64,000 nt of DNA from Corynebacterium jeikeium. Its GTDB lineage: Bacteria; Actinomycetota; Actinomycetes; Mycobacteriales; Mycobacteriaceae. The notes beneath the pieces were generated by a model. The model was not told the origin of the DNA and did no database searches. It saw only the letters and a program-made list of their open reading frames with translations. Shown here piece by piece: positions 1 through 64,000 of this stretch; the first letter of the stretch is position 1, and each line of letters begins with the position of its first letter. Location: assembly GCA_003955985.1 (NCBI GenBank), contig CP033784.1, forward strand, positions 868,001 through 932,000. The letters run 5' to 3'. The translations under genes and the position numbers were made by a program.

Positions 1-87
1 AGTCGAGCAAAGGCTGTCTATGAGGGTGCCAACTATGGCCTGGCCACTGACTCCGAGCTCAAGGACGTTCAGCGCAAGGGCGTCTAG
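1..87 (+). CDS. 3' end of an unidentified gene (partial)
   Basis: The first 28 codons of the window are open in frame 1 and end at a TAG at 85-87. The peptide ends DSELKDVQRKGV and is charged and hydrophilic, with no membrane segment or recognisable motif. The stop lies only 6 bases from the convergent stop of the TetR gene, so the two genes meet tail to tail with no room for a separate terminator. The fragment is too short to name; a cytoplasmic enzyme is as likely as anything else. Confidence 0.6.
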   Translation, partial: SRAKAVYEGANYGLATDSELKDVQRKGV

Positions 88-93
88 AGCTGG

Positions 94-639
94 CTACTCC
101 ATCGACTCTGGAATTAGCTTTGCCGCGGCTTCGGCGATTGCCTTGCGCTGCGCTTTCGTGAGCTGATTGCCGTTGAGGTAGTCGTTAGCCCAGAGGCCAT
201 CGGAAATCATTTGGACAACGTAGGCCATGCAGGCCTCCTCATCGGTGGCAATCTTCTCCGCCGGCGGATTCCACCGGCGCAAAAGGCGCGTCCAAATCTC
301 GCGCAGCTCCGGCTCGGCGGCGGAGTCGATGGACATGAGTAGCTCGGCCCTCGTTGCCGTATCCAGTGAGACTTGGAGGTTTGCGCGTAGGCGGTTGGCG
401 GGGGATACCTCCTCCGCAGGTCCTCCTGCGGCTTCGATAAGCTCCTCCTCCCATAACTGCGCCATGTGCTCATGGACGCTGCGGATCATGTCTTCACGGG
501 AGGGGAAGTGGTAAATCAACCCTGATTTACTCATTCCGCATTGAGTTGCGACATTTTCGTAGGTGACCTCGGAAAAACCGCTTGTCTCGATAATCTCAAC
601 GATTGTGTCGAGGATGGCAGTGCGCTTACTCGTGCGCAT
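94..639 (-). CDS. TetR-family transcriptional regulator
   Basis: This 181-residue protein has the TetR layout. An N-terminal helix-turn-helix (residues about 8-50, with IETSGFSEVTYENVATQCGMSKSGLIYHFPSRED) is followed by an all-helical ligand-binding domain that contains YVVQMISDGLWANDY near the C-terminus. Proteins of this family usually repress an adjacent exporter and release DNA when they bind the exported compound. Its start codon lies inside the end of the MFS transporter gene (14-base overlap), so the two are translationally coupled and transcribed as transporter then regulator. The probable operator is the interrupted palindrome at 2127-2156 just before the transporter, which would make the system autoregulated. 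The inducing compound cannot be read from the sequence. Confidence 0.9.
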   Translation of the reverse strand: MRTSKRTAILDTIVEIIETSGFSEVTYENVATQCGMSKSGLIYHFPSREDMIRSVHEHMAQLWEEELIEAAGGPAEEVSPANRLRANLQVSLDTATRAELLMSIDSAAEPELREIWTRLLRRWNPPAEKIATDEEACMAYVVQMISDGLWANDYLNGNQLTKAQRKAIAEAAAKLIPESME

Positions 640-2122
640 ATTCAGTCTCCTTCGGGTTGCCGCGGAATGTCACCGCAGTCGCAATCGCTGCAATGACAGC
701 AACGACAGCCAGGATAATCAAAATGGCCAGGTAGGAACTGTCGAGGCCGGCGCGGGCGCCGTCGTTAAGCGCTGGCGTGTGAAGTGCATCGGTGAGTGAG
801 ATGCTGGCGTCGACAGGCGTAAACAGGGTGTAGAACATAGGCAGGAGACTGCCTGTGATTGCGACGGTAATCAGTGTGCCGAATTCGTAGGACACGGATT
901 CCATCGCCGCCGCCATACCTGCCTTTGACCTCGGCGCTGAGCCGATTATCGCAGTCGACGACACCGACATCACAGAACCTGCGCCCGCGCCGAGCAGTAT
1001 CAATCCCGCGATCATGAGCGAGAAATTGCCCGAGGAAACGCCGTAGTACATGCCTGCCAGTCCGACGGCGTTGAGGAGGAAGCCGCCGGTGATGAGTGTG
1101 CGGAAACCCACTCGATGGAGCACCATGCCGCCGATGACACCAACTGGCAAGGATGCCAGTGCCGCGGTGGCAACTAGCAAGCCCGCGTCGAGTGGTGTGT
1201 ATCCGACGGAAATCTGGAAGCGCTGCGTCGTCATCAATTCGGCGCCTGCCAGGACAAACATGGCAAGCGCTGCTGCCAGCACGCCACCGGAAAACATCGG
1301 CGAACGGAAGACCGAAAAGTCGATGAGGGGTTCGGTAAGACGTGCCTGACGACGCTGAAACAGTGCCGCGCCCACTAGCCCACAGGCGATAGCTGCGACG
1401 ATGACGGTGGAGGAGCGATGGCCGGCGAGTTCCTTGATGAGTGAAACCAGGCCCAGCATGGCCAGCATCGCGTAGAGGCTGGTGAGGAAGTCCCAGTGTT
1501 TGGCTGGGTTGGGCTGATTTGGTGGAGCGAAAATCAGCGTGCCAATGATTGCGAAAACTACGACAGGGATGTTGATAAGGAAGATTGAGCCCCACCAAAA
1601 GTGCTCCAACAGGAAACCGCCGACGACGGGGCCAGCAGCGGCACCCAGTGTTGCCGTGGCTGACCAAATGCCAATAGCCGTGGCAAGTTCACGAGGGTGG
1701 TGGAAGGTCTCACGTAGCAGTGCGAGAGTGGCCGGCATCATGGTCGCGGCGCCCAGTCCCAGGCAGCCGCGGGCGATGACCAGCGCCCAGGCGTGCGGCG
1801 CAAAGGCCGCGGCCAGGGAAGATAAGCCAAAAATCGTCAGGCCCACAAGAAACATCTTGCGGTGACCGATGCGGTCGCCCAGAGTGCCTGTGCCGAGGAG
1901 GAGTGCGGAGATCACCAGTGGGTAGGCGTTGATGATCCACAGGCCCTCCAGCTCGGTTGTGTGGAGCTGCTCGCGCAGAACTGGCAGGGCAGTGTAGAGC
2001 ACCGAGTTATCTATGCCGATGAGTAGTAGGCCGGCGCTGATGATAGCGAGGAAGACCCACCTGTGGGTGACTGGAGTGGACGGATTAGCCCTCGTGGAAG
2101 CGGCGTGGTCGGTACTTGTCAT
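626..2122 (-). CDS. MFS drug exporter, DHA2 (QacA/SmvA-like) type
   Basis: A 498-residue polytopic membrane protein with about 14 hydrophobic segments. It has the family A-type loop (GDRIGHRKMF, residues about 82-91) and the proton-antiporter motif C region (GPVVGGFLL, near residue 160). These features and the length fit the 14-helix DHA2 group, which exports cationic dyes, antiseptics or antibiotics in exchange for protons. The start is the ATG at 2122, only 4 bases from the edge of the palindrome at 2127-2156; there is no good Shine-Dalgarno sequence, so the message may be leaderless. The gene is first in a two-gene operon with the TetR regulator. One copy of the dispersed GTCGTNAAGCG motif falls inside it (761-771). 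Confidence 0.9.
   Translation of the reverse strand: MTSTDHAASTRANPSTPVTHRWVFLAIISAGLLLIGIDNSVLYTALPVLREQLHTTELEGLWIINAYPLVISALLLGTGTLGDRIGHRKMFLVGLTIFGLSSLAAAFAPHAWALVIARGCLGLGAATMMPATLALLRETFHHPRELATAIGIWSATATLGAAAGPVVGGFLLEHFWWGSIFLINIPVVVFAIIGTLIFAPPNQPNPAKHWDFLTSLYAMLAMLGLVSLIKELAGHRSSTVIVAAIACGLVGAALFQRRQARLTEPLIDFSVFRSPMFSGGVLAAALAMFVLAGAELMTTQRFQISVGYTPLDAGLLVATAALASLPVGVIGGMVLHRVGFRTLITGGFLLNAVGLAGMYYGVSSGNFSLMIAGLILLGAGAGSVMSVSSTAIIGSAPRSKAGMAAAMESVSYEFGTLITVAITGSLLPMFYTLFTPVDASISLTDALHTPALNDGARAGLDSSYLAILIILAVVAVIAAIATAVTFRGNPKETEYAHE
761..771 (+). repeat. GTCGTNAAGCG motif, copy 1
   Basis: GTCGTTAAGCG, antisense within the MFS gene near its 3' end. Confidence 0.8.
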
Positions 2123-2126
2123 TCCA

Positions 2127-2156
2127 GTAACTGTAACGAACGTTCGGTTTAGTTAC
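2127..2156. promoter_or_regulatory. Probable TetR operator upstream of the MFS gene
   Basis: A 30-bp inverted repeat centred at 2141.5. The central CGAACGTTCG (2137-2146) is a perfect palindrome and the outer ends GTAACT / AGTTAC also match. In all, 12 of 15 half-site positions pair. It sits 4 bases upstream of the MFS start codon, where a bound repressor would block transcription initiation. Confidence 0.7.
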
Positions 2157-2332
2157 AACTTCTGGAGAGCGACGATTTAGGCCTAGAACTTCAACAAAAG
2201 TACGCCAATCCCGCCCAAAGGGCCGGTGAAAAAGTGTCTAAGTTGAAGGCGTTATTGAGGTACGAATTCACGGACACCGTTCGATCCCCCCCGTGGCGCC
2301 CGAGCGGGTAAGGATCAGCTTGGACGCGGTGA

Positions 2333-2359
2333 CTTTACGCTCGGAGCTTTACGCTCGGA
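2333..2359. repeat. 14-bp tandem duplication over the stop codon of the 615-residue protein
   Basis: CTTTACGCTCGGAG at 2333-2346 is repeated as CTTTACGCTCGGA at 2347-2359. The second copy contains the last codons (VRA) and the TAA stop of the minus-strand gene; the first lies immediately after it. The duplicate also places a second in-frame-looking end downstream, consistent with slippage. Confidence 0.7.
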
Positions 2360-4196
2360 CGTTGTGGCCTATCACCGCCGGGATAGTGATTGGCGCATCC
2401 CCGAAAAGCTCCTTCTGGTATTCGTTCTGCTCGAAAGCGCCGGCATCGTTATCCCTGATGGTGGCCACATTTGTCAGTTTGCGTGCCGACGGTGCGGAGT
2501 CCTTTTGGAGCAGTCCGCCACGGTTGCCCGCAGTGGTGGCCGCGAAAGTCCCTGCACCACGGTTTCCAGCAGCGGTACCCGCGATTCCGCCAGCAGCACC
2601 CGTAGCTCCGGTAGTAGCACTGTTGCGCGCACTGATTAGGGAATTCATCAATCCACTTCCGCGCTGTGCAGTGCTATTCGAGGTGTTTGGCAAGGCAGAA
2701 CCAGTTACCCCGACACCCAAGCCGGTTCCCATCCCGCGACCCGCTGTTGGTGCTGGCATACGACTGGGGCTCGAAGTCAGAACTCCCGAGGCTGGTGGGC
2801 GGGAGCTTGCGTTTCCAGAAGACGGCAGGGGCGGGATATTGCCCGCTGGTGTGAGCCCCGGAGTGCGTCCTGCACCGAGGGAGCCAGCCGGTCGGTTGCC
2901 GTGAACTCCGTAAGGTGAAGATGCTTGCGGTGATGTGCGTTGAAGTGGGGCGCTCGCGCCCGAAGGAGCGACCATGGCTGGATTCGCCGCGTTCGATTGA
3001 GCCATGCCTGATGTACCGGTCGGGGAAGTTGGCGAGATTGTGGAGCTCGTTGGGCTGCTAGGTGATGCGGGGTGCACAGGGGTAGCAGACGGATTAGTAG
3101 GGTTCGACAAAGTCGAAGTGCTCGGTTGAGCCTGCGAAGGAGCGGGAGCACTCGCGGCTGTGGATTGTGGTGTTGGAGAATCCGGAACAGTTGAGGTGGC
3201 GCCAACTGGTGCGCTGGCGGCCTGCATGCTTCCAGTCATCCCCGCAGGCGAAAGACCGAACTGACTAGTTCCAGAACGCCCGGCGACTGTGGCCCCAACG
3301 GAAACCTCGGCAGTCACACCACTTCCGGCATCGGCAGAAACCAGGTTAGGAATTCGAGGAATAGCGGTCTGTAGCTGTGCGGTATACGGGCCAGAGAGAA
3401 AGGCTGCTACCTCGGCCTGTTCAAAAGCCTTTTGCGCGCCAGGGTTTGGGAGTGCCTTGGACTCGGCCTCAATCGCAGATAGTGCATTGACGGCCATTGC
3501 CTTAACGGACGGCAAAACGGCAAGGTGTCCGGCCATGACCTCAGATGCGGTGGCGATGCTGGTTGCGCGTGCGGCCAGACCTTTCATTGTTGAGTCAGCA
3601 GCAGAGAAGACAGCACCGCTGTTGCTCGACACCAAGCCGGATGAGATGGAGGTTAGATTGCTGGCCAACGTGGTCATAGTTTCGGCGAAGTTGTTCCAGT
3701 AGGCGATTGCCTCGGCTACGGCACCGTCGTTTGTCGAGGAAAACATGGATAGTAGGGACTTCGCATCAAGACCGAGTTCCGCAGAAAGTGTGACTGGCGC
3801 GAAAGTGAGACTTCCAGCTTCAAACATTGGCCGACGCTGAAATACACCGCTTGTTCGCGCTACTTCGGCAATGGAAGCACCGTCACCATTGAACGGGTTA
3901 ATGCTTCGAAGGATCCGATTCATGGTGGATTCGTGCTCAGTAATCACGCGACGGAAGTCAGCGAGATTTGTTTGCGCCCACGTGAGCTGTTTGCCCAGAG
4001 ATAATCCGACGGCGGCAGAGCTTCCCGTACTGCCGGAAATTGCGAGACTGTGTTCTGTCGCCACCAGCTGGAGTGACGGAACCTGTGAGTAGCCGGCCAA
4101 GTTGGGCTGCATAAATCTGGAACCGCTTGCTAGAACATTCGTAATACTGAACTTCTGGATTGCAGAGTCGATTGTTGGAATTACGGCATGCATCAT
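2349..4196 (-). CDS. 615-residue helical plus Ser/Thr/Pro/Ala-rich protein, possibly exported (PPE/Esp-like)
   Basis: No family is recognised with certainty. Residues about 1-290 look mostly helical (a WNNFAETMTTLASNLTSISSGLVSS-type coiled region followed by Ala-rich helices). Residues about 300-560 are a low-complexity Ser/Thr/Pro/Ala/Gly linker. The last 50 residues become ordered again and end in NEYQKELFGDAPITIPAVIG. A helical head, a disordered body and a conserved-looking tail resemble actinobacterial PPE or EspB-like type VII substrates, but no WXG motif, no clear YxxxD/E signal and no ESX genes are nearby. There is no N-terminal signal peptide. The first ATG (4196) overlaps the stop of the upstream lipoprotein gene as ATGA, so the two are coupled and probably act together at the envelope. 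The function is inferred only. Confidence 0.75.
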   Translation of the reverse strand: MMHAVIPTIDSAIQKFSITNVLASGSRFMQPNLAGYSQVPSLQLVATEHSLAISGSTGSSAAVGLSLGKQLTWAQTNLADFRRVITEHESTMNRILRSINPFNGDGASIAEVARTSGVFQRRPMFEAGSLTFAPVTLSAELGLDAKSLLSMFSSTNDGAVAEAIAYWNNFAETMTTLASNLTSISSGLVSSNSGAVFSAADSTMKGLAARATSIATASEVMAGHLAVLPSVKAMAVNALSAIEAESKALPNPGAQKAFEQAEVAAFLSGPYTAQLQTAIPRIPNLVSADAGSGVTAEVSVGATVAGRSGTSQFGLSPAGMTGSMQAASAPVGATSTVPDSPTPQSTAASAPAPSQAQPSTSTLSNPTNPSATPVHPASPSSPTSSTISPTSPTGTSGMAQSNAANPAMVAPSGASAPLQRTSPQASSPYGVHGNRPAGSLGAGRTPGLTPAGNIPPLPSSGNASSRPPASGVLTSSPSRMPAPTAGRGMGTGLGVGVTGSALPNTSNSTAQRGSGLMNSLISARNSATTGATGAAGGIAGTAAGNRGAGTFAATTAGNRGGLLQKDSAPSARKLTNVATIRDNDAGAFEQNEYQKELFGDAPITIPAVIGHNVRA

Positions 4197-4846
4197 GATT
4201 CTTCCCCCAAGTAATCAATTAACAGCTCATTTACGGGAGCACACAGTTGGTGCTGTGGGTCAGGGCTATCTTGTCCGGTTGTGTCGATAACGAATCCGAG
4301 GGCCCCTTGCTCTGTTTCGACAGAAGCAATACAGGCGGAACTTCCTAGCGGTTCTGTTTGAGTGAATGTCACCCAATTGAAAATCCCTTTGTGATGAGCC
4401 AAAGGCTCGGCACTGTAGCGTTCGAGTTGTGAATGAGCGACCGCAGCATGCCAGATGCTCAGCAGGCCGGAAGCGTCGGATTCGATAACGCAGCCGATCT
4501 GTTTATTACCTTCGATTCGGCCCTCCATGTACGTCTGCTCCCGGAACCCCAGCCTGTCTAAGCGCCCCATAATCTCAGGGTCGTCACACGGATTGGTCAG
4601 GACGAATTCGGGTGCGTCGTAGTTGTAGTGCCCATCGGGACCAAGTGGAGCATCACCGGGCTTCGGCGGATTGTTGGGTGGAAGCACACCCGCGGGTAAC
4701 GTCACGCCCGAGTCAGTAGTGATGGTTGTCGCATTGTCGCCGACAGGTTGAACGTCCTCGCCGGATGCCTCGGTCGATGCGCAACTAGTCCCCGTTACTC
4801 CCCATAGAAGTGCTGACACTAGGGCGGCAGTAGTCGCCTTTTTCAA
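4193..4846 (-). CDS. DUF3558-like lipoprotein
   Basis: A 217-residue predicted lipoprotein. A short basic start (MKK) and a hydrophobic stretch lead to a lipobox ending GTSC at Cys22, where lipid would be attached. After a flexible Pro/Gly-rich stretch, the body contains NPCDD, GCVIES and SACIASVETEQG, with cysteines spaced as in the DUF3558 family of mycobacterial and corynebacterial lipoproteins, whose role is unknown. It is the first gene of a minus-strand pair and overlaps the 615-residue protein by 4 bases (ATGA). A hydrophilic surface lipoprotein beside a long linker-rich protein suggests a joint envelope function. The DUF3558 assignment is by eye and of moderate certainty; the lipoprotein call is stronger. 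Confidence 0.8.
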   Translation of the reverse strand: MKKATTAALVSALLWGVTGTSCASTEASGEDVQPVGDNATTITTDSGVTLPAGVLPPNNPPKPGDAPLGPDGHYNYDAPEFVLTNPCDDPEIMGRLDRLGFREQTYMEGRIEGNKQIGCVIESDASGLLSIWHAAVAHSQLERYSAEPLAHHKGIFNWVTFTQTEPLGSSACIASVETEQGALGFVIDTTGQDSPDPQHQLCAPVNELLIDYLGEES

Positions 4847-5031
4847 TTTTCCCTCCCCAAAGAATTTGTGTGAGAAAGATATAACACTGCGATCACACTC
4901 GCGCTTGCTGAGAAGCCGAAAAATAGAGCGACTGTGGATAACTTTTTAGGGGTGTGGACAACGCGGTCGATGCGCAGAACCACGCCTCTGCACAGCCGCA
5001 ACCTGCACCTTTAGAGTGTGTTCTCCGTGCC

Positions 5032-5042
5032 GTCGTTAAGCG
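5032..5042 (+). repeat. GTCGTNAAGCG motif, copy 2
   Basis: GTCGTTAAGCG in the region before the thiC promoter, with GGCGG soon after as in copy 8. Confidence 0.8.
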
Positions 5043-5090
5043 TTGGCGGCAAACGTGGGTGTAATGACCGAAGTAATCCGAACGATTGGT

Positions 5091-5096
5091 TAGACT
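5091..5096 (+). promoter_or_regulatory. Candidate -10 element for the thiC transcript
   Basis: TAGACT matches the TANANT -10 pattern of corynebacterial housekeeping promoters and lies about 20 bases before the riboswitch. A TGACCG at 5065-5070 could act as the -35, although the 20-base spacing is long. Confidence 0.35.
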
Positions 5097-5114
5097 ATGA
5101 GGCGCATTACAAAA

Positions 5115-6933
<1,819 letters not shown>

Positions 6934-6959
6934 TTGGTTGTCTTAGAAGATGCTGAAGT

Positions 6960-6998
6960 AAGCCGCGGTCTAGCTCTATTGGGCTTGGCCGCGGTTTT
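6960..6998 (+). terminator. Rho-independent terminator after thiC
   Basis: Two CCGCGG arms (6963-6968 and 6989-6994) extended by flanking A-T and G-T pairs form a hairpin followed by TTTTCTTTT. Confidence 0.7.
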
Positions 6999-7054
6999 CT
7001 TTTGATCTCACCTATTTCTGCCGGCCTCAGTGTTGAGCCTCAAATGGGGGTGGG

Positions 7055-7091
7055 TAAGGCACGCCTTAATTAAGGGATTAGGGAACCCTAA
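7055..7091. promoter_or_regulatory. Two short inverted repeats before the secreted-protein gene, possible iron-type operators
   Basis: TAAGGC-AC-GCCTTA (7055-7068) and TTAGGG-AA-CCCTAA (7078-7091) are each perfect 6-bp inverted repeats with a 2-base gap, 9 bases apart. The second agrees with the DtxR consensus at about 12 of 19 positions. Metal regulation is possible but not shown. Confidence 0.4.
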
Positions 7092-7231
7092 CTAGTGGGA
7101 TGTACATTGCTTATATGCACAGCCTGAGATTCCTGACTTTCGATAATTCCCACCGCCATCTCGCAGGTGCTCGCAACACTCGCAACACTCGCCGTTCATT
7201 CAGCTCTGAATCATCCACGGTTGGAGAAGAC

Positions 7232-8308
7232 GTGCGTCGACCGGTGGGGCGGAGTGCGCGCAGAGCTGCTACTGCGGTTTCGCTGTCCGGCGCCATGGTC
7301 CTTTCGGCGTTTGTGTCTCCGGCAATGGCTGACACTGCGAAGCCAATCGTGCCGGACAATTTTCCCAATGTGATTAATCCAGCGGAGAACTTCCAGCCGC
7401 AGGATTCGCAGTATGCCGAATCTCCGGAAGTTACCGTTACTTTTGAGGACGGCACACCAGCTGAAGGTGCCACGGTTCATCGCGGCGATGTTCTTATTGT
7501 TCGCGGCAGTGGTTTCAATCCGTCGGCCAACCGTGGTGGTTACCCGCTGCCAATTCCTCCGGGTGTGCCCAATGGTGTTTACGTTCTCTACAGTGCGTTC
7601 CCGGACTCGTGGAAGCCGAGTGAAGGTGCTCCGTCCTCGTCGCGGAAACATCCGCACGACAACATTGCCTGGGTCACGCCGGCTGGAACTCTCGAGGCGA
7701 TACCGAACCAGGGCGTCGATATGCGGCGTTCTATCGCTCGTCAGGCTACCCCGATGACAGATGACGGCAGTTTTGAAGCCCGCATTGTTGTTGACCCGCC
7801 AGAGACCCCAGCTGGTGATAACTGGGGTATTTACGTCTATCCGGCAGCCGGCTCTATTAATGAGGCCGAGGAAATCTATATTCCGTTGAATTATTCGGAT
7901 GCTCCGGGCAAGAATGCCCCGGCTCCCTCCAGCGAGGATTTAGTAATTTCTGTATCTGCGCTGGAGAAGGTATTCGGCGCACTGGGTGGCGGAGTCACTG
8001 CTAAGAACGGTGCTCTAGAGCCTGAGGACGGTGTTGTCTCATTCACCCGCGACAATGACAACAGCGATGCCGAAGGGGAGAGCTACCGCGGAGAAGTTCA
8101 CTTCACCGCGAAGTTCAGTCTGGTTCATGTGGTCGTTCGTAATCCGCGCATTGAGGACGGCCCGACTGGAAAGATTATTACGGCAGAGGTCTCGCAGGGC
8201 TACGATGTCGGTCCGGATGAGATGGAGCGTATGCCCATAGCCGCTGTTGTCAACAGTGATGGCGATCAGCTGATCACGACCATCGGCACTATCTCGCAGT
8301 TCCGGTAG
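7232..8308 (+). CDS. Secreted protein with GVYVLYSAF..WKPSEGAPSS.R motif (corynebacterial surface type)
   Basis: The preferred start is GTG 7232, preceded by GGAGA at 7223-7227, giving 358 residues. It begins with a twin-Arg-rich basic region (RRPVGRSARR), a hydrophobic stretch and a signal-peptidase-I site at SPAMA/DT. An in-frame ATG at 7100 would put 44 unlikely residues before the signal peptide. The mature protein has a beta-rich block (VTVTFEDGTPAEGATVHRGDVLIVRGSGFNP) and then GVYVLYSAFPDSWKPSEGAPSSSRK. I associate this layout with secreted corynebacterial proteins that often accompany HtaA-type haem-uptake domains; that association is from memory. No HtaA domain or C-terminal membrane anchor is visible. 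The two palindromes just upstream suggest regulated, possibly iron-responsive expression. The biochemical role is unknown. Confidence 0.8.
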   Translation: MRRPVGRSARRAATAVSLSGAMVLSAFVSPAMADTAKPIVPDNFPNVINPAENFQPQDSQYAESPEVTVTFEDGTPAEGATVHRGDVLIVRGSGFNPSANRGGYPLPIPPGVPNGVYVLYSAFPDSWKPSEGAPSSSRKHPHDNIAWVTPAGTLEAIPNQGVDMRRSIARQATPMTDDGSFEARIVVDPPETPAGDNWGIYVYPAAGSINEAEEIYIPLNYSDAPGKNAPAPSSEDLVISVSALEKVFGALGGGVTAKNGALEPEDGVVSFTRDNDNSDAEGESYRGEVHFTAKFSLVHVVVRNPRIEDGPTGKIITAEVSQGYDVGPDEMERMPIAAVVNSDGDQLITTIGTISQFR

Positions 8309-8460
8309 TCCCTCCGGTCATCATGGCCGCCAATTGTTGTCCACCTGGCACTTCGTTCAAAGTAAGCCGTCATACCTTGCGGGTTCTTGTGGGGTTGTAA
8401 CCACTGCCGTATTGGAATCACTACATTAGATAGAGGCGCTTACCAGCGATGAGGAGGAAC

Positions 8461-9966
8461 GTGGGACGGCATAGTCGGGCAGAAGGACCGGTGTCACAGG
8501 ATGGGGCATCGTCACAGGTTGCGGAGTCGCAACGTGCTGTTGCGGAGTCTCCGTCGCGGGCCTCGCGAAAAATATGGGTTCGCAAACCCAATCAGGCCCC
8601 TGCGCTGACGCAATCGCCTGTGATGAGCTGGCCTCTTATGCTGGTCTCGCTGCTCGGTGGTCTTGCCTCGCTGCTGGCCTGGAATGGCCGCACCCAGCCG
8701 GACGATTGGGCGTCGCTCTGGGTGGGCGGGCTACTGATGGACAGGGGACTTGAGTCCCATCTCTATGATGCCGATCCAATCGATTTCACCGCCATGAGCG
8801 GAGAGGTCTGGCCACGCCTGGCGCAGGAAGTGTCTGCGCCATTTACGCATCCCTTTGTGCAAAACCCTTTGTTTGCAAAGGCTCTGGGAGCGATATCCCA
8901 CGTCATGAGCTTTGAAACCTCGGTTGCTTGGTTGCTGTTTCTTTCCGGAATGGCCGTTGTGGTCCTGGTCGCAGCTTCCTACCACCTGTGGTTTCGGTCG
9001 ACCATGCCCTGGGGTATCGCAGCGCTGGTTACCGCATGCGTATTCGCCCTGCCGACCACTCTTAATTCGTTCTGGATTGGTCAGACGACACCGCTGATTG
9101 TCGCGGGCGTCGCCTATGGGCTTGCCGCCTCGCGCACTCGTCCTTGGCTCGCGGGCATCGTCCTCGGCATCGTCGCATCCATTAAATTGACTCCGTATGC
9201 GCTCATCGCCGTGATGCTCTTTTTCGCTTATCGACGGCGCGCAGCCCTCTGGTCGCTGGCCACCACGGCGGTACTGGCGGTCTGGATGTTTATCCGCATT
9301 GACATACCGGTTATTTCGGACTGGATTGATCGAATCGACGACATTGGTGCGTCGGTCTTGGTCGGTGGTGCGAATCAGTCGTTGGCGTCGACTTTAGCCA
9401 CAGATCTGGGCAATCCTGATTTATTAGTAACAGTGGTTCGTGATTATCCGAGTCACGTGAAAACGATTCCACTGTGTATTGCGCTTGGCGTGGTGTTGAT
9501 GGTCACGGCAGTTGCGTGGTTGAACCCGGTCTACCGGTTTGAGGTTCTAATCACCGGCGCGTGGCTTATTGCAGCCACATTCTCATCGATTCTTTGGACC
9601 CACTACATGTTGATGCTGGTCACGCCTGTGTTCGGTTTGGCCGCCATGGCGCGGACCCGATTGACCAGACAGTGGCCGTATATCGGTATTGCGTTGCTAG
9701 TGGTCCTGCTGACGTTCCCTGTGACAAACCCGATTGCTGCTACGCCGTATACCGGCGGATTTGTGTACTCGGGGATTACTGCGATGCTCTTGACGCTGGC
9801 ATTGATGCTCATTATTGGTGGCTGCCACGCGTTTGCGGTACATCGGTACGGCGATGGTGATGCAGGCGAGGTTGGAGCTGGATTGGGCAGTGAATTAGCT
9901 GCCGCGGAGACATTGAAATTTCCTCAGCCAGAGCCAATGGTCTTATTCGACTTGAGGAAGCGCTAG
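8461..9966 (+). CDS. GT87-family (DUF2029) membrane glycosyltransferase, AftC/PimE-like
   Basis: A 501-residue protein with about 10 membrane segments. It has the GT-C features of family GT87: an acidic first extracellular loop (NGRTQPDDWASLWVGGLLM), GQTTPLIVAGVAYGLA, GIVASIKLTPY and GGANQSLASTLATDL. GT87 enzymes in this order use polyprenyl-phosphate sugars to build envelope glycans; members are AftC (arabinan branching) and PimE (mannosylation of phosphatidylinositol mannosides). Sequence alone does not decide between them. GAGGAGG at 8451-8457 is close to the GTG at 8461, which I take as the start; the in-frame ATG at 8449 overlaps that site and lacks one of its own. The residues before the first membrane segment (about 60) are basic, Ser/Gln-rich and probably cytoplasmic. 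The gene stands alone and meets a small minus-strand gene tail to tail. Confidence 0.85.
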   Translation: MGRHSRAEGPVSQDGASSQVAESQRAVAESPSRASRKIWVRKPNQAPALTQSPVMSWPLMLVSLLGGLASLLAWNGRTQPDDWASLWVGGLLMDRGLESHLYDADPIDFTAMSGEVWPRLAQEVSAPFTHPFVQNPLFAKALGAISHVMSFETSVAWLLFLSGMAVVVLVAASYHLWFRSTMPWGIAALVTACVFALPTTLNSFWIGQTTPLIVAGVAYGLAASRTRPWLAGIVLGIVASIKLTPYALIAVMLFFAYRRRAALWSLATTAVLAVWMFIRIDIPVISDWIDRIDDIGASVLVGGANQSLASTLATDLGNPDLLVTVVRDYPSHVKTIPLCIALGVVLMVTAVAWLNPVYRFEVLITGAWLIAATFSSILWTHYMLMLVTPVFGLAAMARTRLTRQWPYIGIALLVVLLTFPVTNPIAATPYTGGFVYSGITAMLLTLALMLIIGGCHAFAVHRYGDGDAGEVGAGLGSELAAAETLKFPQPEPMVLFDLRKR

Positions 9967-9968
9967 AT

Positions 9969-10166
9969 TTAGCGGCTCAGCATAGAGACGATGTCACGGG
10001 CAGACATGTCGCTGTAAATCTCGTTTCGGGCGCTCTTAACCTGGTGTCCGAAGTGGACTGCGTTAGCGTCACTGCTGGTGTCGCGGGTAAGAGCCTCGCG
10101 CAGCGGCTGAGAGAAAAAGGCGCGCTTGGTAGTGAAAGAGCGGGGGAACAGGTTTTCAAGGCTCAC
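9969..10166 (-). CDS. Small hypothetical protein (65 residues)
   Basis: A GTG start at 10166 is preceded on the minus strand by GAAAGGG with an 8-base gap, a good ribosome site. The peptide is hydrophilic and basic (SLENLFPRSFTTKRAFFSQPLREALTRDTSSDANAVHFGHQVKSARNE...), with no signal peptide or membrane segment. It looks like a compact helical protein. The stop lies 3 bases from that of the GT87 gene. I do not recognise the family. The ribosome site and the amino acid composition support a real gene, but its size leaves doubt. Confidence 0.55.
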   Translation of the reverse strand: MSLENLFPRSFTTKRAFFSQPLREALTRDTSSDANAVHFGHQVKSARNEIYSDMSARDIVSMLSR

Positions 10167-10430
10167 GGTATAAACCCTTTCTGTGGTCGGAATCCGGTCG
10201 GGACTCCGGTTTGAGAGGTTCTGTATTCAAATGGTTTTCTTTGATGCGGTTGCCACTATATGTCTGAATATGCCCGATATCGAGTTAAAACGGGCAAAAG
10301 TGACTAAGTGGATACCGTTCCCAACATGAAAGCTGCATCACACTGTGGACCGGCTCAATGCTCGGTCACGGTCAGTTGTGGGCTCCAATACAATGAAATC
10401 CGGAATCAAATGTGAAGTAGGAGTTTGGTT

Positions 10431-11813
10431 ATGGCTATTTCTTCGGCACCCACCCCTGAGTCCCCGGATTCGGCGGATACCTCGGACGTGGCATCGCGCA
10501 GCGTTCCGGCGGCAGCGCTCAGTCACGTTGAGGATTTAATTGATTTTGTGGCTGCGTCGCCAAGCTCATTTCATGCGGCACAACAGGTCGTTGACCGTCT
10601 GAGTGCAGCCGGTGCCACGGTCATCGATGAGCACGAACAGTGGCCAAGTAAACCCGGTGCCTACGTCCTGCGTCGCGATGGCGCTGCCGTTGCTTGGATC
10701 GTCCCGGAGACGCCGGCTGCCGATTTCACCGGTTTCCGTATTGTGGGTTCCCACACGGATTCGCCCGGTTTTCGTGTGAAGCCCAACGCGCGCACCTCCG
10801 CCGCAGGCTATGCGCAGGTCGCCGTTGAAGTCTACGGCGGCGCGTTGTTGGGAAGCTGGACCGACCGCGAAATTGAGTTCGCCGGTCGGGTAATTGATAA
10901 AAGCGGCAATGAGCACTTTGCTCGCACTGGCCCGGTTGCGCGTATCCCGCAGTTGGCTATCCACCTCAATCGTGCAGTTAATGAAGAGGGATTGAAGCTC
11001 CACAAGCAGAATCACACTGCACCAATCATCGGACTGGATACCTTCGGCACCGATGTGCACCAGGTCATCGCCGATGCTGCGAGCCTGTCTATCGACGACA
11101 TCGTCGCCTGGGACCTCATTTCCTTCGACACCCAGCAGCCGCGCACCTTCGGTGCTCACGATGAGTTCCTGGCTTCAGGTCGACTCGACAACCTGCTCAG
11201 CGTCCACTCCTCCCTGGTCGCCTTCGAGACCTTGCTCCGTCAAAACTGTTGCACGTCAACCACCATCCCCGTCATGGTCGCTTTCGATCACGAGGAAGTT
11301 GGGTCCGCCTCCACCACGGGCGCTGCAGGGCCACTGCTTGCCGACGTTCTGTCCCGCATCGCAGCGGCCACGGGCGCTGACCTGGAACGCACTCAGCAGC
11401 TCTACCGCGGTTCCATCTGTCTCTCTGCTGACGGCGCACACGGTGTGCACCCGAACTATGCAGGCGAACACGAGCCGGGGCACCAGCCGGAACTCAATGC
11501 CGGCCCGGTGGTGAAGATCAATGCCAACCAGCGCTACGCCACCACGGCGGCCGGTCAGGCGGAGGTTGTCCGAATCGCAGCGGAAACCTCCAAGCGCATT
11601 GGCCAGGAAGTGCCGGTGCAGTATTTTGTCTCTGCGAACCACAAGCCATGCGGCTCCACTATCGGCCCGATCACTGCAACGCGACTGGGTATCGACACCA
11701 TCGATATCGGAGCTGCGATGGTCTCCATGCACTCGGCGCGTGAGATGTGCGGCACGATTGACCCATGGTGGTTGGCCGAACTCACCGTGGATTTCTGGGG
11801 TGCCGGACACTAG
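10431..11813 (+). CDS. apeB: M18-family aspartyl/broad-specificity aminopeptidase
   Basis: A cytosolic two-zinc aminopeptidase of 460 residues that removes N-terminal, often acidic, residues from peptides. The metal-binding and catalytic blocks are visible: GSHTDSPGFRVKPN (zinc His and Asp), FGAHDEFLASGRLDNL, VAFDHEEVGSAS (general-base Glu and zinc Glu), SADGAHGVHPNY, and the C-terminal ANHKPCGSTIGPI and HSAREMCGTID. M18 proteins are usually 430-490 residues, so this one is full length. The start is the ATG at 10431, with TAGGAG 7 bases upstream at 10418-10423. The 264-base gap before it, shared with the divergent small gene, contains no further recognisable element. It is followed by another peptidase (M20) in the same direction, which suggests a peptide-salvage neighbourhood. 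Confidence 0.93.
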   Translation: MAISSAPTPESPDSADTSDVASRSVPAAALSHVEDLIDFVAASPSSFHAAQQVVDRLSAAGATVIDEHEQWPSKPGAYVLRRDGAAVAWIVPETPAADFTGFRIVGSHTDSPGFRVKPNARTSAAGYAQVAVEVYGGALLGSWTDREIEFAGRVIDKSGNEHFARTGPVARIPQLAIHLNRAVNEEGLKLHKQNHTAPIIGLDTFGTDVHQVIADAASLSIDDIVAWDLISFDTQQPRTFGAHDEFLASGRLDNLLSVHSSLVAFETLLRQNCCTSTTIPVMVAFDHEEVGSASTTGAAGPLLADVLSRIAAATGADLERTQQLYRGSICLSADGAHGVHPNYAGEHEPGHQPELNAGPVVKINANQRYATTAAGQAEVVRIAAETSKRIGQEVPVQYFVSANHKPCGSTIGPITATRLGIDTIDIGAAMVSMHSAREMCGTIDPWWLAELTVDFWGAGH

Positions 11814-11872
11814 CAGCTCGCTGGCAGCGCTGAAGTCGCCTCTAGCAGGGGAGATGTCGGGGCGCTGTGGCC

Positions 11873-11883
11873 GTCGTGAAGCG
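11873..11883 (+). repeat. GTCGTNAAGCG motif, copy 3
   Basis: GTCGTGAAGCG in the 135-bp gap between the M18 and M20 genes. Confidence 0.8.
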
Positions 11884-11948
11884 AAAATGGGTGAGGGAAT
11901 TTCCGTAGCTGCTCGTCGTGGAGCCTATTTTCTGTCATGCTATGAACC

Positions 11949-13361
11949 ATGACTGATGCTAACGACACCCTGCCGTCGCACCGCCTTGAAGTACCTATCG
12001 AAGAGGCGGTGGCATGGCGTCGCCAACTGCACCAGAATCCGGAGCTGAGCTTCCGGGAGTACAGGACCTCGGACATGATTGAGGATCTGCTCAATCAATG
12101 GGACATCCCGACGTACCGGTTAACCCCGACGTCCGTGATTGGCGTCATCGAGGGTACAGCGGGCGACCCCAGCACTGGCCGTGTGATTGGCTACCGCGCG
12201 GATATTGACGCCCTGCCGATTCAGGAGGAAACGGGATTGCCGTACGCCTCGCGCACGCCGGGTGTGATGCACGCCTGTGGTCATGATGTGCACACGGCGA
12301 TGCTGCTGGGCACGGCGAAGGTGCTCTCTGGAATGCGCGATCAACTGCACGGCAAGGTGCTGTGCATCTTCCAGCACGCCGAAGAAATGCTGCCGGGCGG
12401 TGCTCGTGAGCTGGTCGACAAGGGTGCCGCCGATGACTTGGATGAGGTCTACGCCTTCCACGTCGCGCCGCATCCGGTAGGGCATGTGGGAATTTGCGCT
12501 GGGCGAGTGACAACCATGTCGGGCATCGTCTCCATCGCGATTCGTGGCCGTGGCGGACACTCTTCGAACCCGCAGCTGTCGATTGACCCGGTGCTCATCG
12601 CCAGCGAGGTGACTCTCATGCTGAACACGATTGTCTCCCGCGATGTGGATCCAAAGCACATGAACATCGTCAACGTCGGCTCACTGCATTCAGGTGAGGC
12701 CGGCAACGTGATCCCGGATACGGCCAACCTGGAAGTGTCCATCCGCTCGGTGGATGAGGCCGACTGGGAGATTGTCTGCCAGCGTATCGAGGCCGTCGTC
12801 AACGGCGTCTGCCAAGCTCACGGCGCACAGGCGACTTTTGACTGGCAGATTCCGTACCCGATGGTGGTCAACGCCGACATTGCAGTCAATCGCGCCTGGC
12901 ATGCGGCGACGAAGGCAGTTGGCAACTCCAAGGTGTTCGCCGCCGATCCGTGGGCTCCTTCGGATGACTTCTCCTATTTTTCCCGTGAAGCGCCGGGCTG
13001 TTACATGTTTCTCGGCACCGGTGGCCCGGAAGCGGGTAATCCCTTCTTTCTCCACAATTCCAAGTTTAAAATTGTGGAGAGAGCCATGGTCAATGGCATG
13101 CGCACGGAAATCCAAATCGCGCTCGACGCACTGAACCCGTCGAAGAATCATCCGCCGGAGCGCCCTGCCACATCTCCGACCATGCCCGCAGCAGGTTCCG
13201 TGCCTCCACGGCCGCGGAAGGCAGGCCTTGGCACGCCACAGTCGCATGCGGGCCAGGCGCGGGCGTCGTCAAGCGAATCGGCGGGGGAGACCTCACCGAG
13301 TCCTGAGGCGGCGGCATCAGATAATTCCAATCAGCCTCAGGCACCTAGAGAGGATGCATAG
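11949..13361 (+). CDS. M20D amidohydrolase/peptidase with a long C-terminal tail
   Basis: The first 395 residues or so are a zinc amidohydrolase of the hippurate/IAA-amino-acid hydrolase group. Markers are WRRQLHQNPELSFREYRTS, YRADIDALPIQEETGLPYAS, MHACGHDVHTAMLLG, QHAEEMLPGGARELVD and the dimerisation-domain GRGGHSSNPQLSIDP. Such enzymes cleave N-acyl amino acids or small amides. Unlike the second M20D protein (23495-24727), it ends in about 75 residues of low-complexity Pro/Ser/Ala/Glu sequence. One copy of the GTCGTNAAGCG motif falls in this tail (13265-13275, read as a Ser-rich segment). The ATG at 11949 has no strong ribosome site. Its stop lies 4 bases before the favoured start of the GH13 gene, so the two probably share a transcript. 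Confidence 0.9.
   Translation: MTDANDTLPSHRLEVPIEEAVAWRRQLHQNPELSFREYRTSDMIEDLLNQWDIPTYRLTPTSVIGVIEGTAGDPSTGRVIGYRADIDALPIQEETGLPYASRTPGVMHACGHDVHTAMLLGTAKVLSGMRDQLHGKVLCIFQHAEEMLPGGARELVDKGAADDLDEVYAFHVAPHPVGHVGICAGRVTTMSGIVSIAIRGRGGHSSNPQLSIDPVLIASEVTLMLNTIVSRDVDPKHMNIVNVGSLHSGEAGNVIPDTANLEVSIRSVDEADWEIVCQRIEAVVNGVCQAHGAQATFDWQIPYPMVVNADIAVNRAWHAATKAVGNSKVFAADPWAPSDDFSYFSREAPGCYMFLGTGGPEAGNPFFLHNSKFKIVERAMVNGMRTEIQIALDALNPSKNHPPERPATSPTMPAAGSVPPRPRKAGLGTPQSHAGQARASSSESAGETSPSPEAAASDNSNQPQAPREDA
13265..13275 (+). repeat. GTCGTNAAGCG motif, copy 4
   Basis: GTCGTCAAGCG in the low-complexity tail of the M20 protein; read as ASSSES. Confidence 0.8.
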
Positions 13362-13365
13362 GACA

Positions 13366-14706
13366 ATGTCCACGACCCCCAACGCCCCTAATAAGACGCT
13401 CGCTGCCGCACCTGAGTGGTCGAAGTGGGCGATTGGATGGCACGTCTATCCACTGGGGTTTGTGGGAGCGCCCATCCGTGAGAAGGATCGAGGCGCCGCG
13501 CCGGGCAATCGAATTCACAAACTGATTGACTGGCTTCCGTACGTCCAGGAGCTCGGGCTCAACGTGCTGCAGCTGGCGCCAGTATTCGAGTCGACTAGCC
13601 ACGGCTACGATACCGAGGACTACTACCGCATTGACTCGCGCCTGGGTACCGAAGAGGACATGAAGGCTGTCATCGAAGCTGCCCATGAGCGTGGCATCAA
13701 AGTGCTTTTCGACGGCGTTTTCAACCACATCGGGGCAGAGGCACCCGCGTTGAAGACCGCGAAGGAAAACCCTGACTCTGAAGAAGCACAGCTCTTTGCG
13801 TTTACTCACTCAGATGGCGACATGACCGCGCCGGTGTTTGAGGGCCATGAGAGTTTGGTCGAATTCGATCACACCAGTGACGCGACTGTTGATTTTGTCG
13901 TCAACGTGATGAATTACTGGCTGGCGCGGGGGATTGATGGCTGGCGACTGGATGCGGCCTACGCAGTGGACCCACAGTTCTGGCACAAGGTTTTGCCGCG
14001 AGTGCGTGCTGAGCACCCGCACGCCTTTATCTACGGCGAGGTCATCCACGGTGACTATGCGGAGATTGTGTCGGTGTCCGGCATGGACTCGGTGACGGAG
14101 TACGAGCTGTGGAAAGCGACCTGGTCTGCGCTGAAGGAGGAAAACTTCTTCGAGTTGGACTGGACTCTGAAGCGCCATAACACCTTCGCGGAGTCTTTTG
14201 TGCCGGTGACGTTTGTGGGAAACCACGATGTTTCACGCATTGCGACGCAGGTAGGGGCCGACAAGGCCGTGCTGGCGGCGACGGTGCTGTTTACCGTGGC
14301 CGGTGTGCCGCTGGTCTACTACGGCGACGAACAGGGCTACACCGGTCTCAAAGAGGAACGCATCGGCGGTGACGACCAGATTCGTCCAGTGTTCCCGGAT
14401 AGTCCGGAGGAACTCTCTACGCTTGGCGCGGATCTCTACCGCGCTTACCAGCAGCTCGTTGCGGTGCGACGCCGGTTCCCATGGTTGCACTCCGCTCGCG
14501 TGGAGACTGATGAATTGCGCAATGGTTTTCTTCGCTACCGCGTGACCGCAACCGACGCGGCGCTCGTGGACGATGCTGCCGAGGCCTTGGGCGAGACTGG
14601 AGCTTCCGGCGAGATGCCCTCGCTCGTTGTCGAGCTGAACCTGGAAAACGGCGCAACCAGCGCCGTGATCCGTGATGGTGACCACGTGGAATTTGAGTTT
14701 TCCTAG
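13366..14706 (+). CDS. GH13 alpha-amylase-family glycosidase
   Basis: A 446-residue (beta/alpha)8-barrel enzyme acting on alpha-glucosidic bonds. The four conserved regions are present: DGVFNHIG (region I), DGWRLDAAY (region II, nucleophile Asp), FIYGEVIHGD (region III, acid/base Glu) and FVGNHDVSRI (region IV, transition-state Asp). It lacks a signal peptide, so it works in the cytoplasm, probably on maltodextrin or stored glucan. It is shorter than typical amylases, with a reduced domain B and a short C-terminal beta domain. The start at 13366 (MSTTPNAPN) is preferred: GAGAGG at 13347-13353 lies about 12 bases upstream. ATG 13354 would overlap the M20 stop and has no spacing. Substrate specificity cannot be read from these motifs alone. 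Confidence 0.92.
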   Translation: MSTTPNAPNKTLAAAPEWSKWAIGWHVYPLGFVGAPIREKDRGAAPGNRIHKLIDWLPYVQELGLNVLQLAPVFESTSHGYDTEDYYRIDSRLGTEEDMKAVIEAAHERGIKVLFDGVFNHIGAEAPALKTAKENPDSEEAQLFAFTHSDGDMTAPVFEGHESLVEFDHTSDATVDFVVNVMNYWLARGIDGWRLDAAYAVDPQFWHKVLPRVRAEHPHAFIYGEVIHGDYAEIVSVSGMDSVTEYELWKATWSALKEENFFELDWTLKRHNTFAESFVPVTFVGNHDVSRIATQVGADKAVLAATVLFTVAGVPLVYYGDEQGYTGLKEERIGGDDQIRPVFPDSPEELSTLGADLYRAYQQLVAVRRRFPWLHSARVETDELRNGFLRYRVTATDAALVDDAAEALGETGASGEMPSLVVELNLENGATSAVIRDGDHVEFEFS

Positions 14707-14745
14707 GCTCTCTTGGCGGCTCTAGGCTGCCCTCGGAGAACCAAA

Positions 14746-14777
14746 ACCGCCCGGACACAATGTCCAGGCGGTAATTC
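14746..14777. terminator. Hairpin terminator between GH13 and the small lipoprotein gene
   Basis: ACCGCC(C)GGACA and TGTCC(A)GGCGGT pair across a CAA loop (14746-14772). It is followed by AATTCTTTC on the plus strand and can serve the convergent minus-strand gene too. Confidence 0.7.
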
Positions 14778-14805
14778 TTTCGTGCCCCATCGATGAGTGG
14801 GCACA

Positions 14806-14843
14806 AGGGGTAGTGACTGCGTTTATGTTTGCTGGCTACCCCT
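14806..14843. repeat. Partial copy of the intergenic repeat inside a small hairpin
   Basis: AGGGGTAG (14806-14813) and CTACCCCT (14836-14843) form an 8-bp inverted repeat. They enclose TAGTGACTGCGTTTATG (14811-14827), which is identical to 23174-23190. Confidence 0.6.
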
Positions 14844-14862
14844 GTTTTCGCAGATGCAGTGA

Positions 14863-15060
14863 TTACATCTCTGCGGTCTCAGCAGGGGTCATCTCGTCGG
14901 AGGATGCCGGAGTGGTGGCCTTCTGCTCGAAGGTCTCCGACGGGTTGGCCTGGTCGCCGACCTTCACGTCCGAGTCAACCTGATTCGGGGGAGAGCAAGC
15001 GACCAGGGCTGCTGCGGCAATGGCGGATGCGGCGATAGCGCCGGCGATGCGGTTACGCAT
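14863..15060 (-). CDS. Small lipoprotein (65 residues)
   Basis: A textbook lipoprotein signal: MRNRIAGAIAASAIAAAALVAC, with the lipobox LVAC at Cys22. The mature part is only about 44 residues, acidic and rich in Ser, Thr, Glu and Pro (SPPNQVDSDVKVGDQ...), probably unstructured. A ribosome site (GAGGAG, read on the minus strand) lies about 6 bases before the ATG at 15060. It stands alone between two terminator-like hairpins and the long membrane protein upstream. Such small corynebacterial lipoproteins are common and functionally unassigned. Nothing here suggests a partner except position after the GT-C-like gene on the same strand. Confidence 0.8.
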   Translation of the reverse strand: MRNRIAGAIAASAIAAAALVACSPPNQVDSDVKVGDQANPSETFEQKATTPASSDEMTPAETAEM

Positions 15061-15149
15061 GGATGTGGCTCCTCTGTCGGAAAAACAATAGCTACAAGGG
15101 GCTAATAAACTTTTCTCACATTATCTTAAAGCAATATCTTAGAGGATTC

Positions 15150-17201
15150 TTAACGGCTTGCGGGAACCAAGGGGCCAATCGCCCCCGCGCCGATGCATAG
15201 GGTTGCCCCCGGAGTCGCCTTTTCCACATCGACATGGAGAGTATTTCCGCCACCGTTGAGGTACACATAGCGCGGTCGCAGATCGTTGTTCATCTTCACG
15301 ACTGTGGAACCACCGCGGGTTTGCTCTTCGGTCTCGAAAGGATTGGGGAGCGACAGGCGCACATCCATGTCCTCGGAGGCGGTGGCCGGGAACTCAAGCA
15401 CCCAGTCACCGAGCTTGATGATGTTCTCCAACTTGATGTCCTCCGACGCGGTGCCGTCCTCGCCAACTGTGATGCGATGGCCACACTGCTCGACAGGGCC
15501 GTCAGTGACACGGGTGACCTCGGAGACCTTGGCGTCGATAAGCGAACCGTCTGTATTGAACATGCGCGGGTGACCGGTGACGCGCTCAAACGGCGGGCGA
15601 TCGGAGACCGCATCAAACACCCGCGAGTACATGTTCATCGGAGCGGCGACGGGCACGAGAACTTCGAAGGGGACGGGCTGGTCGATGAGATTGTAGTCGA
15701 TCGCCTTGTCGGGGCCAGCGGCATCGGCTTCCTCGCGCAGCGCGGACAGCGACGCCTTGGTGTTGCCGATCCACTCCATTGCGATGCCATCAGACCAGGC
15801 ATTGCGGTAAGTGACCACGGAAATCGTGGAGGTGACAGCCAGCGCGATGCCCAGCGACCAAATCAGAATGTGCGTACGAGCCGGTAGCAGCGCTGGCGCC
15901 TCGTCCTTCGGTGGGAGTCCAGCCAGGGAGATCGCGACGCAGATTACGATCACGAGCGCGACATCAGAGTAGTAGTGCAAAGTGTGCGCCAGCACGCCAG
16001 AGGTGTTCTCTCCCGAGCGGAACAGGGTGATGGCGAACAAGGTGGTGAACATGTACGCCACCGATAGCGTCCACGGAGCCCAGCCACGGTAATCGCGGCC
16101 GATGAGGGTGGCGGACAGAATCAACAGGATAATGCCGCCGAGAGTAATCAGCTGAGACGAAGCGGAGGCAAACGGCTGTCCCGGAGCCCAGCGTTCCCAG
16201 CTTGTTGGTCCGCCGATGATGCCGGCAAAAATCTGGCCGAGGCCGTTGAAGAACAGTTCGGGCTGTAGCTTGTCGGAAATGAAGCCAGTGGTTTCGGCGG
16301 GGCCGAAGTAGTACCACAGTGCCCAGGCGCCGGTCAGCAGCATCGATGGGATCCAGATGACGAGGCCACGGCGGAGAACCTGCAGGATATTTCTGCGTTC
16401 CATGTAAGCCAACGTGACGACAACCAGCATGGAAATCGGCGCGATAGCCAGGGACTTCTCAAAGAACCCGAGCGCCACGGCCAGCAGCACGAACAGGCCT
16501 ACGGCCTCCCCCGGGCGAGGGCCGAAGGAACGACGCATAGTCGTGCGAATAGCGACAATCATGAAAACCACGAATGCTAGGTGGAACGGCTGGGAATTGG
16601 CCGCGGCCGACCACCAGGTGTCGCCCGGAAGCATCAGCGGAGTCCAGGCGACGACCGTGATGAGGAAGAGCGATACCAGCGTGCGGCCGGTGAGAAGCTC
16701 AAAGAGTTTAGCTGTGGCGTATGTCAGCACTACCGACATCACGGCCATGGTGATAGCCGGTAGCCACCAGTTCCACGGCGCGATGAGGTGATAGAGGCCT
16801 TGCACCAAGAAGGCCAGTGGTGCAAGGTGCCCGTCGTGATCCTGAAGCAGGTAGTCCTTGCTCAGCAGTGGGGTGTCGTAAAGATGGCCAACAATGATGA
16901 AGTCATCCCAGTAAAAACCATGGCTAGTCAGCACCAGAATGCGAGCGACAAGCTGTATCGCAATAACAACTCCGATGAGTGGCCACCACTGCTTCGCAGA
17001 CAGGTCAAGTCGCTCGCCCCACGTCAATGTGGGCATGTAGTATGGGCGAGAACTTTCCTGCTCAGCGGTGTTGTCAGCACCAGGGGCCTCGGCAGTGTTC
17101 ACTGCGGAATCCGCGGCTGTCCCCTCATCGCCGACTGGCGGCGTATGAGGGGTTTGGGCAGTTGGGGTATCTCCTGTAGATGACCGCTCGGCTTTAGTCA
17201 T
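15150..17201 (-). CDS. GT-C-like polytopic membrane protein, unassigned
   Basis: A 683-residue protein with about 60 acidic, disordered N-terminal residues, then about 11 membrane helices, and a C-terminal extracytoplasmic domain of about 200 residues. The first periplasmic loop contains HGFYWDDFIIVGHLY, an aspartate pair placed as in GT-C glycosyltransferases that use polyprenyl-phosphate sugars. Later loops have TWWSAAANSQPFHLAFV and LGFFEKSLAIAP. The C-terminal part looks beta-rich (VEQCGHRITVGEDGTASEDIKL; PRYVYLNGGGNTLHVDVEK), perhaps a carbohydrate-binding fold. A role in cell-envelope glycan or lipoglycan assembly is the most reasonable inference, but no close family is recognised. The message runs toward the small lipoprotein gene, 90 bases downstream. 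Confidence 0.8.
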   Translation of the reverse strand: MTKAERSSTGDTPTAQTPHTPPVGDEGTAADSAVNTAEAPGADNTAEQESSRPYYMPTLTWGERLDLSAKQWWPLIGVVIAIQLVARILVLTSHGFYWDDFIIVGHLYDTPLLSKDYLLQDHDGHLAPLAFLVQGLYHLIAPWNWWLPAITMAVMSVVLTYATAKLFELLTGRTLVSLFLITVVAWTPLMLPGDTWWSAAANSQPFHLAFVVFMIVAIRTTMRRSFGPRPGEAVGLFVLLAVALGFFEKSLAIAPISMLVVVTLAYMERRNILQVLRRGLVIWIPSMLLTGAWALWYYFGPAETTGFISDKLQPELFFNGLGQIFAGIIGGPTSWERWAPGQPFASASSQLITLGGIILLILSATLIGRDYRGWAPWTLSVAYMFTTLFAITLFRSGENTSGVLAHTLHYYSDVALVIVICVAISLAGLPPKDEAPALLPARTHILIWSLGIALAVTSTISVVTYRNAWSDGIAMEWIGNTKASLSALREEADAAGPDKAIDYNLIDQPVPFEVLVPVAAPMNMYSRVFDAVSDRPPFERVTGHPRMFNTDGSLIDAKVSEVTRVTDGPVEQCGHRITVGEDGTASEDIKLENIIKLGDWVLEFPATASEDMDVRLSLPNPFETEEQTRGGSTVVKMNNDLRPRYVYLNGGGNTLHVDVEKATPGATLCIGAGAIGPLVPASR

Positions 17202-17358
17202 GGTTCCTTATGTTATCTAGGCCATCTGCTGGGCGCGGTAGGGTAGGCAAAAGTTAGTGCTTAGGGCGTGTCGACACAGGCTTCATACGCCGCTAATGAA
17301 TACATCAATAATGTTTGAGCAATACCGCTCGAGTTAAAGAAAAATAGGAGCAAGTGGG

Positions 17359-17967
17359 ATGACGCAATCGGCGAGTGCAGCGCGCGCTAACTTCTCGTGG
17401 CGCAATATTGACATCATCATTGCAGCTGTTATCGGCGTGGCCGTTGGCCTGATTTTTGTTATCTGGAACATCATCGGCGGTGCGGGCTATGAAGCAGTCA
17501 ACGCGCTTACTCCTGGTCTTGGCGGTTTGGTCGCTGGTATGTGGTTCCTCGGTGGTCCGCTCGGCGCGTACATCATTCGCAAGCCGGGTGCCGCTATCTT
17601 CGTCGAGGTAATCGCAGCGACGGTTTCAGCACTGATCGGTAACCAGTGGGGTATCTCCACCCTGTACTCAGGTTTGGCGCAGGGGCTCGGCGCGGAGCTG
17701 GTGTTCCTCATTTTGGCGTATAAGAGCTACAACCTGGTCACCGTGGTTATCTCGGGTCTCATGGCAGGTGTCGGCGCGTGGACTTTCGAGCTTTTCACCG
17801 GCAACCTGGCCAAGACTTTCGAATTCAACGTCATCTACCTGATCTCCACGGCGCTGTCGGGTGCCGTCCTCGCCGGTCTGCTGGCTTACTTCCTGGCTAA
17901 GGCACTGGCGGCAACTGGAGCGCTGGATCGTTTTGCCATCGGGCGAGAGCGGCACGACGACGTCTAG
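17359..17967 (+). CDS. ykoE: ECF transporter substrate-binding subunit, YkoE family
   Basis: A 202-residue integral membrane protein with about 6 hydrophobic helices (IDIIIAAVIGVAVGLIFVIW...; ALSGAVLAGLLAYFLAKALA). It has the YkoE signature of a Gly-rich second segment with LTPGLGGLVAGMWFLGGPLGAYIIRKPGAA and EVIAATVSALIGNQWG. YkoE is the S component that binds the thiamine precursor HMP (or thiamine) outside the membrane. It is followed at 8 bases by the ATPase and then by the T protein, which together form a complete energy-coupling-factor transporter. The start has a good AGGAG 8 bases upstream. No TPP aptamer is visible in its 157-base leader, unlike thiC. The substrate is inferred from the family, not shown here. 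Confidence 0.88.
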   Translation: MTQSASAARANFSWRNIDIIIAAVIGVAVGLIFVIWNIIGGAGYEAVNALTPGLGGLVAGMWFLGGPLGAYIIRKPGAAIFVEVIAATVSALIGNQWGISTLYSGLAQGLGAELVFLILAYKSYNLVTVVISGLMAGVGAWTFELFTGNLAKTFEFNVIYLISTALSGAVLAGLLAYFLAKALAATGALDRFAIGRERHDDV

Positions 17968-17975
17968 GAAAATCG

Positions 17976-19592
17976 ATGACAGATGAGGCGTTGACGCGGG
18001 GGCCGTCGTCAAGCGGAAATGTCCCTGCGGTGAGCGCGCGGGGGTTCGGATATCGGCACGCGGGGCGCAAAGCTGCGGTACTGAACGACATCACGCTGGA
18101 CATCGAGCGCGGTGAAAAGGTGCTGTTGCTCGGCGCGTCGGGGATGGGGAAGTCGACGCTGCTCGCCGCTATTGCTGGCGTGCTTGGCGACGACTCCGAT
18201 GGCGAAGCCACCGGAAAGCTCCTGATTGAAGGTCGTACTCCTGCTTCCGCACGGGGTTCGGTGGGCTTGGTGCTGCAAGACCCTGACTCGCAGACGATTA
18301 GTGCTCGCGTTGGCGACGATGTTGCCTTTGGTGCGGAAAACCTGGGCGTTTCCCCAGCTAAGATTGGCAACCGAGTGCGCGCCAGCCTGGATGTGGTGGG
18401 ACTGGATTTGCCGCTGGACCATCCCACGCACCGGCTTTCCGGGGGACAGAAACAGCGCCTCGCATTGGCGGGTGTGCTGGCGATGGGCGCACGGGTCATT
18501 TGCTTGGACGAGCCGACGGCCAACATCGATCCGGCCGGTGTGCCGGTACTGCGCGATGCGGCGATTACCGCGGCGGAGAGAACCGGTGCGGCGCTGATCG
18601 TGGTCGAGCATCGAGTGGATGCGTGGGTCGATGTGGTTGACCGCATCATCGTGCTGGGCCGCGAAGGTGTGATTGCCGATGGTGCGCCTCATCGAGTCTT
18701 GGAAGACCACGGGCAGGCTCTGACGGATGCTGGGGTGTGGATTCCGAATGCGCCGCCCGCGCTGCCGGGCGCCCGTTCCGTTGCCTGCGACCAGGACGGG
18801 CACCCTAGCGGTGACATCGCGATTGAAACCCGCGAGTTGGCCATCGGCTATGGCGCGAAGAAGTCCTGGTTCAGCGGTGGCGAAACTGTTGAACCGATTG
18901 CTCGCGGTGTATCAATTTCAATCCCATCTCAAGCTTCCACCTGCATTGTTGGTCACAATGGCAGCGGCAAGTCCACGTTAGCGCTGACGCTCGGCGGTCT
19001 GCTTGAGCCGATGGCGGGCACGGTCCAAGTGGCAGGCAGCGGTAGCGCGCCGTGGAAATGGCCATCGAAGAGGTTGGCTACTCGGATTGGCACGGTATTC
19101 CAGGACCCCGAGCATCAATTCGTCACCGGCACAGTGCTGGAAGAGTTGCAGCTTGGCCCCAAGCTTGTCGGTGTCAACGCTGATCAGCGCATCGAGGAGT
19201 TACTTGAGCGGCTGCGACTAACCGCCCTGACCAAGGCGAATCCATTCTCGCTTTCCGGCGGTGAGAAGCGACGTCTGTCGGTGGCGACCATGCTGGCGAC
19301 AGCGCCGGATATTGTGCTTCTCGACGAACCGACCTTCGGCCAAGACCGCCGGACATTCACCGAGCTGCTCACTTTGCTTCGCCAACTTGCAGACGACGGT
19401 CGAACTGTTATTTCGATTACCCACGATCCGTTGGTGGTCCAAGCAATGGGGGACTACGTCGTCGACATGGATGCGTTTCATCCGGAGCGGTCAGGCCGTG
19501 CGGCGCCGGGACAGCGTGGTTCGGGGGAGCAGGCCGGTCCGAGCAGCAATAGCGGTTCGCGCGGCCAGGGCGAAGTAGGAGGGAAATCGTGA
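17976..19592 (+). CDS. ykoD: ECF transporter double ATPase, YkoD type
   Basis: A 538-residue protein with two ABC ATPase domains in tandem. Domain 1 has Walker A GASGMGKST, signature LSGGQKQRLALAG and Walker B VICLDEPT. Domain 2 has Walker A GHNGSGKST, signature LSGGEKRRLSVA and Walker B IVLLDEPTFG. Both are intact, so ATP hydrolysis by the transporter should be normal. The short N-terminal extension (TRGPSSSGNVPAV) holds a GTCGTNAAGCG copy (18005-18015), and the C-terminus is Gly/Ser-rich. It overlaps the T-protein gene by 4 bases (GTGA), showing translational coupling. The fused two-domain form is typical of YkoD, as opposed to separate EcfA1/A2 ATPases. Confidence 0.92.
   Translation: MTDEALTRGPSSSGNVPAVSARGFGYRHAGRKAAVLNDITLDIERGEKVLLLGASGMGKSTLLAAIAGVLGDDSDGEATGKLLIEGRTPASARGSVGLVLQDPDSQTISARVGDDVAFGAENLGVSPAKIGNRVRASLDVVGLDLPLDHPTHRLSGGQKQRLALAGVLAMGARVICLDEPTANIDPAGVPVLRDAAITAAERTGAALIVVEHRVDAWVDVVDRIIVLGREGVIADGAPHRVLEDHGQALTDAGVWIPNAPPALPGARSVACDQDGHPSGDIAIETRELAIGYGAKKSWFSGGETVEPIARGVSISIPSQASTCIVGHNGSGKSTLALTLGGLLEPMAGTVQVAGSGSAPWKWPSKRLATRIGTVFQDPEHQFVTGTVLEELQLGPKLVGVNADQRIEELLERLRLTALTKANPFSLSGGEKRRLSVATMLATAPDIVLLDEPTFGQDRRTFTELLTLLRQLADDGRTVISITHDPLVVQAMGDYVVDMDAFHPERSGRAAPGQRGSGEQAGPSSNSGSRGQGEVGGKS
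18005..18015 (+). repeat. GTCGTNAAGCG motif, copy 5
   Basis: GTCGTCAAGCG in the N-terminal extension of the double ATPase; read as PSSSG. Confidence 0.8.
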
Positions 19593-20407
19593 CTGAAGTC
19601 GGTTCCGCCGGTACGGCTGAAGGTACGCAGAGCGCCGAGCAGAGCAAGCAGCCTTTCCTCGCGACGGTCAACCCGGTGGCGAGAGTTCTGGGCCTATTCT
19701 TGCTCACCACACCGCTGCTGATTTCCATCGACTGGGTCTCCGCAGTGGTGGCACTTGTCTGCACGCTTTTCTTGGTGCCACTGTCGGGTTTGGGTTTTCG
19801 TCGTTTTCTAGGACGCAGCCTGCCGCTTCTTATCGCCGCGCCCATCTCGGGCATCTCGATGGCGCTCTACGGCAACCCGGAGGGCAAAGAGTATTTCTCC
19901 TTTCTGCTTGCGCATGTGACGGATAATTCCATTTCCCTGGCCATCGCGATCATGTTGCGTGTGCTGGCTATCGGTACTCCAGTTATCGTGCTGACAGCTA
20001 ATATCGATCCCACCGATCTGGGCAATGGGCTGGCGCAGGTTCTCAAGCTGCCCAGCCGGTTTGTGCTGGCAACGGTGGCGAGTCTGCGGCTCGTCGGTCT
20101 GTTCATCAGTGATTGGCAGGCGCTGACCCGAGCCCGTCGCGCACGCGGTTTGGGTGACCACGGCGCAATTCGCCGCACTATTTCCCAGGTGTTCGCTCTG
20201 CTGGTGTTTGCGCTGCGCCGCGGCACCAAGCTGGCCACCGCCATGGAAGCCCGCGGTTTTGGCGCGCCGATTAAGCGTACGTGGTGGCACACCTCGACAT
20301 TGGCCGCGCGTGACTATGTCACCATGGCTGCCTGCCTCGCCATCGCCGTCGCAGCAATCGGTATTTCCGTGTGGGCCGGGGAGTTCCGCTTCCTGGGCGT
20401 GGCGTAG
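19589..20407 (+). CDS. ykoC: ECF transporter transmembrane T protein, YkoC type
   Basis: A 272-residue membrane protein that couples the ATPases to the S component. It begins with about 25 hydrophilic residues, then has 5-6 hydrophobic helices. In the large cytoplasmic loop it carries the two Ala-Arg-Gly signatures that contact the ATPases: TRARRARGLGD and ATAMEARGFGAP (the ARG motifs of EcfT proteins). It starts at GTG 19589 inside the end of the ATPase gene. The likely cargo is the one inferred for YkoE (HMP or thiamine). It is followed after 19 bases by a P-loop kinase in the same direction. Confidence 0.92.
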   Translation: MTEVGSAGTAEGTQSAEQSKQPFLATVNPVARVLGLFLLTTPLLISIDWVSAVVALVCTLFLVPLSGLGFRRFLGRSLPLLIAAPISGISMALYGNPEGKEYFSFLLAHVTDNSISLAIAIMLRVLAIGTPVIVLTANIDPTDLGNGLAQVLKLPSRFVLATVASLRLVGLFISDWQALTRARRARGLGDHGAIRRTISQVFALLVFALRRGTKLATAMEARGFGAPIKRTWWHTSTLAARDYVTMAACLAIAVAAIGISVWAGEFRFLGVA

Positions 20408-20426
20408 TAAAGGCGTTTCGATCACG

Positions 20427-20942
20427 ATGATTCTGCTTATCGACGGCCGTTCCGGCAGTGGCAAAACCACCTTTTCGGCAAAGTTGCACAGTATCCTCGG
20501 CTGGCCAGTTATCCACTTGGAGGATGTCTATCCGGGCTGGTCCGGCCTGCACAAAGCATCGGCCGCAGTCGCGGAGACCATTTTGAACCCCGCGCTACCG
20601 GCCGATGAGCGTGGTTATCGCCGTTGGGACTGGTACGCCGGCGAATTCGCTGAGTGGGTGCCGACGCCACCGGACTGCTCTCTCATCGTCGAAGGCTGCG
20701 GCGCTGTCACTGAAGCTAATCTTGCCGCTGCCCGCGCCATCGGCGACGGCAACGCCTGGGGAGTCTGGGTAGAGCTGGACACACAGACTCGATTTGCCCG
20801 TGCCATGGCTCGCGACGACCACTTCGAGGAACACTGGGACATGTGGGCCGAGCAGGAATCCCAGCATATGGCGAAGCACAATCCGCAACAGCTCGTCGAC
20901 TGGACCATCAACGTCCCAGAACAGTTAACGTGGAAGCTCTGA
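20427..20942 (+). CDS. P-loop nucleoside/uridine-kinase-like protein
   Basis: A 171-residue protein with Walker A GRSGSGKTT at the N-terminus, LEDVYPGWSGL (substrate-binding, acidic), and VEGCGAV in the Walker B position. A lid-like ARAMARDDHFEEHWDMWAEQE region is as in uridine kinase-like small P-loop kinases. The substrate is unknown; because it directly follows the YkoEDC genes it could phosphorylate something imported with them, but that is a guess. The start at ATG 20427 lies 19 bases after the T protein stop. Its stop TGA shares a base with the ATG of the next gene (TGATG), indicating coupling to the DUF218 protein. A C-terminal extension is absent. Confidence 0.75.
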   Translation: MILLIDGRSGSGKTTFSAKLHSILGWPVIHLEDVYPGWSGLHKASAAVAETILNPALPADERGYRRWDWYAGEFAEWVPTPPDCSLIVEGCGAVTEANLAAARAIGDGNAWGVWVELDTQTRFARAMARDDHFEEHWDMWAEQESQHMAKHNPQQLVDWTINVPEQLTWKL

Positions 20943-21787
20943 TGAGAAAAACACTCGCGTGCCTCGGTGCAGGCTTCGGTTCCATGCTCCTCGTCGGCGG
21001 ACTACGCGTCGCCGCTAATTCGGAGCTACGCCCACCACGCCTGCCCAATCGCAGACCTCCGCGGTGGGTTCTTCCCACAGTAGGTGCCGCGTGGACACTG
21101 GCCAGCTGCCGCGCCTACTACGCTCGCGCATCGCATCGCTTGACGACGCCCCTGCTCGCCGGCCTCGCAGTACCAGGAGCCGCAGCGATCGTTTTCGAGG
21201 CCGTTCGCCTTCGATGTGCAGCCCAAAAACCAACTCTGCCGCCACACACCGTGGTTGTACTGGGATGCGGATTGAAGAACAATCGGCCCTCGGCCCTGCT
21301 GGCCAGAAGATTACAGCGAGCAGTCTCAGCGTGTGATGAGCGTACCGAGCGAATCATCTGCTCCGGTGGGGTCGGCAGTGAAGCGGTGACAGATGCCACC
21401 TGCTCCGAAGCGGACGCCATGGTGGAGTGGTTGGAGGCGAACGCTGGGGACGTCGTAAAGCGCGGCGACATCGAGTTGATCCCCGAGGACCAATCGACGA
21501 ATACGTCGGAAAACATTGACTATGCGTGCGAATTGATGCGCGGCATGGACGGTGCGTTGAGCGCTGGAACGGTTGTTGTGACCAGTGATTTTCATGCGCC
21601 ACGGGTAGCGAAGCTCATGCGCGAACGGGGGCTGGAACCCTGGTGTGTCGTCGGCGCCTATACGCCGTTGAGGTACTGGGCGACATCGCTGCTGCGGGAA
21701 TTCCTCGCGCAGTTTATTCTGTGGGCGCCGAGCGGCAACGCGAGAATTTTACGAATTTCGCGGGTAGGGCGAAGCGTTAGCCACTAG
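20942..21787 (+). CDS. DUF218 (YdcF/ElyC/SanA-type) membrane-associated protein
   Basis: A 281-residue protein with an N-terminal hydrophobic segment and a second hydrophobic segment near residues 65-85, followed by the DUF218 fold. Markers are VVVLGCGLKNNRPSALLARRLQRAV, ICSGGVGSEAVTDATCSEADAM, ST(N)TSENIDYA and VVTSDFHAPRVAKLM. Members act in peptidoglycan or envelope polysaccharide processing (ElyC, SanA), though the reaction is unresolved. The ATG overlaps the kinase stop (TGATG). Two copies of the GTCGTNAAGCG motif lie inside, one on each strand (21137-21147 minus, 21452-21462 plus). No terminator is evident before the next gene; 107 bases separate them. Confidence 0.88.
   Translation: MRKTLACLGAGFGSMLLVGGLRVAANSELRPPRLPNRRPPRWVLPTVGAAWTLASCRAYYARASHRLTTPLLAGLAVPGAAAIVFEAVRLRCAAQKPTLPPHTVVVLGCGLKNNRPSALLARRLQRAVSACDERTERIICSGGVGSEAVTDATCSEADAMVEWLEANAGDVVKRGDIELIPEDQSTNTSENIDYACELMRGMDGALSAGTVVVTSDFHAPRVAKLMRERGLEPWCVVGAYTPLRYWATSLLREFLAQFILWAPSGNARILRISRVGRSVSH
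21137..21147 (-). repeat. GTCGTNAAGCG motif, copy 6 (reverse)
   Basis: CGCTTGACGAC on the plus strand, in the DUF218 gene, 305 bases before copy 7. Confidence 0.8.
21452..21462 (+). repeat. GTCGTNAAGCG motif, copy 7
   Basis: GTCGTAAAGCG in the DUF218 gene; read as VVKR. Confidence 0.8.
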
Positions 21788-21894
21788 TATCGAACGAAGA
21801 TAAATACGTCGTGCGGTGATAGTGCTGCGTAGAAATGCGTAGAGCGCGATATCGAACACGACATCGGAATCATTAAATCGGGAGGAACACCCAC

Positions 21895-23079
21895 ATGGCT
21901 TTGACCCCAGGATTCGACCTGTTCCAGCTGCCAGAGGAGCACCAGGAGCTCCGCGCCGTTATCCGTGATCTGGCGGAGAAGCAGATTGCTCCGTACGCAG
22001 CGGACGTCGATGAGAACGAGCGTTTCCCGGAGGAGGCCCTGAAGGCTCTCAACGAGGCTGGATTCAACGCCGTCCACGTGCCGGAGCAGTTCGGTGGTCA
22101 GGGTGCGGACTCGGTTGCGGCCTGCATTGTCATTGAGGAAGTTGCTCGTGTCTGTGGCTCGGCTTCTCTTATCCCGGCTGTGAACAAGCTGGGCACCATG
22201 GGCTTGATCCTCAAGGGCTCCGACGAGCTGAAGAGCAAGGTCCTGCCGGACATCGCCAACGGTGAAATGGCTTCCTACGCACTGACTGAGCGTGAGGCCG
22301 GTTCGGATGCCGGTTCCATGAAGACCCGCGCGGTCCGTGAGGGCGATGAGTGGGTCCTCAACGGCTCCAAGTGCTTCATCACTAACGGTGGCCGCTCCAC
22401 CTGGTACACCGTCATGGCTGTCACCGACCCGGAGAAGGGTGCCAACGGCATCTCTGCATTCATGGTCCACAAGGACGACGAGGGTTTCCGCGTCGGTGGC
22501 CTGGAGCACAAGCTGGGTATCAAGGGTTCCCCGACCGCGGAGCTGTACTTCGAAAACTGCCGCATCCCGGCTGACCGCATCATCGGCGAAGAGGGCACCG
22601 GTTTCAAGACTGCCCTGGAGACCCTGGACCACACTCGCCCGACTATTGGTGCACAGGCACTGGGCATCGCGCAGGGTGCGTACGACTACGCCGTTGGTTA
22701 CGTGCAGGAGCGTCAGCAGTTCGGCAAGCCGATCGCTGCTTTCCAGAACACCCAGTTCATGCTGGCTGACATGCGTATGAAGATTGACGCTGCTCGTCTC
22801 ATGGTCTACACCGCAGCCGCTAACGCTGAGCGTGGCACTGCTGAGGGCGGCGCTCGCCTGGGTCTGATGGCCGCAAACGCCAAGACCTTCGCCTCTGACG
22901 TTGCTATGCAGGTCACCACTGATGCCGTGCAGCTGCTCGGTGGTTACGGCTTCACCCGTGACTTCCCGGTTGAGCGCATGATGCGTGACGCCAAGATCAC
23001 CCAGATCTACGAGGGCACCAACCAGATTTGCCGCATGGTCGCAGGTCGCCAGATCCTCGCAGACGCACAGAAGCGCTAA
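21895..23079 (+). CDS. Acyl-CoA dehydrogenase
   Basis: A 394-residue FAD-dependent enzyme that oxidises an acyl-CoA to the trans-2-enoyl-CoA. The family blocks are YALTEREAGSDAGSMKTRA (FAD and substrate contacts), EWVLNGSKCFITNG, IKGSPTAELYFENCRIP, RQQFGKPIAAFQNTQFMLADM and LLGGYGFTRDFPVERMMRDAKITQIYEGTNQICR. The catalytic Glu corresponds to the YEGT motif. Full length; it has a strong GGAGGA ribosome site 8 bases before ATG 21895. High codon bias toward C-ending codons suggests strong expression. It stands alone, closed by a terminator at 23097-23127. The substrate chain length cannot be predicted; fatty-acid or branched-chain amino-acid breakdown are the candidate pathways. Confidence 0.95.
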   Translation: MALTPGFDLFQLPEEHQELRAVIRDLAEKQIAPYAADVDENERFPEEALKALNEAGFNAVHVPEQFGGQGADSVAACIVIEEVARVCGSASLIPAVNKLGTMGLILKGSDELKSKVLPDIANGEMASYALTEREAGSDAGSMKTRAVREGDEWVLNGSKCFITNGGRSTWYTVMAVTDPEKGANGISAFMVHKDDEGFRVGGLEHKLGIKGSPTAELYFENCRIPADRIIGEEGTGFKTALETLDHTRPTIGAQALGIAQGAYDYAVGYVQERQQFGKPIAAFQNTQFMLADMRMKIDAARLMVYTAAANAERGTAEGGARLGLMAANAKTFASDVAMQVTTDAVQLLGGYGFTRDFPVERMMRDAKITQIYEGTNQICRMVAGRQILADAQKR

Positions 23080-23096
23080 TCACCAGCGCAAACTCT

Positions 23097-23127
23097 AAGC
23101 CCTCGCTGAAATGGCGGGGGCTTTTTC
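23097..23127 (+). terminator. Terminator after the acyl-CoA dehydrogenase gene
   Basis: AGCCC(T)CGC and GCG(G)GGGCT arms with a TGAAATG loop, then CTTTTTC. Confidence 0.8.
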
Positions 23128-23173
23128 ATGCTGCCACATCACTCAGAATTTGTCTCTTAACCCCAACGCGCGC

Positions 23174-23299
23174 TAGTGACTGCGTTTATGGTCGGCGGCG
23201 GTGGGGCGATGCGAGTTACTGACTGCGTTTATGACAGAAATGGCCCGAAAAACGGCTTCAAAGTGTCATAAACTCACACAGTTTCACATTTGCAGCCCG
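23174..23299 (-). repeat. Intergenic repeat, reverse-oriented copy plus partial core
   Basis: A full copy lies at 23211-23299 (GAGTTACTGACTGCGTTTAT through GTTTCACATTTGCAGCCC), in the opposite orientation to those at 44522, 52337 and 60739. A second partial core, TAGTGACTGCGTTTATG, sits at 23174-23190. The TTTATGACA / TGTCATAAA ends pair. Confidence 0.8.
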
Positions 23300-23397
23300 T
23301 AAATTTTGCGTTAAGTAGCAAGAAGCGTGTCCAATCGGCGTGCACCGGGGTCTACTTTTCTCTTAACCCCCGGTTTTTCGGCCGTCCCGCACGAGCA

Positions 23398-23439
23398 CCG
23401 CACGAGTCCGGCACTCCAGCCCCGCACGAGTCCGGCACT
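23398..23439. repeat. Direct repeat of 18 bp with 24-bp period
   Basis: CCGCACGAGTCCGGCACT occurs at 23398-23415 and again at 23422-23439; a shortened form, CCGCACGAGCA, precedes it at 23387-23397. Confidence 0.75.
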
Positions 23440-23494
23440 ACACCATCCACCAGCTCGCCTGCAGCCGCACGCATCAGCCTCGCTAATCACACCC

Positions 23495-24727
23495 TCATTT
23501 CGCCAACCAAGCACAGGCAGCTACAACGATTGCTTCTGCGCCCCGGTCAAGAGTGGGTTGGAGGTCAGGGGCAAAAGCTGGGTTGTGGTTGCCAACAGCG
23601 CTGCTCTCATCCGCGAAGCCGCCGAGCCCCCAGTACGTATATGGCACGCCAAGCGCATCGGGGATGATTGAGAAATCTTCAGAGGCGGGCACTGCGTCCA
23701 AGTCGGAGACTTCATCACCGAAGTACGCGTCGAATGCCTCGCGCACAGTATTCGTGGCGTCCCCGTCATTGTTCGTGAGGGGATAGCGGTCGTAGTAAGT
23801 GAACTGCGGGTCTTGAGGGCTGCGGGCAGCAACGCACTCTGCTCGTACAATGCGCTCGATTGCCTCTTTGAGGTGTTCGGTCACGGCGCTGTTGTAGGCA
23901 CGAGTGTTGATGAGCAGCTCTGCGGAGTCAGGGATGATGTTGGACTTAGTTCCCGCCTGAATCGCGCCAACGGTCACCACTGCGGTCTCGGTGGCTGCTA
24001 CCTCACGCGAGACAATCGTCTGAAGGCGCATCACAATGGTGGATGCCAAGACAACGGGATCGACACTGAGCTCCGGCATGGATCCATGGGAGCCATTACC
24101 GTGCACAGTGACTTTGACCGAGAATGCAGAGGAGAGAACTGGCCCGCGGCGAGTGCCCACATAGCCGCCGGGCAAGCTAGCTAGTACGTGTTGACCGAGA
24201 TAAACATCGGGACGCGGAATAGCCTTCTCCAGATCTGCCGCCAGCATTGCGCGTGCACCTTCGGCGGTTTCTTCAGCGGGTTGGAAGATACCGATGAATG
24301 TGCCAGACCACTGATCAAGGTTTTCGTTGAAAGCCTGCAGCGCTGTGAGCAAAGACATCAGGTGGAAGTCGTGGCCACAAGCGTGGGCGACGGGGACCTC
24401 TGTGCCGGTCTTTTCATCAATCTGCGTTGCCGTGGAGGCGTAATCTTTGCCGGAAGTCTCCTTCACCGGTAGCGCATCAATGTCTGCGCGCATAGCCACA
24501 ATCGGCCCGGCACCGTTCTCAATAATGGCAACGACGCCGGTGCCTCCGACGCGATGTGTGGAAATACCCGAAGATTCGAGCTCCTGAATAATCCGGTCCG
24601 CAGTGCTGTGCTCCTGCATGGAAAGCTCAGGGTGCTGGTGGAAATACTTGTACAGTTCCTCGCGCTGGGACTGGGTGGACGCGAGACCATTCAGAATCTT
24701 TCTGGCGCTCTCAGTATTAGTGCGCAT
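23495..24727 (-). CDS. M20D amidohydrolase/peptidase
   Basis: A 410-residue zinc amidohydrolase, the second of the M20D type in the window. It has YFHQHPELSMQEHSTADRI, MRADIDALPVKETSGKDYAS, AHACGHDFHLMSLLTAL, GIFQPAEETAEGARAML and GNGSHGSMPELSVDPVVLAS, then a catalytic C-terminal AVPASEDFSIIPDALGVPYTYWGLGG. It lacks the long tail of the copy at 11949. I take the ATG at 24727 as the start because the family alignment begins near RTNTESARKILNGL; an upstream ATG at 24778 adds 17 residues without support. The gene is the last of a minus-strand group, and the repeat region follows its end. Substrate: N-acyl or peptide amides, unspecified. Confidence 0.9.
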   Translation of the reverse strand: MRTNTESARKILNGLASTQSQREELYKYFHQHPELSMQEHSTADRIIQELESSGISTHRVGGTGVVAIIENGAGPIVAMRADIDALPVKETSGKDYASTATQIDEKTGTEVPVAHACGHDFHLMSLLTALQAFNENLDQWSGTFIGIFQPAEETAEGARAMLAADLEKAIPRPDVYLGQHVLASLPGGYVGTRRGPVLSSAFSVKVTVHGNGSHGSMPELSVDPVVLASTIVMRLQTIVSREVAATETAVVTVGAIQAGTKSNIIPDSAELLINTRAYNSAVTEHLKEAIERIVRAECVAARSPQDPQFTYYDRYPLTNNDGDATNTVREAFDAYFGDEVSDLDAVPASEDFSIIPDALGVPYTYWGLGGFADESSAVGNHNPAFAPDLQPTLDRGAEAIVVAACAWLAK

Positions 24728-24809
24728 ACCTAAAATGTACGCCGACCTAAAGCGGACGGTGGAGGCCCTGGAAGGCATCCCCGTCCCGCCCCAAACCTCT
24801 AAGAGCTGC

Positions 24810-25307
24810 CTACGTCGTCACAAAGAACTTCTGGTTACGCTCGCCGCGGTAGGACTGGGCGGTTGCAGTTGCGGCGATGATAGAGGCAACGATCAGCAGG
24901 CCAGCTGTAATCAAACCGAGCACCGACGAGTCTCCGGAGCGTACCTGGGAAATCGTTCCGACCAGCGTCATTGATGCATTAATGACAAAAACTGCCGCCG
25001 CCACGGACAGCACCGTGCGCGCTGCAGTCGATCCTTCAAGGAGTTTGCCGGCAAGCCACCAGCACGCAATCGCCGTTGCCGTCTGCGCGATAATCGCGAA
25101 CGCGAAGCTCACGGCCAAGCTGGTCTGCGCAGCAGAAACCTCGATGTTGTTGGCCTTTGCCGCTTCCGTAACAGTCGCGTCCCATTTCAATAGGGAACTG
25201 ACCACGGTGAGGATTAGCGCTGGGACGTAAACATATACCGCGAGCCGCCACCACCTAAAGGACTGCGCCGCATGGAAAGGAACGTCTTTAGCCGAATTGA
25301 CTGCCAT
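24810..25307 (-). CDS. Small four-helix membrane protein
   Basis: A 165-residue protein with four hydrophobic segments: YVYVPALILTVVSSLL, SLAVSFAFAIIAQTATAIACWW, AAAVFVINASMTLVG and LITAGLLIVASIIAATATA. A short basic C-terminus ends SYRGERNQKFFVTT. No functional residues are recognisable and I do not know the family. It is separated from the M20 gene by 82 bases on the same strand. The composition (Ala/Val/Ile/Thr) is typical of unassigned actinobacterial membrane proteins. Confidence 0.7.
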   Translation of the reverse strand: MAVNSAKDVPFHAAQSFRWWRLAVYVYVPALILTVVSSLLKWDATVTEAAKANNIEVSAAQTSLAVSFAFAIIAQTATAIACWWLAGKLLEGSTAARTVLSVAAAVFVINASMTLVGTISQVRSGDSSVLGLITAGLLIVASIIAATATAQSYRGERNQKFFVTT

Positions 25308-25414
25308 AATTCCATACTCTAAACCACGCTGTCGCGGCGCGAAACGTCACTGCTAGGTTGAACTTATCGCTTGCCGACGAGCAGATAACCGGCAACCACC
25401 ACAAAAGCTAACTT

Positions 25415-26026
25415 TTATACAGCGCTGGTGCGGTGCGGGTCGGTGAAGTCGACACCTTGGGTTTCCCACACGCGACGCAGTTCGTCAACGCCCTTAGCGC
25501 GAGCAAGGGCAAATTCGTTGGTCGTGGCGGGGACCGGCTGGAAGATTGTGACTTCGGTTTCCTCTATCGCGACCGGCGGGATTTCTGCCTTGAGCAGCAC
25601 AAAACCGGTGAAGCGCGACTGATCCCACAGTGGCTGGCCGAAGTCGATTAGTGCCCCCTCGGTGAGGATGAGGCCTTCGATGCTTGGGGAAGCGGCAAGA
25701 ATACCCAGCGGGCGGATGACTTCGTCCAGTCCACCACGAATAGGCAAGATGAGCTCGGCGCGCGGGCCAGAGTTGGTGTCCACCACCATTGCGGACGGAT
25801 CCTGCATCGCCTCGGCACTGCAGCCGAGTGTTGCATAGGTGACAATCCGGTCTGTGTCAGGTCCGAAGCGCAGCATCTTCAGTGGCGCAGAGCCAAGGAA
25901 GGTCAGCTGGGCTTCGCCGGGTTTGGACTCTTCAAAGTAGGAGGTAAATGCTGCTCGGACGGCTTTGATGATCGCATTGCTATCAGGGCCGGCGGGAGGA
26001 ATGGGGCCGGTTAAGTTATCGAACAC
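25415..26026 (-). CDS. Suppressor-of-fused (SUFU) domain protein
   Basis: A 203-residue soluble protein whose order of blocks matches bacterial SUFU-domain proteins: a central VTYATLGCSAEAM followed by GPRAELILPIRGG, and a C-terminal region with FTGFVLLKAEIPPV and IFQPVPATTNEFALARAKGVDELRR. In bacteria the domain is often an immunity-like or protein-interaction module, but many actinobacterial copies are solitary like this one. It starts at GTG 26026 with AAGGAGTA about 8 bases upstream. It sits 29 bases downstream of the DUF402 gene in the same direction, so the two likely share a message. No toxin gene is adjacent. Confidence 0.75.
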   Translation of the reverse strand: MFDNLTGPIPPAGPDSNAIIKAVRAAFTSYFEESKPGEAQLTFLGSAPLKMLRFGPDTDRIVTYATLGCSAEAMQDPSAMVVDTNSGPRAELILPIRGGLDEVIRPLGILAASPSIEGLILTEGALIDFGQPLWDQSRFTGFVLLKAEIPPVAIEETEVTIFQPVPATTNEFALARAKGVDELRRVWETQGVDFTDPHRTSAV

Positions 26027-26055
26027 GGGCGGTACTCCTTGTTGAGGTGGTCATT

Positions 26056-26700
26056 TTAGGTTGCGGGCGAAAGCTCAACAGCATCAGCCCACGTCGCATC
26101 GAGGTTCAAAGTCTGCATCCACGTATCAATGTTGTCACCGTGTGCAGCGATTGCGGCGCGTGCAGTCAGCGTGGTCTCGATAGCGAATTCGGTGAGTTCA
26201 TCGCTAATCAGCCCTTGAGTGTGGGCCGCGACGAGCTCGTCGACATCTTCAACGCGAATCTGTGTGGTCGCATCGACAGGTAGGGGAGCTATGGCCTCAG
26301 GATCGGTCGGTGCCTGCAGGATGTCGAGATACAAATCGGTCATACGCCAGCACTGCGGATCAGTCCGGTCGATGCTGACAATATCGACGTAGCGTTGGTG
26401 TTCCACCTTCACGCCCGGGCGGAAGTGATAAATGCTGATGCGCAACCCCTCGTCGGCAAGCAGGAATGACTCAAGATATCCAAACTTTGGATGATCCATC
26501 CCACGGCGCATATAAAGGCGGCTGGGAGTGAGAGTTCGGAACTCGTCGACATTGCGCCGAAAGCCCTTGGGGTCGGTGTTGACCATTTCACGTAGGTCAA
26601 AGGTCTCGACTTTCGGAGGATGTGTGTCCTGACTCGAGCGAATTGGGGAGAGTGCAGGAGCTGCCGCGGTCGAAGCCGAAGTGGCCGGTGAAGTGGACAT
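26056..26700 (-). CDS. DUF402 (FomD-like) domain protein
   Basis: A 214-residue protein. After an unordered Ala/Ser/Thr-rich start of about 30 residues it carries a beta-rich DUF402 core: GLRISIYHFRPGVKVEHQRYVDIVSIDR, then WRMTDLYLDILQAP, IRVEDVDELVAAHTQGLISDELTEFAIE. DUF402 proteins include the FomD phosphatase-like hydrolases of nucleotidyl intermediates, which use conserved Asp/Glu with a divalent metal. The visible DLYLDIL and DVDEL acidic residues fit this. The substrate is unknown. It begins the minus-strand group 26056-25415 and is followed by the SUFU gene. A terminator-like hairpin at 26744-26778 separates it from the gene upstream. Confidence 0.75.
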   Translation of the reverse strand: MSTSPATSASTAAAPALSPIRSSQDTHPPKVETFDLREMVNTDPKGFRRNVDEFRTLTPSRLYMRRGMDHPKFGYLESFLLADEGLRISIYHFRPGVKVEHQRYVDIVSIDRTDPQCWRMTDLYLDILQAPTDPEAIAPLPVDATTQIRVEDVDELVAAHTQGLISDELTEFAIETTLTARAAIAAHGDNIDTWMQTLNLDATWADAVELSPAT

Positions 26701-26743
26701 GCGAATACCTTAACGTGTAGGGGTTGCCTTTTTGGGCATAGAA

Positions 26744-26778
26744 AAGCCCTTTCTGCATACGTGATGCAAAAAGGGCTA
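26744..26778. terminator. Hairpin between the secreted-protein gene and the DUF402 gene
   Basis: AGCCCTTT (26745-26752) pairs with AAAGGGCT (about 26770-26777), with inner TGCAT/ATGCA pairs. It probably ends the secreted protein's message (26797-27489). Confidence 0.7.
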
Positions 26779-26796
26779 GGGGAGAACTAGAAAAAC

Positions 26797-27489
26797 TTAG
26801 TTCAGGCCGACCGGGAAGACACCGGCGGTCGGAGTGTAGCTGCAGTTGGTCGGACCAGGCTCTTCCTGAGTGGTGATACCGCCCTGCATGACAGCGATGA
26901 CCACGCCCTTGCCCGTGTCAGCGGTGCCGTTGACAGCGCCCGGGCCCTCCTCGGCGTTGATGCCGTTGTTCTCCAGGGTGGTCTTGCCGTACTTGCCGTT
27001 AGCAACGTTGACCCAGTAGACATTCATCTCTGTGTCCTGCTGCTTAGCCAGCTGCTTGGTGCCCAGGCCAGTGAAAATGAAGCCAAGCTGGTTTTCTGGA
27101 ACACCTGGCAGAGGCAGGTCTGCCGGGCCCGGAACGGTAGTGGCCAGGCCGAAGGAACGACCTTCGCCGCCGATGCACTTGTCGGCAACAGTAGGCAGCA
27201 GGAACTGGTTGGTCTTCGGGGCACCTTCCGGAACCTTGAAGCCCGGCTCGCCCTCGCCCTCACCAGTCAGGAAGTCAATTCCCTTGTTCAGTGCGCTGGA
27301 AATTTCCTCAGGAACGCCTGGGGAGTTAATGATGTCGCGCGCGTTGCCGTAGAGATTCGGCGAAGCGATGTTCAGGGAGTCCAGCGACGGGGAAGCAGAA
27401 GCGGCGGGAGTCATGCCCGCAGTGAGAATTGCAGCTGCACCCAAGGTCGCTGCGGCACGGCGCAGGAAGGAGCGTCCAGTCGAAACCAC
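26797..27489 (-). CDS. Secreted protein, conserved in Corynebacteriales, unknown function
   Basis: A 230-residue exported protein. Signal peptide MVSTGRSFLRRAAATLGAAAILTAGMTPAASA, with a cleavage site after ASA (about residue 32). The mature part has two regions: a short helical segment and a beta-rich domain with CIGGEGRSFGLATTVPGPADLPLPGVPENQLGFIFTGLGTK, MNVYWVNVANGKYGKTTL and a GKGVVIAVMQGGITTQEEPGPTNCSYTPTAGVFPV tail. Two cysteines (in DKCIGG and TNCSYT) are placed to form a disulfide. This arrangement recalls a secreted mycobacterial/corynebacterial family without known function. The GTG start at 27489 has GAGAGG 8 bases upstream. Extracellular or cell-wall location is the safest statement. 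Confidence 0.8.
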   Translation of the reverse strand: MVSTGRSFLRRAAATLGAAAILTAGMTPAASASPSLDSLNIASPNLYGNARDIINSPGVPEEISSALNKGIDFLTGEGEGEPGFKVPEGAPKTNQFLLPTVADKCIGGEGRSFGLATTVPGPADLPLPGVPENQLGFIFTGLGTKQLAKQQDTEMNVYWVNVANGKYGKTTLENNGINAEEGPGAVNGTADTGKGVVIAVMQGGITTQEEPGPTNCSYTPTAGVFPVGLN

Positions 27490-28124
27490 GGTGAAGAACC
27501 TCTCATTCGTGGGCTATTGGAGTCGGAATCAAAATTTCGGAATCGTTGCTCATCTTAGAACGACTCCAACGTGAAATGGAAAGATTTGAAAAAGAAATGT
27601 TCAGAATCTTCTCAGGAGATTAACGCACGGATTCCCGTGTGTCGCAAGTTAATTAGAGTGATTTTTGATGTAGAACGAGATGATTGTGAAAATTGAGGCG
27701 AAATGTGTATGTATGGGGTTAATGGTGTTTCGCAGTGTGTAAGCGGGTGAAGTCAAGTCTCATCCCGTGGGGTTACAACTATGGCATTTGGTCACATCTA
27801 TCACATGGTGGGCTGAGAGATTGCCGTCGTGAAGCGTTGTGGCGCTGGCGGATATGCCGTTATGGCTGTCGGTAAAGCGGGGGTGCAGTAAGGGGGTGAT
27901 TTATCCCTAAGGGTGGCGCGGCAGTGCCACTTTGCATGACGGATAGGTGCTCGGGGTTGCGAGAATCTCTGCCAGATGTGCAGGGGCATTAAGAAGGAGT
28001 ACACTGTAGAACGCTTTATTACGCGTTGATGCGGGGCGTTAAAGGCAGTCGTAAAGACAGTCCTTTAGAGCAAGGCCGTATCTTTTTCTTTTAGTCCTCT
28101 TAGCTTGTTAGGAGCTATCCGCCT
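27490..28124. other. 635-bp non-coding region between the secreted-protein gene and typA
   Basis: No convincing gene is present; the one 67-codon open frame on the minus strand is poor in composition. It contains GTCGTNAAGCG at 27826-27836, a related GTCGGTAAAGCG at about 27856, and a partial GTCGTAAAG at about 28049. TACACT near 27998 could be a -10 element. The promoters of both divergent genes must be here. Confidence 0.6.
27826..27836 (+). repeat. GTCGTNAAGCG motif, copy 8
   Basis: GTCGTGAAGCG in the long leader of typA, followed by GCGCTGGCGG. Confidence 0.8.
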
Positions 28125-30038
28125 GTGAGCGATACCGAGTTCCGTAATGTCGCCATTGTCGCACACGTCGACCATGGCAAGACCACTCTCGTGAACGCCA
28201 TGCTGGAGCAGTCCGGCGTTTTCAGCGACCACGAAGAAGTTGCAGACCGAGTGATGGACTCTGGTGACCTTGAAAAGGAAAAGGGCATCACCATCTTGGC
28301 GAAGAACACCGCTATTCGCCGAAAAGGTGAGGGCAAGAACGGCGAAGACCTCATCATCAACGTCATTGACACCCCTGGTCACGCCGACTTTGGTGGCGAG
28401 GTGGAGCGCGCACTGTCCATGGTTGACGGCGTCGTGCTGTTGATCGACTCCTCTGAAGGTCCGCTGCCGCAGACCCGCTTCGTCCTGGGCAAGGCGCTTG
28501 CTGCCTGCATGCCGGTGATTATTGTGGTCAATAAGACTGACCGCCCAGATGCGCGTATCGACGAGGTTGTCGAGGAAGCACAGGATCTGCTGCTCGAGCT
28601 AGCCTCCACCCTGGAAGACCCGGAAGCTGCAGAGGTCGCTGAGCGCAACCTTGAGCTGCCGGTTCTCTATGCCTCTGGTCGTGCCGGTAAGGCTTCGACC
28701 GAGAACCCGGGTAACGGCAACCTGCCGGAGTCCGAGAACCTGCAGCCGCTGTTCGACGTCATCACCGAGGTGCTCCCGGAGCCGTCCGCTGAGATCGATG
28801 CCCCGCTGCAGGCGCAGGTGACCAACCTGGACTCCAGCTCCTTCCTTGGTCGAATTGGTCTGATTCGTATCCACAAGGGCCGTATCCGCAAGGGACAGCA
28901 GATTTCGTGGATTCATTACGACTCCGAGGGCAATGAGCATGTCAAGAATGCGAAGGTCGCGGAGCTGCTGCGTACCGTCGGCGTGACCCGCGTACCTGCT
29001 GAAGAGGCCATTGCTGGTGACATCGCCGCTATCTCCGGTATCGACGAGGTCATGATCGGTGACTCTCTCTGTGATGCCGAGCATCCGGACCCGCTGCCGC
29101 GCATCCTGGTCGATGAGCCGGCTATTTCTATGACGATCGGCGTGAACACCTCGCCACTGGCAGGCCAGGGTGGTGGCGATAAGCTGACCGCTCGTATGGT
29201 CAAGGCCCGCCTGGACCAGGAGTTGATTGGTAACGTCTCGCTGCGCGTGCTGCCGACCGAGCGCCCGGATGCCTGGGAGGTGCAGGGCCGTGGTGAAATG
29301 GCGCTGTCCGTTCTGGTTGAAACTATGCGTCGTGAGGGCTTTGAGCTGACCGTCGGTAAGCCGCAGGTTGTTACCAAGACCGTCGACGGCAAGGTTCAGG
29401 AGCCGTACGAGCACCTGACCATCGATGTTCCAGAAGAGCACCTGGGTGCTGTCACTCAGCTGATGGCGGCTCGTAAGGGGCGCATGGAGCAGATGGGTAA
29501 CCAGGGCACCGGTTGGGTGCGCATGGAGTTCCTCATTCCGTCCCGCGGTCTGATTGGCTTCCGCACTACTTTCATGACGGAGACCAAGGGCACCGGTATC
29601 GCCAATCACTACTCGGCCGGCTACGGCGAGTGGGCTGGTGAGATTAAGGACCGTCCGACAGGATCGTTGGTGGCTGACCGTACCGGCCAGATCACCGCTT
29701 ACGCACTGATTCAGCTTTCTGACCGCGGCACCTTCTTCGTCGAGCCGGGTGACCAGGCTTACGAGGGCATGGTCGTTGGCCAGAATCCGCGTGATGAGGA
29801 CATGGACATCAACATCACCAAGGAAAAGAAGCTGACCAATATGCGCGCAGCCTCGGCTGATGCGACCGTGACTCTGGAGAAGGCGCACAAGCTTTCCCTC
29901 GATGAGGCTATGGAGTTCTGTGGCGCTGACGAATGTGTTGAGGTCACCCCGGAGGGCATTCGCGTACGCAAGCAGATCCTCAGCGCCACCGATCGCGCTC
30001 GCGCTCGTTCCCGCGCGAAGGCCATGAATAAGAAGTAA
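28125..30038 (+). CDS. typA: Ribosome-associated translational GTPase TypA/BipA
   Basis: A 637-residue GTPase of the EF-G superfamily that helps 50S assembly and stress adaptation. The GTP-binding motifs are [10 protein letters not shown] (G1), KGITI (G2), [10 protein letters not shown] (G3) and NKTDRP (G4), all near residues 10-130. Domain II, the EF-G-like domains III and V, and the BipA-specific C-terminal domain ([39 protein letters not shown]) follow in order. It starts at GTG 28125. Length and motifs are standard. It opens the block that continues with lpqW and mshB, as in mycobacteria. Confidence 0.97.
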
Positions 30039-30120
30039 TTCGGGTTGCTAGGGGACTGGGCCACCTGAAAACCAGTCTCGGGGTAACTGACTCGGCCAGG
30101 TGTCGAGTAATCTCGTGGAT

Positions 30121-32265
30121 ATGTTTATTCGCAGCCGTCGTCACGCAGCTTCTCGTCGATTTTTCGTAGCATCGACACTCTGCGTGACGGCGGCTTTGGC
30201 GTCTTCGTGCATGGCTCGCCCGTCGGACGCTCCGACTGTGCCCGGGCAGCAGGAAGTGCCGGTGCAGCAGGAAGACACCGCTGACCAGGCTAAAAAGATG
30301 CGTGAAGTCACGGTCGGTGTCGACGAGTTTGTCGAAGGCTTCAATCCGCATTTGCTTGCCGACGTCTCCCCGGTGACCAGCCTGGTAGCGCGACTGACAC
30401 TGCCTAGTGTTTTCACCCCTGCGCCGGTAGAGGGCGAGGCTGGTGACGCTAGTGCCTCCGCGCAAGCTCCCGGAGTGGTGGATAACGCTGCCAACGCTCG
30501 CTCGGCAGGAGCTCCCCAGTGGCTGCTCAACTCCGACTTGCTGGATTCCGTGCAGGTCATCGAGAGTGATGACAGCAAAGACGGTGACGCCAGAAACGGA
30601 GCTGGAAACGGAAAAGCGGCCGATGTTGACATCACGGATCCGACGGTAGCGGCAGAGCATGTCCGCTACCGCATTCGAAAAGGGGCGCAGTGGAGCGATG
30701 GCACGCCAATCAGTGGCGAGGACTTCCGCTACCTATTTTCCCAAGTCACGTCCACGCCAGGATCGCTGGATACGGCGACTTATGAGCTGATTAAATCCAT
30801 TGATGTCTCCGATGGTGGCCGTCAGATTGACGTGACGTTCACTCAGCCGATTACGCATTGGCAGCGCCTGTTTGCACATCTCTTGCCAGCGCATTTGATG
30901 CGGTCGAACACTGATGGTTTTTCCGAAGGGCTGGCCAGCCGTTTCCCGGCCTCCGGTGGGCAGTACACCGTCGAGTCGATGGATGTCGGCCGCAACATCA
31001 TTCGACTGGTTCGAAATGACCGCTACTGGGGTGAGCAGCCAGCAGCCTCGGAGGTTATTACGCTGCGTGCCATGCGTAGTGCCATCGATGGTGCGGAGCA
31101 ACTGCGTTCGAAGCAGATCCATGCCGTGCAGGTCCGTCCGACGGAGACCTCTGAGCTGACGTACGGTCTGGTCCCCGGTGTTGCTGAGTTCTTCCATGAG
31201 CCGAACCGGGAACTGGTTTTCAGTACCAATCTCGCGTCGAGCAGGCTTGCCGACGAATCCGTCCGCCGGGCCATTCTGAGCACCATCAACGTTGCAGAGG
31301 TCTCAGAGGTGGCCACCGGGCGCCGAATTGCGGGTGGTTCTGGTGACGGTGGTGACCAGGAGCGATTCGAGACACCACAGGCTGGTTTTACTGAGGACAA
31401 TCCGCTACGAATTGGCATCATCAGCGACGGTATAGCGGCACGCGCTGCGGCTTTTGCGGTCGCTGACCAGTTGACTGCAGCTGGTATCCCCGCCACCGTT
31501 GTTTCGTATTCTCCGGCGGACATGCTGCGGTCTTCGTTGCCCTACGGAACTGTCGATGCCGTGGTGGCATGGGCAGAGCAGCCCAATTCTGTCCAGGCGG
31601 CCCGGGAACGCTATGTGTGTACGGAAGGCTCGGTCAGTTCGCTGCCGCCGAAGGACCTGGACGAAGCGGGCGCAGAGTCGGCTGCTGAGTCTGAGTCCGA
31701 GTCTGATTCTGAGCTCGTCGATAGTTCGACAAGGCCTGCGCCAAGTGGAGATCGGGAAAAGAGTGCTGAAGAGCAGGGCTCGTTGGACGGGACAACACCA
31801 TCTGAACAGTCCAAATCTTCTACCTCAGCGGAGCCGGCTGACCTAAATGGAGTACCAGTTGCTCCGAAATCGGCTGCTCGGAGCGAGAATCTCTCCGGTC
31901 TTTGTGACCCACAGATTGATGAGCTGCTCGCTCCCGACAGTTCTGCGTTGCCCGCTGAACTCGCCGATATCATTGCTGGCCACAGTATCGAGCTGACCTT
32001 GGTGAAAGACGGCTTGCTGACGGTGGTCAGCCCGGAAATTACAATTACCGGGAGGAGGGACTCTTCGCAGTGGACCGATGACCCAGTGTTGGGCCGCCTC
32101 GGTGTTCTGGGCGAGGTTCGCCGTGTCTCGACACAGAGTGGGGCTCGAGAATCGTCTGAGAATTCTCAGACGAGAGATAATCCGCGCGAAGATACAGAGC
32201 AGGACGGTTCGGGTCAGAACCAAGATGGCCGCGATAACATCGACCAGGAGAACAAGGGGAAGTAA
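30121..32265 (+). CDS. lpqW: LpqW-type extracytoplasmic solute-binding-like lipoprotein
   Basis: A large lipoprotein (714 residues) related to family 5 solute-binding proteins. The signal MFIRSRRHAASRRFFVASTLCVTAALASSC has lipobox LASSC; the body has VRYRIRKGAQWSDGTPISGEDFRYLF, NPLRIGIISDGIAAR and NIIRLVRNDRYWGEQ. In mycobacteria LpqW follows typA and regulates lipomannan/lipoarabinomannan branching rather than transport; the same position here supports that assignment. Two low-complexity insertions are visible: Gly/Ala/Ser near residues 110-180, and Ser/Glu-rich (ESESESDSELVDSS) near residue 530. I prefer the ATG at 30121, directly before the basic n-region; an earlier GTG at 30100 would lengthen it. 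mshB follows after 8 bases. Confidence 0.85.
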   Translation: MFIRSRRHAASRRFFVASTLCVTAALASSCMARPSDAPTVPGQQEVPVQQEDTADQAKKMREVTVGVDEFVEGFNPHLLADVSPVTSLVARLTLPSVFTPAPVEGEAGDASASAQAPGVVDNAANARSAGAPQWLLNSDLLDSVQVIESDDSKDGDARNGAGNGKAADVDITDPTVAAEHVRYRIRKGAQWSDGTPISGEDFRYLFSQVTSTPGSLDTATYELIKSIDVSDGGRQIDVTFTQPITHWQRLFAHLLPAHLMRSNTDGFSEGLASRFPASGGQYTVESMDVGRNIIRLVRNDRYWGEQPAASEVITLRAMRSAIDGAEQLRSKQIHAVQVRPTETSELTYGLVPGVAEFFHEPNRELVFSTNLASSRLADESVRRAILSTINVAEVSEVATGRRIAGGSGDGGDQERFETPQAGFTEDNPLRIGIISDGIAARAAAFAVADQLTAAGIPATVVSYSPADMLRSSLPYGTVDAVVAWAEQPNSVQAARERYVCTEGSVSSLPPKDLDEAGAESAAESESESDSELVDSSTRPAPSGDREKSAEEQGSLDGTTPSEQSKSSTSAEPADLNGVPVAPKSAARSENLSGLCDPQIDELLAPDSSALPAELADIIAGHSIELTLVKDGLLTVVSPEITITGRRDSSQWTDDPVLGRLGVLGEVRRVSTQSGARESSENSQTRDNPREDTEQDGSGQNQDGRDNIDQENKGK

Positions 32266-32273
32266 GAAAGTCC

Positions 32274-33227
32274 GTGAAGTTACTTTTTGTTCACGCACAT
32301 CCAGATGACGAGTCCATTTGGACAGGTGGTTTGATTGCGGCTGCCGCGCGTTCCGGAGCGTCGGTAAGCGTAGTGACCTGCACGATGGGCGAGCTGGGAG
32401 AGGTCATCGGTGCGCCGTACCAGGGGCTAGTTGCTGATGAAGCCGACCAGTTGGGCGGTTTCCGCGTCGCCGAGTTGCGCTCGGCGCTGCGTGCGTTAGG
32501 CGCCAACGGTCCTGATAACGCGCCGCGGTTCCTCGGCGGCGCTGGACGTTGGCGTGACTCCGGGATGGCCGGTGACAAGGGCAATGAGCATCCGCGTGCC
32601 TTCGTGAACTCAGGTGATGAGGCGGTCGCCCAGCTTCGCACCATCCTCGATGAGCTGCAGCCAGACCTGGTCATTACCTACGACGCCGATGGTGGCTATG
32701 GGCATCCGGACCACATTCGTGCGCACGATATCACTGTCGCGGCGTGCGGAAATCGCTTTCCGACGCTGTGGGCGGTCACCGATCGTGAGGCAATGGCGGC
32801 GGGGCTGGATGCCATTACCGTGGTACCGGAGAGCTGGCAGTCGTGCGATGTCGACGACTTCGCCACCGTGACTGGCCATTTCGAGGTTCAGCTGGATGAC
32901 GCCGCTGTGGCTGCCAAGGTTGAGGCCATGCGCGCGCATGCGACGCAGGTGTGGTTCGCCGATGGTTCCGTCAGCGAGGTTAATCCGGATGCTGTCTATG
33001 GGCAGACCGATGGCTCTGGTCGTGCGCGAGCCGTCTGGGCGTTTTCCAATTTGCTGTGTCAGCCGGTGGCACCGACTGAGGCATACCGTTTTGGTACGGC
33101 GACCGCTGCGTCCCTGGAAGAGCTGGGGGAGCTGGTGAATATCCAATTACCGCCAGAGCCGGTAGCGAGCGTCGACTCTGTACCGAGCGTGGATCTGGAA
33201 GCGGAGGGGAGTGCGGACGATGAGTAA
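32274..33227 (+). CDS. mshB: N-acetyl-inositol-amino-deoxy-glucopyranoside deacetylase (mycothiol synthesis)
   Basis: MshB removes acetyl from GlcNAc-inositol to give GlcN-inositol in mycothiol synthesis. Mycothiol is the main low-molecular-weight thiol of actinobacteria, used against oxidants and electrophiles. The 317-residue protein has the zinc ligands HAHPDDES near the N-terminus and GYGHPDHIRAHDI about 110 residues later, as in the LmbE/MshB fold. The start is GTG 32274 (KLLFVHAHPDDE), 8 bases after lpqW. The C-terminus carries an acidic extension of about 25 residues not needed for activity. It overlaps the next gene by 8 bases. Confidence 0.93.
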   Translation: MKLLFVHAHPDDESIWTGGLIAAAARSGASVSVVTCTMGELGEVIGAPYQGLVADEADQLGGFRVAELRSALRALGANGPDNAPRFLGGAGRWRDSGMAGDKGNEHPRAFVNSGDEAVAQLRTILDELQPDLVITYDADGGYGHPDHIRAHDITVAACGNRFPTLWAVTDREAMAAGLDAITVVPESWQSCDVDDFATVTGHFEVQLDDAAVAAKVEAMRAHATQVWFADGSVSEVNPDAVYGQTDGSGRARAVWAFSNLLCQPVAPTEAYRFGTATAASLEELGELVNIQLPPEPVASVDSVPSVDLEAEGSADDE

Positions 33228-33741
33228 CCCTCAGCCTCACGAAAGCGAAGACTTGATTAACGCTGCTGGCGGAAAGTTGAAGAACGAGCGCTTGAGTATT
33301 GAAAAGCGCACATTCGGGGATGAGCGCTATTGGGGTGACCCGGAACGTTCGCAGCCACGCGAGAACTTCCATCAGGGGGAGGTCACAGTAGCGCTAGTCT
33401 GGCTGTCGCTGGCTGCGTTGGCAGCGTTGGTGATTGAAGTAGTTTTCCTCGGAGTGTGGATTACCATCGGCTCGGTTGCTATTCCGTTGCCGTGGACCAT
33501 TCCGCTGGCCTATATTGCCAATCTGATTATCACCAACACAGCGTTGCTGTGGACACGCGATCGCTCCAAAGCTGCAATTCCGACTGTCATCTGGGTGCTG
33601 GGCTTTGCAGGCATTCTGCTGTGGGCAGTGCTGCCCTTCGGTGGGGACTTGGCAATGGGGCAGTGGTTGCGAACAGTGCTGCTGCTTGTTTGCGGTGTGC
33701 TGGGCGGTGCCTGGCCACTGCGCCATCTGCGGGCACTCTAG
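33220..33741 (+). CDS. Small membrane protein after mshB
   Basis: A 173-residue protein with an acidic/polar N-terminal 50 residues (DLINAAGGKLKNERLSIEKRTFGDERYWGD) and then four hydrophobic segments. They contain ALVWLSLAALAALVIEVVFLGVWITIG, ITNTALLW, TVIWVLGFAGILLWAVLPF and TVLLLVCGVLGGAW. A protein of this kind lies downstream of mshB in related genera; I know no function. ATG 33220 is preferred to GTG 33211 because GGAGGGGA at 33202-33208 lies 11 bases upstream of it. Its first codons overlap the end of mshB, indicating coupling. Confidence 0.8.
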   Translation: MSNPQPHESEDLINAAGGKLKNERLSIEKRTFGDERYWGDPERSQPRENFHQGEVTVALVWLSLAALAALVIEVVFLGVWITIGSVAIPLPWTIPLAYIANLIITNTALLWTRDRSKAAIPTVIWVLGFAGILLWAVLPFGGDLAMGQWLRTVLLLVCGVLGGAWPLRHLRAL

Positions 33742-33973
33742 CGAAAACCGCAGCGGATACTGCAGGAGACGGTGAGGAATTGATACAGGGCAGGCCCGCA
33801 TCAATGTGGCTCTTTCTGGAGCCAGTTGAAAACAACACCCACGTTGGGTGTAGACTCCAATCTGAATATACCGCTCTGTCTATTTTGCTCTGTTTCTCGT
33901 CGGAACGGCATAATCGACAGATAGCGAAAGCCTCATCCCATATCTTGTGAGAAAGGTTCTTAAACCTAAAACC

Positions 33974-34297
33974 ATGACTTACATCATTGCCCAGCCATGT
34001 GTTGACGTCCTCGACCGTGCCTGTGTTGAAGAGTGCCCGGTTGACTGCATTTACGAGGGCAAGCGCATGCTCTACATTCATCCTGATGAGTGCGTGGACT
34101 GTGGCGCTTGTGAACCGGTCTGCCCAGTCGAGGCCATCTTCTACGAGGACGATGTTCCGGATGAGTGGGTTGAATTCATCGATGCGAATGTCGACTGGTT
34201 CGATGAGTTGGGTTCCCCGGGTGGTGCCGCCAAGCTCGGCCCCCAGGACTTCGATGTGCCATTCGTGGCAGCTCTGCCGCCGCAGGCAGAAGAATAA
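33974..34297 (+). CDS. fdxC: Seven-iron ferredoxin FdxC-type
   Basis: A 107-residue electron carrier. Two cysteine motifs bind one [3Fe-4S] and one [4Fe-4S] cluster: C-x7-C-x3-CP ([17 protein letters not shown]) and a later C-x2-C-x2-C-x3-CP ([12 protein letters not shown]). The C-terminal half is acidic, with [23 protein letters not shown], typical of actinobacterial and Azotobacter-like ferredoxins. The family start is [12 protein letters not shown], so ATG 33974 is chosen; longer readings are ruled out. In mycobacteria the gene precedes dapC, as here. Probable electron donor to soluble oxidoreductases. Dense with Cys and very well conserved. Confidence 0.96.
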
Positions 34298-34351
34298 AAC
34301 CACAGATGATTAAACCTATTTCTTTTCCCGGGAAGGACTTCATCACCGCCC

Positions 34352-35479
34352 ATGTCAGCTGCCCGTAAGCGCGTAACTCCCGGTTCTCTTTTGCCTCAGT
34401 TTCCGTGGGATTCTCTCACGCAGGCGAAAGCCACTGCGGCTGCGCATGAAGAGGGCATGGTCAATCTCTCGGTCGGCACACCGGTCGATGAAGTCGCTCC
34501 GATAATTCGGAAGGGCCTTACCGAAGGTGCTGCCGCACCGGGTTACCCTCAGACCGTCGGCACGCCTGAGCTACGTGCTGCGATTGTTGCAGCGATGGCG
34601 CGGCGCTACGGCGTGACGGGACTGGAGTCAGCGGTCAATGGCGGCAATGTGCTTCCGGTCATCGGCACCAAGGAAGCGATTGGCTGGCTTCCCTTCCTCC
34701 TCGGCGTAGGCGCGGGGCACACCGTCGTCATCCCCGAGCTGGCATATCCCACCTACGAGGTCGGCGTTCGCATCGCAGGCGCTGAGCTGCTGCGTGCGGA
34801 CTCGCTGACGCAAATCGGCCCCGCCTCGCCGACGCTGATGTTCATCAATTCCCCGGGCAACCCCAACGGCAAGGTCCTCGGTGTTGAACACCTGCGCAAG
34901 GTGGTTGAGTGGGCGCGTGCTCGGGACGTCGTTGTCGCCTCTGACGAGTGCTACCTGGGGCTCGGTTGGACTGAACAGCCAGTCAGTATTCTCGACCCGC
35001 GAGTGTGCGACGGTGATTTCACCAACCTGCTGGCTATTCACTCGCTGTCCAAGACGTCGAACATGGCGTCGTACCGCACCGGCTGGTTCGCTGGCGACGC
35101 GGACCTCATCGCCGAGCTGGTTTCCGTGCGCCGTCACATGGGGCTGATGATGCCGGGACCCATCCAGCACGCCACGATCGCCGCGCTTAACGACGACTCC
35201 CACGAGGCCGAACAAAAGCAGCGATACTGTGACCGCCGTGAGATTCTGCATGATGCACTGGTAGCCGCAGGTTTTCGTATCGATGACTCCGAGGGCGGGC
35301 TCTATCTGTGGGCTACGCGCGGGGAAGACTGCTGGCAGACCGTTGATTGGCTGGCCGAACGCGGCATTTTGGTCGCGCCGGGTAGCTTCTACGGCCCCAA
35401 GGGTGCGCAGCACGTGCGGGTGGGGCTCACAGCAACGCTCAACGACATCGAAGTGGCGGCGGCGCGTATTCGCGGCTAG
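34352..35479 (+). CDS. dapC: N-succinyl-diaminopimelate aminotransferase DapC
   Basis: A 375-residue pyridoxal-phosphate enzyme that transfers an amino group from glutamate to N-succinyl-2-amino-6-ketopimelate in lysine and meso-diaminopimelate synthesis. The class I aminotransferase markers are GTKEAIGWLPF (PLP phosphate pocket), SPGNPNGKVLG (Asn contact), ASDECYLGLGW and SLSKTSNMASYRTGW, where the Lys is the Schiff-base lysine. The C-terminal arm has VRVGLTATLNDIEVAAARI with the substrate-carboxylate Arg. The ATG at 34352 is preceded by GGGAAGGA. It lies 54 bases after fdxC, the order of Rv1177-Rv1178 in M. tuberculosis. Confidence 0.93.
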   Translation: MSAARKRVTPGSLLPQFPWDSLTQAKATAAAHEEGMVNLSVGTPVDEVAPIIRKGLTEGAAAPGYPQTVGTPELRAAIVAAMARRYGVTGLESAVNGGNVLPVIGTKEAIGWLPFLLGVGAGHTVVIPELAYPTYEVGVRIAGAELLRADSLTQIGPASPTLMFINSPGNPNGKVLGVEHLRKVVEWARARDVVVASDECYLGLGWTEQPVSILDPRVCDGDFTNLLAIHSLSKTSNMASYRTGWFAGDADLIAELVSVRRHMGLMMPGPIQHATIAALNDDSHEAEQKQRYCDRREILHDALVAAGFRIDDSEGGLYLWATRGEDCWQTVDWLAERGILVAPGSFYGPKGAQHVRVGLTATLNDIEVAAARIRG

Positions 35480-35569
35480 CCCCGGCCAGATGTGCTGGCC
35501 CGCGTAGGCCGAATGCTGCAAACGGTGCCGACATCGGCATAGACCAAATCATGAAAAAGGGAGTGTGCC

Positions 35570-36511
35570 GTGGGACGTGCCGCAGGCAATCGAGATGCGT
35601 GGTGGGGCCTTGAGAAGAACCGTCAGGCAGCGCAAGTCGATGCCGCCGCTCACGAGCGCGAGGAGTACATCCCCTTTGAGCCGGCAATCGTGGCCGACAC
35701 CGATGAGTTTCTGGTCGTAGACAAGCCACCTTTTCTGCCGGCGACTCCCAATGGCCGCATCGTGGCCAATACCGTGCAGGAGCGACTGCGACGTAGTCTC
35801 GGGGAACCGGAGATAGTGGCCGTTCACCGCCTGGATCTTCTGACCAGTGGGCTGCTGTTGCTTTCCCGGAATCCGGCTACCCGTGCGCGCTACCAGCAGC
35901 TTTTCCAAAACCAGGAAATCACCAAAGAATACGAATGCCTCACCGTGATGCCCGATGATTGGCATGTGGGGGAAACCAGGGATGTCACGCTTCTGCTCGA
36001 TCCCAACCCGGCGGGGCGCGGAGTAAAAGTCGTGGAGACCGACGATTTCGCTCGCGCTGCCGCGAAGAATCCCAAGTTCAAGCTCGCACGCACAACCGTG
36101 ACCTTCCTCGGCCGAGTAGCCGCGGACATCGGCGATGTGCTGGCGAACAGCCATGGCGGTGGTGCGACCAGCACCAGCATTCCGCTGCACGCAGTCGGCT
36201 GTGGTTGTGGGCATTGCGGCAGCCGCATGCAGGTGGGGCACTGGCGGCTACAGCCCCATACGGGCCGCACGCATCAGCTGCGGGCGACGATGGACTGGCT
36301 AGGCTATCCCATCCTCGGTGAGGATACCTATGGCCGGGAAGCGGGGGCGCAGGGGCCGTCGGCAAGCGCGAGTGGAGTGCCAAAGTACACGCCGCAGTTG
36401 CGATTGACGGCGACCGCGCTGGCCTTTGTCGACCCCGTCACTGGTGAGCGACGTGCCTACCGGAGCGCGCGGACTATCGCGGCCCCGGCAGACGTGCCGA
36501 CGACCCCTTAG
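35570..36511 (+). CDS. RluA-family RNA pseudouridine synthase
   Basis: A 313-residue enzyme converting uridine to pseudouridine in rRNA or tRNA. The signature [21 protein letters not shown] contains the catalytic Asp in HRLD. Upstream [15 protein letters not shown] and downstream [29 protein letters not shown] are the other conserved blocks. No S4 domain is present. It starts at GTG 35570 after AAAAAGGGA. Its stop overlaps that of the convergent dapD by 4 bases. A related CCGTCGGCAAGCG sequence (36356-36368) is in the coding region where the product is the Ser-rich GPSASASG. The target uridine is not predictable. Confidence 0.9.
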
Positions 36512-37479
36512 TTAGCGTGCAGCTCCGCGCTGAGCTTCACCTTTTCGGCAGCCCACGGCACAACCTCGACTGCACCAGAGAGCGAGTTGCGGCGGAAGAG
36601 CATATTCGATCCGCCCGAGAGCTCGCGGGCCTTGAGCGTCTTCTTCACACCGTCTAGGGCAACGTGGCACTTGGTGCCGGCAGTGATGTAGAGCCCGGCT
36701 TCGAGTACGCAGTCATCGCCGAGCGAGATGCCGAGTCCAGCGTTCGCACCGAGTAGGCATCGCTTGCCGACGGACACAACTTCCTTACCTCCACCGGATA
36801 GTGTGCCCATGATGGACGCACCACCGCCGATATCGGAGCCGTCGTCGACGACGACCCCCTGAGAGATACGGCCTTCCACCATGGAGTGTCCAAGCGTGCC
36901 TGCGTTGAAGTTGACGAAGCCCTCGTGCATGACTGTGGTGCCCTCTGCGAGGTGGGCGCCTAGGCGTACGCGGTCAGCGTCACCGATGCGGACTCCGGTG
37001 GGAGTGACGTAGTCGACCATGCGGGGGAATTTATCGATGGAGTAGACGGTGACAGGCCCGCGGCGCGACAGCTTGGCTCGGGTTACCTCGAAGCCTTCGA
37101 CAGCACAGGGGCCAAAATTCGTCCACACCACATTGTTGAGCTTGCCGAAGATGCCGTCCAGGTTGATGCTGTTGGGGGTGGCCAGGCGGTGGGACAGCAA
37201 ATGGAGGCGCAGGTAGGCATCGATGGTGTCAACTGGTGCGTCATCGAGTGAAGCGATGGTAGCTGTGACCAGATGGCGGGTGGTGCCGCGGTCCGCATCG
37301 GCTACGGCCAGATCTGTGAGGTAGGTGAAATCTTCAGGCAGTGCGTCGGCGTCGATGGTTCCGGTCGTGGTGGAGGTTGCCACGCCCTCTTCGATGAGCT
37401 TGGGGGCGGGGAACCAGACGTCGAGAACAGTATCGTTGTTAAAAGTGGCAATGCCGGTAGCTTGTGCTCCAAATTTCAT
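36508..37479 (-). CDS. dapD: Tetrahydrodipicolinate N-succinyltransferase DapD
   Basis: DapD transfers succinate from succinyl-CoA to tetrahydrodipicolinate in the succinylase branch of lysine synthesis. The 323-residue protein is of the actinobacterial type, with an alpha/beta N-terminal domain and a left-handed beta helix of hexapeptide turns in the C-terminal half. Diagnostic stretches are [37 protein letters not shown] (active site, Glu in MHEG), [18 protein letters not shown] and [18 protein letters not shown]. This is the canonical copy; the neighbouring gene at 39123 is a diverged paralogue. The two are separated only by an amino-acid permease on the same strand. Trimeric and cytoplasmic by family. 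Confidence 0.94.
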
Positions 37480-37595
37480 GGAAAACAGGCTACCGGCATA
37501 TCCCTATCTATGAAAAGTGTTCCGCAAATGTGTAGCAAGGAAATGTTCGGATAGGGGTAGCAGGGTGGTTAGGCCCTGCAGCCAGTTGCTAACGG

Positions 37596-39014
37596 CTAGT
37601 TGCTATCGCTGGACTCGAGAGCCTCGCGGGCCGCGGTGCGGCTCTTCTTAGTCAGTGCAGCGAGCACCGCGAGGAACGCAGTGACACACACAACGGCGAT
37701 AACCTGCTGGCGAGCACCAGAATCGGTGAGCATGCCAACAGCGAGGCCCAGAATCAGGATGACCGCTACCCAGGACAGTGCCGGGTAGGCCCACATGCGA
37801 ACGGAAAGCTCGTTGTTGGCCTCCATCTGCGGGCGCAGCTTAATCTCAGACAGGGCGATGACCAGCCAGATCACCAGCAAGCAGCCGCCGACAGCGTTCA
37901 GTAGGAAGACCAGGACACTCGAGCCGTCGAAGACAACCTGCAGGCCCACGGAGACGAAGGCGAAGACCATCGACATGATGACCGCACGGTTCGGAACTGC
38001 GCCTTCATTGGTGTGGGCGAAGAAGCGCGGTGCCTCACCGCGGGTGGACATCGAGTAGACCAGGCGAGAGGTTGCGTAAATCTGAGCGTTGAACGCGGAC
38101 AGCAGCGCCAGAACGATAATGGCCTCCATGAAGCCAACCGCACCTGGAATGTTCGCCTGCTTTAGAACCTGGGTGAACGGCGACTCAGCTGCGGAGTCAG
38201 CGCCGTCGATCTGGGAGTACGGCAACAGCAGGATGATGACGGTCACGCAGCCCAGGTAGAACACAGAGATGCGGAAGATTACCGAGCGGACAGCAGCAGC
38301 GATGGAGCGCTGCGGATCCTCGGCCTCAGCAGCGGCAATCGTGACAATCTCGATACCGCCGAAGGCGAAGGCCACGGCCAACAGACCAGCGGCAATGCCG
38401 GAAACGCCATTCGGGAGGAATCCGGATTCGGCAATATGCGTCGTACCGACGAAGCTGGTGCCTGGCAGCAGACCGAAGAAAAGAAGAACGCCAATGACCA
38501 GGAACGCGATAATCACCGCGACCTTGATGAACGCGAACCAGAACTCAAACTCGCCGAAACCGCGCACATTCGCCAAATTCACTACAGCGAAGAAGACAAC
38601 ACAGATCAGGCCTGGAATCCAGCCCGGAATACCGAACCACGCACCCATGATGGCACCGGCACCGGTAATTTCAGCGCCGAGCACCATGATGAGCATGAAC
38701 CAGTAGAGCCAGCCGAGGACAAAGCCAGCCGAGGAACCAAAGGCCATCTCGGCATAGGTGGAGAAGCTACCCGGTGTCGGGCGGGCAGCGGCCATCTCGC
38801 CGAGCATCTGCATGACGAGGACGACAATGAAGCCAGCGATGACATAGGAAATGAGAACACCCGGGCCAGCTGCCTTAATGCCGACGCCCGTACCAAGGAA
38901 AAGACCGGCACCGATTGCGGAGCCAAGACCCATCATGGTCAGGTGTCGAACCTGCAGCCCCTTGCCCAGCTGAGATGTCTCGCCGGAGGTGGAGGTAATT
39001 TGCGATTCGGTCAT
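37596..39014 (-). CDS. Amino-acid permease, APC family (AroP/GabP/D-alanine type)
   Basis: A 472-residue secondary transporter with 12 predicted helices. The APC signature begins with GLQVRHLTMMGLGSAIGAGLFLGTGVGIKAAGPGVLISYVIAGFIVVLVMQMLGEMAAARPTPG. Later segments include GWLYWFMLIMVLGAEITGAGAIMGAWFG, ALLSAFNAQIYATSRLVYSMSTRGEAPRFF and GTSFVGTTHIAESGFLPNGVSGIAAGLLAVAFAFGG. The GSAIGAGLF and AGPG loop bind the substrate alpha-carboxyl group. The exact amino acid is not readable; cycloserine/alanine, aromatic or GABA carriers are possible. Its position between dapD and a dapD-like gene hints at a lysine or diaminopimelate-related substrate, but only by neighbourhood. Confidence 0.9.
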   Translation of the reverse strand: MTESQITSTSGETSQLGKGLQVRHLTMMGLGSAIGAGLFLGTGVGIKAAGPGVLISYVIAGFIVVLVMQMLGEMAAARPTPGSFSTYAEMAFGSSAGFVLGWLYWFMLIMVLGAEITGAGAIMGAWFGIPGWIPGLICVVFFAVVNLANVRGFGEFEFWFAFIKVAVIIAFLVIGVLLFFGLLPGTSFVGTTHIAESGFLPNGVSGIAAGLLAVAFAFGGIEIVTIAAAEAEDPQRSIAAAVRSVIFRISVFYLGCVTVIILLLPYSQIDGADSAAESPFTQVLKQANIPGAVGFMEAIIVLALLSAFNAQIYATSRLVYSMSTRGEAPRFFAHTNEGAVPNRAVIMSMVFAFVSVGLQVVFDGSSVLVFLLNAVGGCLLVIWLVIALSEIKLRPQMEANNELSVRMWAYPALSWVAVILILGLAVGMLTDSGARQQVIAVVCVTAFLAVLAALTKKSRTAAREALESSDSN

Positions 39015-39122
39015 GTCGCAAACATTACCTCGCTGATAACAGGGGCAATAACCGTATTACGGGTTTACCCCCATTCACCGTTTCGGGGCCCATTAATGTG
39101 CCTTCAAGACACCTAAAGTAGG

Positions 39123-40115
39123 TTATCCGGCCAGCTCATCCGGCACGTCGGCAAGCTGAGTGAAAGTAGCGGCACCTTCGTCATTGCCCGGGCGTTCCGT
39201 GCGGCGGACGCACACTGCCGAGTGGTCCGGGTGATGGTAGAAGTGCATATTGTTGCGGCCGGAGATTTCCCATGCCTGAATACGGCGGTTCTCCGCGGGG
39301 ACATCGATGGGCGTATCGGGGGCAATGAGGATGCTTCGGTCAATAATGCAGTCATTACCGAGGCTGACGCCGACGGTGCCGGCCGCGATATCGATGTGGC
39401 AGCGCTCGCCAACCGTGAGCGGCTTACGCTGACCGGAATCGTCGTGAGCGGCAATGATGGAGGCCGACAGTCCCACCTTCGTGTGCGCGCCAATGACGAC
39501 ACCGGAGGATAGACGTCCCTCAATCTTGCATGGGCCCAGAGTGCCCGAGTTCAGCGAGACAAATCCCTCGCGCAGTACTGACGTACCCGGTGCCAGATAA
39601 GCGCCCAACCGCACGCGCTCGGCCTCTGCAATGCGGACACCTGCGGGCAGCACATAGTCGACCATGCGCGGCATGCGGTCGATGGCGTAGACGTGAATCA
39701 GGCCGCGGACGCGCAAGTGGGTACGCAGTTGCTCGAAGTTGTCCGGCAGGCATGGCCCCTTGTTGGTCCACGTCACGACATGGAGCAGCTCGTAGAGCCC
39801 CTTGGTGTTGAGCTGGTGCGGCTTGACCAAGCGGTGGGAGAGCAGATGCAGGCGCAGGTAGGCATCGTGCGGGTCGACAGCCGGCTTGGACAAATCCTCA
39901 ATGGACGTGCGCACTGCCACCTGCTCCACGCGGCGATCCTCGTCCAAAATCACCTGACGAAGCAACTGTGGGGTCAGATCAGCGGCGCCGAGCCGGTGAG
40001 TGCTCGATTCTACGACCTCATCGCTTAACTGAGGTGCGGGAAACCAAGTATCGAGAACTGTACCGTCCATTGCGATGTTGGCGATTCCCGTAGCGACAGC
40101 ACCAGATGTAATCAT
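39123..40115 (-). CDS. DapD-like acyltransferase paralogue
   Basis: A 330-residue protein clearly homologous to DapD over its whole length (DRMPRMVDYVLPAGVRIAEAERVRLGAYLAPGTSVLREGFVSLNSGT). It keeps the beta-helix turns but differs from the canonical neighbour in several active-site stretches: NFNAGT is [14 protein letters not shown] is CKIEGRLS, and the Gly-rich [14 protein letters not shown] is GLSASIIAAHDDSG. The Glu of the MHEG motif is kept (LREG). The C-terminus carries a non-conserved region (MHFYHHPDHSAVCVRRTERPG). Possibly it acts on a different acceptor, or acts as a partner subunit. The start is ATG 40115. It lies 50 bases from the divergent gene at 40166. Confidence 0.88.
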   Translation of the reverse strand: MITSGAVATGIANIAMDGTVLDTWFPAPQLSDEVVESSTHRLGAADLTPQLLRQVILDEDRRVEQVAVRTSIEDLSKPAVDPHDAYLRLHLLSHRLVKPHQLNTKGLYELLHVVTWTNKGPCLPDNFEQLRTHLRVRGLIHVYAIDRMPRMVDYVLPAGVRIAEAERVRLGAYLAPGTSVLREGFVSLNSGTLGPCKIEGRLSSGVVIGAHTKVGLSASIIAAHDDSGQRKPLTVGERCHIDIAAGTVGVSLGNDCIIDRSILIAPDTPIDVPAENRRIQAWEISGRNNMHFYHHPDHSAVCVRRTERPGNDEGAATFTQLADVPDELAG

Positions 40116-40165
40116 GATTCTTAATATTAGTATCCCTTTAAGGAATCTTCGCGGAAGGATGAACT

Positions 40166-41089
40166 ATGCCCCTAGCTGGCCTTGAAAGCACACAGAAAAT
40201 GAAGCAGTGGTTCTTAGTTAGCCTCATCATTGCTGTCAGTGTGCTCGGACTCGGCTTCGTCCTGGCCCTGCCGGTGGTCTTCTATGTCGGATTCGCACTG
40301 TTGAGTGCTTGGATTCTTGCCGTAGCCAGCTTCTTTGGTTTCGTTTTGCCGCCGCGAGCAATGCCAATTGGCGCAGTCGGTGTGGTGATTGCCGCAGTGG
40401 TTGCGCTCATCGCGCCGAACCGTCTGGTGCTGGTTATCGCAGTTGCCATCGCAGTGGGGCTCGGTGGTGGCATGATCGCCCGTCTTCTGCTGGAGCGCAA
40501 GAACCGCGATCAGCAGGCACGCATCGATGCCCTGCCGATGTGGGAGCGCGATGAGCTGGGCGATGTCGCCGAAACGCTTCGTCCTGCTTATCGACGAGAC
40601 ATCGATCCCACTCCAGTGCAGCTGCCACATGCAACGGCCAAGATTGTCGCGGCCGTCTGCAAGCCGTTGGCCGGTTCTACGGTGATTGTCAGCACGAATG
40701 AGCTGCGTCCGGTGATTGCGGTCTATGGCTCCCGTGTGGCTGTGGTCTATGGACCCGGCGCGGGGGTTGTCGAGGAAGAAAGCGGCAACGGAGAGGCGAC
40801 CGATTCTGCGGGGGAGGAGCGGGCGCCGGGGTCGTCGACAAGCGAAACTCCGGAGGCAATCATTGCCCAAACTCTCCCGGAAGGAGCGAAAACCCTGGTC
40901 TTTGAGGTGGCTGATGGGCTTAAGCGCTCGGCGGAGGGGAGAATTGGTGTGACCTCCGCCGAACCGCATGAGCTGGCGTTGTTCCTCGGTGGTGGCGCGC
41001 CCGCCAATGGGGATGCGATCAATGGTCGTGCGGCGCATATTCATCACAAAATTCTGGTTTCGCTGGCGCACAATGGTTTGTACGCTTAA
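40166..41089 (+). CDS. Hypothetical membrane protein before dapE
   Basis: A 307-residue protein. The first 110 residues contain three or four hydrophobic segments (WFLVSLIIAVSVLGLGFVLALPVVFYVGFALLSAWILAVASFFGFVLPP; VGVVIAAVVALIAPNRLVLVIAVAIAVGLGGGMIARLLLE). The remaining 200 residues are soluble, predicted to face the cytoplasm, with HATAKIVAAVCKPLAGSTVIVSTNELRPVIAVYGSRVAVVYGPG. A Ser/Glu-rich stretch (EERAPGSSTSETPEAI) interrupts it near residue 220, and a variant of the dispersed motif (GTCGACAAGCG) is encoded there. No catalytic signature is seen. It is 5 bases upstream of dapE, so the two are probably one transcription unit. Function unknown. Confidence 0.75.
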   Translation: MPLAGLESTQKMKQWFLVSLIIAVSVLGLGFVLALPVVFYVGFALLSAWILAVASFFGFVLPPRAMPIGAVGVVIAAVVALIAPNRLVLVIAVAIAVGLGGGMIARLLLERKNRDQQARIDALPMWERDELGDVAETLRPAYRRDIDPTPVQLPHATAKIVAAVCKPLAGSTVIVSTNELRPVIAVYGSRVAVVYGPGAGVVEEESGNGEATDSAGEERAPGSSTSETPEAIIAQTLPEGAKTLVFEVADGLKRSAEGRIGVTSAEPHELALFLGGGAPANGDAINGRAAHIHHKILVSLAHNGLYA

Positions 41090-41094
41090 TTGAT

Positions 41095-42231
41095 GTGAAA
41101 TCGAAGTTAAATCTGCTCCAAGATCCTGTAGACCTCACGGCGGCACTGGTGGACATCGAATCGGTGTCCCACAATGAGACCGCGATTGCGGATGCCGTCG
41201 AGGCGGCATTGCGTGAGGTCGCGCAGGCAAATGAGTCGATTGAGGTCCTGCGCATTGACAACAACGTGATTGCGCGGACCCATCGGGGGTTGCCGCAGCG
41301 CGTGATTTTGGCAGGACACCTGGATACGGTGCCGACTGCGGACAATGTGCCCTCGACGCGTGGGGTAGACGCGCAGGGGCGAGACACACTGTTTGGGTGT
41401 GGAACTGTGGATATGAAAAGCGGTGACGCAGTCTACCTGCATGCTTTTGCGACGCTGGCGGCAAGCCAGGAGTTGCAGCGCGACCTGACACTCATCATGT
41501 ACGAATGCGAAGAAATCGCCGCGGAGTTCAACGGGTTGCGGCACTTGAGTGAGTCGCATCCGGAGCTCCTGGCTGGCGATGTCGCTTTGCTGGGCGAGCC
41601 CAGCGGCAATGTCATCGAAGCCGGCTGCCAGGGCTCTATTCGCCTGCGTCTGACCGCTCACGGCACACGTGCACACTCGGCTCGGGCGTGGCTCGGCGAC
41701 AACGCCGTGCACAAGTTAGCACCGGTGCTGTCACGCATTGCCGCCTATGAACCGCAGACCGTGGATATCGACGGCTTGGCCTACCGCGAAGGGCTCAACG
41801 TCGTCTGGCTGGAGGCCGGGGTTGCCACCAATACGCTTCCCGACGAGGCGGTGCTGCGAGTCAACTTCCGATTCGCGCCCAACCGCAGCGCCGATGAGGC
41901 CATGGCACACTTCCGCGAGGTGCTGGGACTCGACGAGTTTGCGGCCGAGGACCTCACCGTCGATGTCGAGGATGTGAGCCCTGGGGCACTACCGGGACTG
42001 CATGCGGCTGCTGCGAAGGAGTTGGTTGCGGTCGCAGGCGACGTCGTAAAGCCCAAGTTTGGGTGGACCGATGTGGCGCGTTTTTCCGCGCTCGGCATTC
42101 CTGCAGTGAACTTTGGCCCGGGTGATCCGGCGTACTGCCACAAGAAGGATGAGCAGATTCCGGTCGAGTGCATTACGGCACTGTGGGAGGACCTGCGGCG
42201 GTACTTGACCACCGCGCCGGTGGCTGGGTGA
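41095..42231 (+). CDS. dapE: Succinyl-diaminopimelate desuccinylase DapE
   Basis: DapE hydrolyses N-succinyl-LL-diaminopimelate to LL-diaminopimelate and succinate, the step after DapC. It is a 378-residue M20A-type zinc enzyme. The metal ligands and catalytic residues are in GHLDTVPTADN (His, Asp), GTVDMKSGDAVYL (bridging Asp), YECEEIAAEFNGL (general-base Glu and zinc Glu), GEPSGNVIEAGCQG and a C-terminal FGPGDPAYCHKKDEQI (His). The dimerisation lobe has AHGTRAHSARAWLGDNAVHKL. The start is GTG 41095, 5 bases after the preceding stop. Together with dapC and dapD in this window it provides three of the succinylase-branch enzymes. Confidence 0.95.
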   Translation: MKSKLNLLQDPVDLTAALVDIESVSHNETAIADAVEAALREVAQANESIEVLRIDNNVIARTHRGLPQRVILAGHLDTVPTADNVPSTRGVDAQGRDTLFGCGTVDMKSGDAVYLHAFATLAASQELQRDLTLIMYECEEIAAEFNGLRHLSESHPELLAGDVALLGEPSGNVIEAGCQGSIRLRLTAHGTRAHSARAWLGDNAVHKLAPVLSRIAAYEPQTVDIDGLAYREGLNVVWLEAGVATNTLPDEAVLRVNFRFAPNRSADEAMAHFREVLGLDEFAAEDLTVDVEDVSPGALPGLHAAAAKELVAVAGDVVKPKFGWTDVARFSALGIPAVNFGPGDPAYCHKKDEQIPVECITALWEDLRRYLTTAPVAG

Positions 42232-42300
42232 GCCTAGAATCACACCCTGCCCTCGCTGAGCGGGTGCGCGTATGTCATTGCTGGCATACATTGTGAGGTT

Positions 42301-43128
42301 ATGAAACCTGTACGTACTCCGTCCCCAGCTAAGCGCCGCGCACTCCGCGGCCCAATCGCGATTCGACAGGCGGGCGAACCGCAGGCGTCTACGACCGACC
42401 GCAGGCTGTTGTCACACAATCCGAACACGGACTGGCTGCACAACGACACCTGGCGTGTGCTGCGCATTCAATCGGAATTCGTTGACGGCTTTGGTGCGTT
42501 GGCGGAGATTCCGCCGGCGGTGACGGTGTATGGTTCGGCGCGTTTGCCAGAGGACAGCCCGTACTACCAGTGGGGCTTCGACCTGGGCAAAGCACTGGCG
42601 GAGGCGGGTTACGCGACCATCACTGGTGGCGGCCCGGGCATCATGGAAGCCGCCAACCGCGGCTGTTACGACGCCGACGGCCTTTCCATTGGGCTGGGCA
42701 TTGAGCTGCCGCACGAGCAGCACTTGAATGACTGGGTCGACCTGGGCATGAACTTCCGCTACTTCTTCGTTCGCAAGACCATGTTCCTGAAGTACTCGCA
42801 GGCGTTTATCTGTCTGCCGGGTGGATTCGGCACGCTCGATGAACTCTTTGAGTCACTGGTGATGGTGCAGACCGAGAAGGTGGAAAATCACCCAATCGTG
42901 CTGCTGGGCACTGAGTTCTGGTCGGGGCTGGTCGATTGGATGCGCGAGAAACTGGTGGCCATGGAGCTGATTTCTCCGACTGATATGGACCTTTTCCTGG
43001 TCACCGACTCCATTGAAGAAGCGGTCGAGTACATCGAGGCCGCGCACGAAAAGTTGATGGAAGAGTGCGAGCCGACCTCTGACGTTCCCGAAAAGCTCCG
43101 CCGAGTCCGTCGCTTCAGCGAGAGGTAA
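42301..43128 (+). CDS. LOG-family protein (TIGR00730), cytokinin riboside 5'-monophosphate phosphoribohydrolase-like
   Basis: A 275-residue Rossmann-fold protein. The LOG signature is present as LPGGFGTLDELFES (PGGxGTxxE), preceded by VYGSARLPEDSPYYQWGFDLGKALAEAGYATITGGGPGIMEAANRG. Members, once labelled lysine decarboxylases, cleave nucleoside monophosphates such as cytokinin ribotides into base and ribose 5-phosphate. The catalytic Arg and Glu are in the RKTMFLKYSQAF and PGGxGTxxE segments. The N-terminal about 60 residues are basic and unusual in length. The mycobacterial homologue (Rv1205) has the same neighbours, dapE upstream and folP2 downstream. Confidence 0.9.
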   Translation: MKPVRTPSPAKRRALRGPIAIRQAGEPQASTTDRRLLSHNPNTDWLHNDTWRVLRIQSEFVDGFGALAEIPPAVTVYGSARLPEDSPYYQWGFDLGKALAEAGYATITGGGPGIMEAANRGCYDADGLSIGLGIELPHEQHLNDWVDLGMNFRYFFVRKTMFLKYSQAFICLPGGFGTLDELFESLVMVQTEKVENHPIVLLGTEFWSGLVDWMREKLVAMELISPTDMDLFLVTDSIEEAVEYIEAAHEKLMEECEPTSDVPEKLRRVRRFSER

Positions 43129-43134
43129 GACGCT

Positions 43135-43986
43135 GTGCGGAGTTTTTATCAGGACTCCGCGGTGCCGACGGTGATGGCCATCGTCAATCGCACCCCGGAT
43201 TCCTTCTATGACCGTGGCGCAACGGCTGCGGAGGAGGCCGCGCTTGCTCGCGTCGACGAAGTTGTAGCTACCGGCGCAGGCATTGTCGATATTGGCGGCG
43301 TCAAGGCTGGTATCGGTGCGGAAGTAACTGTTGCCGAGGAGATTGAGCGCGTGGTGCCGACCATCGCGAAGGTCCGCGAGCGCTATCCTGACCTGCACAT
43401 CAGCGTCGACACCTGGCGCGCCGAAGTCGGGGAGGCCGCCATCAAAGCTGGCGCCAACCTCATCAACGACACTTGGGCAGGCCATGACCCGGAGCTGCTG
43501 GAAGTCGCTGGCGCCCACGGGATGGGTTACGTCTGCTCACACACCGGTGGAGCACTGCCACGCACCAATCCGGTTCGCGTGCGTTACGACGACGTCGTGG
43601 ACGATGTCATCTCAGAAACCGGCAAGCTCGCCCAGAGGGCAGTGGACGCTGGCGTGCCGGAGGACCGCATCCTCATCGATCCCACCCACGACTTCGGCAA
43701 GAACACCTACCACGGCCTCGAACTTCTGCGGCGCTGCAATGAGCTCGTGGCTACAGGATGGCCGGTGCTCATGGCGCTGTCGAATAAGGACTTCGTCGGT
43801 GAGACTTTGGACCGCCCGGTCGAGCAGCGTGTGCCCGGCACCTTGGCTGCGACCGCCCATGCGGCAGCTGCCGGCGTTGCGGTGTTCCGTTCGCATCAGG
43901 TGTCCGAAACCCTTGATGTTTGCCGTATGACTCTGGCTATTTCCGGTGATTTTGCGCCACTGCATCCGGTGCGTGGGCTGGTGTAA
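43135..43986 (+). CDS. folP2: FolP2-type dihydropteroate-synthase homologue
   Basis: A 283-residue (beta/alpha)8 protein of the DHPS family. NRTPDSFYDRG matches the pterin-site loop 1. The usual DVGGESTRPG loop 2 of true DHPS is replaced by DIGGVKAGIG, which is typical of the actinobacterial FolP2 group. Further blocks are ISVDTWRAEVGEAAIKAGANLINDTWAGHD, LIDPTHDFGKNT and a C-terminal FRSHQV (Arg-x-His). In M. leprae the FolP2 type does not work as a dihydropteroate synthase, so the real activity is uncertain. The start is GTG 43135. It is 6 bases after the LOG gene. Confidence 0.88.
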   Translation: MRSFYQDSAVPTVMAIVNRTPDSFYDRGATAAEEAALARVDEVVATGAGIVDIGGVKAGIGAEVTVAEEIERVVPTIAKVRERYPDLHISVDTWRAEVGEAAIKAGANLINDTWAGHDPELLEVAGAHGMGYVCSHTGGALPRTNPVRVRYDDVVDDVISETGKLAQRAVDAGVPEDRILIDPTHDFGKNTYHGLELLRRCNELVATGWPVLMALSNKDFVGETLDRPVEQRVPGTLAATAHAAAAGVAVFRSHQVSETLDVCRMTLAISGDFAPLHPVRGLV

Positions 43987-44074
43987 GGGGCGTAGTTTGA
44001 GGCGCTTCACCCATGCCGCTGCGTGAAACAAAGGACTATGATGAAGAGAAGTAGTCGAAAATGCCGACAGGGAT

Positions 44075-44126
44075 TCTAAACCGGGATCTTGAGCCGGGGT
44101 CGTAGACCGAGGTCTTGAACCGGGAT
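44075..44126. repeat. Four tandem copies of a 13-bp unit
   Basis: TCTAAACCGGGAT, CTTGAGCCGGGGT, CGTAGACCGAGGT and CTTGAACCGGGAT run end to end at 44075-44126, ending 83 bases before the DUF3117 gene. They match at 8-11 positions with each other. Confidence 0.75.
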
Positions 44127-44209
44127 TGTCAATCTCCTGGCTACCACAGCCGAGCTGGGGTGGCTGGTCGTCTCCTGCATCGACATTGTCTTAGAACGAA
44201 GGAGTTCAC

Positions 44210-44377
44210 ATGGCAGCAATGAAGCCGCGTACCGGTGATGGTCCGCTGGAGGCAGTTAAAGAGGGCAAGAAGATTGTAATGCGCGTCCCCGCAGATGGTG
44301 GTGGGCGCCTGGTGGTGGAACTGTCCCCGGAGGAAGCCAAGGAGCTCGGTGCAGAGCTTGTAGCAGTAGTGGAGTAG
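44210..44377 (+). CDS. DUF3117 small conserved protein
   Basis: A 55-residue protein too short for most gene finders. The sequence begins MAAMKPRTGDGPLEAVKEGK and continues KIVMRVPADGGGRLVVEL, then SPEEAKELGAELVAVVE. It agrees closely with the mycobacterial Rv1211 family as I remember it. A strong ribosome site (GGAGTTCAC before the ATG) and high conservation make it a real gene. It is acidic-basic balanced and probably a small beta-rich cytoplasmic protein of unknown role. In mycobacteria it lies beside the glycogen gene glgM; here the IS30 element and four genes come between. A clean terminator follows at 44440-44468. Confidence 0.93.
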   Translation: MAAMKPRTGDGPLEAVKEGKKIVMRVPADGGGRLVVELSPEEAKELGAELVAVVE

Positions 44378-44439
44378 CAGAGTAGTGGGGTATCGGGTAG
44401 AGGCCGGGTAGAGGCGAGCCTGTCCGGTTTTGACCCAGC

Positions 44440-44468
44440 GGCGACCTACACAGGTGGTGTAGGTCGCC
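44440..44468 (+). terminator. Terminator after the DUF3117 gene
   Basis: A perfect 12-bp stem (GGCGACCTACAC / GTGTAGGTCGCC) with a 5-base loop, followed by TTTTCTTC. Confidence 0.9.
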
Positions 44469-44521
44469 TTTTCTTCTTCAGGTGATAACGGCTCGAATGG
44501 AGGGGTTATGAACAAAAAGTA

Positions 44522-44577
44522 CGGGCTGCAAATGTGAAACTGTGGGAGTTTATGACACTTTCAAGCCAGTTTTCGGG
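44522..44577 (+). repeat. Intergenic repeat, left half, split by IS30
   Basis: CGGGCTGCAAATGTGAAACT to CCAGTTTTCGGG, the same as the left half of the copies at 52337 and 60739. The right half continues at 46010. Confidence 0.9.
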
Positions 44578-46009
44578 GGTAGGTTCAGGCGGTGAATGCA
44601 TCACCACTTTCGACCAGGAGAAGTAGTGAAGCAAACCCGCCGAACGAAATACAGTGCCATCAAACCCATTGCGCTTCAACACATCGCCAACGGGGCATCA
44701 GCAAGCGCAGTTGGACGTGAGTTAGGGATACCCTCACCAACTGTCAGGCGGTGGGCGCGACAAGCCGGAATTGCGATTCAGCACCAATCGCACTGCCCGA
44801 AGTTATCGATGATGGATAAGCATCGCGTGATCTACGAGATGCTTATGGCCGGCTCATATAGTGTTGCCCAGATTGCTGCACAGGCTGGGGTGTGCACAAC
44901 CACGGTGTACAACCGGCGGGCTAGTTTAACCACTATGAATACCCGCAGTCGGATAACACCTGGTGATGTATCTCGTGTTGGTACTGGTCGGCGGCTAGGG
45001 CTGGCCGAACGCTTACTTATTGCCGATTGCCTGCGGGCAGGTCATTCGCACCGGCGTATCGCCCAGATAGTCTGTCGTAGTCAATCCACTATCAGTCGTG
45101 AAATCGCACGCAACAGCGTCGATGGTATCTACGATGCCTATCACGCTGATCAGGCCAGCCGCGGGCGTCTTGCTCGTCCAAAGCCGCGCAAACTCGATGA
45201 CAATCGGTTTTTGCGCGCCCAGGTTGTCAATCTGCTCAACCGTGGCGCCTCGCCGCGTCAGGCCAGTGGCAGGTTGGCTGCACTGTGGGGTGATAATACG
45301 TCCATGACTATTAGCCACGAGTCGATTTACCAGGCCCTTTACGTACAAGGGGCAGGCAGCTTGCGCAAAGAACTTGTGTTTGAAAAGTCCTGCCGGACTA
45401 CCCGGCCAGGGCGTAAACCCCGCTCGCTTCTCGCAGGGGTGCCCAAGCCACGTGGAAAACGCTGGACTCATGATGCCAATATTTCACTTCGCCCAGCCGA
45501 AGCCAATGATCGTGCGGTACCCGGTCATTGGGAAGGCGATTTGATTATTGGCGCAGATGGCACCAGTGCTTTAGCGACGTTGGTGGAACGCCGCAGCAGG
45601 TTTGTGCTGCTCGGCAGGCTCGGCACTGACCATACTGCCGCCAGTGTCAATGAGGTGATGGTACGGATGATTCGTCGGCTCAAAGAGTCGATGGACACCA
45701 CGATTTCGACGTTGACCTGGGATCAGGGAGTGGAGTTTGCCAAACACACGGAGTTTTCTGTCGCGGAGAATATCCAGGTGTTTTTCGCCGATCCGCATTC
45801 GCCGTGGCAGCGAGGTAGCAATGAGCGGATGAATCGGGATATCCGGTTTTATTTCCCCAAAGGCACCAACTTTACCGATGTCACCGACCAAGAGGTCGCC
45901 GAGGCGGAAGCATTGCTGAATAACCGGCCGCGGGTAGTGCTCGACGGGTTAACTCCCCGGGAGGTAATCTCTGGTGTTATCCATGATGCAATGACCGCCT
46001 GACCCTACC
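44578..46009 (+). mobile_element. IS30-family insertion sequence, complete (1432 bp)
   Basis: The element is bounded by imperfect terminal inverted repeats of about 26 bp (left 44578-44603, right 45984-46009). The outer bases are GGTAGG/CCTACC and the inner block is TCAGGCGGT with TGCATCA. The flanking sequence shows GGG on both sides (44575-44577 and 46010-46012), a 3-bp target duplication as expected for IS30. Only one gene is inside, the transposase. Because the flanks rejoin to a known repeat copy, the boundaries and target are certain. The intact transposase and clean ends suggest recent, possibly still mobile insertion. Confidence 0.95.
44626..46002 (+). CDS. IS30-family transposase
   Basis: A DDE transposase of 458 residues that cuts and joins the element's ends. 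An N-terminal helix-turn-helix (SASAVGRELGIPSPTVRRWARQAG) is followed by a second HTH (RLLIADCLRAGHSHRRIAQIVCRSQSTISREIARNSVDG). The catalytic core has Asp in HWEGDLIIG, Asp in TWDQGVEF, and Glu in RGSNERMNRDIRFYFPKG. I prefer GTG 44626 (VKQTRRTKYSA), which has AGGAG 5 bases upstream. An in-frame ATG at 44596 lies within the left inverted repeat with no site of its own. No frameshift or stop is present. It fills nearly all of the element. Confidence 0.96.
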   Translation: MKQTRRTKYSAIKPIALQHIANGASASAVGRELGIPSPTVRRWARQAGIAIQHQSHCPKLSMMDKHRVIYEMLMAGSYSVAQIAAQAGVCTTTVYNRRASLTTMNTRSRITPGDVSRVGTGRRLGLAERLLIADCLRAGHSHRRIAQIVCRSQSTISREIARNSVDGIYDAYHADQASRGRLARPKPRKLDDNRFLRAQVVNLLNRGASPRQASGRLAALWGDNTSMTISHESIYQALYVQGAGSLRKELVFEKSCRTTRPGRKPRSLLAGVPKPRGKRWTHDANISLRPAEANDRAVPGHWEGDLIIGADGTSALATLVERRSRFVLLGRLGTDHTAASVNEVMVRMIRRLKESMDTTISTLTWDQGVEFAKHTEFSVAENIQVFFADPHSPWQRGSNERMNRDIRFYFPKGTNFTDVTDQEVAEAEALLNNRPRVVLDGLTPREVISGVIHDAMTA

Positions 46010-46050
46010 GGGCAATTTTTGTCATAAACGTAGTCAGTAACTCGCATTGG
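46010..46050 (+). repeat. Intergenic repeat, right half, split by IS30
   Basis: GGGCAATTTTTGTCATAAAC through GTAGTCAGTAACTCGCATT. It completes the copy started at 44522. Confidence 0.9.
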
Positions 46051-46125
46051 AGTTACTTGGCTGAGCTCGACACGGGCTAAGATAGTGAAAATTATTTTTC
46101 TAGCTCAGTTTGAGGAGTGACCGAC

Positions 46126-47001
46126 GTGCTAGCTGACATCATTGATGTGCTTGCTGACCCCATCGATGGCACTGATTTGAAGTTTGGTGATGCCGAACGA
46201 ATGACTCTGAAGTCCGAATCCGGACATAGCTATGATGTCGCCCGCCAGGGTTACGTTACGCTCGCCGGTGGGGCTGGCCTGCGCTACACCGGCGATGACG
46301 CCAAGATGATTACCGCCCGCGAGGAGTTCCTCTCTGGTGGCCACTATGCTCCATTCGTTGAGGCAGTTACAGGCAACGTCCAGGACGTGCTTGACGACGC
46401 CAACGTGTCCGAAGCCGCCAGCCCAGTCATCTGCGAAGTCGGTGCGGGCACTGGTTATTACCTCGCACACACGCTGGACAGCATTCCCAATTCTCGTGGC
46501 GTAGGCATTGATGTGTCTGTGCCGGCCGCCAAGCACCTGGCCAAGAGCCACCCGCGCCTCGGTGCGGTTGTGGCCGATGCGTGGGCACGGTTGCCGCTGC
46601 GTGATGGCTCCATCGATGCGCTTACAGTCGTCTTCGCACCTCGCAACGCGGAGGAGTTCGCTCGCGTGCTCAAGCCGGGCGGCCAGGTTGTGGTTCTGAC
46701 TGCCACCACTGGTCACTTGGGTGAGCTTCGTGAGCCACTGGGCATCATTGATGTCGAGCGCGGCAAGGTCGAGCGCATGATTTCCCAGGCAGAGGGGCAC
46801 CTCGTGCCTGTTGGCGACCCGGAGCTGGTGGAGTTCGGTATGAACCTCAACCAGGGTGCAATCGCCGCGCAGATCGGTATGAGCCCGTCGGCACGCCATA
46901 TTCACCCGGAGGTGCTGCAGGAACGCATTGCGGCGCTACCTGCAGAGATGCACGTCACCGCCCGTGCCTACGTCACTCGTCTTGGCCGCCCGGGAGACTA
47001 G
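46126..47001 (+). CDS. RlmA-like rRNA guanine-N1 methyltransferase homologue lacking zinc cysteines
   Basis: A SAM-dependent methyltransferase of 291 residues resembling RlmA(I)/TlrB, which methylate G745/G748 of 23S rRNA. The central AdoMet-binding ICEVGAGTGYYLAHTLDS, the GIDVSVPAAKHLAK acidic turn and DALTVVFAPRNAEEFARVLKPGGQVVVLT match. The N-terminal region still has GHSYDVARQGYVTLAGGAG but the four cysteines that normally bind zinc (in LxCPxC and RCxxGHxF) are absent, replaced by DPID and SESGHS. Start GTG 46126 (VLADIID) is preceded by GAGGAG at 46112-46117; GTG 46117 overlaps this site. It may no longer act on rRNA or may use a different fold. It lies just right of the IS element. Confidence 0.82.
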   Translation: MLADIIDVLADPIDGTDLKFGDAERMTLKSESGHSYDVARQGYVTLAGGAGLRYTGDDAKMITAREEFLSGGHYAPFVEAVTGNVQDVLDDANVSEAASPVICEVGAGTGYYLAHTLDSIPNSRGVGIDVSVPAAKHLAKSHPRLGAVVADAWARLPLRDGSIDALTVVFAPRNAEEFARVLKPGGQVVVLTATTGHLGELREPLGIIDVERGKVERMISQAEGHLVPVGDPELVEFGMNLNQGAIAAQIGMSPSARHIHPEVLQERIAALPAEMHVTARAYVTRLGRPGD

Positions 47002-47004
47002 CGT

Positions 47005-47754
47005 TTACTCCTTGACCTCGGTTTTGTGAATCTGCTCATCCAGGTCTTCCGGATCCAGGTCAGCATCCGAGAATTCCGCCGTTAGCGGAAGGCGAAGCTG
47101 CAGGTCAGTGCCCGGGCACAGTTCGATAGTGCCCGAGCGCAGCTTAAAGTCCAGCACATGCCCGCCGCCGGTGCCGCCTTCCGCGAGGAAGTGCACGTGA
47201 CAGCCGGGCACCGAAATTCCCTTCTCATAGACCGGCGTGCGGAAGCCCGCAATCGTGCCCTGCAGGTTCTCGAAATCAACCGACGCGTCTTCTTCCGTCG
47301 CATCAACCATCTTCTGATACGGCTTTTCCTGCTTTACGACGGTTCGAGTCTTCACCCACTCAAATTCGCCGGTAATCCGCAGTGCGTACATAAAGTTTTG
47401 GCTCGGCACCAGGGAATCGATGATGGGGCTAATTTCCTTGCGAGTCAGGTTTTCCGGCGCATCCATCACCGTGTGGGGAACGAAGTTGGTGACCACCGTG
47501 TAGGGGCTGCGCTGATCCATGGTGGCCCGGGTCGCGGAGCCGTCGTGACGCACCTGCCAGCAGACACCGTCGAGGATTACCATTTCGCCATCGAGACCGT
47601 CGAAGGTGCCGATGCCGAAGTTTCCATGACCAAGGATTTCGCCAATGGTCATCTCGCCGTCGTAGATGCCATCGAGCAGTGCGGACATCAGTGAGTTTTG
47701 GAAAATTGTGTGTCGGACCGTTGGAAAATTCTCGTGAGTGGTCATGGAAGCCAT
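47005..47754 (-). CDS. budA: Alpha-acetolactate decarboxylase
   Basis: A 249-residue zinc enzyme that converts alpha-acetolactate to acetoin, the route to butanediol and the basis of the Voges-Proskauer test. The conserved core is HTIFQNSLMSALLDGIYDG, DGLDGEMVILDGVCWQV and GCHVHFLAEGGTGGGHVLDF, which carries the His-x-His...His zinc ligands. GFRTPVYEKGISVPGCH precedes it. I place the start at ATG 47754 (MASMTTHENFPT); the longer open frame upstream shows no further homology. It stands alone, 4 bases from the convergent RlmA-like gene. The enzyme is scattered among corynebacteria, so gain by transfer is plausible. A partner acetolactate synthase is not in the window. Confidence 0.93.
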   Translation of the reverse strand: MASMTTHENFPTVRHTIFQNSLMSALLDGIYDGEMTIGEILGHGNFGIGTFDGLDGEMVILDGVCWQVRHDGSATRATMDQRSPYTVVTNFVPHTVMDAPENLTRKEISPIIDSLVPSQNFMYALRITGEFEWVKTRTVVKQEKPYQKMVDATEEDASVDFENLQGTIAGFRTPVYEKGISVPGCHVHFLAEGGTGGGHVLDFKLRSGTIELCPGTDLQLRLPLTAEFSDADLDPEDLDEQIHKTEVKE

Positions 47755-47830
47755 TATATTCCCGATATTTGTAGCCCAAGCTGAGGTGGGTTTTCGGTCC
47801 GATGGTGTGGGAGGACCCTGCGGCACGAAA

Positions 47831-47860
47831 AACGCCCTGCGGAAGAATCCACAGGGCGTT
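47831..47860 (-). terminator. Terminator after the GH5 gene
   Basis: AACGCCCTG and CAGGGCGTT pair (with inner CGG/CCA) across AAGAAT. On the minus strand it is followed by TTTTTCG, so it ends the GH5 message. Confidence 0.85.
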
Positions 47861-47884
47861 ATTTGGTGAATCGAGCGGTTGGTT

Positions 47885-49408
47885 CTACTTCGGCTGGATG
47901 GTGACTGATACGTGGTCAGCAGTGGAGACGATATGAACCGTCTGGCCATCGGCAGCGACAGTGGCGTGGCCACCCTCGACATTCACTGTGAACCCATTCG
48001 GGAAGTTGATTGAGGGCACAACGAGCTCGCTGGTGGAACCAGGTGCGAAAACTCCGGTGCCGTCGACGCGGCTATTGTTCCAGCTGGCCTGGTAGACACG
48101 GGTGTCGTGGTTCCAGTCAGTAGCTTGCGGGGTGCCTGCGACCGCCCGCAGGTGTGGAGCGGCGAGGATGGTCATCTTGTCGCGGTTGAAGGCATCGGCA
48201 CCTACGGGTCCTGGAACAGTCGGGTCGAAGACCATGCCCTGTTCCTTCTGGTTCTGCGTCGTCGGGTCGTCGCATCCGCAGTAGGACCAGTACTGCCAGC
48301 CGACCATGTGGCGGCGGGCAAGCGAAATTACGCCATTGAGGGTATCGGCATCGTCGGTGGCGCCGAACTCGGAAAGCAGTGTGGCCGAGCCGTTACCGGA
48401 TGAGACGATTTCCGCATTGTCGAAGGTACGACCATCGAAGAAATCACAGCCCGTGTAGGTGTTGAACAGGGCATTCGTGGTGCAGTAGACATGCCAGCTG
48501 AGAGCCGTACCAGCGGTTTCAGGAACCTCCGGGGCTGCCGGATTCGTGTTCAATCCGGTGTTCCACATGGAGTAGGGCTCGTAGTGGACAATAGCGTCCG
48601 GGTCCTTGTTGACAATCTGATTGGCAGCCTTCTGGTGCAGTTCATCGAGCTTTTCCTTAGCCGGGCCGCAGTCGCCGAGAGCCAGATAGCACAGTGGGTA
48701 TGCCGAGCCTGGCCACGGTTCATTAATGATGTCGTAGCCCATCAGTCCCGGCATGTCGCCAAGGCGTTTGGCGACATGGCCCCACATGGCTGCGTAACGC
48801 TCCTGCAACCCAACACCGCCCGGCCCTTCGCGGTTATTCAGGAAGTTGTCGTATGCCCTAATGAGGCCGATATTGAGGGCCTGGTTAGCGGGGAAGCCAA
48901 CCTTCAAGAGGCTGGGAACGCCGTCGTCAATGACAGCCCAATCCGGGGCAAATTCGCCTTCGAACTTCTCGTTGTACATGTCCTGGTGGGCATCGACCAA
49001 GACCGCGATTCCACGCTCAGTGAGCATGGAGATAGTGCGGGCAATGGAATCCAGGTATTTGTCGTTGTACTTGCCGGGCTTTGGCTCTACTGCTTTCCAG
49101 ATAATGCCGACTCGCATGGAGTCGAAGCCCTGCTGCACGAGCCAGTCAGCATCGTCCTCGTTAAAGCCTCCGGCCTCTGGGGTGTAAGGATCGTGCTTGT
49201 AGACGATGTTCGACCCCTGAGTGAGGAAAGCACGGCCATCACCGTCGGTAAACCAGCGACCGGACTGTCCAAGGGGACCACGCTCGGTGATGGTAGCGGT
49301 ACTAGGGGATGGGGCTACTTCTGTAGCGAGCGCCTGATGCGGTACCGCCCCCGCTAGCGCTATGGCAATGGCGGCACCAACTGCTGCCACCTTCTTAGTG
49401 AATCTCAT
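47885..49408 (-). CDS. Secreted GH5 glycosidase, endoglycoceramidase-like
   Basis: A 507-residue exported glycoside hydrolase. Signal peptide MRFTKKVAAVGAAIAIALAGAVPHQALA, so ATG 49408 is preferred to the longer 49444 start. The barrel has GFDSMRVGIIWKAVEPKPGKYN, GIAVLVDAHQDMYNEKF, GYDIINEPWPGSAYP (acid/base Glu in NEPW) and TLLSEFGATDD (nucleophile Glu). The arrangement with NEPWPG and a WQYWSYCGCDD block resembles endoglycoceramidase II of Rhodococcus, which releases the glycan from glycosphingolipids. A C-terminal beta-sandwich of about 90 residues follows. For a skin- or mucosa-dwelling corynebacterium this could mean attack on host glycolipids. Not all GH5 enzymes of this look have been tested. 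Confidence 0.88.
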   Translation of the reverse strand: MRFTKKVAAVGAAIAIALAGAVPHQALATEVAPSPSTATITERGPLGQSGRWFTDGDGRAFLTQGSNIVYKHDPYTPEAGGFNEDDADWLVQQGFDSMRVGIIWKAVEPKPGKYNDKYLDSIARTISMLTERGIAVLVDAHQDMYNEKFEGEFAPDWAVIDDGVPSLLKVGFPANQALNIGLIRAYDNFLNNREGPGGVGLQERYAAMWGHVAKRLGDMPGLMGYDIINEPWPGSAYPLCYLALGDCGPAKEKLDELHQKAANQIVNKDPDAIVHYEPYSMWNTGLNTNPAAPEVPETAGTALSWHVYCTTNALFNTYTGCDFFDGRTFDNAEIVSSGNGSATLLSEFGATDDADTLNGVISLARRHMVGWQYWSYCGCDDPTTQNQKEQGMVFDPTVPGPVGADAFNRDKMTILAAPHLRAVAGTPQATDWNHDTRVYQASWNNSRVDGTGVFAPGSTSELVVPSINFPNGFTVNVEGGHATVAADGQTVHIVSTADHVSVTIQPK

Positions 49409-49519
49409 ACTGAATATGCTATTGACCAGTAATGATAAATTCATCCAAAACGCAAATTAGGTTCAGAAAAGTGGGCAAACGCATAAATAAACGTCCTGAA
49501 TGGGGTTAGCAAAAAGGCT

Positions 49520-49612
49520 AAAAGGCCCACCGCTTCCTCTTTGGAAGCGATGGGCCTTATGAGGACACACCGTCCACTGCACAGCCGTGGTGTGCAGTCT
49601 CGATGGACGGTC
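49520..49612 (-). terminator. Two tandem hairpins after glgM
   Basis: The first, nearer the gene: ACCGTCCA (49569-49576) with TGGACGGT (49604-49611) and inner TGCACA/TGTGCA. The second: 49522-49537 with 49543-49558, a 16-bp stem with one wobble, then TTTTAGCCTTTTTG on the minus strand. Confidence 0.85.
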
Positions 49613-49647
49613 ACTATGCACGGCAATAGCGCGCGGCAATCAGCCTG

Positions 49648-50844
49648 TTACATCAAAGACTTATAGACGTCGACGGTCTGCTGAGCGATGTTCTCCCAGC
49701 TAAACACATCTTCAGCGCGCTTCTTACCCGCCTGGCCAACCTTGGCAGCGCGGTCGCGGTCGGCGACCATGTTGTTGACAGCGGCAGCGATGCCTCGTTC
49801 GAAGCCCTCCGGATCGGACTCGTCGTAGTGAACCAGAGTGCCGGTTTCGCCATCGACGACAACCTCCGGAATGCCGCCGACATCAGAGGCGACAACGGCG
49901 GTGCCACAGGCCATAGCCTCGAGGTTAACGATGCCCAGCGGCTCGTAGATGGACGGGCAGACGAACGAATCCGCGGCCGTCAGGATCTCCTGGATCTTCT
50001 CCTTCGGCAGCATGTCCTGCACCCAGAAAATGCCATCGCGCTTCTCCTGGAGGTCATGGACGAGCTGCTCAGTCTCCTTCGCGATCTCCGGGGTGTCCGG
50101 AGCGCCGGCGCACAGAACGAGCTGCACACCGTCGTCGAAAAGCGATGCGGCCTTGACCAGGTGAGCGACACCCTTCTGACGGGTGATGCGGCCGACGAAT
50201 GCAACCATCGGGCGAGACGGGTCAACGCCGAGCTCCTCCAGGACAGACCAGCCGTTCTGTTCCTTGGACTCTTCCCATGTCGGCCGCGGGTACCACAGCT
50301 CGGTGTCGATACCGTTCAGGACAACGTGGACCTTGTCGGGGGAGATACGCGGGTAGGCATCCAGGATGGCGTCCTTCATGCGCGCGGAAACAGCAATGAC
50401 AGCGTCTGCGTACTCCATAGCATTGCGCTCGGACCAGCTGGAAACGTCGTAACCGCCGCCGAGCTGCTCGCGCTTCCACGGGCGGTGCGGCTCCAGTGAG
50501 TGCGCGGTGGCCACATGCGGAATGCCCTTGAGCAGACCAGTGAGGTGACCGCCCAGGCCTGAGTACCAGGTGTGAGAGTGGACGACATCAATGTCGGTTG
50601 CCGCGGCGGCATTTGCCATGCGCAACCCCGTGGACAGCGTCTTAATCGAGGCGTTGGCATCCTTCAGCTCCGGGTCAACGCCGTGGACATATACATCCGC
50701 CTCATCGCGAGGAGCACCCATGCAGTGCACATCGACGTCAACGCCGTCGAGGCCGCGCATGAAACGAGTCAGTTCAGTTACGTGAACACCTGCTCCGCCG
50801 TAAATCTCCGGAGGGTATTCCTTGGTCATCATGGCAACACGCAT
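49648..50844 (-). CDS. glgM: GT4 glucosyltransferase, GlgM/actinobacterial glycogen synthase
   Basis: A 398-residue retaining glycosyltransferase of family GT4. Actinobacterial members, once called GlgA, use ADP-glucose to make maltose-1-phosphate or extend alpha-glucan. The N-terminal EYPPEIYGGAGVHVTELTRFM (donor/acceptor Gly-rich loop) and the C-terminal VGRITRQKGVAHLVKAASLF, PSIYEPLGIVNLEAMACGTAVVASDVGGIPEVVVDGETG (E-x7-E) are diagnostic. The gene is divergent from glgC with 112 bases between them, the usual arrangement. glgC supplies the ADP-glucose. The start is ATG 50844. Downstream are two strong hairpins. Confidence 0.95.
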   Translation of the reverse strand: MRVAMMTKEYPPEIYGGAGVHVTELTRFMRGLDGVDVDVHCMGAPRDEADVYVHGVDPELKDANASIKTLSTGLRMANAAAATDIDVVHSHTWYSGLGGHLTGLLKGIPHVATAHSLEPHRPWKREQLGGGYDVSSWSERNAMEYADAVIAVSARMKDAILDAYPRISPDKVHVVLNGIDTELWYPRPTWEESKEQNGWSVLEELGVDPSRPMVAFVGRITRQKGVAHLVKAASLFDDGVQLVLCAGAPDTPEIAKETEQLVHDLQEKRDGIFWVQDMLPKEKIQEILTAADSFVCPSIYEPLGIVNLEAMACGTAVVASDVGGIPEVVVDGETGTLVHYDESDPEGFERGIAAAVNNMVADRDRAAKVGQAGKKRAEDVFSWENIAQQTVDVYKSLM

Positions 50845-50956
50845 AGTTCCAGCGTAACCAGATTTGACAATTTCCGTCGCTTGATATGCCTGGGTGTGGG
50901 TAGCGGGGAGGGGAGACTGGCAGCGAGGAACGTAAATCGCATATAGGTTGGTTGGT

Positions 50957-52174
50957 GTGAGGAGTCAACCACATGTTTTGTCCATTGTCCTTGCCGGTGG
51001 CGAAGGCAAGCGTCTCTTCCCGCTGACGGAAGACCGCGCTAAGCCCGCCGTGCCTTTCGGTGGTAGCTATCGGCTTATCGACTTCGTGCTGTCGAACCTG
51101 GTCAACGCAGGTTTCTTGAAGATCTGTGTGCTGACCCAGTACAAGTCCCACTCGCTCGACCGTCACATTTCGCAGGCGTGGCAGCTGTCCGGCATCACCG
51201 GCCAGTACGTCACCCCGGTGCCGGCTCAGCAGCGTCTGGGCAAGCGCTGGTTCACCGGTTCGGCGGACGCGATTCTGCAGTCGCTGAACTTGGTTTATGA
51301 CGAGGATCCGGAGTACGTCATCGTCTTCGGTGCCGACCACGTCTATCGCATGGATCCGCAGCAGATGCTGGAGGCCCACATCGAGTCTGGCGCTGGCGTG
51401 ACGGTCGCTGGTATCCGCGTCCCGCGTTCTGAGGCCAGCGCATTCGGTGTCATCGATGCCGATGACAACAACCGAATCACCGAGTTCCTGGAGAAGCCGG
51501 CTGATCCGCCCGGCACCCCGGATGATCCGAACTCGACGTTCGCGTCGATGGGTAACTACATCTTCACTACCTCCGCGCTTATCGACGCTATTAAGCGTGA
51601 CTCGGAAGATGAAAACTCCGACCATGACATGGGCGGAAACATCATTCCGATGCTGGTAGAGGAGGGCGAAGCTTTCGTCTGGGACTTCAAGGACAGCTAC
51701 GTTCCGGGTGAGACCGAACGTGACAAGGGCTACTGGCGTGATGTCGGTACCATCGATGCCTTCTACGAGGCCAACATGGACCTGATTTCCGTCCACCCGG
51801 TGTTTAACCTCTACAACAAGAAGTGGCCAATCCACACCTTCTCGGAGGAGAACCTGCCTCCGGCCAAGTTCGTCCAGGGCGGTATTGCTCAGGCTTCGAT
51901 GGTCGGTGCTGGTTCGATTGTCTCCGGTGGTACGGTCCGCAACTCGGTGATTAGTACCAACGTTGTGGTCGAGGATGGCGCGACGGTGGAGGGCTCGGTT
52001 CTCTTCCCAGGCGTTCGCGTCGGCCGCGGAGCAGTGGTTCGCCATGCGATTTTGGACAAGAACGTTGTAGTTTCCGACGGCGCCATTATCGGTGTCGATC
52101 CGGAGAAGGACGCAGAGCGCTTCAAGGTCAGCGCTGGTGGCGTTGTGGCCGTTGGTAAGAACCAGGTTATCTAG
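50957..52174 (+). CDS. glgC: Glucose-1-phosphate adenylyltransferase GlgC
   Basis: GlgC makes ADP-glucose from glucose-1-phosphate and ATP for glycogen and maltosyl-glucan synthesis. The 405-residue protein starts [25 protein letters not shown] (nucleotide-binding), with [27 protein letters not shown] and [32 protein letters not shown]. The C-terminal beta-helix has [51 protein letters not shown] choose GTG 50957 ([15 protein letters not shown]); a TTG at 50948 would add three residues and has no advantage. It is divergent to glgM. A perfect 14-bp terminator stem follows at 52197-52228. Confidence 0.96.
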
Positions 52175-52196
52175 ACTGTCTGAGTCCGACCGGCTG

Positions 52197-52228
52197 AAAA
52201 GGCACGTACCGTGGGGTACGTGCCTTTT
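52197..52228 (+). terminator. Terminator after glgC
   Basis: AAAAGGCACGTACC and GGTACGTGCCTTTT form a perfect 14-bp stem with a GTGG loop. Confidence 0.92.
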
Positions 52229-52290
52229 GCCTTTAACCCTTTTTGCTACCTAGTTGCTACCTAGCCCCAAAACTGGCAGCCCTAAAAGTT

Positions 52291-52467
52291 GCGGGCTGCA
52301 CCTGTGAATATGGGGTGCGCATGTGAATACGGGCATGGGCTGCAAATGTGAAACTGTGTGAGTTTATGACACTTTCAAGCCATTTTTCGGACCATTTTTG
52401 TCATAAACGCAGTCAGTAACTCGGCTCGACCCGCCGCCACCAGCCATAAACGCAGTCAGTAAGTCGC
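52291..52467 (+). repeat. Intergenic repeat, full copy with partial copies on both sides
   Basis: The full copy lies at 52337-52423 (GGGCTGCAAATGTGAAAC to GTCATAAACGCAGTCAGT). Upstream are degenerate pieces (GCGGGCTGCACCTGTGAATA at 52291, and GGTGCGCATGTGAATAC). Downstream, CATAAACGCAGTCAGTAAG at 52445 repeats the core. The 337-base gap between glgC and the methyltransferase holds nothing else besides the terminator. Confidence 0.88.
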
Positions 52468-52511
52468 AGTGGCCCACCGCTGCCGCTAGCCGGCCGGCCA
52501 ACAGTAGAAAA

Positions 52512-53186
52512 CTACTTCTTCACCAGCACAGTGGTGCCAGCTGCTAGAGGTAGGCGCATCACGTAAGCGTCGTCAAGCTGGAGCATATATTCGTCGGCTT
52601 CGCGGGCAGCGACGGTGTCACGGTCAGTGCGTGACGAGTCAGCGACAGTGCCGTCGAGGAGCGCGCCGGTCAGGACGAGCGCGCCACCGGAGCGAAGCAG
52701 CGGCCAGGCCTTTTCCTGGGCGGCGCGGAGGATCGCCGGGGCGACGTCCAAGTAGACCAAGTCGTAGGAGTCGGCGGCCAGTCGATCCATGACCTCCAGC
52801 GGCTGCGAAGGCAGGAAGCGCTGTCGGTTGGGGCGGATGCCTGCGGCTCGGAAAGCGGACTTTGCCAGAGACTGGTGCTCGAGCTCCGGGTCGATGCAGG
52901 TGAGAACGCCGTCATCGCCGAGGCCGGCGGCCAGGTGCAAACCGACTACGCCTGCCGCAGGCGATGCGATGACAGCGGCGGGGTGACCGTCGCGGCGGGC
53001 ACTGGTCAGAGCCATGAGCGAGGTCAAAGCGGCGCCGGTCATCGTATCGGGGACGGCAACTCCGTATTCGCGAGCGCTCTCTCGGGCGCTTTCAAGGGCC
53101 TCGGAGACTACGGTCGTGTTGTTGACGTGCTGTGCAATAGCGTCACGTGCGGATAGCGGGGTAGCAGAAGAACTCGTTTCGGACAC
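52512..53186 (-). CDS. O-methyltransferase (Rv1220c type)
   Basis: A 224-residue SAM-dependent methyltransferase. The AdoMet-binding stretch is split: ASPAAGVVGLHLAAGLGDDGVLTCIDPELEH (acidic turn D), then SYDLVYLDVAPAILRAAQEKAWPLLRSGGALVLTGALLDG. The family (class I O-methyltransferase, caffeoyl-CoA-like) usually binds a divalent metal, and the acid residue near DVAP could serve. In actinobacteria it lies directly before and divergent to sigE, as here (159 bases). The substrate is unknown. The first 30 residues are unordered (MSETSSSATPLSARDA). Confidence 0.88.
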   Translation of the reverse strand: MSETSSSATPLSARDAIAQHVNNTTVVSEALESARESAREYGVAVPDTMTGAALTSLMALTSARRDGHPAAVIASPAAGVVGLHLAAGLGDDGVLTCIDPELEHQSLAKSAFRAAGIRPNRQRFLPSQPLEVMDRLAADSYDLVYLDVAPAILRAAQEKAWPLLRSGGALVLTGALLDGTVADSSRTDRDTVAAREADEYMLQLDDAYVMRLPLAAGTTVLVKK

Positions 53187-53344
53187 GTTCTATAGCGTAG
53201 GAAAAAACTTCGGGCAGGGCAGCGGGGCGCGCCGGTCAGTGCCGGACTAGGTGGGTAAACAAGCCTCAAGTTTGTCTGGACTCTCAAACTATTTTCAGGG
53301 TAAGGTCACTACAAACCTAAGGTTGGTAAGGAACACTGAACCTC

Positions 53345-53998
53345 ATGCCCGAACGAGTCAAGTCCGAACGAGTCAGCGTAGGCGCCAGCCGCGAGGACGC
53401 CGCGTCCGCTGACGTAACTGAGCAACTGTCCGGCACCGCGGCTTTTGACGCAGGTGTGGGGGAGATGCCGTCGTGGTCGGAGCTGGTCCAGGCCCACGCG
53501 GATAGTGTTTATGGGCTCGCATATCGGTTGACTGGTAACCAGCAGGACGCGGAAGACCTGACGCAGGAGACATTCATGCGTGTGTTCCGCTCGCTGAAGT
53601 CATACCGTCCCGGCACTTTTGAAGGCTGGCTGCATCGGATTACCACTAACCTGTTTTTGGATATGGTCCGGCATCGGCAGGTCATCCGGATGGAGGCGTT
53701 GCCGGAGAACTACGACCGTGTCCCGGGTACGCTGAAGACCCCGGAGCAGGCCGTCGATGACGCGATGCTCGACCCGGATTTGGAAATCGCGCTGGCTGAG
53801 CTGCAGCCGGACTATCGCGCGGTGGTTGTCCTCTGTGATGTGGTGGGGCTGACCTACGAGGAAATTGCCAGCACCCTTGGGCTCAAGATGGGCACTGTGC
53901 GTTCGCGTATTCACCGGGCACGTTCCAGCTTGCGGGCGACGTTGGAGCGCCTGGAGAAGGAACGACAGGAGCTGCCGGAGTCGGTCACCGCAGGCTAG
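53345..53998 (+). CDS. sigE: ECF sigma factor SigE
   Basis: A 217-residue extracytoplasmic-function sigma factor. Region 2 is [56 protein letters not shown]. Region 4 is [46 protein letters not shown]. SigE controls genes of envelope and heat stress in mycobacteria and corynebacteria. It is followed by the anti-sigma gene and by htrA, a self-contained stress module. The N-terminal about 45 residues form a basic-acidic tail of the actinobacterial type. The start is ATG 53345, with AAGGA 12 bases upstream. Confidence 0.96.
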
Positions 53999-54076
53999 AT
54001 TTCCCGCACTCAATCCGCGGGAGCGGCTATTGTGGGGCTAGTTAAATAGGTGCGATTTCTGGAGGTGCTGCAGTCT

Positions 54077-54442
54077 GTGATTCAGCAGGGCGATGACAAG
54101 CGTTTTTTGTCAACGGAGCATCTCGGCACCGAGGCAATTGCCGCTTTTGTTGACGGCGAGTTGTCGGTCGTAGCTGAGCGTCGTGCGCAGGCGCACCTGA
54201 TGGCATGCCCGGAGTGTCGCCGGGAGGTCGCGAAGCAGCGGCAGGCAGCCAAGCGTCTGCGTGATAGTGCGCCCTTGCACATTCCAGCTGAGCTGCGCGC
54301 TCGTATTGCTGATTTCGCAGGCAGTTGCGAGGACTCAGAGCCCCATCGGTCGGCGCGGCATCTCACGCACCGTCCGCCGGAGTCGCTGAGTGCCGCGTTG
54401 GAGCAGATCGTTCGCGGTTTTCGTAAAGGTGGTAGTCACTAG
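54077..54442 (+). CDS. rseA: Zinc-binding anti-sigma factor RseA/CseE type
   Basis: A 121-residue anti-sigma factor with the ZAS motif (H-x3-C-x2-C as HLMACPEC, with an upstream His/Ala-rich helix). It holds SigE inactive until stress. There is no membrane segment. I favour GTG 54077, as ATTTCTGGAGGTGCT provides GGAGG about 12 bases upstream; GTG 54050 and 54065 lie before or in it. The final Arg/Lys-rich 40 residues (SARHLTHRPPESLSAALEQIVRG) may contact DNA or sigma. Position right after sigE supports the pairing. Its stop touches the start of htrA (TAG/GTG share a base). Confidence 0.9.
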   Translation: MIQQGDDKRFLSTEHLGTEAIAAFVDGELSVVAERRAQAHLMACPECRREVAKQRQAAKRLRDSAPLHIPAELRARIADFAGSCEDSEPHRSARHLTHRPPESLSAALEQIVRGFRKGGSH

Positions 54443-55761
54443 TGGGCAAACATCGCTCTTTCGATGATTCCGCGTTCGCCCCGGACTCCGATCGTGCCGC
54501 CGCAACTGGCGGGTTACAGCGTGCTCCAGGGCAGAAGCTTGACGACGACACCAGTGCGACCGCCCAAGAGTATTCGCCGTGGCAGGATTCGTCGTCACGC
54601 ATGACGACGGGGCGTCCAGCCCGCAAACCCGAAGCGAAAAAGAAGCCTCGCCCGAAGACGGCTCCCCGCGTCAGCGCGCGGGAAGTGATTTTTGGCCGCG
54701 AGGTGCCGTGGCGTGTGATTGCGGCATCGTCGGCCGTGGTGCTGCTCATTGGCGGTGTTGGCGGCTTTGTTGGCGGTTGGGCTGGCAAGTCTTTCCGCTC
54801 GGACTACCAGCGTGTGGAGCTGCAGCAGATCGAGGGGCGGCCGGGCAACGGTGATTTGACTGAAATCGGCAAGGTGGCGGAGGCTCTTCGTCCCGCGGTG
54901 GTGTCGATTGCGGTCAGTGCCGGTGAGGTCTCGGGCGTGGGCTCGGGGTTTGTCATTGATGGTGACGGTCATATTTTGACGAATAACCACGTCGTTTCGG
55001 CGGTGGCGGACCGGCAGGATATGCAGGTCTCCGTAACGTTTTGGGACGGCGGAAAGCTGAAGGAAGTGCCGGCCAAGATTATTGGCCGCGACCCGAAGAC
55101 CGACCTCGCTGTGATTAAGGTCGAAGATGTTGCGGGGCTGACTGTGGCGCAGCTTGGTGATTCCAACGCGGTTGCGGTCGGTGACACAGTGATTGCGATG
55201 GGCTCGCCGCAGGGGCTTGGCGGCACGGTGACCTCGGGCATTGTCTCGGCGCTCAATCGCCCGGTGCGCCTGGCTGCTGAGGGGACCGACACGGACGGTT
55301 ACGCCGATGCGATTCAGACCGATGCCTCCATCAACCCGGGTAACTCGGGTGGTCCACTGGTGGATATCCGCGGTGCCATTATCGGTATTAATACGGTGAT
55401 TTTCAGTAGTTCGGGTGGCTCACAGGGGTTGGGCTTTGCGATTCCAATCAATTCAGCCGTTGCCATCGCGGAGCAGCTCATCGCCGGTGAGCAGCCGGTT
55501 CATCCGGGGATTGGCGTGACAGCGCGCACGGTTTCCAATGGCGCACTGACTGGTGCCGAGATTGCCAGCATCCTGCCGGGAGGCGTTGCCGACCGGGAAG
55601 GCCTGCAGGAAGGCGATGTGATTACGGCTGTGGGAGACCGCGCGGTATCGTCCGCAGATGAGCTCACGGTGGCGCTGTGGACTGTTGGCGCTGGTAATGA
55701 GGCGGTATTGAAGATCGTTCGCCACGGAGCCGAGCTGGAGGCGAAGATCACGCCGGAGTAG
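54442..55761 (+). CDS. htrA: Membrane-anchored HtrA/DegP serine protease with PDZ domain
   Basis: A 439-residue envelope protease. The first 90 residues are cytoplasmic and low-complexity; a membrane helix follows at about 92-115 (VIAASSAVVLLIGGVGGFVGGW). The trypsin-like domain has the triad His (NNHVV, near 183), Asp (TDLAVI, near 221) and Ser (GNSGGP, near 302). A C-terminal PDZ has HPGIGVTARTVSNGAL and ILPGGVADREGLQEGDVITAVGDRAV. HtrA degrades misfolded proteins outside the membrane; the mycobacterial partner acts with SigE. It starts with GTG 54442. The gene closes the sigE-rseA-htrA unit; tatB follows after 90 bases. Confidence 0.95.
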   Translation: MGKHRSFDDSAFAPDSDRAAATGGLQRAPGQKLDDDTSATAQEYSPWQDSSSRMTTGRPARKPEAKKKPRPKTAPRVSAREVIFGREVPWRVIAASSAVVLLIGGVGGFVGGWAGKSFRSDYQRVELQQIEGRPGNGDLTEIGKVAEALRPAVVSIAVSAGEVSGVGSGFVIDGDGHILTNNHVVSAVADRQDMQVSVTFWDGGKLKEVPAKIIGRDPKTDLAVIKVEDVAGLTVAQLGDSNAVAVGDTVIAMGSPQGLGGTVTSGIVSALNRPVRLAAEGTDTDGYADAIQTDASINPGNSGGPLVDIRGAIIGINTVIFSSSGGSQGLGFAIPINSAVAIAEQLIAGEQPVHPGIGVTARTVSNGALTGAEIASILPGGVADREGLQEGDVITAVGDRAVSSADELTVALWTVGAGNEAVLKIVRHGAELEAKITPE

Positions 55762-55851
55762 GGGGCGCTGGTTTCTGCGGATTTAGCAGATTTGGTGGAT
55801 TTGGCCACGCAATGCTGCATGCGAGGTGCACTGTAACTAAGGTGGTATAAC

Positions 55852-56406
55852 GTGTTTTCTAATGTTGGCTGGGGCGAGATTCTTGTCCTCTTTATCCTCG
55901 GACTAATTCTCATCGGACCTGAGCGGTTGCCGAAGGTAATTGAGGACGTCCGCGCATTGCTCTTGGCTGCGCGCACCGCAATCAATGACGCACGCGATAA
56001 CCTCTCGGACGAGTTCGGCGAAGACTTCGACGATCTTCGCAAGCCGCTGCAGGAGCTCAACGATCTCCGTCGTCTCAACCCGAAGACCGCCATCACCAGG
56101 ACGCTTTTCGACGGCGATGACACCTACCTGGACATGCTCTCCGGTAAGCCCGCAGCGGGTGGTGGCGGAACTGGTGCAGCCGGAGCTGCAGGAGCGGCCG
56201 GGCCTGCGGGTCAGCAGTACCAGCAGTCCAATACGAACCAGCCAGTGCAGCCGGCTCCGTCGCAGCAGCCGCTCCCGCAGCCGGGGACGTGGCAGGATCC
56301 AGTTGCCCAGGCCCGCCAACAGCAAGCACAGCAAACACCACAGCAGCCGCAACAACCTCAGCAGCCCCGTGGGGTGCAGGCCTGGGTCGACGACGACAAC
56401 CTATAG
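55852..56406 (+). CDS. tatB: Twin-arginine translocase subunit TatB
   Basis: A 184-residue protein with an N-terminal membrane helix ([22 protein letters not shown]), the typical Glu/Pro hinge, and an amphipathic helix ([45 protein letters not shown]). The conserved GPERLPK marks TatB rather than TatA. TatB recruits twin-arginine signal peptides to the TatC complex. The C-terminus (residues about 100-184) is Gln/Pro/Gly-rich ([11 protein letters not shown]). In M. tuberculosis tatB also follows htrA. It starts at GTG 55852. Motif VFSNVGWGE shows the periplasmic N-terminus. Confidence 0.95.
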
Positions 56407-56433
56407 AGGTTGCAAACCGTTCCCGACCGCAAG

Positions 56434-56502
56434 TTACTGACTAGGTTTATGACACTTTGAGCACAAATTTTGCCACGAAAGTGTCATAAACCTAGTCAGT
56501 AA
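56434..56502. repeat. Perfect 25-bp inverted repeat, palindromic variant of the intergenic repeat
   Basis: The arm TTACTGACTAGGTTTATGAC(ACTTT) at 56434-56458 is exactly complementary to 56478-56502, with a 19-base loop. The core sequence belongs to the same family as 23211, 44522, 52337 and 60739. Confidence 0.9.
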
Positions 56503-56583
56503 GTGCACGCAGCCGCTTTGATGGATGCACCACCGAAAGCGCCCACAACACATACGCCCCAGACACCGCAGCCGCAAAAGCAG

Positions 56584-56624
56584 ACGCCCCCTTCCCGGCA
56601 CCGAAAATACCGGGGAGGGGGCGT
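56584..56624 (-). terminator. Terminator after mrp
   Basis: ACGCCCCCTTCCCGG and CCGGGGAGGGGGCGT pair around CACCGAAAATA. On the minus strand CTTTTG follows. Confidence 0.85.
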
Positions 56625-56634
56625 CGCTGTGATC

Positions 56635-56645
56635 GTCGTAAAGCG
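56635..56645 (+). repeat. GTCGTNAAGCG motif, copy 9
   Basis: GTCGTAAAGCG between the mrp terminator and the mrp stop codon. Confidence 0.8.
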
Positions 56646-56650
56646 AAGGC

Positions 56651-57784
56651 CTACTTCGGAGTCACGCCCAGGCCGAGCGACTTGCCTGCGAGCGACTCGC
56701 GACGAACAACCAGCTTGTCAGCGATGGCGTTCAGGGCCTCGCCCGCGCCCGAATCCGGCTTGGACAGGACAATCGGGGTGCCCTTGTCGCCGCCTTCGCG
56801 TAGCTCTGTGTCCAGCGGCACCTGGCCGAGCAGCTCGACCTTTCCGCCGGTGATCTGGGTAAGACGACGGGCAACGGTCTCGCCGCCACCTGCGCCGAAG
56901 ACCTCCATCTTGGAGCCGTCCGGCATCTCCATCCAGCTCATGTTCTCGATGACACCGGCGATGCGCTGGCGGGTCTGCAGCGAAATGGTGCCGGCGCGCT
57001 CTGCGACCTCGGCGGCGGCCATCTGCGGGGTAGTAACAATCAGCAGCTCAGCGTTCGGCACGAGCTGCGCCACGGAGATGGCGATGTCGCCGGTTCCCGG
57101 GGGCAGGTCGAATAGCAGGACGTCCAGGTCGCCCCAGAACACGTCCGCGAGGAACTGCTGGATAGCGCGGTGCAGCATTGGCCCACGCCAGACAACCGGT
57201 GCGTTGTCGTCGACGAAGTGTCCGATAGAAATCAGTGACACGCCGTGCGCCTGCGGAGGCATGATCATGTCGTCGACCTGGTGTGGCTTTTCCTCGGAGC
57301 CCATCATGTGCGGAATGGAGTGTCCGTAGACGTCGGCATCGAGGACACCGACAGACAGGCCCTTCGCGGCCAGCGCGGCGGCGAGGTTCACGGTCACGGA
57401 GGACTTACCGACGCCACCCTTACCGGAGGCGACGGCGAACACGCGGGTGCGGGAGTCCGGCTGGGCGAATGGGATCACCGGCTCGGAGGCGGTGCCGCGG
57501 ACGGCGTTGCGGAACTCGCGGCGCTGCTCGTCATTCATCACATCGGTGGTGACGGTGACGTTGCCAACGCCCTCGATACCGTTCAGCGCCTCTTCGGTGC
57601 GCTCGATGATGGTGTTTTTCATGGGGCAACCGGCGATGGTGAGGTAAATCTCCACGGCCACGTCATTGTTGTCCGCCACCGAGATGGACTTGACCATGCC
57701 AATCTCGGTAATCGGGCGACGTACCTCAGGATCTTCGACCTGCGCCAGGGCGGTGCGAACTTCAGCTTCAGTAATCGTAGACAT
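56651..57784 (-). CDS. mrp: Mrp/ApbC P-loop iron-sulfur carrier protein
   Basis: A 377-residue ATPase that carries [4Fe-4S] clusters to target proteins. The N-terminal MIP18-like domain (DPEVRRPITEIGMVKSI...VEIYLTIAGCPMKN) carries a conserved Cys. The P-loop is GKGGVGKSS; LDADVYGHSIPHMMG and DVLLFDLPPGTGD follow. The family CxxC near residue 280-290 is not present (ENMSWME instead), as in other corynebacterial copies. The start ATG 57784 is after a 9-bp inverted repeat at 57824-57846. It is the minus-strand neighbour of tatB and stands alone. A GTCGTNAAGCG motif lies on each side of it. Confidence 0.92.
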   Translation of the reverse strand: MSTITEAEVRTALAQVEDPEVRRPITEIGMVKSISVADNNDVAVEIYLTIAGCPMKNTIIERTEEALNGIEGVGNVTVTTDVMNDEQRREFRNAVRGTASEPVIPFAQPDSRTRVFAVASGKGGVGKSSVTVNLAAALAAKGLSVGVLDADVYGHSIPHMMGSEEKPHQVDDMIMPPQAHGVSLISIGHFVDDNAPVVWRGPMLHRAIQQFLADVFWGDLDVLLFDLPPGTGDIAISVAQLVPNAELLIVTTPQMAAAEVAERAGTISLQTRQRIAGVIENMSWMEMPDGSKMEVFGAGGGETVARRLTQITGGKVELLGQVPLDTELREGGDKGTPIVLSKPDSGAGEALNAIADKLVVRRESLAGKSLGLGVTPK

Positions 57785-57823
57785 TATGTAGTGAATCTTA
57801 TCGTGAGACCCCGCAAGACAAAG

Positions 57824-57846
57824 AACTACTGACAAAATCAGTAGTT
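57824..57846. promoter_or_regulatory. 9-bp perfect inverted repeat before mrp
   Basis: AACTACTGA (57824-57832) and TCAGTAGTT (57838-57846) across CAAAA, 40 bases before the mrp start. An operator or leader hairpin. Confidence 0.45.
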
Positions 57847-57849
57847 TGC

Positions 57850-57860
57850 CGCTTTACGAC
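57850..57860 (-). repeat. GTCGTNAAGCG motif, copy 10 (reverse)
   Basis: CGCTTTACGAC on the plus strand, 4 bases beyond the inverted repeat upstream of mrp. Confidence 0.8.
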
Positions 57861-58052
57861 GGTCACAGCGACCAACCCTTCCGGCAAGAGCGGTGGCGGT
57901 GGAATGGGCGGCGGACCAGTCGGTGGAACAATTGCCAATCGTCTGACGTTGTCCTTGATAGAACGCCTTTTGGCGATAGTTTTAGCAATATTTTCAGCAA
58001 CTGAGTCACCTTTTACTGTGACAACAACTGCAAGGGAACGGTGAGAGTACCG

Positions 58053-58586
58053 ATGGCAAATGGGGAAGCGGGCAGCGGTTGGGGGAGCGGCCGGGAACAG
58101 AGCATGAAGTCCCGGTTGCCTCAGCGCCAGGTACCCGAGGGGTGGCCGGTGGGCAGTTTCACCAACTACTCCGACGCGCAGGCGGCGGTGGATTCGCTCA
58201 GTGATCGCGATGAGTTCCCGGTTTCCGACCTCACCATCGTCGGTGTTGACCTGATGCAGGTGGAGCGCGTGGTTGGCAGGCTGACCTGGCCGAAGGTGCT
58301 CGGCGGCGGCGCGCTGTACGGGCTGTGGATGGGCCTGTTCTTCGGCCTGATTCTGGGGCTTTTCCAGGAGGATTGGGTTAGTCCGCTGATTGTTGGCCTC
58401 GGTATGGGCGCCATCTTCGGCATCGTGCTGGCCGCAGTTCCGTACGCAATGCAAAACGGCAAGCGGGATTTCTCGAGCACTACGGAGATTGTTGCCCGTC
58501 GCTACGATGTCCTGTGCAATCCCCGCAATGCTGAGCGGGCCCGTGACCTGTTGGCGCAGCGGGCGCTCGGTGGGAACCGTGGGTAG
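58053..58586 (+). CDS. General-stress-protein 17M-like membrane protein
   Basis: A 177-residue protein with an N-terminal soluble domain (GWPVGSFTNYSDAQAAVDSLSDRDEFPVSDLTIVGVDLMQVERV), seen in general-stress proteins like YflT/17M. It is followed by two hydrophobic segments (GGGALYGLWMGLFFGLILGLF and LIVGLGMGAIFGIVLAAVPYAM) and a short C-terminal domain (YDVLCNPRNAERARDLLAQRAL). The mycobacterial Rv1234 matches in layout. Start ATG 58053 (MANGEAG) is preferred to the 58041 GTG. It lies between mrp and corA, and a GTCGTNAAGCG copy follows 13 bases after its stop. Confidence 0.85.
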   Translation: MANGEAGSGWGSGREQSMKSRLPQRQVPEGWPVGSFTNYSDAQAAVDSLSDRDEFPVSDLTIVGVDLMQVERVVGRLTWPKVLGGGALYGLWMGLFFGLILGLFQEDWVSPLIVGLGMGAIFGIVLAAVPYAMQNGKRDFSSTTEIVARRYDVLCNPRNAERARDLLAQRALGGNRG

Positions 58587-58598
58587 GTTGCTGTATCC

Positions 58599-58609
58599 GT
58601 CGTAAAGCG
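58599..58609 (+). repeat. GTCGTNAAGCG motif, copy 11
   Basis: GTCGTAAAGCG in the 43-bp gap between the stress-protein stop and the corA stop. Confidence 0.8.
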
Positions 58610-58629
58610 ATGCCTGCCAGAAGCAGAGC

Positions 58630-59853
58630 CTATAGCCACTTGTTGCGGCGCAGGACCCACACCAAAAACGCCACGATGGCGAACATGATGGCGAGGACGA
58701 TGAAGTAGCCGTACTCCCAGTGCAGCTCGGGCATGTGGTCAAAGTTCATGCCGTAGATGCCGGCCAGGGCGGTCGGGACGGCGAGAATAGCCGCGTACGC
58801 CGAGATGGTACGCATATCCTGGTTCTGCTGCAGCTGGATTTTCACGGCGGCGGCGTCGATGAGGGCGGAGAGTCGTTCGTCGAGTCCGGAGACGAGGTCC
58901 GCGGCGGCGAGCTGGTGGTCGAGAACATCGGAAAGATAACGGCTGACGTCCTTAGGCATGATGTCTTCCCGCAGATTCATCAGGGAGCGCAGTGCCGGTG
59001 TCAGCGGATCGATCGCGTGGCGCATTTCCAGAATCTCTCGTTTGAGGATGTAAATGTCCTCAATATCCGAATCCAAGTTCGGCTCGAAGACTTCGTCTTC
59101 CATGATCTCCACGCGATCTTCCAGCTGCATAGCGATGCGCAGGTACGCATCGACGAGGTTGTCCGTCAGTGCCCACAGCACGCCCGCGGGGCCGTAGTCG
59201 ATGGCGTCGGTGGTGTTCTCCACGCGTGCGCTAATGCGCTGCATATCCGAGCTAGGCATGCCCATGCGAATGGTGATGACGTACTCCGGGCCGATAACAA
59301 TCATCAGCTGGCCGGAGCGAATAATCTCATTTTCGTCATCCGCGAGACCTTCCGGGGAGTAGTGAATCGAGCGAATAACAAAAACAACGTGATCATCGTG
59401 GATCTCAATCTTGGGGCGCTGGCGGTTAGTCAGTGCGTCCTCCACCGTCAGCTCATCCAGCCCGTAAAGCTCAGCGATGGCATCCATCTGTGTCGCGTTG
59501 GGGCGCGACAACGACAGCCACGTGAAGCCCTCGCCAAAATTCCGTACCTCGGACAGCCCGGAGAAGTGGTCGTAGGTGCCGGGCAACCGCTTGCCGCCGA
59601 TGTAGACGCCGCAATCGCGCAGGGCATCGCGCACCGCCCTCGACTGTCCTGTTCCTGTGCTTGACGACGAGCCGTTGGTGCGCGTCACCTTCGAGACAGC
59701 CGACTTCGCTGCGGATTTAGCCGCATTCGTCGCCCGAGCGGTTTTACCGGGTTTTCCTGTGGCCGACGGTTTTTGGCTTTGACTGGCCGAGCTAGTTCGC
59801 GGATTGCGAGCCTTCGCCGAAGCGCTGATGTTGCGGCTTTTCTCTTCGCCCAT
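58630..59853 (-). CDS. corA: CorA-type magnesium/cobalt transport protein
   Basis: A 407-residue pentameric divalent-cation channel. It has a large cytoplasmic N-terminal domain (alpha/beta, FGEGFTWLSLSRPNATQMDAIAELYGLDELTVEDALTNRQRPKIE), a long helix and two membrane helices at the end. The GMN signature (YGMNFDHMPEL) is in the loop between them. The first 85 residues are a basic Ser/Lys-rich tail. ATG 59853 (MGEEKSRNI) is preferred because GAGGT lies about 9 bases upstream; the frame stays open for another 200 codons without homology. Mg2+ or Co2+ uptake is the family role. Confidence 0.93.
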   Translation of the reverse strand: MGEEKSRNISASAKARNPRTSSASQSQKPSATGKPGKTARATNAAKSAAKSAVSKVTRTNGSSSSTGTGQSRAVRDALRDCGVYIGGKRLPGTYDHFSGLSEVRNFGEGFTWLSLSRPNATQMDAIAELYGLDELTVEDALTNRQRPKIEIHDDHVVFVIRSIHYSPEGLADDENEIIRSGQLMIVIGPEYVITIRMGMPSSDMQRISARVENTTDAIDYGPAGVLWALTDNLVDAYLRIAMQLEDRVEIMEDEVFEPNLDSDIEDIYILKREILEMRHAIDPLTPALRSLMNLREDIMPKDVSRYLSDVLDHQLAAADLVSGLDERLSALIDAAAVKIQLQQNQDMRTISAYAAILAVPTALAGIYGMNFDHMPELHWEYGYFIVLAIMFAIVAFLVWVLRRNKWL

Positions 59854-59890
59854 TCTGGGTGACCTCACAATCCGTTCGTAGGTTACGCTG

Positions 59891-60652
59891 GTGTCGATGA
59901 TTGATTTTAGACGTGCGAACGCCGGGTTCCACTTTCGCATCCGCTCAATGGGGTGCAAGGGTAGCTCCACGGCTACTGCGTGCACTTTTACCGCCCTGGC
60001 ATTGGTCACTGGGGCGACGGGGTTCGGTCTTGCCGCATGTTCTGATTTGGATCCGCAGATGCCCGTTCCTCCCGAGCAGGAGGCGGTGGTGACTGTCGGG
60101 GCAGACCTACGCAACCCTGAGCAAGCAGCTCTTGCGTACGTGTATGCGCAGAGCTTTGAGAGGATAGGGCGGCAAGCGGAGGTCGTCGGCATTCGCGATG
60201 CTGACGACCGGTTGCGGGCCGTACGCAATGAAGCGGTCCTGGTCTCCTTCGGATGCACAGGTGAGCTACTCGGCCTGAGCGACCCTGCGTCGGCGGCTTC
60301 ACTGGCGGAGGAATACGCGGACGACTCCACCCCGGACAAGCAGTTCAGCGGCGAGTGGCGCGACCGTGTGTACGACGCATTTTCGCGGTCGCTGCCGGGT
60401 GAAGTTATGGCCACCGACGCGGGCATGGCACAGGGCTGCGCGGATGTGTCAGCTGACAATGCTGGGGCTGACTTGCCGCAATGGCTTGTGCCTTTCTACG
60501 TCAAGCCAGCGTTGGACCGAGATGATCGAGTCCGAGTGCTCAATGAGATTGCGGGTTCGCTGAGCACTGAGGACTTGAAGCTGATGACCCGGGCTGTGGC
60601 TGGTGGCGCCAGCCCTGAGTTGGTCGCTCAAGAGTGGCTGGACAAGGCGTAG
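59891..60652 (+). CDS. Lipoprotein, unknown
   Basis: A 253-residue predicted lipoprotein if translated from GTG 59891; a second in-frame start, ATG 59948, is possible. The lipobox is FGLAAC (LAAC) after a hydrophobic FTALALVTGATG. The mature part, mostly helical, has VTVGADLRNPEQAALAYVYAQSFERIGRQAEVVGIRDADD and ends LMTRAVAGGASPELVAQEWLDKA. It is divergent to corA with 37 bases between the starts. I do not recognise the family. The extended n-region from 59891 would be long, so 59948 may be right; no good ribosome site is seen for either. Confidence 0.75.
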   Translation: MSMIDFRRANAGFHFRIRSMGCKGSSTATACTFTALALVTGATGFGLAACSDLDPQMPVPPEQEAVVTVGADLRNPEQAALAYVYAQSFERIGRQAEVVGIRDADDRLRAVRNEAVLVSFGCTGELLGLSDPASAASLAEEYADDSTPDKQFSGEWRDRVYDAFSRSLPGEVMATDAGMAQGCADVSADNAGADLPQWLVPFYVKPALDRDDRVRVLNEIAGSLSTEDLKLMTRAVAGGASPELVAQEWLDKA

Positions 60653-60738
60653 TCGGGGTGGCGGGGGCTAGTTGTGGCGGTATCGGACGTGTATCTGCTG
60701 TTGGCTGCCGCCAAGTTTGTTGATTAACCCATGAATGC

Positions 60739-60829
60739 GGGCTGCAAATGTGAAACTGTGCGAGTTTATGACACTTTCATGCCATTTTTCGGGACATTTT
60801 TGTCATAAACGTAGTCAGTAACTCGCATT
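60739..60829 (+). repeat. Intergenic repeat, full copy
   Basis: GGGCTGCAAATGTGAAACTG to GTAGTCAGTAACTCGCATT. It is the uninterrupted sister of the copy split at 44522/46010. The 352-base gap here has this repeat, then the odhA terminator, and nothing more. Confidence 0.9.
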
Positions 60830-60932
60830 GAGGACTAAGTAGTAAATGGTGCCGACCCGGTGGCACGCCGACCGGACACGCTTTTTGACTATTCGCCCTT
60901 GATGCCTGGCAACGATCGCCTAAGCAACAAGA

Positions 60933-60964
60933 AAGGGGCTCCAACCGAACGGTTGGAGCCCCTT
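60933..60964 (-). terminator. Terminator after odhA
   Basis: AAGGGGCTCCAACC and GGTTGGAGCCCCTT, a perfect 14-bp stem with GAAC loop, then CTTTCTTGTT on the minus strand. Confidence 0.93.
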
Positions 60965-61004
60965 AGCGTTTACATGCCAACTGGCGAAGACCAGTCAATG
61001 AGAC

Positions 61005-64000
61005 CTACTTGAGAGCCTCTTCCAGCAGAGCCTTCTCCTCAATCTGGTGGACCTTAGCCACACCAGTTGCGGTGGAGGACTGTGCACGGCGGGAAACGCG
61101 GGTCAGCTTCGGCATATCCGGCAGAACCTCTGGGAGGTTCAGTGCCAGGAACGGCCATGGACCCTGGTTAGCCGGCTCATCCTGAACCCAGCGGACTTCC
61201 TCAAGATCCGGGTAGGACTCGAAGAGGTCGCGGAGGCGGTTGTGCGGCAGCGGGTGCAGCATCTCCAGGCGAGCGATTGCAAGATCGTCGCGCTTGTCCT
61301 TCTTGCGCTTCTTCTCCAGCTCCCAGTAGATCTTGCCGGAGCAGAGCAGCAGGGTCTTGATGCCGGACTTGTCCTTGGACTCGAAGTTCGGGTCATCGAT
61401 GACCGAGCGGAACTTGTTCGGGTTGGTGAAGTCCTCGACAGCAGACGCTGCCATCTTGTTGCGCAGCATCGACTTCGGCGAGAACACAACCAGCGGACGG
61501 TGCAGGTCGGACAGGACGTGGCGACGCAGCAGGTGGAAGTAGTTAGCCGGCTCGGACGGCTGAGCAACGGTGTAGGAGCCCTCGGCTGCCAGCTGCAGGA
61601 AGCGCTCGATGCGTGCCGAAGAGTGGTCCGGGCCCATGCCCTCGTAGCCGTGCGGCAGCAGCAGAATCAGCTTGGAGGTCTGACCCCACTTGGCCTCGCC
61701 GGAGGAAACGTACTGGTCAATGGTGGTCTGAGCGCCGTTGGCGAAGTCACCGAACTGTGCTTCCCAGAACACTGCTGCGTCCGGGTTACCCAGGGTGTAG
61801 CCGTACTCGAAGCCCATGCCTGCGTACTCGGTCAGAGCCGAGTTGTAAATCATGAAGCGACCGCCGTTCTTGGACTTACCGTAGGCGTCGATCGGGTTGT
61901 ATTCCGAACCGTCCTCGGAGTCAATCAGAACTGCGTGGCGAGAGGTAAAGGTACCGCGGCGGACATCCTCACCTGCGAAGCGGACGTCGATGCCAGCACC
62001 GGTGAAGGAGCCGATTGCCAGCAGCTCGGCCATACCCCAGTCGATGCCACCTTCCTGAGTCATCTCCGCGCGCTTCTTAGCGACCGGCGCAACACGCGGG
62101 TGAATCTTGAAGCCCTCAGGGAGGTTGACGTAAGACTGACCAATCTCGACGATTTCAGCCTTCTCGATGCCGGTCTTCAGACCATGCGGCAGCGGCTGAG
62201 AGCCTGCAATACCGGACTGTTCGCCCGGCTTTGCGTCCTGTGCTGCGCGGACCTCGTTGAAGACAGCTTCCATCTGGTCGTGGAAGTCTCGGCGAACTGC
62301 CTCGTACTCTTCCTCGGAAATGTCACCGCGACCAATCAGGTCCTCGGTGTACTGAGCGCGGACGCTTTCCTTTTCGTCGATGACCTTGTACATCAGCGGC
62401 TGAGTCATGGACGGGTCATCGGCCTCGTTGTGGCCGCGCTTGCGGTAGCAAACCAGGTCGATGAAGACGTCCTTGCCGTAGCGGTTACGGTACTCAACAG
62501 CCAGCTGGCCGACCCAGACGACAGCCTCCGGGTCGTCACCGTTGACGTGGAAGACCGGGCAGCCGTATGCCTTGGCGATGTCGGTTGCGTAGTAGGAGGA
62601 GCGACCGGAGTCCGGCGAAGTGGTGAAGCCGATCTGATTGTTCACCACGATGTGGACGGTACCGCCGACCTTGTAACCACGCAGGGACATGAGGTTCAGG
62701 GTCTCCTGGACAATGCCCAGGCCGGCGAAGGATGCGTCACCGTGCAGCAGCAGCGGCATGACGGAGTAGCCCTCTTCGCCCTTGTTGATCTTGTCCTGGC
62801 GTGCACGAGCAAGACCCTCAACGACCGGGTTGACGGCCTCGAGGTGGGACGGGTTCGCAGTCAGGGTGACGTCAATCTCGCCCTCGCCGAACATCTGGAT
62901 GTGACGGCCAGTAGTACCCAGGTGGTACTTGACGTCACCAGAACCGCCGACCTGTGCCGGGTCGATGTTGCCTTCGAACTCGGTGAAGATCTGGCGCAGT
63001 GGCTTGCCGACGATGTTTGCGAGCACATTCAGTCGACCGCGGTGTGGCATACCGATGACGACCTCATCCAGGCCAGCACCAGCAGCGGTGTCAATGGCGG
63101 AGTCCATCAGCGGAATCAGCGACTCTGCGCCCTCAAGGGAGAAGCGCTTCTGGCCGACGTACTTGGTCTGCAGGAAGTTCTCGAATGCCTCAGCGGCGTT
63201 CAGCTTCTGCAGAATGTACTTCTGCTCAGCGTGGGACGGCTTTGGCTGGCCGCCCTCAATGCGCTCTTCCAGCCACTCGCGCTCTTCGCGGTCGAGGATG
63301 TGAGCGTACTCGGAACCGACCTTGAGGCAGTATGCGTTCTGCAGGCGCGAGAGAACTTCGCGCAGCGTCATCGTCTCCTTGCCGCCGAAACCACCGACGT
63401 TGAAGGTACGGTCCAGATCCCACAGGGTCAGACCGTGCTCCTCAATATCGAGGTCAGCGTGGTTCGGAGCGGAATCATTCGGCTGGTCAGAACGCAGCGG
63501 GTCGATATCAGCCAGCAAGTGACCGCGGGAGCGGTAGGCCTCAATCAGACGCATAACGCGGGTGTTCTTGTCGATACCCGTGTTCGGCAGATCCTGTGCC
63601 CAACGGATTGGGGTGTAGGGGACGCGCATGGTCTGGAAGATGTGGTCCCAGAACTTGTCGTCGACGAGCAGGTTGCTCATCGTGCGCAGGAACTCACCGG
63701 ACTCTGCACCCTGGATAATGCGGTGATCGTAAGTAGAGGTGATGGTCACCAGCTTGCCGATGCCCATCTCTGCCAGACGGTCCGCGGAAGCACCGGCGAA
63801 CTCAGCCGGGTAATCCATGGAGCCGACACCGATAATCGCGCCCTGCCCCTTGGTAAGGCGCGGGACGGAGTGGCGAGTACCGATACCGCCCGGGTTGGTC
63901 AGGGAAATGGTGACGCCCTGGAAGTCCTTACCGGTCAGCTTGCCGTGGCGAGCACGAACGACGATGTCCTCGTAGGCGTCGACGAACTGCTTGAAGGTCA
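61005..64000 (-). CDS. odhA: 2-oxoglutarate dehydrogenase E1 component OdhA/Kgd (5' end beyond the window)
   Basis: The C-terminal 998 residues of the thiamine-diphosphate-dependent E1 of the 2-oxoglutarate dehydrogenase complex. In Corynebacteriales this protein is fused to an E2-type acyltransferase domain, making about 1220-1260 residues. The visible part begins inside that domain ([45 protein letters not shown]). E1 markers follow: [76 protein letters not shown] and [23 protein letters not shown]. The frame is open to the window edge. The enzyme links isocitrate to succinyl-CoA and is regulated in corynebacteria by OdhI. A terminator lies at 60933-60964. Confidence 0.96.

Follow-up and report, generated by a model that had tools for sequence, protein, structure and literature searches.

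A sharply defined motif of Corynebacterium genomes, with near-exclusive dialects, as a probable DNA uptake signal sequence

The genome of Corynebacterium jeikeium (label G000) carries 1,574 copies of a sharply defined, gapped core, CGTCGNNAAGC, that recurs across its genus in near-exclusive dialects and probably serves Corynebacterium as an uptake signal sequence, by which DNA would be tagged for natural uptake. An 11-base version of it, GTCGTNAAGCG, had been picked out in a 64-kb stretch of this genome (the window, meaning the whole 64,000 nucleotides analysed) by an initial annotation that took it for a genome-wide DNA signal, a reading supported by a copy number far above chance. All eleven exact copies reported there are present, and a twelfth, which had been overlooked, lies at 35184-35194 on the minus strand, giving 12 copies in the window (9 plus, 3 minus). 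In 100 dinucleotide shuffles of the window, GTCGTNAAGCG appeared 0.23 times on average and at most twice, in agreement with the claim that it lies far above chance (~0.1 copies had been expected), and the genome-wide total of 318 copies (158 forward, 160 reverse) is likewise not near the random expectation. GTCGTNAAGCG is a subset of the stronger, wider core, of which there are 525 copies in an 864-kb sample of the genome, compared with 21.7 expected under an order-4 model, and 43 in the window (20 plus, 23 minus). The seven near-matches reported initially all fall within this wider core. The 43 copies are listed here, with the sites and near-matches of the initial annotation in parentheses:

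760-770, plus, core CGTCGTTAAGC (site 761)
5031-5041, plus, core CGTCGTTAAGC, intergenic (site 5032)
9226-9236, minus, core CGTCGATAAGC
10555-10565, plus, core CGTCGCCAAGC
11336-11346, minus, core CGTCGGCAAGC
11872-11882, plus, core CGTCGTGAAGC, intergenic (site 11873)
13264-13274, plus, core CGTCGTCAAGC (site 13265)
13704-13714, minus, core CGTCGAAAAGC
15533-15543, plus, core CGTCGATAAGC
18004-18014, plus, core CGTCGTCAAGC, intergenic by our own gene caller (site 18005)
18182-18192, minus, core CGTCGCCAAGC
19316-19326, minus, core CGTCGAGAAGC
20435-20445, minus, core CGTCGATAAGC
21138-21148, minus, core CGTCGTCAAGC (site 21137)
21451-21461, plus, core CGTCGTAAAGC (site 21452)
25369-25379, minus, core CGTCGGCAAGC (near-match 25370)
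26451-26461, plus, core CGTCGGCAAGC
27825-27835, plus, core CGTCGTGAAGC, intergenic (site 27826)
29351-29361, plus, core CGTCGGTAAGC
30354-30364, minus, core CGTCGGCAAGC
31245-31255, minus, core CGTCGGCAAGC
32359-32369, plus, core CGTCGGTAAGC
32755-32765, minus, core CGTCGGAAAGC
35185-35195, minus, core CGTCGTTAAGC (exact 11-mer, overlooked)
36357-36367, plus, core CGTCGGCAAGC (near-match 36358)
36762-36772, minus, core CGTCGGCAAGC
39146-39156, plus, core CGTCGGCAAGC
40586-40596, minus, core CGTCGATAAGC
40833-40843, plus, core CGTCGACAAGC
41835-41845, minus, core CGTCGGGAAGC
42042-42052, plus, core CGTCGTAAAGC (near-match 42043)
46389-46399, minus, core CGTCGTCAAGC
47331-47341, minus, core CGTCGTAAAGC (near-match)
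50133-50143, plus, core CGTCGAAAAGC
51577-51587, minus, core CGTCGATAAGC
52568-52578, plus, core CGTCGTCAAGC (near-match 52569)
54537-54547, minus, core CGTCGTCAAGC (near-match)
56103-56113, minus, core CGTCGAAAAGC
56634-56644, plus, core CGTCGTAAAGC, intergenic, just beyond the stop of an Mrp-like gene at 56651-57784 (site 56635)
57851-57861, minus, core CGTCGTAAAGC, intergenic (site 57850)
58598-58608, plus, core CGTCGTAAAGC, intergenic (site 58599)
59659-59669, minus, core CGTCGTCAAGC, fixed bases kept in 4 related records with flanks 55-95% identical (near-match)
63002-63012, minus, core CGTCGGCAAGC, identical in 6 related records

The core consists of nine fixed bases, a two-base gap and a G-rich upstream flank. 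When bases were swapped singly in the 864-kb sample, eight of the nine fixed positions proved to be all-or-none, with counts falling to about expectation; at the ninth, the second A, C is tolerated (99 vs 22) and G partly so (47 vs 19). The motif first described is real, but it is longer on the left, with C directly before GTCGTNAAGCG in 130 of 133 flanks, and looser inside, where the T preceding N and the final G of GTCGTNAAGCG can both be replaced. Its fullest intergenic form in the C. jeikeium genome is a G-rich stretch of ~20 bases followed by CCGTCGTAAAGCGA. Regions of higher GC tend to contain more core copies (rank correlation 0.38 across bins of 5 kb), a point against the uptake reading. 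The initial annotation knew of no description of the motif, and we likewise found none in the open-access literature that was searched, where spellings of the motif matched a single paper, on CoQ10 production.

In favor of a by-product of codon or peptide preferences, 271 of the 452 coding copies in the 864-kb sample occupy a single antisense frame. The remaining 181, however, are spread over the other five frames, intergenic DNA is enriched too, and 40 rounds of synonymous-codon shuffling of the 706 called genes left only ~33 copies, such that coding copies exceed this codon-preserving control, which the initial annotation had called for, ~14-fold. Because the excess persists under that control, we consider the by-product explanation refuted and its probability next to nil. 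The initial claim that copies concentrate between genes holds for the fullest version but not for the density of the wider core. Of the 12 window copies of GTCGTNAAGCG, 9 were intergenic according to our own gene caller, a count that drops to 7 because those at 21137 and 21452 lie inside an uncalled 314-aa ORF (20843-21787); the 864-kb sample contains 114 copies, of which 39 lie between genes and 1 at an edge, with ~19% of the sample being non-coding according to the same caller. Since the caller, which assigns 81% of the sample to genes, misses some of them, these intergenic counts are upper bounds. The core itself has a density of 0.44 per kb in intergenic versus 0.65 per kb in coding DNA, and an enrichment over composition of 57-fold versus 33-fold. 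It is also denser in genes elsewhere, most strongly in two genomes with the one-base CA dialect described below (0.55 vs 0.13 and 0.32 vs 0.08 per kb, with just 3 and 2 intergenic copies behind these figures). In G000 and G016, intergenic density is lower but fold-enrichment higher, and in the CA genomes G151 and G083 neither is higher. Given that intergenic regions are described as particularly permissive for the DUS of Neisseriaceae (PMC3630211), the higher density of the core in genes is a point against the uptake reading.

The core lacks orientation bias. The 9:3 strand split of GTCGTNAAGCG, on which such a bias had been claimed, is within chance (binomial P = 0.15), forward and reverse copies are nearly equal both genome-wide and among core copies in the window, and of 514 core copies in the 864-kb sample that could be assigned to replichores, 243 are leading and 271 lagging (P = 0.23). 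The switch between replichores by which the initial annotation proposed to judge itself was not seen in this sample, and the evidence gives no support to its assignment of the motif to orientation-biased, architecture-imparting signals (KOPS, Chi or nucleoid-protein sites). We reject a KOPS-type orientation on the same values, as the strong orientation toward the terminus that characterizes KOPS is absent from the core, and the Chi-like and nucleoid readings are weakened. A Chi-like signal would act while double-strand breaks are processed, where AdnAB or a related helicase-nuclease would read it, such that self DNA is protected and recombination started, and Chi sites too vary between species (PMC3630211). 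Of two phages, that of Brevibacterium flavum contains 1 copy in 42 kb and that of C. glutamicum none in 44 kb; taken without the hosts' own counts, these figures form a weak test and are compatible with Chi-like and uptake readings alike. Known Chi sites, however, comprise 5-8 bases, fewer than the nine fixed bases, gap and G-rich flank of the core, and the lack of a leading-strand preference and the mostly inverted orientation of close core pairs also make a Chi-like role unlikely. The genome-wide and apparently slightly over-regular spread of the core (a variance/mean of 0.79 across 40 segments of 20 kb each and a spacing CV of 0.93, with close neighbors being few) and its long upstream flank would suit a chromosome-organizing site to which a nucleoid-associated, condensin, FtsK-type or partition protein binds. 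Such a site is nevertheless improbable, as KOPS-type polarity is absent and one would not expect it to be lost from dozens of species or altered by one base across a clade, although protein and site might co-evolve.

Close pairs of the core (≤60 bp apart) in four genomes comprise 16 inverted and 2 direct pairs; in these small numbers, all 5 intergenic pairs are inverted, and 11 of the 16 inverted pairs lie inside genes. Together with near-exclusive one-base dialects, the mostly inverted close pairs point to sequences of the uptake-signal type. Orthologous core copies (225 comparisons, both directions counted) were intact in 125 cases, differed by several bases in 61 and by one base in 33, one-base-off states thus being rarer than either of the others. 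The differing sites have substitutions in 94 of the 225 comparisons and gaps in 6, which offers no support for a short mobile repeat that inserts whole. Divergence at orthologous sites is 0.104 for the free inner pair, 0.113 for the fixed bases and 0.190 for the flanks, and the low divergence of the free pair, no greater than that of the fixed bases, is also a point against the uptake reading.

The conservation in relatives that the initial annotation had proposed to look for is extensive. Of 242 Corynebacterium genomes, one per species, 170 contain the core at four or more times the control count, with a median of 1,090 copies and a maximum of 1,964. The combined CG and CA pattern reaches at most about twofold over control in 120 genomes from other genera of the same order, and the motif is restricted to Corynebacterium among the genomes sampled. 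A dialect differing by one base (CA), CATCGNNAAGC, is present in 14 Corynebacterium genomes at 490-1,337 copies each; in 13 of these the CG form stays below twice its control, and one genome bears both. Word counts made without prior choice of sequence turned up CATCGNNAAGC in G083 and G151, and the CA genomes all fall within one clade of a midpoint-rooted Tad-protein tree of 32 genomes, in which some nodes are weak. Four genomes to which we assigned a weak CA dialect, with 159-223 copies, hardly exceed the CA counts of some CG genomes (up to 165). Another word, GTGGCGTCGRA, is raised in 7 genomes (97-217 copies, with at most 43 elsewhere), all of them among those with neither the CG nor the CA motif; a common CGTCG and a similar context suggest that it may be kin to the core. 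None of the three motifs was detected in 41 of the 242 genomes at the thresholds used, and no word approached motif strength in G014, G171, G085 or G253 (top z 11-15 vs 25-57 in motif-bearing samples), the best words of G014, CTCATCGA and CCTCATCG, being less than twofold over the order-4 model. As weak words in G010 and G066 proved to be a motif, further motifs may be hidden. The word-count results for G085 include palindromic words. The genome's small contig C2 was dropped as a plasmid control because it matches enterobacterial plasmids.

The motif resembles the DUS and USS of Neisseriaceae and Pasteurellaceae more than it does KOPS or Chi. Copy number, a sharp core, both orientations without replication polarity, inverted pairs (16 of 18), phylogeny-following dialects and host competence genes (though these are not discriminating) are all traits expected of DUS and USS. 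Neisseriaceae DUS, described at ~1,900 copies in genomes of 2.2-2.3 Mb, have in common with the core many copies, a short sharp core, inverted pairs and dialects that follow phylogeny (PMC3630211). Unlike DUS, the Corynebacterium motif, whose sequence is unrelated, has a two-base gap and is not denser between genes, and it occurs in a Gram-positive actinobacterium that has a Tad-type pilus; its uptake effect and receptor are putative, the receptor in Neisseria being ComP. USS, in which an extended flank stands beside the core, are comparable in this flank, in their 9-base core, in copy number and in opposite-oriented pairs, but the Corynebacterium flank is G-rich and upstream, its sequence unrelated and its function putative. 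The Pasteurellaceae core is given as AAGTGCGGT (PMC5031613), and H. influenzae is credited with ~1,300 copies and with opposite-oriented pairs in terminators (PMC5217627). Chi and KOPS are also overrepresented short motifs in chromosomal DNA, but the core is longer, without replichore polarity and with near-exclusive dialects. Finally, an abundant word could be maintained independently of uptake, whether by repair bias, an orphan methyltransferase or some other molecular drive, and there is precedent in HIP1, a very abundant octamer of bacterial genomes that is linked to orphan methyltransferases in cyanobacteria (PMC4390886). HIP1 is palindromic, whereas the core is non-palindromic, gapped and asymmetric, with dialects. 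A gapped, asymmetric 9-base word is unlike the usual methylation site, and there is little likelihood that the core is HIP1-like.

For the uptake signal that we favor, we infer that DNA uptake involves reading of the tag: a surface receptor would recognize it on environmental DNA, with ComEA, a DNA-binding protein, or a minor pilin from the Tad-type pilus as the likeliest candidates. ComEC would draw the tagged DNA in, and recombination would follow. We propose that the tag accumulates genome-wide and in both orientations because tagged segments would be preferentially taken up and copied in, and that one-base dialects and losses would arise from receptor changes. We see an even chance that most of Corynebacterium practises sequence-selective natural transformation with an independently evolved tag read by the Tad-type pilus or ComEA, with the dialects forming barriers to gene exchange between species, and with GTGGCGTCGRA representing a further, divergent dialect in a group of species. 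Uptake tags are described in PMC5031613 for two families, Neisseriaceae and Pasteurellaceae, as convergent evolution; the Corynebacterium tag would be a third, unrelated one, in Gram-positive actinobacteria, with dialects over ~190 species. It would mean that natural transformation is widespread but hidden in the genus, of which the open-access literature matches listed report no competent member, would provide a test system for tag-receptor co-evolution, and could help to make industrial corynebacteria easier to transform. Whatever the reader protein, a word that recurs genus-wide at about a thousand copies, in dialects that nearly exclude one another, calls for an explanation.

ComEC is encoded in 241 of the 242 Corynebacterium genomes, whether or not the motif is present, and a Tad-type ATPase scores above cut-off in 232; as both are near-universal, we rejected the presence or absence of either as the motif switch. 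ComEC, ComEA-type and Tad-type genes all occur with or without the motif, and their presence is therefore not discriminating. Weaker Tad-ATPase scores (E > 1e-126) tend to accompany loss of the motif, being obtained for 30 of the 48 genomes without CG and CA and for 8 motif-bearing genomes, some of these 8 being fragmented assemblies; the comparison is confounded by kinship. In two TadE-like proteins compared by eye (30 and 29 sequences), no residue tracked the dialect. No comEA-type gene was called near comEC in G078, which has 1,692 core copies. Of 9 comEC loci, 8 have such a gene nearby, and the genome from which the window was taken contains a Tad-type cluster.

All eleven copies of GTCGTNAAGCG reported in the initial annotation are present, together with one at 35184 (minus), giving 12 copies in the window against 0.23 expected. 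Within the 2.53-Mb genome (G000), of which the window is C1:868001-932000, counting both strands as that annotation had proposed yielded 158 forward and 160 reverse copies, far above the same pattern read backwards (3 and 11). The genome probably belongs to the C. amycolatum group, because the window's Mrp-like protein shares 99% identity with its counterparts in Corynebacterium amycolatum SK46 (L072) and in a strain recorded as C. vitaeruminis (L071).

The base preceding GTCGTNAAGCG is C in 130 of 133 flanks. In a sample of forty 20-kb stretches plus the window (864 kb, about one-third of the genome), variants of CGTCGNNAAGC rank first in word counts at lengths 9 and 11; among words of 8 and 10 letters they stand near the top, behind a G run and a word from another repeat. 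This wider core, with nine fixed bases and a free inner pair, occurs 525 times in the sample (21.7 expected, order-4 model), 1,574 times in the genome and 43 times in the window (20 plus, 23 minus); the 43 contain every exact site and near match originally noted. Substituting any base at eight of the fixed positions brings the count near expectation, and the ninth (the second A) tolerates C (99 versus 22) and partly G (47 versus 19). The inner pair is most frequently GC, TC, TA, GA, AC, AT or TT. Intergenic copies show the fullest version, in which a G-rich stretch of ~20 bases is followed by CCGTCGTAAAGCGA.

Within 706 called genes, the core excess survives the codon-preserving control suggested initially, with 452 copies versus ~33 (22.1 + 11.2) when synonymous codons were shuffled in 40 rounds. 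A single antisense frame accounts for 271 of the 452, and the other five frames together for 181. Relative to an order-2 model, enrichment is 33-fold within genes and 57-fold between them. With the origin (~20-60 kb) and terminus (near 1.39-1.45 Mb) placed from GC skew, 243 core copies are leading and 271 lagging, and KOPS-like polarity is therefore absent. The 11-mer is leading in 171 of 318 cases, with positions beyond the matches listed assigned to the other arm. The orientation bias originally perceived thus disappears in the window's core copies, on the replichores and genome-wide. A Chi-like signal and a nucleoid-related role, both raised initially, are less probable readings than DNA uptake, as is a HIP1-like word.

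Core counts rise with local GC, and spacing is slightly more even than random (variance/mean 0.79, a descriptive figure). Pairs at most 60 bp apart were inverted in 16 cases and direct in 2 across four genomes, and intergenic pairs were inverted in 5 of 5. The longest core-free stretches in the sample, L042:6088-17992 (11.9 kb) and L054:6240-16557 (10.3 kb), have low GC and are possible acquired islands.

The initial proposal to seek the motif in other Corynebacterium genomes proved fruitful: in 170 of 242 the core is fourfold or more over its control (median 1,090 copies, maximum 1,964), in 7 it lies two- to four-fold over control and in 65 it falls below twofold. The combined pattern CRTCGNNAAGC never exceeded about twice control in 120 genomes drawn evenly from a larger non-Corynebacterium set of the same order. 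Regions of 21 kb or less surrounding mrp in named species agree broadly with the genome counts: 0.5-0.7 core copies/kb in C. amycolatum, xerosis, sputi and lactis, 0.3-0.4 in pacaense, gallinarum and a glucuronolyticum MAG, 0.24 in ulceribovis and two kroppenstedtii relatives, and ~0.05 in dentalis, marambiense, meridianum and pygosceleis.

Word counts in two seemingly motif-less genomes revealed a one-base variant of the core (CG form), the CA form CATCGNNAAGC (200 kb each; G083, 57 versus 4.7 expected; G151, 100 versus 4.4); a third, G014, gave no comparable word. Genus-wide, 14 genomes carry 490-1,337 CA copies, and in 13 of these the CG form does not reach twice its control. G080 holds both dialects (1,337 CA, 352 CG), perhaps reflecting a receptor with relaxed preference. 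Four genomes (G084, G088, G190, G214) were classed as weakly CA with 159-223 copies, yet CA counts reach 165 in some CG genomes. On trees from concatenated Tad-locus proteins (30 genomes, extended to 32 by adding G080 and G000), which have weak support at some inner nodes, all sampled CA genomes and motif-less G014 form one clade, placed inside the CG genomes by midpoint rooting, which is not an independent rooting; motif-less genomes are scattered over several places. A further word, GTGGCGTCGRA, first met in motif-less G010 and G066, is elevated in 7 genomes, with 97-217 copies against at most 43 in all others; the 7 are all within the 48 that have neither the CG nor the CA motif. The common CGTCG and similar context suggest a possible kinship to the core. 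The seven are G066, G033, G093, G015, G180, G240 and G010, the last with an A-rich stretch after the word. At the thresholds used, 41 of 242 genomes have none of the three motifs.

Site evolution was followed by aligning core copies among seven related records. Of the 225 comparisons, which count both directions, 125 had an intact core, 33 had one substitution, 61 had more and 6 had gaps. At these sites, selected for having the core in one member, divergence was 0.113 at fixed bases, 0.104 at the free pair and 0.190 in flanks; the low free-pair value is not the outcome expected from purely core-directed constraint. Certain cores are kept where flanks are only 55-72% identical (e.g. window 59659).

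In its copy number, sharply defined core, symmetric orientation, inverted pairs, dialects and losses, the motif follows the pattern of DUS and USS, the uptake sequences of Neisseriaceae and Pasteurellaceae (PMC3630211, PMC5031613). By this analogy, we infer that the core is probably a tag for DNA uptake; the points that fit least are its higher density in genes, the low free-pair divergence and the missing receptor. ComEC is found in 241 of 242 Corynebacterium genomes, and the Tad-type ATPase (TIGR03819) is matched in 239, above cut-off in 232; weak matches are not specific, being present in 13 of 14 control genomes as well. G000 has a ComEC match at ~819 kb and a Tad-type cluster at ~317-325 kb, with a TadA-type ATPase, two TadE-type proteins and a DEAH helicase above cut-offs, a CpaE-like protein scoring below its cut-off, and three further genes assigned via similarity to relatives. 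Clustering placed a comEA-type gene close to comEC in 8 of 9 loci, and in G016 a profile match also named it; none was called near comEC in L173, the locus from G078, which has 1,692 core copies. ComEC, Tad-type and comEA-type genes fail to distinguish species with the motif from those lacking it, and no dialect-tracking residues were seen in two TadE-like proteins.

Contig C2 of G000 (L239, 5,990 bp) aligns along 93% of its length, at 95% identity, with a mobilizable plasmid from Enterobacter; it is probably assembly contamination. A second dispersed element, ~100 bp long, has inverted arms GTTTATGACA/TGTCATAAAC, and its words occur in ~18 copies in the 864-kb sample. Its copies in the window, between called genes, and a related repeat are:
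44527, plus strand, second dispersed element
52341, plus strand, second dispersed element
60743, plus strand, second dispersed element
23279, minus strand, second dispersed element
~56430-56490, inverted repeat related to the second dispersed element
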